DNA from: a bacterium
Lineage (GTDB): Bacteria; UBP18; UBA7526
Assembly: GCA_030615855.1 (NCBI GenBank)
Contig: JAUWYL010000020.1
Coordinates: 1-25,212, forward strand
Direction of reading: 5' to 3'
Length of the DNA stretch: 25,212 nucleotides
The number at the start of each line of letters is the position of its first letter. Positions within the stretch are counted from its first letter, which is position 1. The translations under genes were made by a program, and so were the position numbers. Shown one piece after another: positions 1 through 25,212 of the stretch. Under the pieces are notes generated by a model that worked only from the letters and a program-made list of their open reading frames with translations, was not told where the DNA came from and searched no databases.

Positions 1-1077
1 GCTTGATAGTATCACCAGACCAACCGAGAGACCAACGATGGTCAAGACCTTCTTGATGGTCACCCAGGGTATGGTCTTTCTGAAGAGACTGACCTCCCTC
101 TTTCCCCGAAACATGGCAAGTAAACTGGTTAAGAAGACGCAGAAGGTGCTGGTCTTTACCCCTCCTCCTGTGGAACCGGGCGAAGCACCAATAAACATCA
201 AGATCATTAATAGGAAGAGGCTTGCCCCTCTCATCTGGCTAACAGGTAAGGTATTGAAGCCTGCTGTCCGGGGAGTAATGGCCTGGAAGGCAGCCCCCAG
301 TATCTTTCCTCCTACAGGGAGAGTACTTAGAGTATTATTCCCCTCCAGGAGGAAGATGAGAGGAATAGCTATGACAATGAGAAAGAAGGTGGTGGATAAG
401 ACTACCTTAGTATGAAGGCTCAAGGCTCCCTTTCCTTTGGGGCGATATCTCTTCAGATTGGATAGAATAGTAAACCCCAATCCACCGAGAATGATCAAGG
501 AAAGCATTATGATATTTATTGCGGGATCGCTTCTATAACCCACCAGGCTATCTCTAAAGAGGGAGAACCCAGCGTTGCAGAAGCCAGAGATGGCATGAAA
601 TATAGCGCAGTATCCAGGATAACTAATACCTGTCCCTCTCCACCTCAGATAGAAGAATATGGCTCCCAATCCCTCGATGCTCAGGGTCAGGATAATGACA
701 TACTTTAAGAGAACCCTTATTCCCCCTAATGTGGAGTGCTTCAATGCCTCCTGAACGACCATCCTCTCCCGCAGAGAAATCCTCTTCCCGATCATGAGGC
801 CAAATAATGTGGCCATGGTCATGATCCCCAATCCGCCAAGCTGAATGAGCACCAGGATGACCAGTTGGCCAAATAGAGAGAAGTAAGTTCCCGTATCGAC
901 CACTTTCAGACCCGTGACACAGGTGGCACTGGTTGCAGTAAATAGGGCATCGACAAAGGGAAGCCTCTGGCCATTGGCCGTGCTTAGAGGTAGGGAGAGG
1001 AGAATGGTCCCTATGGTAATAGCGAATAGAAAGCCCAGGGCAAGGATCTGGGCAGGATTCAGTCTGGCCTTCGCCAT
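1..1077 (-). CDS. KtrB/TrkH-family potassium uptake channel subunit, C-terminus cut by window edge
   Basis: Integral membrane K+ translocating subunit of a Ktr/Trk system, which normally works with a cytosolic RCK partner (KtrA/TrkA); no partner is in the window. My reading of the minus strand from the ATG at 1077 is open for 359 codons to the edge. The four selectivity-filter regions of the family are visible: TSATCVTGL (about residues 49-57), ISGFCNAGF (about 163-171), ITPRTAGFNT (about 261-270) and ASPGSTGGGVKT (about 295-306). The N-terminus resembles KtrB/NtpJ more than E. coli TrkH. Family members have about 440-490 residues, so only the last segment is missing. A GGAG Shine-Dalgarno sequence sits just upstream. 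A different reading frame over 623-1081 is a shadow. The gene lies downstream of rplT on the same strand but is separated by 248 bp of repeats, so co-transcription is doubtful. Confidence 0.93.
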   Translation of the reverse strand, partial: MAKARLNPAQILALGFLFAITIGTILLSLPLSTANGQRLPFVDALFTATSATCVTGLKVVDTGTYFSLFGQLVILVLIQLGGLGIMTMATLFGLMIGKRISLRERMVVQEALKHSTLGGIRVLLKYVIILTLSIEGLGAIFFYLRWRGTGISYPGYCAIFHAISGFCNAGFSLFRDSLVGYRSDPAINIIMLSLIILGGLGFTILSNLKRYRPKGKGALSLHTKVVLSTTFFLIVIAIPLIFLLEGNNTLSTLPVGGKILGAAFQAITPRTAGFNTLPVSQMRGASLFLLMILMFIGASPGSTGGGVKTSTFCVFLTSLLAMFRGKREVSLFRKTIPWVTIKKVLTIVGLSVGLVILSS

Positions 1078-1325
1078 TCACTCTCCTTTGTCCCGCTATA
1101 GCGGGATCCCGCTGCTTCTGCTACTCTGTGTAGCATCTTGCGGGGCAACCGCCAAACGAAGTAGCTAGATTAGGAAACTAGACGGATTAGTTGGATTACA
1201 TTCTATCAAATCCAACTATTTTAAGGCATCGGAACTTCAATAAGTAAAACAAGGTTCTGACGAAGTCAGGTTCTTATTTTACTATTCCACCTAATATACT
1301 AAATTAGTCCAACCAATCTGGCGCC
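1078..1325. other. Repeat-bearing intergenic region rplT/ktrB-like gene
   Basis: No gene seen. It holds a perfect inverted repeat CCCGCTATAGCGGG (1093-1106), an inverted pair TAGTTGGATT/AATCCAACTA (about 1189-1219) and the 62-nt dispersed element at 1219-1280. Read on the minus strand, the inner CTGACTTCGTCAG hairpin and surrounding AGTAAAA/TTTTACT could act as a terminator for the rplT operon, but there is no clean U-run directly after a GC stem. Confidence 0.6.
1219..1280 (-). repeat. 62-nt dispersed hairpin repeat, copy A
   Basis: On the minus strand this begins AAAATAAGAACC, runs through the hairpin CTGACTTCGTCAG, then GAACCTTGTTTT and CTTATTGAAGTTCCGAT, and ends TTAAAA. It matches 11484-11545 (plus strand) at 59 of 62 positions by my alignment. 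It carries no ORF. The compact hairpin core suggests a REP/MITE-like element or processed hairpin. Confidence 0.8.
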
Positions 1326-1688
1326 TTAGCGTTCAAGGGTATTCTTCTTAGCAATATCTACCAGTTGGGTGAAGGTCTCTGGGTCATTTATGGCTAAATC
1401 GGATAGGATCTTACGGTCGATGGCAATCTCTGCCTTTTTTAGTCCATTAATAAATCTATTATAACTTATTTCCTGGCTGCGGCAGGCAGCATTTATTCTT
1501 GAGATCCACAAGCGTCTGAAGTCCCTCTTTCTTCTCTTTCGATCTCGATAAGCATAGACCAGAGATCTGGTCACCGCCTCTTTTGCCGTTCTATAGAGTC
1601 TACTCTTTGCTCCGTAATACCCCTTTGCAGCCTTTAATATTCTCTTCTTCTTTCTCTTTCTTGCCGGGGCATACTTTGTTCTTACCAT
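1326..1688 (-). CDS. rplT: Large ribosomal subunit protein bL20
   Basis: 50S assembly protein that binds 23S rRNA; in many bacteria it also represses its own operon by binding the leader. The sequence has the bL20 signature: a basic N-terminal tail, then [23 protein letters not shown] and [14 protein letters not shown] place the start at the ATG at 1688 (MVRTKYAP), giving 120 residues, the usual length. It has GAGG six nt upstream, whereas an in-frame GTG at 1709 would add seven non-family residues. The Shine-Dalgarno lies in a GAGCGAAGCGAGG sequence that resembles the small CTCGCTTCGCTC-type repeats elsewhere in the window. Last gene of the infC-rpmI-rplT block. The usual downstream pheST pair is absent. 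Confidence 0.96.
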
Positions 1689-1710
1689 CTTCTTCCTCGC
1701 TTCGCTCACA

Positions 1711-1774
1711 GTGATCGGTGATCAGTGATCGGTTAAATCTCTTTTACTGTTCACAGTTCACAGTTCACGGTTCA
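1711..1774. repeat. Two heptamer arrays between rpmI and rplT
   Basis: 1711-1731 is three copies of GTGATCR (period 7). 1747-1774 is four copies of CNGTTCA (period 7). They fill almost the whole gap between two ribosomal protein genes that are usually tightly spaced. Confidence 0.85.
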
Positions 1775-1794
1775 CACTTAAGTGCTTATAGCCC

Positions 1795-1992
1795 TTATCC
1801 GTAGGGAATTAATCTCCTGATATTTTTCACATCGGCCTTATGAATGAGACCCGATTTCTTAAGGCTTCTCTTTCTCTTGGCGCTCTTCTTAGTCAGGATA
1901 TGGCTCTTAAAGGCCTTCTTTCTCTTAATCTTCCCCTTCTTGGTTAACCTGAACCTCTTGGCTGCTCCTCTTTTGGTCTTTATCTTAGGCAT
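1795..1992 (-). CDS. rpmI: Large ribosomal subunit protein bL35
   Basis: Small basic 50S subunit protein. The 65-residue length and the motifs [20 protein letters not shown] and [13 protein letters not shown], with C-terminal NIRRLIPYG, are typical. The ATG at 1992 has GAGGT five nt upstream. It lies between infC and rplT in the canonical order. Confidence 0.97.
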
Positions 1993-2015
1993 TCTAACCT
2001 CACTTTGTTCGGTTC

Positions 2016-2050
2016 GTTTACCGTTAACCGTTCACCGTGAACCGTAAACC
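2016..2050. repeat. Heptamer array GTNNACC x5 between infC and rpmI
   Basis: Five consecutive 7-bp units fit GTNNACC, and the middle two bases change in every copy. Outer and inner units are mutually complementary, so the array folds on itself. On its right it is followed by AAGTGCA-CAT-TGCACTT (2053-2069), a perfect 7-bp hairpin just past the infC stop codon. Confidence 0.9.
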
Positions 2051-2071
2051 AAAAGTGCACATTGCACTTCC

Positions 2072-2578
2072 CTATTTTGATTTAAGAACCATGGTCATGT
2101 TGTAGCCTGCTAATCTTGGGCTTATCTCCACTTCGGCAATCTCTTTTGTCTCTTCAATCAATCTATCAAGAAGGCGCCGGCCCAGCTCGGGATGGGATCT
2201 CTGTCTCCCTAGAAACATGATGGTTACTTTGACTTTATCTCCTCTTTCTAAGAATTTCACGGCAAGGCGTTTCTTTACCTGGTAATCATGCTCTCCAATC
2301 TTGATGCGCATCTTCACTTGTTTAATTTCATAGGTCTTCTGCCTCTTCCTCGCTTCTCGCAATTTTCTCTCTTGTTGGTATTTAAACTTTCCATAATCCA
2401 TTACCCGACAGACAGGGGGAGAAGCCTGGGGAGCGATTTCTATTAAGTCTAAAGCCTCTCTTCGGGCAATCTCCAGGGCCTTTCCTATATCCATAATTCC
2501 CAGCTGCTTACCCTCTTTACCAATCACCCTTACCTCTTTGGCCGAGATGGCCTCATTTACCCTCAACTCTTTTTTAAT
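2072..2578 (-). CDS. infC: Translation initiation factor IF-3, probable AUU start
   Basis: IF-3 binds the 30S subunit, blocks premature 50S joining and proofreads the start codon. The N-domain ([45 protein letters not shown]-like segment), the basic linker and the C-domain ending [11 protein letters not shown] are all present. I choose ATT at 2578 as start. It yields [11 protein letters not shown], the usual IF-3 N-terminus, and a strong GGAGGAGG lies 4-7 nt upstream. The nearest ordinary alternative is TTG at 2566, which is too far from that site. AUU is the known start of E. coli infC, where IF-3 represses its own translation by rejecting it. Length 168 residues with this start. Downstream of thrS, upstream of rpmI. 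Confidence 0.93.
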   Translation of the reverse strand: [168 protein letters not shown]

Positions 2579-2710
2579 CTTTCCTCCTCCTTACATTAAA
2601 AAATTTGGATGGCAGAAGCCATCCTTTTCATATCTAAACCCTACGCGCAGTCCTTTCATGAGGACGCGGTAAGGTGAGAAGCAGATAGCTTCCGCTTTAC
2701 TAAAATTTTA
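2579..2710 (-). promoter_or_regulatory. infC operon leader with stacked hairpins
   Basis: This is the 132 nt between the thrS stop and infC. Read on the minus strand it holds GCGGAAGC...GCTT...CCGC, then CGCGTCCT...AGGA...CGCG, then a GC hairpin with a U-run. The GAAGC/GCTTC segments of the first hairpin could also pair with the GGCTTCTGCC terminator stem, so alternative folds are possible. Such leaders upstream of infC-rpmI-rplT are known targets of bL20 autoregulation in Bacillus and E. coli. Whether this is one is inference. Confidence 0.55.
2598..2624 (-). terminator. Attenuator-like intrinsic terminator before infC
   Basis: On the minus strand, stem GGATGGC/GCCATCC (7 bp, loop TTCT) is followed by AAATTTTTT. 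It ends about 20 nt before the infC start, so full termination would silence infC-rpmI-rplT. That points to conditional attenuation rather than a simple end of the thrS transcript. Confidence 0.65.
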
Positions 2711-4429
2711 TCACTCTTTCTTTTTAATTGCAAGAGAAATTCTTCTGATGAATTTATCTATCTTTATCTCTCCCAAATCCTCTTCGCTTCTCAACCTCAA
2801 GGAGAGGGTATTATTCTTTACTTCTTTATCTCCGATAATGAGCATATAGGGGACCTTCTCTATCTGGGCCTCTCGGATCTTTTTGCCGATCTTCTCGTTC
2901 CGGCTGTCTAACTCCACCCTCAGATTCTCTTTTTCCAACCTCTCCTTTACTTTTGAAGCATACTTAATATGGCGGTCTGCTATAGGGAGTATCCTCACCT
3001 GAACTGGAGAAAGCCAGACAGGGAAGGCTCCTCCATAATGCTCAATCAAGACTCCTAAGAACCTCTCTATGCTTCCCAATAAGGCCCGATGAATCATGAC
3101 GCATCTGTGCTTCTTGCCGTCTCTTCCCGTATAGGTGAGGTCGAATTTCTCCGGGAAGTTGAAGTCTACCTGAATGGTAGAACACTGCCAGAGTCTCCCT
3201 AAGGCATCCGAGATCTGAATATCTATCTTCGGCCCGTAGAAGGCCCCCTCGCCAGGAGCAATCTCATATTCTAACTTACTTTCTTTTAGCGCTTCTTTTA
3301 ATGCCCTTGTAGCATGCTCCCAGTTTTTCTTACTTCCAATATAATCCTCTGGTCGGGTAGATAGAATGAGCTTATAACCAAAGCCAAAGGGCTGCAAGAT
3401 ATCTAAGGCAAAGGAGACCGCATCCTCTATTTCTTCCTTAAGTTGAGCCGGGGTACAGAAGATGTGGCCATCATCCTGGGTAAAGCCTCGGGCTCTCATC
3501 AGGCCATGCATTACTCCCGATCTTTCATGTCTGTAGACTGTTCCCAATTCAAAGTATCTTATAGGCAGGTCTTTATAACTTCTGGTCTTGCTCTTATAGA
3601 TCAGGACATGGCCCGGACAGTTCATGGGCCTTATGGCATACTCCTGCTTTTCTATCTTGAAGAAATACATTAATTCCCGATAGAAGTCATAGTGGCCGGA
3701 TCTCTTCCATAAGTCGATCTTATATATGTGAGGAGTAATGACCGATTGATAGCCTCTCTTTTTATGCTCCTCTTCTATAAAGTCCTCAATTATTCTTCTT
3801 AAGATAGCTCCCTTGGGATGGTAGATGATCAACCCTGCCCCAGCCTCATTATGGATGCTGAAGAGATCTAAAGATTTTCCTAATTTCCTGTGGTCCCTCT
3901 TCTTCGCCTCCTCAATATTCCGTAGATGTCTATCTAACTCTTCCTTACTAAAGAAAGCCGTGCCATATATCCTCTGGAGCATGGGATTGGTTTCTCTCCC
4001 CCTCCAGTAGGCGCCAGCAATAGAGGTGAGTTTAAAGACTTTTACTTCCCCGCTACTCTTCATATGGGGTCCTTTGCAGAGATCGACGAATTCTCCTGTA
4101 GCATAGAAACTTATTTTCTTTCCTTTGAGCCCTTTAAGAAGTTCTAACTTGAACCTCTCTTTATCCTTCTTTAATAACTTCTCTGCCTGACTTCCGGAAA
4201 GCATCCTCTTTTCGAAAGAAAGATCTTTATTTATTATCTCTCTCATCCTTTTCTCTATTCTCTTTAAATCCCCCGGAGTAAAGGGCTCTTTTTTTTCAAA
4301 GTCATAGTAGAAGCCGTCAGCAATTGCCGGGCCAATCCCCAACTTTACCTTGGGAAATAATTCTTTCACTGCTGCGGCCAAAATATGAGAAGTAGAATGT
4401 CTCAGAGTATCAAGGTTTCTTTTCGCCAT
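2711..4429 (-). CDS. thrS: Threonyl-tRNA synthetase lacking the N-terminal TGS domain
   Basis: Charges tRNA-Thr with threonine and hydrolyses Ser-tRNA-Thr. The protein is 572 residues, against about 640 for the common form, and begins directly at the editing domain. HSTSH (H11, H15) and CKGPH (C118, H122) form the intact editing site. The class II core follows: motif 2 around YRHERSG...RARGFTQDDGH, the zinc-site Cys in RPMNCPGH, motif 3 at HRALLGSIERF, and the anticodon-binding domain from WLSPVQVRILPI to the end. Start ATG 4429 has AGGAGC upstream. No in-frame upstream codons encode a TGS domain, because the preceding gene ends at 4467. Downstream of the FtsH-like gene and upstream of infC. 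Confidence 0.97.
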   Translation of the reverse strand: MAKRNLDTLRHSTSHILAAAVKELFPKVKLGIGPAIADGFYYDFEKKEPFTPGDLKRIEKRMREIINKDLSFEKRMLSGSQAEKLLKKDKERFKLELLKGLKGKKISFYATGEFVDLCKGPHMKSSGEVKVFKLTSIAGAYWRGRETNPMLQRIYGTAFFSKEELDRHLRNIEEAKKRDHRKLGKSLDLFSIHNEAGAGLIIYHPKGAILRRIIEDFIEEEHKKRGYQSVITPHIYKIDLWKRSGHYDFYRELMYFFKIEKQEYAIRPMNCPGHVLIYKSKTRSYKDLPIRYFELGTVYRHERSGVMHGLMRARGFTQDDGHIFCTPAQLKEEIEDAVSFALDILQPFGFGYKLILSTRPEDYIGSKKNWEHATRALKEALKESKLEYEIAPGEGAFYGPKIDIQISDALGRLWQCSTIQVDFNFPEKFDLTYTGRDGKKHRCVMIHRALLGSIERFLGVLIEHYGGAFPVWLSPVQVRILPIADRHIKYASKVKERLEKENLRVELDSRNEKIGKKIREAQIEKVPYMLIIGDKEVKNNTLSLRLRSEEDLGEIKIDKFIRRISLAIKKKE

Positions 4430-4466
4430 TTATTGCTCCTGGATAGTATATTTGTTATCCAGATTC

Positions 4467-4895
4467 TCATTTGCCTTCGAGTTTTTTGATTATTCTGTTA
4501 ACCTTCCTAGTTATTATTACAATACCAATCAGAATAATGATGGGAACAATAAACATGACAAAAAACATAACCAATCCCGGTCCCATCATAGGCCAACGAC
4601 TTCGTTCTTTCTCCTCTTCAATATTAACAGTAACCTTCTTCTCTTTAAGGAGTTCAATAAGGAGTGGATCATTGGCAGAATCGCTCTCATGATAACTATG
4701 GAATTGTTTTTTGTTGTCATTCTCAATATAAACACCTGTAATTCGAGAATATTTTCCCAAGTTTATAGATTCTACATTGCCTGCTTTTACCTTCTCGATT
4801 AATTCTTCATAGCGCAAATATTCTCCTTCCTCTGCTGATAAGAGAGTATAAGGAGTTAGAAGTAAAAGTGTCAAGACTATAAGAGTCACTTTCAT
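4467..4895 (-). CDS. Stand-alone FtsH N-terminal (extracytoplasmic) domain-like membrane protein
   Basis: 142 residues. Residues 1-20 are a signal/first membrane segment, and residues about 25-97 form an extracytoplasmic domain. Its pattern (YEELIEKVKAGNVESINLG, RITGVYIENDNKKQF, DPLLIELLKEKKVTVNIEE) is that of the FtsH N-terminal domain. Residues about 104-130 are a second membrane helix, and the protein stops after a short basic tail, RKVNRIIKKLEGK. Topology equals that of FtsH up to the point where the AAA+ ATPase and zinc protease would begin, but neither is present. A perfect AGGAGGT lies five nt upstream of the ATG, so it looks like a real gene rather than a remnant. Function is unknown. 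A modulator of FtsH hexamers is a guess. It sits between the tRNA cluster and thrS. Confidence 0.75.
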   Translation of the reverse strand: MKVTLIVLTLLLLTPYTLLSAEEGEYLRYEELIEKVKAGNVESINLGKYSRITGVYIENDNKKQFHSYHESDSANDPLLIELLKEKKVTVNIEEEKERSRWPMMGPGLVMFFVMFIVPIIILIGIVIITRKVNRIIKKLEGK

Positions 4896-4940
4896 GATTA
4901 CCTCCTTTGGAATTAATTTAAAACCTGTGATTATACAGAA

Positions 4941-5017
4941 TGGTGGGCGGTACTGGATTTGAACCAGTGACCTCCTGCGTGTCGAGCAGGCACTCTAACC
5001 AACTGAGCTAACCGCCC
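4941..5017 (-). tRNA. tRNA-Val (anticodon GAC)
   Basis: Cloverleaf on the minus strand: acceptor GGGCGGT/ACCGCCC, anticodon stem CCTGC/GCAGG, T-arm CTGG-TTCAAAT-CCAG, encoded CCA. The 7-nt loop TCGACAC gives anticodon GAC. Position 33 is C where U is almost universal. Last of five tRNAs. Confidence 0.92.
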
Positions 5018-5021
5018 ATAG

Positions 5022-5108
5022 TGCCGAGGGCCGGAGTCGAACCGGCACGCCCTTTAAAAGGACAAGGGATTTTAAGTCCCTTGCGTCTACCAATTCCGCC
5101 ACCCCGGC
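5022..5108 (-). tRNA. tRNA-Leu (anticodon UAA)
   Basis: Long variable arm, class II. Acceptor GCCGGGG/CCTCGGC, anticodon stem AGGGA/TCCCT with loop CTTAAAA giving TAA. The bases after discriminator A are not CCA, so CCA must be added enzymatically, unlike the other four tRNAs here. Confidence 0.94.
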
Positions 5109-5110
5109 AT

Positions 5111-5186
5111 TGGAGGCGCGGGTCGGACTCGAACCGACGAATCGCGGTTTTGCAGACCGCTCCCTTAGCCCCTTGGGTACCGCGCC
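5111..5186 (-). tRNA. tRNA-Cys (anticodon GCA)
   Basis: Acceptor GGCGCGG/CCGCGCC, anticodon stem GCGGT/ACCGC with loop CTGCAAA (GCA). The discriminator is U, the CysRS identity base, and CCA is encoded. Confidence 0.95.
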
Positions 5187-5190
5187 CTAT

Positions 5191-5266
5191 TGGAGCGGGC
5201 GATGGGTTTCGAACCCACGACCTCAACCTTGGCAAGGTTGCGTTCTACCAACTGAACTACGCCCGC
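5191..5266 (-). tRNA. tRNA-Gly (anticodon GCC)
   Basis: Acceptor GCGGGCG/CGCCCGC, anticodon stem CAACC/GGTTG with loop TTGCCAA (GCC), discriminator U, encoded CCA. Only 4 nt separate it from tRNA-Cys, so the cluster is processed from one transcript. Confidence 0.95.
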
Positions 5267-5274
5267 CTAACTAC

Positions 5275-5362
5275 AGTTCGGAGTACGCCCCGATTTCATC
5301 GGGGCTTGAGTTCGGAGTTAGGTGTATTGTTTTTCCAAACTCCGAACTATTAACTCCGAACT
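5275..5362. repeat. Inverted array AGTTCGGAGT between two tRNAs
   Basis: Two copies of AGTTCGGAGT (5275-5284, 5309-5318) face two copies of AACTCCGAACT (5338-5348, 5352-5362), with the perfect hairpin CCCCGATTTCATCGGGG (5288-5304) between. The whole can fold into a long stem separating tRNA-Leu(GAG) from the four-tRNA cluster. The CCGATTTCATCGG core also occurs at 11447-11459. Confidence 0.85.
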
Positions 5363-5377
5363 AAATTATCTGTGTTA

Positions 5378-5464
5378 TGGTGCGGACGAGAGGATTCGAA
5401 CCTCCACGAGATAACTCCCACTAGCCCCTCAAGCTAGCGCGTCTACCAATTCCGCCACGTCCGC
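5378..5464 (-). tRNA. tRNA-Leu (anticodon GAG)
   Basis: Class II with long variable arm. Acceptor GCGGACG/CGTCCGC, anticodon stem CTAGC/GCTAG, loop TTGAGGG (GAG), encoded CCA. It starts 22 nt after secG. The order secG then tRNA-Leu(GAG) is also found in E. coli (secG-leuU). Confidence 0.95.
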
Positions 5465-5486
5465 ATACCTTGTTGTCAGTCCAAAA

Positions 5487-5780
5487 TTATTTGCCCGCTG
5501 GAACCTCTTCTGGGATAGTCTCTACTGCCGGTTCCTTCTCCATGACAGAGACTCTCTTCTTGGAGGAGAGAACGGCTAAGGTCAGGGAGGTAATCATAAA
5601 GAGGATGGCCATGGTAGTGGTGAACCTAGTTAGAAAGGTTCCTGCTCGGCTGCCAAAGGCAGTCTCAGTTACTCCCCCAAAGGCTCCTCCCAAGCCTCCT
5701 CCTTTAGCCGACTGCATGAGGACAATGAGAATTAATAAGAGACTTGCTACGATATGGATTCCCAGAATTAGATTAGTCAT
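5487..5780 (-). CDS. secG: Protein-export membrane protein SecG
   Basis: Accessory subunit of the SecYEG translocon. The 97-residue protein has two membrane helices (about residues 3-22 and 53-70). Between them is the SecG signature LMQSAKGGGLGGAFGG followed by GSRAGTFLTRFT. A charged tail follows. Its ATG overlaps the pgk stop (ATGA), so it is translationally coupled to pgk. tpiA, which often lies between pgk and secG, is missing here. tRNA-Leu(GAG) begins 22 nt downstream. Confidence 0.95.
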   Translation of the reverse strand: MTNLILGIHIVASLLLILIVLMQSAKGGGLGGAFGGVTETAFGSRAGTFLTRFTTTMAILFMITSLTLAVLSSKKRVSVMEKEPAVETIPEEVPAGK

Positions 5781-6973
5781 CTTCCCCCCTTATTACTTAA
5801 AGCTACTACACCAGGAAGTTCTTTCCCTTCTAAGAATTCCAGAGAGGCTCCTCCACCAGTAGAGACATGGCTCATTCTATCCGTAAGACCTATCTTTGCG
5901 ATGGCTGCTACAGAATCCCCTCCCCCAACAATTGTGGTAGCCTTTGATTCTGCCAAGAGTTTAGCGATGGTAAATGTTCCCTTACTGAAAGGTTCGATCT
6001 CAAATATCCCCAGGGGGCCATTCCACAAGACAGTCCTTCCCTTATTTATGGCATGGCCGAACTTAGCAATGGTGGCTGGTCCGATGTCCACCGCCTGCCA
6101 GTCAGGAGGAATACCCAGGCGCTGAACGACCTTCACCTTAGCATCGGCTGCTACCCTGTCTGCTACCACATGGTCAATGGGAAGAAGAATGGGAATCCCC
6201 TTTCTTATGGCCTCGATCAGTATCTCCTTGGCAAGTTCTATCTTGTCCTCCTCTACTAATGACCTACCGATCTCTACCCCTCTGGCCTTAAAGAAGGTAT
6301 AGGCCATCCCTCCCCCAAAGATGAAGATGTCTGCCTTACCAAAAAGGTTCTTAATTACCCCGATCTTCGTCGATACCTTTGCCCCCCCTAGGATAACTAT
6401 GAAAGGCCTCTCAGGATTGGAGAGAACTTTTCCTAAATACTCAATCTCCTTCTTCAATAGATAGCCACAGGCAGAAGGAAGGAATTTAGTCACGCCTACG
6501 GTTGAGGCATGGGCTCGATGGGCGGTGCCAAAGGCATCGTTGATAAAGAAATCTGCCAGGCTGGCTAACTGCTTTGCAAATTCTGGGTCGTTTTCTTCTT
6601 CTTCTTTGTGAAATCTAAGGTTTTCTAAGAGTATTACCTCGCCCTCTCTCAATTCGGAGACTGCTTCCTTTACCTCTCCTCCAACGCAGTCATCGAGCTT
6701 CCTTATCCTCCTTTTAAGCAGTTCTTCCAATCTCTCTGCTACCGGAGTCAGGCGAAGCTCTTCTTTTATCTTTCCTTTCGGCCGCCCAAGATGGGAGATG
6801 AGAATGGCTTTCCCTCCCTGTTTCAGGACTCTCCTTATGCTTGGAAGGGAGGCCCTGATGCGGGTATCATCCGTGACCTTCCCCTTATCTAGGGGAACGT
6901 TGAAGTCCACCCGGATAAGGACTCTCTTGCCCTTTAAATCCAGATCATCGATGCTTAATTTATCCATTCTCAT
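5777..6973 (-). CDS. pgk: Phosphoglycerate kinase
   Basis: Transfers phosphate between 1,3-bisphosphoglycerate and ADP in glycolysis/gluconeogenesis. 398 residues, normal length. The N-domain substrate motifs RVDFNVPLD and ISHLGRPKG, the segment DAFGTAHRAHAST, GGAKVSTKIGV, the hinge WNGPLGIFE and the nucleotide loop GGGDSVAAI with STGGGASLEFLEGK are all seen. Two ATGs compete, at 6973 and 6967. Both have a purine-rich site (GGAG or GAGG), so the start is uncertain by two residues. Separated from gap by 163 bp of octamer arrays, and overlaps secG by 4 nt. Confidence 0.97.
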   Translation of the reverse strand: MRMDKLSIDDLDLKGKRVLIRVDFNVPLDKGKVTDDTRIRASLPSIRRVLKQGGKAILISHLGRPKGKIKEELRLTPVAERLEELLKRRIRKLDDCVGGEVKEAVSELREGEVILLENLRFHKEEEENDPEFAKQLASLADFFINDAFGTAHRAHASTVGVTKFLPSACGYLLKKEIEYLGKVLSNPERPFIVILGGAKVSTKIGVIKNLFGKADIFIFGGGMAYTFFKARGVEIGRSLVEEDKIELAKEILIEAIRKGIPILLPIDHVVADRVAADAKVKVVQRLGIPPDWQAVDIGPATIAKFGHAINKGRTVLWNGPLGIFEIEPFSKGTFTIAKLLAESKATTIVGGGDSVAAIAKIGLTDRMSHVSTGGGASLEFLEGKELPGVVALSNKGGR

Positions 6974-6990
6974 CCTCGCTCCACCCTAAC

Positions 6991-7112
6991 GGATATTAGG
7001 AAATTTGGATATCAGGATTTGGAAATTGGGATATCAGGAACGCCTTTGTCTCTAACCCCCCAGTCCCCTAATCACCAAATCCCAGTCACCCAATCACCCA
7101 ATTTCCCAAATT
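6991..7112. repeat. Inverted octamer arrays between gap and pgk
   Basis: 7073-7112 is five octamers of CCCAATYW type. 6991-7041 carries the complementary units (TTTGGATATCAGG, GGAAATTGGG). GGAAATTGGG and CCCAATTTCC are perfect complements, so the transcript would form a long imperfect hairpin between the gap stop and the pgk start. Confidence 0.85.
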
Positions 7113-7136
7113 TACTATTCTACCTAATCCAACTAA

Positions 7137-8153
<1,017 letters not shown>

Positions 8154-8183
8154 TTATACGTTAAAAGGTTGCGCAACTCGTTT

Positions 8184-8300
8184 TCAGATTATCAGAACAT
8201 CAGACTATCAGAATGAGAATTCAGGAATCAGATTTCAGATTCAATCTGACCTTCTGATAACTGACCCTCTCCATCTGATACTCTGGTAATCTGATATTCT
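8184..8300. repeat. Octamer array TCAGANNA and inverted partner in the gap leader
   Basis: 8184-8215 is four exact-period 8-bp units TCAGANNR. The stretch 8237-8300 holds complementary TCTGATA-type units. Together they form an imperfect inverted repeat in the presumed gap 5' UTR. Confidence 0.85.
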
Positions 8301-8350
8301 AATTATATGAGCAGCGTAACCGCAACCGAATGACTTCTCCTTAATTTATT

Positions 8351-8379
8351 ATAATATCATATTTTCAAAGATAAGTCAA
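8351..8379 (-). promoter_or_regulatory. Sigma-70-type promoter for gap
   Basis: On the minus strand: TTGACT (8379-8374), a 17-nt spacer, and TATTAT (8356-8351), each 5/6 to consensus. The -35 box overlaps the comF stop codon. Predicted transcription start is near 8344, leaving a leader of about 210 nt that holds the TCAGANNA arrays. Confidence 0.7.
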
Positions 8380-9098
8380 ATTTTTGAGGTGGTCCGGGCT
8401 AAAGTGAGGACTGTTACCTCCTTTGTTCCGGCAGTAAGTAGGACTTTGCTGCATTCGTCTACCGTGGCTGCAGTAGTACATATATCGTCAATGAGAAGAA
8501 TCCTTCTATTCCGAACCCCTTCTTCCTCTTTCACCATAAAGGCACCTCTGACATTCTTCCTCCTCTCTTCGGGATTCAAGTTGCTCATGCTTTTGGTATC
8601 CCTTATTCTTAATAGGTTTCCATTCGAGACAGAAAGAGAGAAATGCTTACCAATTATCTGGGCAAAGGCCTCTGCCTGATTGAATTCCCTCTCTTTCTTC
8701 TTGCTCCTGAAGAGAGGAACAGGGAGGATGAGGTCAAAGTCGCTCATCTTTAGATTCCTCTGGCAATACTTTAGGAGTAATTCCCCCAGAGGTGGAATGA
8801 GGGCCTTTACCCTTTCATACTTGAGAAGCAGAATGGCCTCCCTCAGTACTTCCTGATAGATGCCCATAGAATATATACTTTTAAAGTAACGTTTCTCTTT
8901 TTGGCAATCCTTACAGATCCTATTTTCAAAAGGTCTTAAAGGTCGGCCGCATTTGAGGCAACGGGGCCCTTCAATGAATCTAATCTTAGCAAAGCATTCT
9001 GAACAGATATAAGTGAGATTCCCTGCTTCTAAAGTTTTCTTGCAGATTCTGCATTCCAGAGGAAAGATTAAACTTAAAAGAGTTTTGATAAGGTTCAT
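8376..9098 (-). CDS. comF: ComF-family phosphoribosyltransferase-like protein
   Basis: 240 residues. The N-terminal zinc-ribbon region has four Cys pairs (CRIC, CSEC, CLKC, CKDC). It is followed by a type I phosphoribosyltransferase fold with the PRPP-loop LLIDDICTTAATV near residue 200. ComF proteins take part in DNA uptake during competence and in later processing of imported single strands. The enzymatic role of the PRTase domain is not settled. No Shine-Dalgarno precedes the ATG at 9098, and a promoter ends so close to it that the mRNA may be leaderless. Divergent from lptF, upstream of gap. Confidence 0.92.
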   Translation of the reverse strand: MNLIKTLLSLIFPLECRICKKTLEAGNLTYICSECFAKIRFIEGPRCLKCGRPLRPFENRICKDCQKEKRYFKSIYSMGIYQEVLREAILLLKYERVKALIPPLGELLLKYCQRNLKMSDFDLILPVPLFRSKKKEREFNQAEAFAQIIGKHFSLSVSNGNLLRIRDTKSMSNLNPEERRKNVRGAFMVKEEEGVRNRRILLIDDICTTAATVDECSKVLLTAGTKEVTVLTLARTTSKI

Positions 9099-9104
9099 AG
9101 TTAC

Positions 9105-9133
9105 ATTTTACCCCGTCCTCATTCGAAAATCAA
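9105..9133 (-). promoter_or_regulatory. Candidate comF promoter (leaderless transcript)
   Basis: On the minus strand: TTGATT (9133-9128), a 17-nt spacer, and TAAAAT (9110-9105). The -10 box ends 6 nt before the ATG, so initiation would fall at or next to the start codon, consistent with the missing Shine-Dalgarno. Confidence 0.5.
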
Positions 9134-9192
9134 GTCATTATTCTGTGAATTTTTACAAAAATGGGGGCGGGGTTTACCCTAAAAGATAGAAT

Positions 9193-9221
9193 TTGCAAAA
9201 TTTATTTAGTTGAGGTATACT
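9193..9221 (+). promoter_or_regulatory. lptF-lptG promoter
   Basis: TTGCAA (9193-9198), a 17-nt spacer, and TATACT (9216-9221, 5/6). Predicted start near 9228, which is exactly where the octamer array begins. Confidence 0.65.
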
Positions 9222-9227
9222 ATATAT

Positions 9228-9267
9228 AAGTAGGAGAGTAGCAAAGTAAGATAGTAGGAAAGTAGGA
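9228..9267 (+). repeat. Octamer array forming the lptF 5' UTR and ribosome binding site
   Basis: Five contiguous 8-bp units of type NAGTARGA. The last unit ends on the A of the lptF ATG. The fourth unit places AGGA at 9256-9259, seven nt before the start, so the array itself provides the Shine-Dalgarno sequence. Confidence 0.85.
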
Positions 9268-10367
9268 TGAAAATTCTGAGGCGCTATATCTGTAAGGAAT
9301 TAGTAGGGCCTTTCTTTCTGGGCTTAGGAATCTTTACCTTCGTTATGCTCATGCAACAGATCATAGAACTCACCGATCTGGTCATTTACAAGGGAGTGGG
9401 CATAGGGATTGTGGGGCGGCTCTTTCTCTATGTCCTTCCCTACTTCCTCATGTTCATCATCCCCATGGCTATTTTGGTAGCAGTATTGCTTTCCTTCGGT
9501 CGGCTATCACAAGATAATGAGATCACTGCCATCCAGGCCTCGGGCACTAATCTCTGGGTCTTGGTACGGCCAGTACTGATCATCGGCCTGGCCTTGAGTA
9601 TCTTTCTGACCCTCTTCAATAATTTCATCTCCCCCAGAAGTAAATATGCCTTCAGGAGCCTCTACTTTGATATCGTTGATAAGCAGGCCAGCGTTATCCT
9701 CCAGCCTAGAATCTGGATCTCGGACTTCGATGGCCTCATCCTGCACACCGAGGAGATGGATGAAAGAACGGGGGAGATGTTCGGGGTCACTCTATATCAA
9801 TTGAGTGAGGAGGGTTCTCCAAGAACCATCTTTGCCCAGAGAGGAAAGCTGGTCTCCGATCCCCAAAAACTAGAGGTGGGAATCAAGCTCTTCGATGGAA
9901 CGATGCATACTGCAGATGTCAAACACCCCACGCGTTACCATATCCTATCCTTCGCCACCCACTTCACCAACCTGGACATCCACGGTTCTCTTAAACACGA
10001 AGAGACGGCGAAGCGCTTGGAAGAGATGACCACAAAAGAGCTCTGGGGACATATTAGAGAGATTCGCAGTCGAAAACAGGTTCCCAGATGGCAGTTGGTC
10101 AAGCTTCACAAGAGGTTCTCCTTCGCCTTCGCTCCCCTGGCCTTCATCCTGATTGGAGTCCCCCTGGGAATAAAGACCCACCACAGCGCCAAGTCCATCG
10201 GTTTCGTCATCAGTTTCTGTCTGGCCTTTGTCTATTATTTCATCATGATGGCGGGAGAGCATCTGGGTAGAATAGGGGCTCTTCCTCCGGGTCTGGCCAT
10301 CTGGCTCCCCAATCTCTTTTTGGGAATAGCCGGGATATTCCTCTTAGTAAGAATGGTGAAAAGGTAA
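9267..10367 (+). CDS. lptF: LPS export permease LptF (YjgP/YjgQ family)
   Basis: Inner-membrane half-permease of the LptB2FG transporter, which extracts LPS and pushes it onto the periplasmic bridge. 366 residues. N-terminal MKILRRYICKELVGPFFLG, three membrane helices to about residue 120, a periplasmic beta-jellyroll (about 125-260), then three C-terminal helices ending LFLGIAGIFLLVRMVKR. LptF and LptG are homologous. I call this LptF because it comes first in the pair, as is usual. Stop and lptG start overlap (TAATG). The other lpt genes are 8-11 kb away on the opposite strand. Confidence 0.93.
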   Translation: MKILRRYICKELVGPFFLGLGIFTFVMLMQQIIELTDLVIYKGVGIGIVGRLFLYVLPYFLMFIIPMAILVAVLLSFGRLSQDNEITAIQASGTNLWVLVRPVLIIGLALSIFLTLFNNFISPRSKYAFRSLYFDIVDKQASVILQPRIWISDFDGLILHTEEMDERTGEMFGVTLYQLSEEGSPRTIFAQRGKLVSDPQKLEVGIKLFDGTMHTADVKHPTRYHILSFATHFTNLDIHGSLKHEETAKRLEEMTTKELWGHIREIRSRKQVPRWQLVKLHKRFSFAFAPLAFILIGVPLGIKTHHSAKSIGFVISFCLAFVYYFIMMAGEHLGRIGALPPGLAIWLPNLFLGIAGIFLLVRMVKR

Positions 10368-11440
10368 TGAAGATTCTGGATCGTTATTTAGCAAGAGAGC
10401 TCTTAAAGCCCTTCATCTTCTGTCTCTTGATCTTCACTGCTCTGATATTCATCGCCCAACTCTTTGAGGAACTGGACCATATACAGCGCTTGGGGTGGGG
10501 GGTGATGATTCGCTACTTGCTCTATCGCACCCCTTTCTTCCTGGCCCAGTTCGCACCAGTAACGGTGCTTCTCGCTGGGCTATGGTCTTTAGGAAACCTC
10601 TCCAAGAACTACGAACTCATCGCCATGAAGGCCGGAGGAATATCCTTCGGGCGTATCTTGGTTCCCATGTTAGCTTTAGCATTGGTTATCAGCTTCCTCA
10701 CCCTCATCCTGAATGAATCCATCATTCCTCCCCTCAACATGAAGGTCAAGAGGTTTGAACAGACCAGGATGGATGAGCGGCCAGAGTATGAGAGGAGAGA
10801 TAATGTCGCCTTCTATAGCCCGGACCATCAATACCTCATCTATATGAAGACCTTTGACGGAGAGAAGAGCCAGATGCGTCATATCCAGATTTTGGCCCGG
10901 CGCCCGGATGGTAGCTTAGCAAGGAGAATAGATGCCCAGAAGGGGCTATACAGTAATGGAGGCTGGTACTTCATTGAAGGGATAGAGAGGGAGTTCGATG
11001 TGCGAGGAGAGAATATCTTAAAGGAAGAGGGTTTCGAAGAGAAATATCTTCCCCTGGATGTTAAGCCAAGTGACTTCAGCCGGGAGATACAGAAGCCGGA
11101 GGAGTTGAACTTCATCCAGCTGGCAAGATATATTGCTCAGTCCAGAAGAGGGGGATATGATGTCCGGAGGTATTTGGTTGACCTCCATCTGAAGATCGCC
11201 TCACCCTTCGCTTGTATCATCATCCTCTTGGTGGGTGCTCCCCTGGCCATCTTTTCCCCAAGGAGTGGAAGACTGATCAGTTTCGGGATAGCCACCTTCA
11301 TCGGCTTCCTTTATTGGGGGGGGATGTCTGTCGGTCGCTCCTTAGGAAGGGTAGGGATTCTAACCCCGCTTCTTGCCGCCTGGGTGGCCAATTTTCTCTT
11401 CATTAGCCTAGGATTATATCTCCTACGCCGGGCGAGATAA
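10367..11440 (+). CDS. lptG: LPS export permease LptG (YjgP/YjgQ family)
   Basis: Partner half-permease to LptF. 357 residues with the same plan: MKILDRYLARELLKPF start, FEELDHIQRLGWG, helices to about 120, periplasmic domain with NVAFYSPDHQYLIYMKTFD, and three C-terminal helices with IILLVGAPLAI and a basic C-terminus LLRRAR. It shares one base with the lptF stop, so translation is coupled. Its TAA stop lies inside a dispersed hairpin repeat (ATAAGAACC). Confidence 0.92.
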   Translation: MKILDRYLARELLKPFIFCLLIFTALIFIAQLFEELDHIQRLGWGVMIRYLLYRTPFFLAQFAPVTVLLAGLWSLGNLSKNYELIAMKAGGISFGRILVPMLALALVISFLTLILNESIIPPLNMKVKRFEQTRMDERPEYERRDNVAFYSPDHQYLIYMKTFDGEKSQMRHIQILARRPDGSLARRIDAQKGLYSNGGWYFIEGIEREFDVRGENILKEEGFEEKYLPLDVKPSDFSREIQKPEELNFIQLARYIAQSRRGGYDVRRYLVDLHLKIASPFACIIILLVGAPLAIFSPRSGRLISFGIATFIGFLYWGGMSVGRSLGRVGILTPLLAAWVANFLFISLGLYLLRRAR

Positions 11441-11782
11441 GAACCTCCGATTTCATCGGAGAACCTTGTTTCTCGCTTTGCTCAAAATAAGAACCTGACT
11501 TCGTCAGAACCTTGTTTTGCTTATTGAAGTTCCGATATCTTAAAATAACGGCGCGCTTCGCTCTCCGTCGTCTTTTGCTTATTAAAGTTCCGATACCTTA
11601 AAATAAAAGACATTATTCTCAGATATTCCAGATAGGCACTCGTTTCACTCGTGCTCTATCTTCCTTCGGACAGCCCCTTTTATCAAAGAGGCTGGGTTCG
11701 TATCAGTTGAGCCCCGCACCTTAACCCGAAGGGTAAGGGGCGGTCGGAATTGAATTTATTCAAGTTCCGATACGATAAAAAA
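11441..11782. repeat. Repeat-filled convergent gap lptG/ahcY
   Basis: No gene seen in about 385 bp. It is a nest of hairpin repeats. 11437-11471 is a unit ATAAGAACC-(TCCGATTTCATCGGA)-GAACCTTGTTT. 11484-11545 is the full 62-nt element (copy B). 11573-11603 and 11754-11780 are partial copies of its GAAGTTCCGATAC part. Between them are CGGCGCGCTTCGCTC-like and CACTCGTTTCACTCG short repeats, plus an inverted pair around 11680-11745 (GCCCCGCACC...TAAGGGGCGG-like). Confidence 0.8.
11484..11545 (+). repeat. 62-nt dispersed hairpin repeat, copy B
   Basis: Reads AAAATAAGAACC, hairpin CTGACTTCGTCAG, GAACCTTGTTTT, CTTATTGAAGTTCCGAT, ending TTAAAA. 59 of 62 positions match the minus strand of 1219-1280. 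The three differences are transitions. Confidence 0.85.
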
Positions 11783-11811
11783 GGGGCGGCTCATTTAGAG
11801 CCGCCCCTTTT
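11783..11811. terminator. Bidirectional intrinsic terminator
   Basis: Perfect 10-bp stem GGGGCGGCTC/GAGCCGCCCC with loop ATTTA, preceded by A6 and followed by T4. It can terminate lptF-lptG from the left and the ahcY operon from the right. Confidence 0.92.
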
Positions 11812-11825
11812 CACTTTTGGGATAT

Positions 11826-13082
11826 TTAGGTTCCTAACTCCCAGGATTTGAGGTATATCTCTTGTGCTTTTGTCAGTCTATCTACCCTTATTCCTAAGGA
11901 TCTGAGCTTCAACCTGGCGATCCTTTCGTCTATCTGGGAAGGAACGGGGTATACCCTCTTCTCCAATCCTCCCTTCATCTTTGATAGATAGGCAGCAGAT
12001 AAAGCCTGATTGGCAAAAGACATATCCATTACCGTAGGAGGATGTCCCTCAGCACAGGCCAAATTCACCAGCCTTCCCTCTCCTAAGAGGTTGATTCGCT
12101 TCCCATTGGGAAGGAGATATTGGTCGATTAGACCCCTCATCCTTTTCTTTTTCTTGGCCACCCTTTTTAAAGCCGGGATATTGATCTCAACATTGAAGTG
12201 GCCGGCATTGGCAACAATCGCCCCGTCCTTCATTACCCTGAAGTGTCTCTTATCAATGAGGTTTATGTCCCCGCTTGCGGTGATAAAGATATCCCCTATC
12301 CCTGCCGCTTCAATCAGGGGCATCACCTGATAGCCATCCATACTTGCCTCCAGGGCCTTTAAGGGATCGACCTCAGTGATGATGACTTTTGCTCCCATAC
12401 CTCTGGCTCTCATAGCGATTCCCCTTCCACACCAGCCATAGCCACAGACCACAAAGTTACTCCCCGCCAGAAGCCTATTCGTTGCCCGTAAGATACCATC
12501 TATGGTTGACTGTCCCGTCCCATACCTATTATCAAAGAAGCGCTTCGTCCGGGCATCGTTTACGGCAATGATGGGATATCTCAATATTCCCCTATCTGCC
12601 ATGCTCTTTAATCTTATCACCCCGGTAGTGGTCTCCTCCGTTCCTCCGATAATACCACGGTGAACGGTGAACGGTGAACGGTGAACGGTAGCAACGAGAT
12701 CAGCTCCGTCATCCATAGTAATCTGAGGTTTGATATTTAGAACACTTCTAATATGCTGATAATAGGTTCTATTATCCTCTCCGTGAATGGCAAAGACGCT
12801 GATCCTGTCGTGTTTTACTAAGGAGGCCGCCACATCATCCTGGGTAGAGAGGGGATTGGAGGCACAGAGATAAGGGGTTGCTCCTCCGGCCTTCAGGGTC
12901 TGCATCAGGATAGCGGTCTCACTCGTCACATGGAGGCAGGCAGCGATTTGTAGGCCTTTGAAGGGCTTTTTCTTTATAAACTCTTTCTTAATGAGTCGTA
13001 AAACAGGCATCTCCCCGGCTGCCCATTCAATACGCTTCTTTCCTTTCTCTGCTAATTTAATCTTCTTAATATGGTATTTCAT
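11826..13082 (-). CDS. ahcY: S-adenosylhomocysteine hydrolase (adenosylhomocysteinase)
   Basis: Splits S-adenosylhomocysteine into adenosine and homocysteine using bound NAD+. 418 residues, short archaeal/Thermotoga-type ending ([10 protein letters not shown]) without the KPDHYRY tail of the long form. STQDDVAA (79-86), MDDGAD (123-128), GGTEETTTG (146-154), catalytic TKRFFDN (K180, D184) and NAD loop GYGWCGRG (214-221) are present. Residues about 131-142 ([11 protein letters not shown]) are encoded by four perfect GGTGAAC heptamers (plus strand 12659-12686). The same heptamer family occurs in gaps near rpmI. Start ATG overlaps the pfkB-family stop by 4 nt. Last gene of the metK-pfkB-ahcY run. 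Confidence 0.96.
12659..12690. repeat. Perfect heptamer array inside ahcY
   Basis: (GGTGAAC)x4 plus GGT. Because 7 is not a multiple of 3 the peptide repeats every 7 residues (TVHRSPF, then TVHR). It is the most regular array in the window although it lies in a coding region. Confidence 0.95.
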
Positions 13083-14005
13083 TCTATGACCTCCCCGTTT
13101 AGATCCTCAAAATGGGTCATCCTCTTGAACGCCCGATATCTTTCGATAATCTCTTTATTCTTTAACCTCTCAAGTCTCTCTATGCTGAAATCTTCCACAT
13201 TATAGGAGGCCATGACGCTCCCAAAGACCATGGCCCTCCTCATGTTGTCCTCACTTAAGTCATTTGTATAGGCTAGGAATCCTAAAAAACCACCGGCAAA
13301 GGCGTCACCTGCGCCGGTGGGATCGTTAATATCCTCTAAGGGGTATCCCGGGGCAGCGAAGTGAGAATTCTCGCTCCACATCAGGGCCCCATGCTCTCCC
13401 TTCTTTATGATTACTGTCTCTGGGCCCATCTTCAGTATCCTGCGCGAGGCCTTGAATAGGCTGTGCTCTCCAGTCAACTCCCTAACCTCTGAGTCGTTCA
13501 AGAGAAGGATATCGACCTCTTTCAGGGTAAGAAGCAGTTCCTTTCTCTTCTTCTCAATCCAGTAGTTCATGGTATCGCAGAGAACGAGCTTGGGTCTCTT
13601 GACCTGTCTTAAAACAGAGAGCTGTAATTGGGGATCGATATTGGCTAAGAAGATATACTCTATTCTCTTATACTCTTTTGGTATCTTGGGGTGAAAGGTG
13701 CGAAAGACATTCAACTCGGTCTTCTGGGTATGGGCCTGATTCAGATCGTACTCGTAGTAGCCCTTCCACCGGAAGGTCTTGCCCTTCTTTATCTTCAGTC
13801 CCTTGGTATCGATCCCCTTTCTCCTGAAGAGACCCAGATGCTTTTTAGGGAAGTCGCTTCCCACAACTGCCACCAGGCTCACCTGGGTATAGTGATGAGC
13901 ACTCAGGGCAAAATAGGTGGCACTTCCTCCTAGGACTTCTTTTACTTCTCCAAAGGGGGTCTTCACAGTATCCAAGGCAACAGAACCTACTACCAGAACG
14001 CTCAT
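13079..14005 (-). CDS. PfkB-family carbohydrate/nucleoside kinase, possible adenosine kinase
   Basis: 308 residues, ribokinase fold. N-terminal [12 protein letters not shown] with GGSATYFAL (substrate loop), [12 protein letters not shown] in the middle, and the PfkB signature [18 protein letters not shown] (catalytic Asp) near residue 240. The family phosphorylates sugars or nucleosides, and substrate cannot be read from the motifs. Its position between metK and ahcY, overlapping metK by 1 nt (TAATG) and ahcY by 4 nt, suggests it removes the adenosine released by AhcY. That is inference from context. Start ATG 14005. Confidence 0.88.
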
Positions 14006-15213
14006 TATAGTCCGGCTTCTTTGCGCAATATTTCTGCTTTATCCCTCTTCTCCCAGGTGAAGCTCTCTTCTTCCCTTCCGAAGTGGCCATAGCAGGCGGT
14101 TTTTCTATAGACGGGTTGCCAGAGGTCGAGTTCCTTAATGATCCCCTCTGGGGTCAGTGAGAAGTGTTTCTTCACTAACTCCACGATCCTTTTCTCATTA
14201 ATCCTTCCCGTACCATAGGTATCGACCATGATCGAGACCGGGTCCTTGACCCCAATGGCATAGGCCAGTTGAACGCAACACTCATCCGCTATCCCAGCAG
14301 CCACCAAGTTCTTGGCAATATATCTCGCCATATAAGAAGCGGATCTATCTACCTTGGTAGGGTCCTTCCCACTGAAGGCCCCTCCCCCATGCAAGGCCCT
14401 CCCTCCATAGGTATCGACAATGATCTTCCTTCCCGTCATGCCGGTATCGGACTTTGGCCCGCCAGTGATGAATTTCCCGGTGGGGTTAACCAAATACTTC
14501 GTCTTTTTATCTAAGAACCTTTCCGGGATGACCTCCTTTATTACTAAATCGATCAGCTCCTCCCTCGCTTTATCCGTTATGTGGGTCTTCTTGGCATCCA
14601 GGATCTTCTCTGTATGCTGGGTGGAGAGAACGATAGCATCCACGCGAACCGGCTTACCATCCTGATATTCTACAGTGACCTGGCTCTTTCCATCCGGACC
14701 GAGATAGTCCAAGATCCCTTCTTTTCTCACCTGGGCCAACCTCCTAGTTAATCCATGGGCGAGCATAATGGGCAGGGGCATGAGCTCCTTGGTCTCTTTG
14801 CAGGCGTAGCCGATCATACTACCCTGATCCCCGGCTCCTCCCGTATCCACCCCCAGGGCGATATCCGGGGACTGTTTTCCAATGGCATTCAATATGGCGC
14901 AGGTCTCATGCTCAAAGCCGAACTCTGGTCGGGTATAGCCGATCTCTTTAATCAGACCGCGCACCAGAATAGGGAGATCGACATAGCATCCGGTGGTGAT
15001 CTCCCCTCCCACCACAACCAATCCCACAGTGACGAATGTCTCACAGGCCACCCGGCTTCCCCTCTTTCCCCCTTTTTTCTTTCTATAGGGAGGAAGGTGG
15101 TTTTTCAGGTCATCTCTTAAGACCTTATCCAGAACAGCGTCCGAGATCTGATCGCAGATCTTATCTGGATGACCCTCGGTCACACTCTCCGAAGTAAATA
15201 GATGTCTCTTCAT
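14005..15213 (-). CDS. metK: S-adenosylmethionine synthetase
   Basis: Makes SAM from methionine and ATP. 402 residues. [22 protein letters not shown] at the N-terminus, [12 protein letters not shown] (ATP motif), the P-loop-like [16 protein letters not shown] and [12 protein letters not shown] near the end. Compared with the usual sequence there is an insertion of about 15 residues after LRDD (residues about 36-52, very Lys/Arg/Gly rich, [10 protein letters not shown]) before SRVACETF. Start ATG 15213 follows the nucleotidyltransferase stop by 2 nt, with AGGTG as Shine-Dalgarno. Followed by the pfkB-family gene. Confidence 0.97.
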
Positions 15214-15215
15214 TC

Positions 15216-15956
15216 CTACACCTCTTTTCTGTAATCTAAATCTGCTTCTTTTAAGGATTCCAGGCTTCCGATATCATACCACTTCTCTTTGAAGACAAAA
15301 CCGTAGACCTCTTCCCTCTTGGCCAACCATTGGATATAGAAACCAGGAGCATCCTTTCTCCTTTCTTCTTCTAGATATTTATTGATGGATGGGAGGTCCT
15401 CTTTGGGGAAGAGATAGAGGCAGGTAGCGATGAGAGTAGAGGTAGGATGGGAAGGCTTCTCCTCAAATTTGACGATTCTCTGATTCTCATCTACCGTTAC
15501 CACCCCATAATTCCTGGCCTTCTCTTTATCTCTGATATCATAAAGAGCGATACAGGGGGCCTTCTTCTTTTCAAAGGATTTAATAAACCTTGAGAGGTCG
15601 AATTGGAAGAGGTTATCTCCAGCAACGATTAGAAGGTCATCATCGATCTTCTCTTCCTCCAGAAAAAATCTAATATCCCCAATGGCTCCCAGTTTATCAT
15701 CATCACATGTTGAACCATCGTTTAGGGTCTTTACTCTCTTCTTCATTTGGAAGTTGGCAAACCAGTTCTGGAAGTCCAGGATGAACTTCTGGTTGGTTAC
15801 CAGATAGATAGCATCGATCTCTTCTACTCTTTCCAGTTTCCCCATAATGTATTCTAAGATGGGCTTGCCTGCGATGGGCAGAAGGGGCTTTGGTCTATCC
15901 TTAGTCAGAGGATAGAGCCTGGTAGCATAACCTGCAGCCAGGATAAGGGCTTTCAT
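15216..15956 (-). CDS. Sugar-phosphate nucleotidyltransferase (RmlA/ManC-like)
   Basis: 246 residues. The N-terminal [29 protein letters not shown] segment is the nucleotide-binding signature of sugar-1-P nucleotidyltransferases. [10 protein letters not shown] supplies the metal-binding Asp, and EEKPSHP and [10 protein letters not shown] are also typical. It should make an NDP-sugar, but nucleotide and sugar are not determined. It overlaps the preceding sugar isomerase by 4 nt (ATGA), so the pair may act in one route, for example fructose-6-P to mannose-P derivatives and on to a nucleotide sugar for LPS or glycans. A phosphomannomutase is not in the window. Confidence 0.88.
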
Positions 15957-17008
15957 CCCTTGGCCAGCTCTTTCTTGAAATAGTCGATAGCCTCAACTGG
16001 GGTGGGGTCTATTCTGTTGAGGATAGCGAGGTAATAACTCACCCAATCCCCGAGATAGATGAGAGAGAAGAGGCGGGCGAGAAGGCTTTTTCCTTGAGAA
16101 TAGAGGAAGTCCAGGCCATGTGCCTTTCTCCTGATAATCTTAGAAGTAATCTCTATCCTCTTCTTTATTCTGGGAGAATCATACCTATCCCGCAGGATGA
16201 TGAGATAGCACCTCTTAAGGATTTCTGGCAGACATTTCCAGCCAACAATCTCATTGTGGCTTAATTCGGGGAAGGTATTGGAGAAGGCTAAGACCTTGCT
16301 ATTCTCAGATAGCTGTCCCTTCCAGCGCAGACCAACCGGGGAGAGGATGGGAGAGGTATAGATTAGAGGGAGATTCTTATGTAATTTAAGGGCTATTCTC
16401 TTCGCCTGATTGGAACCCACTTTTGATGAGAGAGAAAACTTTCTTTTCAAATCCTTGAGCAACCGAAGGGTCTCCTGGCATTCCCGCTTCTTACTTTTAA
16501 CTAGTCCCAGGCGCTCTAAGCTGATAAGTAAGGAGAAGAAGAGATAGCCTAAAGAGGCCCGGGGAGGAAGCCCAGAGGGTATAGAGACTACCGGAACCCC
16601 GTCTCTCTTGGCTAATCTGCCCAATCTTCCTCCGGTAGTGATGGCTATCATCTTCGCCTTCTTCTTTGCTGCCTCTCGATAGGCAGAGAGGGTTTCTTCT
16701 GTATTCCCCGAGTAACTGACAGAGGAGACCAGGGTTTTAGAGTCGACGAACTCTGGAAGGGAGTAATTCTTGTTGATCACCAAGGGGATTCTTAACTCTG
16801 GTTCTATCACGCTCTTCAATATCTCTCCCCCAATACCTGAGCCACCCATTCCACAGACCAGAATCTTGTCAATCTTCTTGTATGAAGGAAGAGAAGATTG
16901 AAGGGCTATCTCAATTGCTCGGGAGCATTGATCAGGAAAATCAGCCAAAAGATAGGCCATATCTTTCTTATCATACTTCTCAAGATCTTTTAGGTTATCA
17001 AGGTTCAT
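15953..17008 (-). CDS. Bifunctional phosphoglucose/phosphomannose isomerase family protein
   Basis: 351 residues. First SIS domain with LVCGMGGSGIGGEIL (residues about 50-64) and SVSYSGNTEETLSAYREA (about 95-112). C-terminal domain with LSHNEIVGWK, where a Glu/His pair is typical of the PGI/PMI family. Interconverts fructose-6-P with glucose-6-P and mannose-6-P in characterised members. No separate pgi is seen. The start codon and its AGGAGG-like site lie within a 12-nt sequence that pairs perfectly with a segment just after the ptsI stop, so translation may depend on ptsI translation. Overlaps the nucleotidyltransferase by 4 nt. Confidence 0.9.
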   Translation of the reverse strand: MNLDNLKDLEKYDKKDMAYLLADFPDQCSRAIEIALQSSLPSYKKIDKILVCGMGGSGIGGEILKSVIEPELRIPLVINKNYSLPEFVDSKTLVSSVSYSGNTEETLSAYREAAKKKAKMIAITTGGRLGRLAKRDGVPVVSIPSGLPPRASLGYLFFSLLISLERLGLVKSKKRECQETLRLLKDLKRKFSLSSKVGSNQAKRIALKLHKNLPLIYTSPILSPVGLRWKGQLSENSKVLAFSNTFPELSHNEIVGWKCLPEILKRCYLIILRDRYDSPRIKKRIEITSKIIRRKAHGLDFLYSQGKSLLARLFSLIYLGDWVSYYLAILNRIDPTPVEAIDYFKKELAKG

Positions 17009-17104
17009 CCCGCCCCTCCTTCTCTAAAATTATCAATGTATTTTTCCTATTTTTCATGTATTCTCACTTTTCCCATTAAACTAAATCGTATCGAGGGGCG
17101 GGAT
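17007..17104 (-). promoter_or_regulatory. Shine-Dalgarno-sequestering long-range stem, ptsI/isomerase gap
   Basis: On the minus strand ATCCCGCCCCTC (17104-17093), starting 7 nt after the ptsI stop codon, is the perfect complement of GAGGGGCGGGAT (17018-17007). The latter contains the downstream Shine-Dalgarno and the first two bases of the ATG. 74 AT-rich nt lie between. The same 12-mer in the same register recurs before lptB. Confidence 0.7.
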
Positions 17105-17111
17105 TCATCAT

Positions 17112-18857
17112 TTAAGTTACCGCTTCCGGCAAGATCTTCCTTGCCTTCTCTTTAAGGAGGGCTTCGATCTCTTGGGCAGTAGAAAGATTCAGAGCCTTTC
17201 TGGAGAGTTCTTCTGCCTCCTTTAGAGTGAGAGAGCGAACGACTTCTTTCACTTCAGGAATGACAATGGGGCTCATGCTTAATTCATCCAAACCTAGACC
17301 CAATAGGAGAGGAGTAAAGAGGGACTCTCCGGCCATCTCCCCACACATCCCCACCCAAATCCCTGCCTTATGTGCCCCATCAATGATTCTCTTCAAGAGG
17401 TGCAGTACCGCAGGATGTAGGGGCTGATAGAGATAGGCGATGTTCTCATTCACCCTATCGATGGCTAAGGCGTACTGAATGAGATCGTTGGTTCCAATAG
17501 AAAAGAAGTCCACCTCTTTAGCAATGGATTCACAGGTGAGGGCCGCAGAGGGAATCTCGATCATGGCTCCTACTTCTAAGTTTTTGTTAAAGGGAATTCC
17601 TTTCTTCTTAAGTTCTTCTTTAACTTCGCTCAATATCTGATTTGCTTTCTTCACCTCCTCAACCCCGGAGATCATGGGATACATGACTTTTAAATCCCCA
17701 TAGGGGCTGGCCCTTAGTATGGCCCGTAATTGATCCTTGAAGAGAGGGATATCTGCCAGGCAGAGCCTGATGGCCCTTAGGCCCAAGAAAGGGTTCATCT
17801 CTGGGGCGAGGTTGAGGTAGGATAAAAACTTATCTCCTCCCAGATCTAGGGTCCTGATGATTACTGGATGGGGAGAAAGCTTCTGGGCCACTTCCCTATA
17901 GGCCTTAAACTGCTCATCGATAGAGGGGAGATCATCCCTTCCCAGATGAAGAAATTCTGTACGATATAGCCCGATCCCCTCTCCCCCGTGCTCCTTGACA
18001 TATTTAATCTCATCCGGAACCTCAATATTTGCTGCTAAGATTATCCTATGGCCATCGAGCGTTTGGGCCGGAAGGTCCTTTAACTTAACTAACTCATGCT
18101 CGAAGACCTCAAAGGACTCCTTATCTTTCCTATATCTCTTTAGAGTCTTTTTATCTGGGGTTATAATCACCAACCCATGACTGCCATCCACAATCAGGGT
18201 ATCAAGCGCCTGGGCTTCTTGAGTGATATTCTTCAATCCCACTACGGCCGGGATCTCCAGAGCCCGGGCCATGATTGCCGTATGGGAGGTCTTGGTTCCC
18301 ATATCTGTGGCAAATCCGATCACCTTCTCCTTGTGCATGGATACCGTATCAGAAGGGGAGAGGTCGTGGGCTACGACGATGACCTCTTCCTTCAGGGTGG
18401 CCAGAGTCTCCCTCTCCTTGCCCAGAAGGTTCCTCAATATCCTCCTTTCCACATCCTTAATATCTACTGCCCTTCCTTTTAGGTAGGAGTCTTCCATGCT
18501 GCTGAAGGTCTCTCGGAAAGTCTCCAGGACCTGGGAAAGGATATACTCCACATTGATCAATTCCTCTTTCACCCCCTGAGTGACCTTCTTTATTAAATAG
18601 GGGTCTTTCAGGATCAAGAGGTGGGCATCAAAGATATAGGCCTCCTCCTTTCCCAATCTTTTAGCGACCTGGGCCCTTATCTCTTTGATCTCTTCCTCTG
18701 TTTTGGCCAGGGCTTCCTGGAAGCGTGAGATATTCTTAGAGACCATGTCTTTCCTGATGGGTCTCTTCTTTATCTCGAACTCCTCCTTATCCAGGAAGAA
18801 GACCTTTCCCACCATTACTCCGGGAGAAGCAGGAATCCCCTTCAACTCCTTCATCAT
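17112..18857 (-). CDS. ptsI: Phosphoenolpyruvate-protein phosphotransferase (PTS enzyme I)
   Basis: Transfers phosphate from PEP to HPr. 581 residues, typical length. N-terminal KGIPASPGVMVGK; phospho-His192 in GTKTSHTAIMARALEIPAVVG; PEP-binding GIGLYRTEFL, IRTLDLGGDK, FFSIGTNDLIQY and WVGMCGEMAG (active-site Cys) in the C-terminal barrel. Start ATG overlaps the HPr stop (ATGA). A second ATG follows immediately. No EIIA/B/C gene is in the window, so the pair may have a regulatory role or serve a permease elsewhere. Confidence 0.97.
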   Translation of the reverse strand: MMKELKGIPASPGVMVGKVFFLDKEEFEIKKRPIRKDMVSKNISRFQEALAKTEEEIKEIRAQVAKRLGKEEAYIFDAHLLILKDPYLIKKVTQGVKEELINVEYILSQVLETFRETFSSMEDSYLKGRAVDIKDVERRILRNLLGKERETLATLKEEVIVVAHDLSPSDTVSMHKEKVIGFATDMGTKTSHTAIMARALEIPAVVGLKNITQEAQALDTLIVDGSHGLVIITPDKKTLKRYRKDKESFEVFEHELVKLKDLPAQTLDGHRIILAANIEVPDEIKYVKEHGGEGIGLYRTEFLHLGRDDLPSIDEQFKAYREVAQKLSPHPVIIRTLDLGGDKFLSYLNLAPEMNPFLGLRAIRLCLADIPLFKDQLRAILRASPYGDLKVMYPMISGVEEVKKANQILSEVKEELKKKGIPFNKNLEVGAMIEIPSAALTCESIAKEVDFFSIGTNDLIQYALAIDRVNENIAYLYQPLHPAVLHLLKRIIDGAHKAGIWVGMCGEMAGESLFTPLLLGLGLDELSMSPIVIPEVKEVVRSLTLKEAEELSRKALNLSTAQEIEALLKEKARKILPEAVT

Positions 18858-19120
18858 TCCTCTCCAAATTTATCCAAGACTAACTCCTCTAACTTCCTGA
18901 TGGCCTCTTCCTCATCACTGCCCTCTACCTTTATTTTTATTCTGGTTCCCTTCCCAGCAGCAAGCATCATGATCCCCATGATGGATTTACCATCTACCTC
19001 CTGGCCCTCCTTAGCCACTTTTATTTGGGAGGCGAACTTATTGGCCGTCTGAACAAATAGCGCCGCCGGCCGGGCATGGAGGCCGGCCTTATTCTCTATG
19101 ACCAATTCTTTCTCCTGCAT
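18854..19120 (-). CDS. ptsH: Phosphocarrier protein HPr
   Basis: 88 residues. Phospho-His15 in NKAGLHARPAALFVQ and a Ser46 region GKSIMGIMML. Ser46 with its context is the target of HPr kinase/phosphorylase in bacteria that have one, so control by HprK is possible. AAGGAGGG lies just before the ATG. Downstream of hpf, overlapping ptsI by 4 nt. Confidence 0.96.
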   Translation of the reverse strand: MQEKELVIENKAGLHARPAALFVQTANKFASQIKVAKEGQEVDGKSIMGIMMLAAGKGTRIKIKVEGSDEEEAIRKLEELVLDKFGEE

Positions 19121-19186
19121 ATCCCTCCTTTAAAATTTCTAAGTCAAAGAACTTTGTCTCGCTCCGCTCGCCAAAGGTTCCGGTAC

Positions 19187-19729
19187 CTAATACCAGAACT
19201 CTGGCTCGATGAGGCCGTAGTTTCCATCCTTCCTCCGATAGACAATGTTGACCTGCTCTGTAGTGGGATTGAAAAAGACAAAGAAATTATAACCCAATAG
19301 CTCCATCTGCTCTGCGGCTTCTGATGGGGTCATGGGCTTTATGGCGAATCTCTTGCTCGCTATGATCTCGTGTTTCTCCTTCTTCATCTCAAGAGGAGTA
19401 ATAACCTTCATCTTTGCCCCAAAGTGCTTCGGCTTATGCCTTCCCTTATGGCTTATTCTCTCCTTATGCCTCTTGACCTGTCTGGTTATCTTAGCCATCG
19501 CTCCATCCAGGGAGGCGTACATATCGGGTGAGGTCTGGACGGCCTTAAAGGTGAGGTCATCCCCGTAGATGACCACCTCCGCCCTCTGACGCTCTTTGGT
19601 GACGGTGGTCGTGACATGGGCGCTCACCATGTTTTCAAAGTACTTCAAAATATCTCTCATCTTCTCCTGAATATAGTTTCGCAGGGGGGGAGTTATTCTC
19701 ATTCCCCGTCCAGTAATGGTTAAATTCAT
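19187..19729 (-). CDS. hpf: Ribosome hibernation promoting factor, long form
   Basis: 180 residues. N-terminal domain (ITGRGMRITPPLRNYIQEKM, VTKERQRAEVVIYGD, DMYASLDGAMAKITRQVKRHKER), linker, then the C-terminal dimerisation domain (KRFAIKPMTPSEAAEQMELLGYNFFVFFNPTTEQVNIVYRRKDGNYGLIEPE). Long HPF dimerises 70S ribosomes into 100S particles in stationary phase. GGGGAGGT lies five nt before the ATG. It lies between lptB and ptsH, an arrangement that recalls the lptB-rpoN-hpf-pts cluster of proteobacteria, but no rpoN is present. Confidence 0.96.
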   Translation of the reverse strand: MNLTITGRGMRITPPLRNYIQEKMRDILKYFENMVSAHVTTTVTKERQRAEVVIYGDDLTFKAVQTSPDMYASLDGAMAKITRQVKRHKERISHKGRHKPKHFGAKMKVITPLEMKKEKHEIIASKRFAIKPMTPSEAAEQMELLGYNFFVFFNPTTEQVNIVYRRKDGNYGLIEPEFWY

Positions 19730-19755
19730 TTTAACCTCCCCATAGTCTCCTTATC

Positions 19756-19835
19756 GTTTACCAGTTGACCAGTTAACCAGTTTAAAACCAGCAAACCAGC
19801 GAACTGGCAAACAGGCAAACCGGCTAACAGGAAAA
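19756..19835. repeat. Ten-unit octamer array between lptB and hpf
   Basis: Exactly 80 bp in ten 8-bp units. The first are GTTNACCA, the last CNGGCNAA-like, with CCAGCRAA in the centre. The motif drifts gradually along the array. AACTGG and CCAGTT segments make it partly self-complementary. Confidence 0.9.
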
Positions 19836-19837
19836 CT

Positions 19838-20563
19838 TCACTCTAAGGTAAACTTCTCGCCAAGATAGATTTCTCTGGCCTCTTTACTATTCGCCAGTTC
19901 CTGAGAGGTACCAGAGATTAGAATTTCCCCTTCATACATAATATATGCTCGATCGGTGATGGCCAATGTTTCTCGCACGCTATGATCGGTAATCAAAACC
20001 CCGATCCCCTTCTTCTTGAGTTGAAAGATGATCTCCTGGATATCAGCAATGGCAATGGGATCGATACCAGTAAAGGGCTCGTCCAGTAAAATGAAGGAAG
20101 GGGTAGTAACCAGAACTCTGGTGATCTCCACCCTTCTCCTCTCTCCGCCAGAGAGGGTATAGGCCTTGTTCTTGGCAAGGGGGGAGAGATTGAGTTCTGC
20201 CAAGAGCTCCTTCAGCCTCTTCCCCTTCTCTTCCTCTGTCAGATCCAGGGTCTCCAGGATGGCCAGGATATTTTCCTCAACAGTGAGCTTTCTGAAGATG
20301 GAGGGCTCCTGGGCAAGGTAACCGATCCCCTTTCTCGCCCTCTTATACATGGGGAGTCTGCTAAGATCGAAGTCGTCGATGAGTATCTGCCCCCGATTTG
20401 GCTTGACCAATCCCACGATCATATAGAAGGTGGTGGTCTTTCCTGCTCCATTGGGACCCAGAAGGCCAACGATCTCTCCCTCCCTTACCTCTAAGTTAAC
20501 ATCGTTTACCACTCTCCTTCTCTTGTAGCTTTTGACCAGGCCCTGGATCTTTAGGGTCTTCAC
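19838..20563 (-). CDS. lptB: LPS export ABC transporter ATP-binding protein LptB
   Basis: Cytoplasmic ATPase driving LptFG. 241 residues from the GTG at 20563 ([19 protein letters not shown]). Walker [12 protein letters not shown]-loop [17 protein letters not shown], signature [11 protein letters not shown], Walker [14 protein letters not shown]-loop His in [10 protein letters not shown] reject an in-frame upstream ATG at 20617, whose 18 extra residues would be translated from an intergenic CCACGGATTT repeat. The GTG instead has AGGAG seven nt upstream. The Shine-Dalgarno and the start GT are complementary to sequence just after the lptA stop codon. Confidence 0.95.
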
Positions 20564-20717
20564 CCCACCCCTCCTTTTGTATTCAAAACAGCAACCACGG
20601 ATTTCACAGATTTCCACGGATTAGTATTCTTTTTAAAAATCTGTTTAATCCGTCCAATCCGTGGTTTTATTAAAGTCTTCGAAGCTACAAGATTATCAAT
20701 TCCGTGAGGGGCGGGGT
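20562..20717 (-). promoter_or_regulatory. Shine-Dalgarno-sequestering long-range stem, lptA/lptB gap
   Basis: On the minus strand ACCCCGCCCCTC (20717-20706), directly after the lptA TGA, pairs with GAGGGGTGGGGT (20573-20562) in 12 bp with one G-U. The 3' arm contains the lptB Shine-Dalgarno side and the first two bases of GTG. 132 nt of spacer include a second hairpin (20595-20664). Confidence 0.7.
20595..20664. repeat. Inverted decamer/nonamer array CCACGGATTT in lptA/lptB gap
   Basis: Three decamers of CACRGATTTC type (20595-20624) face AATCCGTCC and AATCCGTGG (20647-20664). The outermost CCACGGATT and AATCCGTGG are perfect complements, giving a stem around an AT-rich loop. Confidence 0.88.
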
Positions 20718-21356
20718 TCATTCCTTCTCCTCTGGGATGAATTTTATTCTTGCTTTATTCTCAACCACCACCCGGTACTCATCGACATACAGGGTTATTC
20801 TCTCCCCAGTGACCAGATTCTCTTTTTCTCTTATCTCAGGATTACCAGTCAAGACGGCCTTTCTCTCTTTGTCGAAATAATCGAGGACCTTACAGGTGGC
20901 AACCATACCATCCCTTACTAACTTCACCCTTCCTGTGGCCCGCAATCTATCCTCTGGTAGAAAGGCCTCTATCTTCTTACTGGTCAGGGTAAAGTTTTCC
21001 TTCTCGCTGACCAATTTTGGCTTTCCTGTTGCCATTCCGTACCTTCTATCATGGTAGTATTCTATTCTTTCACCTGTTAAGATCATTTTCTGTTTCTCGT
21101 CCTTCATCCAAGCCCGGCCTTGGGCAACGGCCTTATTCTCATCCGGGAAGAGTTTTAGTTGATCACTTCTTAGAGTAGTGGTCCCCTGAACAGCAACCAC
21201 ATGGCCGGTAAATACTACTACCTCTTTCCCCTTCACCTTAGAATATTCTACCTCATCTGAGGTAATATCCAGAGGGGGACCTTTCTTCTCTGTCCCCCAG
21301 GAGGGAAGGGCAAAGAGTACGAGGATCAAAGATAGAAAGATTAGTTTACGGTGCAC
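20718..21356 (-). CDS. lptA: Periplasmic LPS bridge protein LptA (OstA-like)
   Basis: Forms the periplasmic beta-jellyroll bridge carrying LPS to the outer membrane. 212 residues. Signal peptide MHRKLIFLSLILVLFALPSWG, then LDITSDEVEYSKVKGKEVVVFTGHVVAVQG, the OstA-fold start, with repeated beta-strand segments (LTGERIEYYHDRR, LTSKKIEAFLPEDRLRATGRVKL, VTGERITLYVDEYRV). The GTG start at 21356 lies inside lptC, overlapping its end by 11 nt, with GAAGG six to seven nt upstream. Immediately followed by the putative coupling stem to lptB. Confidence 0.9.
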   Translation of the reverse strand: MHRKLIFLSLILVLFALPSWGTEKKGPPLDITSDEVEYSKVKGKEVVVFTGHVVAVQGTTTLRSDQLKLFPDENKAVAQGRAWMKDEKQKMILTGERIEYYHDRRYGMATGKPKLVSEKENFTLTSKKIEAFLPEDRLRATGRVKLVRDGMVATCKVLDYFDKERKAVLTGNPEIREKENLVTGERITLYVDEYRVVVENKARIKFIPEEKE

Positions 21357-21897
21357 TTAAGGCCTTCACCTTTACCTTGACATCCCTTTTTATCTTCGCA
21401 TTCTCCAAGTCAGAATCTATCTCCAGGTCATAACCTGTGGTTACCCTATCTGGCTCGATAATCTTGACGAACTCTTCAGTGACGAACTTCCCCTTCTTCT
21501 CCTTTTCTGTGGGGGATAGGTAGTGAAGCTCTTCTGTCTCCAAACGCGAGCCTTTTGTCGAGGTCACGATTACATTCCCCGTAGCCTCCATATTATTGGT
21601 GGTCATGTCAAGGATTCCCCTCCGGGCAGAAAGGATGGAGGCCAGTTCTCCCTCTTCATAGATGGAGGTCTTGAAGTCCTGAATATAGGTCTTCTTTATC
21701 TTCTCATAGATCTGGGCAGCCTCGGCCTCCAGCTCCCAGGTCTTCACTCCTCCCTCTGTGGCGATGAGTCTAAAGTCCTCTAACTTCTGCTGGGGGACGG
21801 GGATCTCATTTGCCACCCGGGAAAGGGGAGACCTTGAACTACAGCCCCCCAAAACAAAGACTAAAATGACAAGCCCCAATAAGATCAGTTTCTTCAT
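21346..21897 (-). CDS. lptC: LPS export protein LptC, predicted lipoprotein
   Basis: Connects LptB2FG to LptA. 183 residues. MKKLILLGLVILVFVLGGC is a lipoprotein signal with a lipobox (LGGC, Cys19). A jellyroll domain follows with EGGVKTWELEAEAAQIYE and LSARRGILDMTTNNMEATGNVIVTSTKGSRLETEELHYLS, the LptC pattern. Best-studied LptC proteins keep an uncleaved membrane helix, so a lipid anchor here is a variation. No clear Shine-Dalgarno precedes the ATG. Upstream are about 300 bp of arrays after kdsC. Confidence 0.88.
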   Translation of the reverse strand: MKKLILLGLVILVFVLGGCSSRSPLSRVANEIPVPQQKLEDFRLIATEGGVKTWELEAEAAQIYEKIKKTYIQDFKTSIYEEGELASILSARRGILDMTTNNMEATGNVIVTSTKGSRLETEELHYLSPTEKEKKGKFVTEEFVKIIEPDRVTTGYDLEIDSDLENAKIKRDVKVKVKALSAP

Positions 21898-22198
21898 TTT
21901 CTAGCGACCAACCAATGCCTAATAATTAATAACCAAACTGAGAATCTCCAATTTCCAATTCCTAATTTCCAATAAAATTTTAAATGTCAAATGCCAAAAA
22001 AAGAAATAAGTAGATCAGAGAATCAGAATATCAGTAGGAAGGGTATCAGAAGACCAGGGTATCAGGCTTTAAAGAAAGATTTTCTGATGTTCTGATATAC
22101 TGCATTCAGGGCATCGCGAAGAATTTAGCCAGCTTGTCTGGCGTCTATCCTGATATACTTTTTGAATTGTTAGAAATTGGATATTAGATATTAGAAAT
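21898..22198. repeat. Array-filled gap kdsC/lptC
   Basis: No gene. 21947-21974 is four heptamers of TCCAATT type. 22014-22069 has repeated ATCAGANN units (period 8, then about 15-16), with the inverted counterparts CTGATGTTCTGATA at 22083-22097. A hairpin GCCAG-CTTGT-CTGGC sits near 22128-22142, and TTAGAAATTGGATATTAGA repeats end the gap at the kdsC stop. Confidence 0.82.
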
Positions 22199-22711
22199 TT
22201 AATAAGTTTTTTTAGCCTTAAGAATTATATCTATCGCTTCTCTCACCGCTCCCCTTCCTCCAGAAGCCCGAGTAACATAGTGAACGATGTCTTTGATCTC
22301 TTTTACTCCATTTGCTGGAGCGAGGGCCAGGCCTGCCTTTCTTAAGGGAGGGATGTCCCCTAGATCATCGCCGATATAGGCCACTTCCTCATTCTTTAAA
22401 CCATATTTCTTTAAGAACTTATGATAAACTTCTATCTTAAGAGAGACCCCCTGATAGACTTCGCTTATTTTTAGCTCCTCTGCCCTTCTCTCCACTACTT
22501 TAGATTTTCGACCACTGACCAATGCTACGATCAGTCCTTTTTGTAAAGCAAGATTGATTCCCTGGCCATCCTGGACATAAAAATTCTTTAATTCCTCTCC
22601 CTTGCTCCCTAAAATAATGCGACCATCTGTCAGTACTCCATCAACATCCATAATGAGCATCTTTATTCTTCTTGCTCTTTCCCGTATCTTTTGCGATATT
22701 TTCTTCTCCAT
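22199..22711 (-). CDS. kdsC: 3-deoxy-D-manno-octulosonate 8-phosphate phosphatase KdsC
   Basis: Dephosphorylates Kdo-8-P in the Kdo pathway. 170 residues, HAD superfamily type C0 without a cap: MLIMDVDGVLTDGRI (Asp22 nucleophile, Asp24), VALVSGRKS, KYGLKNEEVAYIGDDLGDIPPLRKAGLALAPANG (acidic loop). The ATG at 22711 has AGGA seven nt upstream. Between kdsD and lptC in transcription order. Confidence 0.95.
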   Translation of the reverse strand: MEKKISQKIRERARRIKMLIMDVDGVLTDGRIILGSKGEELKNFYVQDGQGINLALQKGLIVALVSGRKSKVVERRAEELKISEVYQGVSLKIEVYHKFLKKYGLKNEEVAYIGDDLGDIPPLRKAGLALAPANGVKEIKDIVHYVTRASGGRGAVREAIDIILKAKKTY

Positions 22712-22725
22712 ATTTTATTCCTAAT

Positions 22726-22790
22726 ATTCGCGTAGATTCGCGTTTTGTTTATTGCGTTTTTGTCTAACAGTTCGCGTTTATTCGCGTTTA
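22726..22790. repeat. Decamer array ATTCGCGTTT at kdsD/kdsC boundary
   Basis: ATTCGCGTNN units at 22726-22745, a central GCGTTTTTGT part, and two perfect TTCGCGTTTA decamers at 22771-22790. The kdsD stop codon (TAA, minus 22790-22788) is part of the last unit. Confidence 0.9.
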
Positions 22791-23747
22791 GGTGATTCCT
22801 TCTTTCAAGAGGTCCCTTTCATCAACGATGCCTATGGGACAATTATCCTCATCCACTACTGGTATGTTATCAAACCCCTTCTCCTCCAAGATCCCCACTG
22901 CTTCCGTGGCCAGTTTATCCCTGGTAATAGTAGTGGGCTTCTTGGTCATAACGAGCGAGATCTTCTTTTCTAAAAGATCCTTATCCTTCTGCAATTTCCT
23001 TCGCAAATCTCCATCAGTAAAGAAACCTACTAACCTTCCTTCTCTATTAATAACGCTTACCGCCCCCAGTCTGGTGGAGGTCATGACGAGCAGAGCCTCT
23101 TTCACTGTCTTATCCTCATCTATCAAGGGATTCTCTTCTTCCTTTCTCATAATATCCTCAACCCGCAATAATAATTTCTTCCCCAAGGGTCCACCAGGAT
23201 GGAGCAGAGCAAAGTCACTCTCCTTAAATCCTTTTCTACTCAGGAGAGAGATGGCTAGGGCATCGCCTAAAGCTAACATGGCGGTAGTTGAGGCGGTGGG
23301 TACCAAGTTGAAGGGACAAGCCTCTCTCTTTACTTTGACATTCAATACCACATCAGACTCCTTGGCTAAAGAGGAATTCGGATTCCCAGTCAAGGTAATG
23401 AGCTTTAGTCTTAATCTCTTGACCAAGGGTAGAATTCTTTTTATCTCTTCCGTCTCCCCGCTATAGGATAAGGCGAGGATGATATCCTCTTTCATGACCA
23501 TCCCCATATCCCCATGCATCCCCTCTACCGGGTGGACGAAGAAGGCGCTTGTTCCGGTACTCGATAGGGTGCTGGCGATCTTTCTCCCAACGAGCCCGCT
23601 CTTTCCCATGCCCGTGACGATCACTCTTCCCTTACACCTACTGACTAGATCTACCGCTTGAGAGAAGTTATCATCCAATTGCTTCATCAAATTCTTAATG
23701 GCCTCTGACTCTATCTCCAATACCTTCTTGGCATCCTCAATACTCAT
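22788..23747 (-). CDS. kdsD: Arabinose-5-phosphate isomerase KdsD/KpsF
   Basis: Converts ribulose-5-P to arabinose-5-P, the first Kdo-specific step. SIS domain with VIVTGMGKSGLVGRKIASTLSSTGT and LSYSGETEEIKRILP, then two CBS domains (VEDIMRKEEENPLI...GFFTDGDLRRKL and VMTKKPTTITRD...GIVDERDLL). I place the start at the ATG at 23747 (MSIEDAKK, 319 residues) because AAGGAG lies six nt before it. The ATG five codons upstream (23762) lacks a site. The stop codon lies within a decamer array. Confidence 0.93.
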   Translation of the reverse strand: MSIEDAKKVLEIESEAIKNLMKQLDDNFSQAVDLVSRCKGRVIVTGMGKSGLVGRKIASTLSSTGTSAFFVHPVEGMHGDMGMVMKEDIILALSYSGETEEIKRILPLVKRLRLKLITLTGNPNSSLAKESDVVLNVKVKREACPFNLVPTASTTAMLALGDALAISLLSRKGFKESDFALLHPGGPLGKKLLLRVEDIMRKEEENPLIDEDKTVKEALLVMTSTRLGAVSVINREGRLVGFFTDGDLRRKLQKDKDLLEKKISLVMTKKPTTITRDKLATEAVGILEEKGFDNIPVVDEDNCPIGIVDERDLLKEGIT

Positions 23748-23820
23748 CCTACTCTCCTTCATTTTACATTGAACATTTTTGCTAACAGTTAATATTGGTT
23801 AATATTGGTTGCTTTCAAAT

Positions 23821-23921
23821 CGTCCCTCGTCCCTCATCCTTCACCAATCCACCCAATCCAACTAATCCAACTAATTTACTACCCACTTTCCCACTTTCTC
23901 ACTTTCTCACTTTCTCACTAT
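23821..23921. repeat. Successive heptamer, nonamer and octamer arrays, kdsA/kdsD gap
   Basis: Three arrays of different period side by side: CRTCCYT x3 (7 bp, 23821-23841), CYAATCCAM-type x4 (9 bp, 23844-23879), CYCACTTT x5 (8 bp, 23882-23921). TTAATATTGG is duplicated just left (about 23789-23808). The last array runs into kdsA and provides its stop codon. Confidence 0.92.
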
Positions 23922-24728
23922 CCTGTCTATTTCTTTCACCTCTTTTAAGAGTTTTGCTACTTCCTCTAGCCTCATCATGTTGGGACCATCGGATAACGCC
24001 TTATCTGGATCGGGATGGGCCTCAAGGAATAAGGCATCTACCCCACAGGCCACCGCTGCCCGAGCAAGATAGGGGATATAATCCCTATTTCCACCAGTTG
24101 CTATCTCCATTCCCCCGGGAAGTTGAACGCTATGTGTGGCATCGAAGACCACGGGATATCCCAAGGAACGCATGATGGGCAGGGATTTCATATCAACCAC
24201 TAAATTATTGTAGCCGAAGGTGGTTCCCCTCTCTGTTAATAAAATATTCCTATTCCCTACGGATTCAATCTTCTCAACGACATTCTTCACATCCCAGGGG
24301 GCTAAGAACTGACCCTTCTTGACATTCACCGGCTTTCCTGCCTTGGCCACTGCCAGAACGAAGTCTGTCTGGCGGCATAAGAAAGCCGGGATCTGTAAGA
24401 TATCTGCTATCTTACTGACCGCGGGCACCTGTTCTCTCTCATGGACATCGATTAAGAGGGAAATGTTCAACTCTTTTTTTATCTTTTCTAAGATTTCAAG
24501 ACCCTTTTTTGGGCCTGGGCCACGGTAGGACTTTATCGATGTCCGATTCGCCTTATCATAGGAGGATTTAAAGATAAAGGGCATTCTTAATTCGCTGGTA
24601 ATCTCTTTTAGTCTCCTTGCCGTTTGAAAGGTCTGCTCCCCTGTTTCGATAACACAGGGCCCAGCGATCAAAACCAGTGGATTATTTCCACCAATCCTGA
24701 TATTCCTTACCCTTACTTCCTTAACCAT
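23907..24728 (-). CDS. kdsA: Kdo-8-phosphate synthase, metal-dependent type
   Basis: Condenses PEP with arabinose-5-P. 273 residues. IAGPCVIETGEQ (Cys25), SSYDKANRTSIKSYRGPG, CRQTDFVLAVAKAGKPVNVKKGQFLAPWDVKNVVEK, ERGTTFGYNNLVVDMKSLPIM, DATHSVQLPGG, EAHPDPDKALSDG. Cys in the first motif, as in Aquifex, marks the metal-dependent class; E. coli KdsA has Asn there. The final codons (IVRK, TGA) are made from the CTCACTTT octamer array on the opposite strand. ATG 24728, GAGG six nt upstream. Confidence 0.97.
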   Translation of the reverse strand: MVKEVRVRNIRIGGNNPLVLIAGPCVIETGEQTFQTARRLKEITSELRMPFIFKSSYDKANRTSIKSYRGPGPKKGLEILEKIKKELNISLLIDVHEREQVPAVSKIADILQIPAFLCRQTDFVLAVAKAGKPVNVKKGQFLAPWDVKNVVEKIESVGNRNILLTERGTTFGYNNLVVDMKSLPIMRSLGYPVVFDATHSVQLPGGMEIATGGNRDYIPYLARAAVACGVDALFLEAHPDPDKALSDGPNMMRLEEVAKLLKEVKEIDRIVRK

Positions 24729-24751
24729 TTTTCCCCTCTCTTTCTCACTTC

Positions 24752-24989
24752 CATTTTACATTGAGCATTGAACAACGAACAATGAAATCTGAAACCTGTA
24801 GTGAAATTAGAAATCTGAAATCAGTATTCCGTTTTTACTACCAATCCACCTAATCCACCTAATCTACTATCTACTTTCTAACTTTCTAACTTTCCCACCT
24901 GCCCATCTGTTCACTTTCCCACTTTCCCACTTTCACATTTTGCATTGCTAATTTTGCATTTTTCATTGATCACCGATTACCGATTACTG
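24752..24989. repeat. Four arrays in the kdsB/kdsA gap
   Basis: CATTGAA-type heptamers x5 (24752-24786), CYAATCYAC nonamers x3 (24841-24867), CYMACTTT-type octamers x9 (24870-24941), and ATYACCG heptamers x3 (24969-24989). TGAAATCTGAAA-like units lie between. No gene seen in the roughly 255 bp. The last array contains the kdsB stop codon. Confidence 0.9.
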
Positions 24990-25212
24990 TTTTTGAAAAA
25001 GGGCTTTTACCCTTTCTAAATCCCCTGGGGTATCGACACCAATGGAATCATACTCTGTCTCCACAACCTTTATTCTATATCCACTCTCCAGAACGCGCAA
25101 CTGTTCCAGGCCCTCTATTTTTTCTAAAGGACTTGGCTCTAATTGAACGAGTTTCGCTAGAAACTCTTTTCTATAGATGTAGAGACCAATGTGTTTGTAA
25201 AACGGTAAGAAG
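24984..25212 (-). CDS. kdsB: 3-deoxy-manno-octulosonate cytidylyltransferase, C-terminal part
   Basis: Activates Kdo as CMP-Kdo. Only the last 75 residues are in the window. The minus-strand frame from 25211 reads [39 protein letters not shown] and [17 protein letters not shown], the characteristic KdsB C-terminus. The N-terminal nucleotide-binding part lies beyond the edge. The stop TAA is within an ATYACCG heptamer array. First of the kdsB-kdsA-kdsD-kdsC series as transcribed. Confidence 0.93.

Follow-up and report, generated by a model that had tools for sequence, protein, structure and literature searches.

Tandem arrays between the genes of a UBP18 bacterium are probably arms of small mobile hairpin elements resembling 23S rRNA intervening sequences

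Intergenic heptamer arrays have been known from cyanobacteria for decades and were later described in several further groups, to our knowledge with their origin left unexplained. The same question is raised by the window analyzed here, a stretch of 25,212 nucleotides of bacterial DNA in which short degenerate tandem units lie between genes. An earlier note on this DNA listed 14 arrays and attributed them to a repeat-generating process acting separately on each gap. All 14 arrays showed the listed period or a neighboring one, and all exceeded shuffled sequence. For 12 of them, 0 to 0.05% of the shuffles of the same stretch reached the observed periodicity; the values were 0.5% at 20595-20624 and 3.5% at 22726-22790. 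The autocorrelation analysis suggested in that note was run on 1.30 of 1.375 Mb by counting 20-bp windows with at least 16 matches. Intergenic DNA was periodic at 7, 8, and 10 bp and weakly so at 9 bp (158, 132, 32, and 10 windows, respectively), and no periodicity of 3 to 6 bp was found in it genome-wide (0 to 2 windows). Coding DNA scaled to equal length gave 14.9, 6.3, 1.2, and 0.4 windows at lags 7, 8, 9, and 10, and dinucleotide shuffles, the proposed control, only 0 to 0.3. The grammar described for the arrays, a short unit in few copies with a complementary partner facing it, was also borne out: 24 facing pairs shared a word, versus 9.1 ± 2.8 when words were shuffled among arrays. Arrays did not occupy nearly every gap, as had been claimed, but 233 of the 570 gaps of at least 80 bp genome-wide (41%), and none was present in the window gaps 2567-2710, 11441-11825, 17009-17111, and 19121-19186. 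Nor did each gap have a motif of its own, since 14 of the 15 array- or repeat-bearing stretches of the window were copied elsewhere in the genome, with 2 to 50 matches each. The features, none of which is assigned to a strand, are as follows.

1711-1776: heptamer arrays GTGATCG (1711-1733) and GTTCACA (1749-1776), by TRF; lag-7 identity 0.68, reached by 0 of 2,000 shuffles; 10 other places in the genome.
2016-2050: heptamer array CGTTAAC/CGTTTAC, by TRF and shuffle test; 28 other places in the genome.
5272-5372: facing pair GGAGTTC ... ACTCCGA, whose left arm encloses a small GC-rich hairpin; copies elsewhere.
6991-7128: facing period-8 arrays GGAAATTG ... CAATCACC, by TRF; absent from sister genome G002.
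8157-8330: outer facing pair GTTGCGCAACTCG ... GCGTAACCGCAACCG, whose loop holds the next element.
8184-8305: ATCAG element, an ORF-less copy of a PF05635 element with facing period-8 arms; 37 matches in its own genome.
9228-9267: period-8 array AAGTAGGA, upstream of and adjoining a start codon, by TRF and shuffle test; 7 other places.
12657-12689: perfect heptamer array ACGGTGA, 4.7 copies, in frame within an adenosylhomocysteinase-like coding sequence, by TRF.
19756-19836: facing period-8 arrays CCAGTTAA ... AACTGGCAAACAGGC, by TRF and shuffle test; folding z of -2.3.
20590-20655: facing pair CACGGATTTCACAGATTT ... AATCTGTTTAATCCG; folding z of -4.6; 5 other places.
21943-22199: outer facing heptamers AATTTCC ... 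TTAGAAA, with an ATCAG-type element nested inside.
22726-22790: period-10 array TTCGCGTTTA, weak (the 3.5% case above); 10 dispersed copies.
23788-23923: chained arrays GTTAATATTG (period 10), TCGTCCC (7), ACCAATCCA (9), and CCCACTTT (8), by TRF and shuffle test; 47 other matches.
24750-24987: chained arrays of periods 7, 9, 8, and 7, by TRF and shuffle test; words common to 23843-23923.

The GGAGTTC pair at 5272-5372 and the in-gene array at 12657-12689 were absent from the earlier list. The latter was found in the relatives G003 to G005, and G001 and G002 have native codons at this position instead.

Several of these stretches matched arms of elements that carry PF05635. Identity was 91% between 2018-2050 and the 5' arm of element L272 of relative G004, and 86% between 22000-22065 and the 5' arm of L160. 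Both arms of L172 were matched by 8181-8329, an arm of L148 by 8167-8183, and the 5' arm of the PF05635 remnant L281 by 23884-23916; 23797-23812 matched L273, and a short match to L170 was found at 19756-19836. For the pair at 5272-5372, the comparison is with L162, a PF05635 remnant in G003 that has ACTCCGAACT arms. Two of the matches between the window and PF05635 elements were only 16 to 20 nt long, and many window arrays had no ORF-carrying parent among the genomes examined; both observations speak against the explanation proposed below.

In full-length relatives, a single ORF, encoding a PF05635 protein, lies between two facing degenerate arrays of one word. PF05635 is the ring-forming, four-helix-bundle protein of 23S rRNA intervening sequences (IVSs); no catalytic activity and no function are known for it. 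There were 10 matches to PF05635 in this genome, 10 in G002, and 8 each in G004 and G005, and none in 14 control genomes. Same-word facing arrays flanked the ORF in 13 loci of G000 and G002 and, in other phyla, in 11 of the 13 loci inspected. A wider sample comprised 77 named PF05635 loci from about 29 phyla; an array was present in a flank of 61 of them, compared with 38 of 288 control ORFs. The strict test for facing arrays of the same word was passed by 41 of the 77 loci versus 2 of 307 control ORFs (Fisher P = 3e-31), with a detector that passes only 15 of 35 elements of the own family. Words were closer to that of their own partner arm (distance, 1.55) than to those of other elements (3.38; 0 of 2,000 permutations), and the 5' arm had a CAG/AGT core (z of 9.2 and 7.3), present separately in the own family and in other phyla. 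The arms lay about 40 bp from the PF05635 domain, their strand asymmetry followed the direction of the ORF, and related proteins tended to keep their word (e.g., L146, L117, and L174). One PF05635 locus, L163, had no arrays in its flanks. All five finished cyanobacterial plasmids examined had the same layout; one Okeania genome had 20 PF05635 matches, and a PF05635 arm from Okeania had 53 matches scattered over its genome. Gene prediction also yields spurious proteins from such arms.

The ATCAG pair at 8184-8305 has more than 20 copies in which the individual differences between units and the order of the units are kept from locus to locus. The pair was therefore copied in rather than produced by local slippage. 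No compensatory double change was found in 24 pairs within this family, so that a change of word with pairing kept was seen only between elements, plus one case noted by eye (L143 versus L176). The outer pair at 8157-8330 is common to G005, where the inner ATCAG element is missing. The comparison of related genomes that the earlier note had recommended showed that orthologous gaps differ by gain or loss of whole elements. Among 89 clean indels between sister genomes, 25 carried arrays, and 2 of these brought the ORF. The 302-bp gap around 21943-22199 and the gap holding 24750-24987 are entirely missing from G002, and a single orthologous gap holds three different PF05635 elements. Possible target-site duplications of 5 to 8 bp (e.g., the 7-bp TGGGCAT) accompanied only a few of the 25 array indels, and no uniform duplication was found. 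It was insertion differences between sister genomes that led to PF05635 as the source.

We consider it likely that the arrays represent the paired arms, facing each other, of small mobile hairpin elements that work like the IVSs of 23S rRNA. The anatomy, the dispersal, the insertion differences between sister genomes, and the match of ORF-less copies to ORF-carrying ones are direct observations. The window copies are ORF-less derivatives, often nested or chained, of an IVS-like hairpin element outside rRNA. A full-length element consists of a 5' arm, about 40 bp, the ORF for the PF05635 four-helix bundle, another 40 bp or so, and a 3' arm. The 5' arm holds about 4 to 6 purine-rich units of 7 to 8 bp, with the CAG/AGT core on the coding strand, and the 3' arm is the reverse complement of its word. 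The arms most likely fold on each other, as in the IVSs of 23S rRNA. We infer that the repeated units are bound, one to each subunit, by the PF05635 ring (pentameric in the solved homologue), which would then protect or deliver the folded nucleic acid. The folded element may be copied into new gene boundaries through host replication or repair, and copies lacking the ORF would rely on protein supplied in trans. The word would drift with time while the arms stay complementary, so that a single grammar would come to be expressed in many words. Several results weigh against this explanation: target duplications are not consistent, PF05635 lacks a known catalytic activity, ATCAG copies show no compensatory double changes, two elements fold no better than shuffles, the strict detector passes only part of the elements, and L163 has no arrays.

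An independent origin of every array in its own gap, by slippage or hairpin template switching, as favored in the earlier note and guessed in print for bacterial heptamers, is very unlikely. It would fit the degeneracy of the tandem units, a 7-nt polymerase preference suggested in the literature (PMC4692102), and the Coxiella 23S IVS, in which the number of GACAGAT heptamers before the S23p ORF varies between strains (PMC4990558). However, it is largely refuted for ATCAG by the unit-by-unit identity of distant copies, and it is contradicted by the gain and loss of whole elements and by full-length relatives carrying PF05635. The dispersal of array families, the missing periods of 3 to 6, and the strong tie to this single protein family also argue against it. 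Slippage may still change the copy number within arms, as the variable Coxiella heptamers suggest. We also doubt that the arrays came first, as independent repeats or hot spots with PF05635 genes as passengers in their loops. Most copies do lack an ORF, elements are nested in one another's loops, and one gap is used by several different elements; such passengers would nevertheless hardly account for the association across about 29 phyla, the close spacing of the arms, a strand asymmetry linked to the ORF, or words that stay with related proteins.

That selection keeps the arrays as terminators or regulatory sites, a role suggested for the paired octamer/heptamer sites of Geobacter metallireducens and for TAACTGA in Beggiatoaceae, has very little probability in our view. 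The arrays are located at gene boundaries, many fold, and similar paired sites have been interpreted as sites of global regulators (PMC2700814; PMC4679880), but orthologous gaps of sister species hold unrelated arrays or none, so that no site-specific function is conserved, and one array even lies inside a gene. It is improbable, too, that a conventional transposase or a RAYT/reverse transcriptase system moves these as its non-autonomous elements, with PF05635 unrelated to mobility. Their size is like that of MITEs, their ends are inverted, and a few of them may have target duplications; against this, the arms are built as arrays, not as simple terminal repeats, the PF05635 association extends across phyla, and neither the Y1 transposase (PF01797) nor a reverse transcriptase (PF00078) was found in this genome, which is 94% complete. 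Both enzymes were rejected as makers of the arrays, including the reverse transcriptase that the earlier note had allowed for.

The proposed hairpin elements share features with several known systems. Like the 23S rRNA IVSs with an S23p ORF in Coxiella and Leptospira, they are hairpin-forming insertions with, in full-length relatives, a single PF05635 ORF, and in the Coxiella IVS, too, tandem heptamers precede that ORF (PMC4990558). Their ends are inverted and stem forming, as indicated by the complementarity of the arm words and by folding (-49.1 kcal/mol and z of -7.2 at 8184-8305; -47.4 kcal/mol and z of -8.8 at 5272-5372; z of -4.6 at 20590-20655), except for two elements that folded no better than shuffles as single strands, 6991-7128 (6994-7130; z of -0.2) and 22022-22152. 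In contrast to IVSs, which occupy rRNA helices 25/45, they lie between protein genes, have arrays for both arms, and in many copies lack an ORF; the loci with flanks examined adjoin protein or tRNA genes, and Rfam matches in the window were to tRNAs only. The analogy with cyanobacterial STRRs drawn in the earlier note was apt: here, too, degenerate heptamers are dispersed between genes, often in facing pairs, as also in the GGGAATC/GGGGA(C/T)T repeats of Xanthomonas and Nostoc, with 70 to 75 facing pairs per Xanthomonas genome (PMC4692102). The host is not cyanobacterial, its relatives forming one family apart from the other genomes compared, but its facing-arms layout is found in cyanobacteria as well. 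Xanthomonas campestris encodes the solved PF05635 protein 2GSC in addition to heptamer repeats. What differs here is the words, the periods of 7, 8, and 10, and the demonstrated ORF-carrying parents. No link of these repeats to PF05635 was made in the papers examined, and in the open literature searched, heptamers beside S23p appeared in the Coxiella IVS paper only (PMC4990558); an earlier report may exist in subscription journals or preprints. In G. metallireducens, 3 to 5 tandem 7- to 8-mers are paired on opposite strands at variable distance and were interpreted as regulator sites, with no parent element named (PMC2700814), and a role as regulatory sites or terminators was proposed for the TAACTGA repeats of Beggiatoaceae. 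MITEs, too, are short, non-autonomous derivatives of longer elements and have inverted ends, but here the ends are repeat arrays, target duplication is inconsistent, and the parent carries PF05635 only, with no transposase. REP/RAYT systems have a Y1 transposase and diversity-generating retroelements a reverse transcriptase, both missing from this genome as noted above; Avd of the latter is a related pentameric four-helix bundle, and 10 of 18 members gave a weak match to NCBIfam Avd.

A broader reading, which we hold only tentatively, is that PF05635 defines a large, cross-phylum class of transposable elements that moves without a known transposase or reverse transcriptase, in which a ring-shaped protein reads a tandem word of 7 to 8 nt on a folded pair of arms, each subunit taking one unit, and carries ORF-less relatives along. 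Bacterial heptamer and octamer repeats in general, among them cyanobacterial STRRs, the Xanthomonas GGGAATC repeats, the paired sites of Geobacter, and TAACTGA of Beggiatoaceae, would be traces left by this class, and the 23S rRNA IVSs would be the branch that inserted into rRNA. The arms of PF05635 elements could account for heptamer repeats that have long been a puzzle in cyanobacteria and other bacteria, and linking these arrays to PF05635 makes both experimentally testable. For annotation, PF05635 genes reported beside cas genes may be hitchhikers; in both cas6-cas4 cases examined, the adjoining PF05635 gene has arms.

Contig C25 (25,212 bp), which the window covers entirely, belongs to a 1.375-Mb genome (G000) of 45 contigs that is 94% complete, and its gene content is that of ordinary housekeeping genes. 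The analysis covered 1.30 Mb of G000 and, for G002, 0.53 Mb; five relatives were compared, two from the same genus (G001 and G002) and three from the same family (G003 to G005). The earlier note had described short tandem arrays with periods of 7 to 10 bp in 14 stretches of the window. The period claimed, or an adjacent one, was present in all 14, and 12 exceeded almost every shuffle. At lags 7, 8, 9, and 10, intergenic DNA genome-wide had strong-window counts of 158, 132, 10, and 32, respectively, against 0 to 0.3 for shuffled intergenic sequence; lags 3 to 6 gave 0 to 2. Ordinary microsatellites have a different lag profile. Inverted pairs were indeed frequent, with 24 facing pairs of the same word (repeat unit) versus 9.1 expected. 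Two other claims were too broad: 41% of the gaps of at least 80 bp, not nearly every gap, carried an array according to our detector, and the motifs were not private to each gap, as nearly all array-bearing stretches of the window had further copies in the genome.

Two G002-specific insertions, of 420 and 490 bp, contained an ORF for PF05635, the four-helix-bundle protein of 23S rRNA intervening sequences (IVSs). A search for PF05635 gave 10 matches in G000, 8 to 10 in each of three relatives, and none in 14 control genomes. By eye, facing arrays of the same word surrounded this ORF at 13/13 loci of G000 and G002 (one locus, at a contig end, was single-armed), with the word varying between lineages. 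The same layout was seen by eye at 11 of 13 loci from other phyla and on five finished plasmids of cultured cyanobacteria; therefore, an assembly artefact of metagenome bins was ruled out. In another genome, G013, many of the 19 PF05635-like matches (e.g., L161 and L175) came as two half-length ORFs, one on each strand and separated by a few hundred base pairs; this may be a palindromic or split form.

Named genomes were scanned and yielded 80 PF05635 loci, 77 of them usable; about 29 phyla were represented, with an archaeal bin among the sources. A strong array lay within a 220-bp flank at 61/77 loci, compared with 38/288 control ORFs of the same loci, and the period was 7 in 112 of 119 flanks. 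A strict criterion demanded an array in each flank, with equal periods and words differing by at most two mismatches after reverse complementation; 41/77 loci passed versus 2/307 control ORFs (P = 3e-31). This control is limited in that it includes nonisolated genes; among isolated small genes of G000, 3/79 passed. The word distance was 1.55 to an element's own partner arm and 3.38 to other elements (0/2,000 permutations). The arms had a median of 4.4 units and lay about 40 bp from the PF05635 domain on both sides. The 5' arm was purine-rich with a CAG/AGT core, a feature that emerged both from the family itself and, in a separate analysis, from other phyla. The protein tree (106 columns, many forks unresolved) had 49 phylum-label changes, with a shuffled mean of 56 and a possible minimum of 28, a scatter as would be expected for an often-transferred element.

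Several window arrays matched ORF-carrying elements. Both arms of the pair at 8181-8329 matched PF05635 element L172 of G004 (89-95%), 22000-22065 matched element L160, 2018-2050 matched element L272, and 23884-23916 matched the remnant L281; other matches were short. The ORF-less ATCAG pair at 8184-8305 had more than 20 relatives across the genomes examined, often nested in a second element, AGTAACCAGTAACCAGCGAACAGT ... ACTGTAAACTGGTTACTG. The outer AGTAACC element has ORF-carrying versions of its own (L283, L284, and L280). Besides the word ATCAG, the ATCAG relatives had the same succession of unit variants but differed in their flanks. The earlier note had suggested a process acting on gaps, such as slippage. 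Local slippage was rejected as the origin of the ATCAG copies because it cannot yield a conserved unit-variant order amid differing flanks. Orthologous gaps of sister genomes carried unrelated arrays or no array. At one orthologous gap, G000, G002, and G005 each had a different PF05635 element, as judged by eye from flanking genes. Arrays occurred in 25 of the 89 clean insertions or deletions of at least 25 bp between G000 and G002, and no target duplication rule was found among these array-bearing indels. The arrays belong to dispersed elements and are inherited with them; for these elements, layout, dispersal, nesting, whole-unit gain or loss, and ORF-less copies were all demonstrated.

Other repeats were also noted. 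A separate small element at 17008-17112, with ends CCCGCCCCTCC/GAGGGGCGGGA and flanking TTCAT duplications that include a start codon, was missing at the same site in G001, G004, and G005; several similar GGTGCGGGG elements differed between G000 and G002. Dispersed nonarray repeats at 11440-11826 and 1209-1284, comprising a 64-bp AAGAACCT...AACCTTGTT element and a 167-bp one at 11628-11782, were likewise missing from the G002 gap. An in-frame heptamer array replaced native codons of an adenosylhomocysteinase-like gene (12657-12689) in G000, G003, G004, and G005 (with other units in G005) and was not found in G001 or G002. Within GGAGTTC arms, tiny GC-rich hairpins (CGCCCCGATTTCATCGGGGCTTG and CGGCCTTCGGCCTTG) were nested between repeat units at two places:

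Window 5272-5372, nested GC-rich hairpins
G004 gap (L097) orthologous to window 6973-7137, nested GC-rich hairpins

The closest known system is the 23S rRNA IVS, which in Coxiella also has tandem heptamers upstream of the ORF. What is new is the location outside rRNA in many phyla, the facing word arrays that form both arms, and the gaps populated by ORF-less copies. Several published heptamer systems look like the present elements: the STRRs, the G-rich repeats of Xanthomonas (70-75 facing pairs) and Nostoc, the paired sites of Geobacter, and the TAACTGA repeats of Beggiatoaceae. The test of this resemblance covered cyanobacteria, where an Okeania genome had 20 PF05635 matches and, scattered through it, 53 matches to a single arm. 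A link of heptamer repeats to PF05635 was not found in the open-access literature searched.

Compared with shuffles, three window elements folded far better, one modestly better, and two no better. The arms would fold on each other, the PF05635 protein may bind them, and the folded form would be the moving one. The solved homologue 2GSC, which matched the PF05635 profile at 8e-28, is a homopentamer torus according to the Coxiella paper, which also refers to an old proposal that the IVS ORF has a role in mobility (PMC4990558). Since such a ring would meet 4 to 6 tandem units, one unit per subunit could be hypothesized.

On plasmids of Anabaena sp. 90 and Pseudanabaena galeata (L347 and L350), a PF05635 element lay between cas6 and cas4. 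Published listings of 23S_rRNA_IVP near cas genes may reflect this hitch-hiking element.

Follow-up and report, generated by a model that had tools for sequence, protein, structure and literature searches.

Small inverted-repeat elements at start codons appear to rebuild the start site and to couple translation through a leader frame

The stem at two gene junctions

Two gene junctions in the window (the whole 25,212-nucleotide stretch of DNA analysed) carry the same stem in the same register relative to stop and start codon. Does this stem regulate the genes, move between them, or do both? lptA (minus strand, 20718..21356; PF03968) ends in ...GGAATGA, with its TGA at 20718-20720, and is followed directly by ACCCCGCCCCTC (20717-20706). 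The complementary GAGGGGTGGGGT (20573-20562) contains the Shine-Dalgarno of lptB, an ABC transporter ATPase (minus strand, 19838..20563; PF00005), together with the GT of its GTG start. The junction of ptsI with the gene for a SIS-domain phosphoglucose isomerase (PGI) has the same layout with an ATG start (arms 17104-17093 and 17018-17007). A sequence-only reading of this DNA had placed the lptA/lptB arms correctly, with their single G-U pair, and its spacer lengths of 132 nt (lptA/lptB) and 74 nt (ptsI/PGI) hold. It offered two readings, a coupling device that can be carried from gene to gene, or an element whose terminal inverted repeats measure 12 bp. We argue it is both at once. The mobile part stands, with repeats of 11 bp and a target duplication; the coupling part we infer from anatomy and evolution. 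Our main reading is that a small non-autonomous inverted-repeat element inserts at the TGAR of a start codon, rebuilds the start site, and couples translation through a leader. We give this a probability of about 0.8, and mobilisation by a GIY-YIG nuclease is less certain.

Element anatomy

The terminal inverted repeats are YCCCGCNCCTC...GAGGNGCGGGR, 11 bp long, and the insertion target is a start codon of the form DTGAR, with TGAA or TGAG left on either side. The order on the coding strand is old Shine-Dalgarno, old start DTGAR (which often overlaps the upstream stop), YCCCGCNCCTC, spacer, GAGGNGCGGGR, TGAR. The final arm base (R) plus TG makes the new start codon, and GAGGNG in the right arm is the new Shine-Dalgarno. 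The outermost arm bases are complementary in all 50 paired copies (35 C-G, 15 T-A, 0 mismatches). The spacers fall into families that are unrelated to one another.

All of this can be read at lptA/lptB on the minus strand. The bases flanking the arms are a direct repeat, TGAA (20720-20717 and 20562-20559). The TGA of the left copy (20717..20720) is the lptA stop, and this copy is identified from the sequence and from an empty orthologue in a related genome, G003. The original ATG (20719..20721) overlaps that stop as ATGA, and G003 lptB begins at the same ATG. In the window it now opens a leader frame of 53 codons and a stop (20560..20721; MNPAPHGIDNL...NTKGGVG), which ends exactly at the TGA overlapping the lptB GTG. 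The left terminal repeat is CCCCGCCCCTC (20706..20716). The right one, GAGGGGTGGGG (20563..20573), is the Shine-Dalgarno plus the first base of the lptB start codon, and the right TGAA (20559..20562) supplies the TG of the GTG as well as the leader's TGA. Between the repeats lies a family 1 spacer (20574..20705) with a nested CCACGGATT...AATCCGTGG hairpin at 20597-20662. This nested repeat is absent from the G004 and G005 orthologues (L133, L034), whose leaders read MNPAPHRIDNLEIEKLEMIDFFFIEVICLSIKGGAG and similar, each followed by a stop. The window leader stays open through the hairpin, though its copy is 51 nt longer.

The second element, also on the minus strand, has TCCCGCCCCTC as its left repeat (17093..17103, target TGAA 17107-17104) and GAGGGGCGGGA as its right repeat (17008..17018, target TGAA 17007-17004). 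The right repeat supplies the PGI ATG. This site is empty in G001, G004 and G005; the empty PGI site was recognised by inspection. Rfam families in the window are tRNAs only.

The predicted RNA fold at lptA/lptB has a free energy of -58.4 kcal/mol (z -5.1), with the arms paired and the new Shine-Dalgarno and start enclosed. In three other predicted folds (z -3.4, -3.4 and -6.2) the arms likewise pair around the Shine-Dalgarno and start. It must be noted that in two copies (L042 in G002, L048 in G004) the element frame is continuous with the downstream gene, a possible N-terminal extension.

Abundance and placement

The window's genome (G000) is 1.375 Mb and 94% complete. It was compared with five others, G001-G005, of the same uncultured bacterial family; five of the six are incomplete (53-85%). 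The arm GAGGGGYGGGRT has 31 exact matches in G000, against 2 for a reversed-pattern control. The stricter GAGGNGYGGGRTGA has 64 sites in the six genomes and none in the control, and in 53 of these sites an ORF of 55 aa or more has its first codon. As a rough control, RTGAR sites in these loci open 55 codons or more in 30% of cases. These counts bear out the earlier claim that a shared arm with shared placement is unlikely to be chance. The enrichment at start codons is partly ascertainment, because an arm in use as a Shine-Dalgarno site is lost more slowly. Some 11 arms are found away from gene starts, and the genes downstream of elements are functionally unrelated.

The sequence-only reading also proposed a test, by which copies scattered without regard to start codons would speak for a mobile inverted repeat rather than for regulation. 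We regard this as a false dichotomy, since the copies are mobile and yet, for the most part, placed precisely at start codons.

The element is present in all six family genomes, and GAGGGGYGGGRTGAA occurs at most once per genome among 35 other bacteria. A scan of 84,980 genomes with the paired-arm pattern found it in the MAGs KR13_S3.mb.88, CSMAG_2758 and HyVt-354 and on one contig of a Clostridia MAG. Matches in Desulfovibrio and Omnitrophota look like chance. In the MAG labelled Clostridia (WJOT01; L168, L189-L195), a complete element has a GIY-YIG-like leader (MNPAPQNWFCVYLLRSKKNGRIYI...GGAG and a stop), and short hairpin copies occur as well. The presence of the element in this apparently unrelated MAG is either horizontal transfer or a binning error.

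Evidence for insertion

Matching empty and filled sites are found at 17 loci, where the orthologous empty site matches the left flank as far as the start codon. The clear cases are porB, hypF, ybbR, ftsX, tsf and lptA/lptB. The lptA/lptB site is empty in G003, which reads GGAGAAGGA|ATGAGAATC. The window itself has an empty target, ATGAA at the HPr/ptsI junction (18853..18857, minus strand), reading GGAGAGGAATGATGAAGGAG. This site is filled in G001 and G002, where the G002 orthologue is ATGAA[CCCCGCACCTC...GAGGTGCGGGG]TGAAGGAA. TGAA flanks both sides in 43 of the 50 paired copies and TGAG in 2. One can imagine that TGAA is a fixed part of the element. However, ybbR in G002 has TGAG on each side and its empty relatives read ATGAGGAATTGG (ATGAG), so the tetranucleotide must be duplicated target. 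That rules out a fixed TGAA.

Different elements occupy the same start codon across genomes at UGD, ptsI and tsf. Hairpin versions of 29-30 nt are nested in longer copies (L040 against the un-nested L046, also L058), intergenic copies exist, and right arms without a left partner occur (L001, L025, L134). We conclude from these comparisons of related genomes that the arms are terminal inverted repeats of a dispersed mobile element that inserts at start codons, with sequence comparison as the basis.

Several loci deserve separate mention. The tsf start codon is a hotspot, with different elements in G002, G000, G004 and G003 and none in G001 (L104, L251, L256, L281, L248). A distinct element with arms CCCGTTAGA/TCTAACGGG (L259, contig C11 of G001) sits at a start codon that holds the usual element in G000. 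The lptA/lptB junction of G001 (L300, contig C61) has no element, and GGAATGTGAAG replaces GGAATGA there. This is possibly the footprint of an imprecise excision.

The leader frame

The old start is in frame with the TGA of the 4-nt stop-start overlap in 29 of the 50 paired copies. In 27 of the 50 the leader is also open as far as this TGA, where the new start is GTG or ATG. The 23 without an open leader include the ptsI/PGI copy of the window and the fmt copies, and such broken frames mean that the leader is not indispensable.

A functional leader peptide was considered and rejected. Differences within families fall on codon positions 1, 2 and 3 at 139, 139 and 151, synonymous single-difference codons number 60 where 59.9 are expected, and a Pfam search of the main leader families gave no match. 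All 14 in-frame copies tested are stop-free, for which the neutral chance is about 0.009 when related copies are treated as independent. Length changes within three spacer families, judged by reading lengths, are multiples of three in about 7 of 9 cases against an expected one in three (p about 0.008), with the caveat that a 30-nt nested hairpin is also found in a copy whose frame was already broken. A neutral peptide in a frame that is kept free of stops implies that the amino acids seem unimportant and that the open frame probably matters. This fits a leader that acts as a conduit for ribosomes and not as a peptide with a function of its own.

The sequence and the empty and filled sites show the first steps. 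The element enters a start codon at its TGAA or TGAG and leaves a copy of this tetranucleotide on each side, the right arm with the duplicated TGAR forms a complete new start site, and the old start codon, with its old Shine-Dalgarno, opens a short frame through the element. We propose the steps that follow. Ribosomes from the old start would translate this leader and melt the stem between the arms, in which the new Shine-Dalgarno is hidden; they would then reinitiate at the overlapping TGA/RTG and translate the downstream gene. Leader translation and restart would explain why insertion into operons, including at essential genes, is tolerated: a gene hit by the element is probably still translatable. 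The anatomy, the predicted folds, frame retention and evolution fit this proposed translational coupling. A GIY-YIG nuclease of larger relatives with the same ends may move the short elements, although this step is less certain.

Alternative explanations

It is worth considering whether a hairpin that never moved could account for these data. On this account it evolved, or was kept, at chosen operon junctions, and pairing with the Shine-Dalgarno conserved its arms. The arms do pair and enclose the Shine-Dalgarno and start, arm variants are complementary, and many of the junctions lie within operons. None of this accounts for exact empty sites with target duplication at 17 loci, for differing elements at one start codon between genomes (UGD, ptsI, tsf), or for nested and intergenic copies next to functionally unrelated genes. 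We consider it very improbable, and as a complete explanation a purely regulatory stem is refuted by the empty sites.

An ordinary miniature element moved by an unseen conventional transposase is a better alternative, though still an unlikely one. Purifying selection would have left it at start codons, and the open frame would be incidental. Elements of this kind typically combine inverted repeats with a 4-bp target repeat, an open leader is missing from almost half of the copies, and the ascertainment noted above favours arms that act as Shine-Dalgarno sites. However, it does not make sense of ends and target that together form a perfect Shine-Dalgarno and start codon, or of frames that remain stop-free while the peptide is neutral and whose length changes within families come mostly in threes. 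The sole enzyme seen inside such ends is also a GIY-YIG nuclease. Least credible of all is a REP/RAYT-type element from IS200/IS605 with TGAA as its tag tetranucleotide. It would account for short GC-rich hairpins beside a nearly fixed tetranucleotide and for the 29-30-nt hairpin versions, and the abundance of short palindromic copies alongside a rare, larger nuclease-encoding relative does resemble that system. Yet the Y1 transposase (PF01797) was found in none of the six family genomes, five of them 53-85% complete, while the control gave matches in five genomes. The candidate enzyme here is GIY-YIG, and at ybbR the tetranucleotide behaves as duplicated target and not as a fixed tag. The mobile element that rebuilds the start site remains our preferred reading.

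A candidate mobilising enzyme

The short element copies in the window have no GIY-YIG ORF. The ptsI copy of G002 encodes MNPAPPKIYYVYLLKSCEKTWIYVGFASDLSRHLQEHSQYIGGAG followed by a stop, which matches PF01541 with an E of 4.3e-4, just under the family cut-off. In G000 an intact GIY-YIG ORF (L171, 58.7 bits) lies between closely similar ends, CCCCGCACCTTTT and AAAAGGTGCGGGG, and the following gene takes its start codon from the right end. Another intact ORF, common to G000 and G002 (L177, L180), is bounded by CCCCGCCCCCATTT and AAATGGGGGCGGGG and flanked on each side by TCAA. A truncated one is found within the same type of ends (L103).

The association was examined more generally with small GIY-YIG ORFs from many bacteria, 86 non-redundant loci in total. 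Perfect flanking inverted repeats of at least 11 bp are present at 24 of the 86 and of at least 13 bp at 14, against 1-2 and 0 when both flanks are shifted outward. Leaving out the family G000-G005 gives 19 of 77, and a mismatched-flank control agrees. This excess makes GIY-YIG a candidate mobiliser; it may be the enzyme moving the start-codon elements and not a passenger. Several of the flanking repeats (L319-L407, various bacteria) are TGTCATTGCGAG, GTCATTCCCGCG or CTGAGCTTGTCGAAG, which we take to be common dispersed repeats of bacterial genomes. Some of these occur in both orientations and are absent from shuffled sequence.

One can imagine that small GIY-YIG nucleases mobilise a widespread and apparently undescribed class of prokaryotic inverted-repeat elements. 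The start-codon elements and some common dispersed repeats (those beginning TGTCATTGCGAG, GTCATTCCCGCG and CTGAGCTTGTCGAAG) would be its nuclease-less derivatives, as REPs are to RAYTs. We hold this tentatively, at somewhat less than even odds. A search of the mainly open-access, published literature for bacterial REP or inverted-repeat elements linked to GIY-YIG gave nothing on point, and a search by sequence of the common repeats gave unrelated papers only.

Comparison with known systems

The closest parallel is with the MIRUs (mycobacterial interspersed repetitive units), which in the account of Supply et al. 1997 given in PMC12548453 appear mobile, insert at start codons and carry an ORF coupled at -4 spacing. 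Both are small dispersed units at DTGA starts with a co-oriented short ORF whose end overlaps the following gene by 4 nt (here in 27 of the 50 copies), and in the MIRU the host gene stays expressed. The same review describes both unfolding and scanning as routes of coupling. Our element belongs to another bacterial family and differs in having terminal inverted repeats whose stem contains the Shine-Dalgarno, a TGAR duplication, mutually unrelated spacer families and a GIY-YIG association. The loci read have single or nested copies and not tandem arrays. By these descriptions the element would work like a MIRU; we do not claim that it is one.

Like the bacterial MITEs (Correia/NEMIS, ERIC, RUP; PMC2229807) it is short and has inverted repeats (50 paired copies), a target duplication seen against empty sites (17 loci) and no transposase, and some MITEs also have open frames. 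Unlike them it lies at start codons and rebuilds the Shine-Dalgarno and start, and its frames overlap the next gene rather than fuse with it, except for one N-terminal fusion (L042/L048). Rickettsia palindromic elements (RPE; PMC2229807) share the palindromic ends, the open frame and tolerance in conserved genes. However, RPEs lie in frame within proteins, whereas this element lies between genes and its frame ends in a stop (only L042/L048 are fused). Free-standing GIY-YIG homing endonuclease genes also have a PF01541 domain in a small, apparently mobile ORF. The present elements differ in that inverted repeats form their termini, the duplicated target is short, copies are dispersed over many sites and nuclease-less derivatives exist; no homing into one allelic site was seen for them.

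The start-codon strategy is thus already known from MIRUs. What appears new, within the mainly open-access, published literature covered, is the concealment of a new Shine-Dalgarno by inverted repeats, along with the TGAR duplication and the GIY-YIG link. If our reading is right, this is a second, apparently unrelated instance of the MIRU strategy, in which a mobile element survives in operons by way of start codons and rebuilt translation. Empty sites and nested copies expose successive insertion steps, and genes that have a leader in one genome and none in another offer natural experiments on coupling. In such genomes, what is annotated as a start or seen as an intergenic stem may be mobile DNA. 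GIY-YIG nucleases would be possible mobilising enzymes in prokaryotes.

Other repeats in the window

A dispersed repeat, TTATTGAAGTTCCGATACCTTAAAATA, occurs at 1217-1280 and 11484-11547 (95% complementary over 64 nt) and also at 11573-11606 and 11750-11783. Sequence related to TTATTGAAGTTCCGATACCTTAAAATA is found within some elements (L018, L096, L125). Arrays of 8-nt units of the ACTTTCCC/ACTTTCTC type lie at 23869-23931 and 24857-24951.
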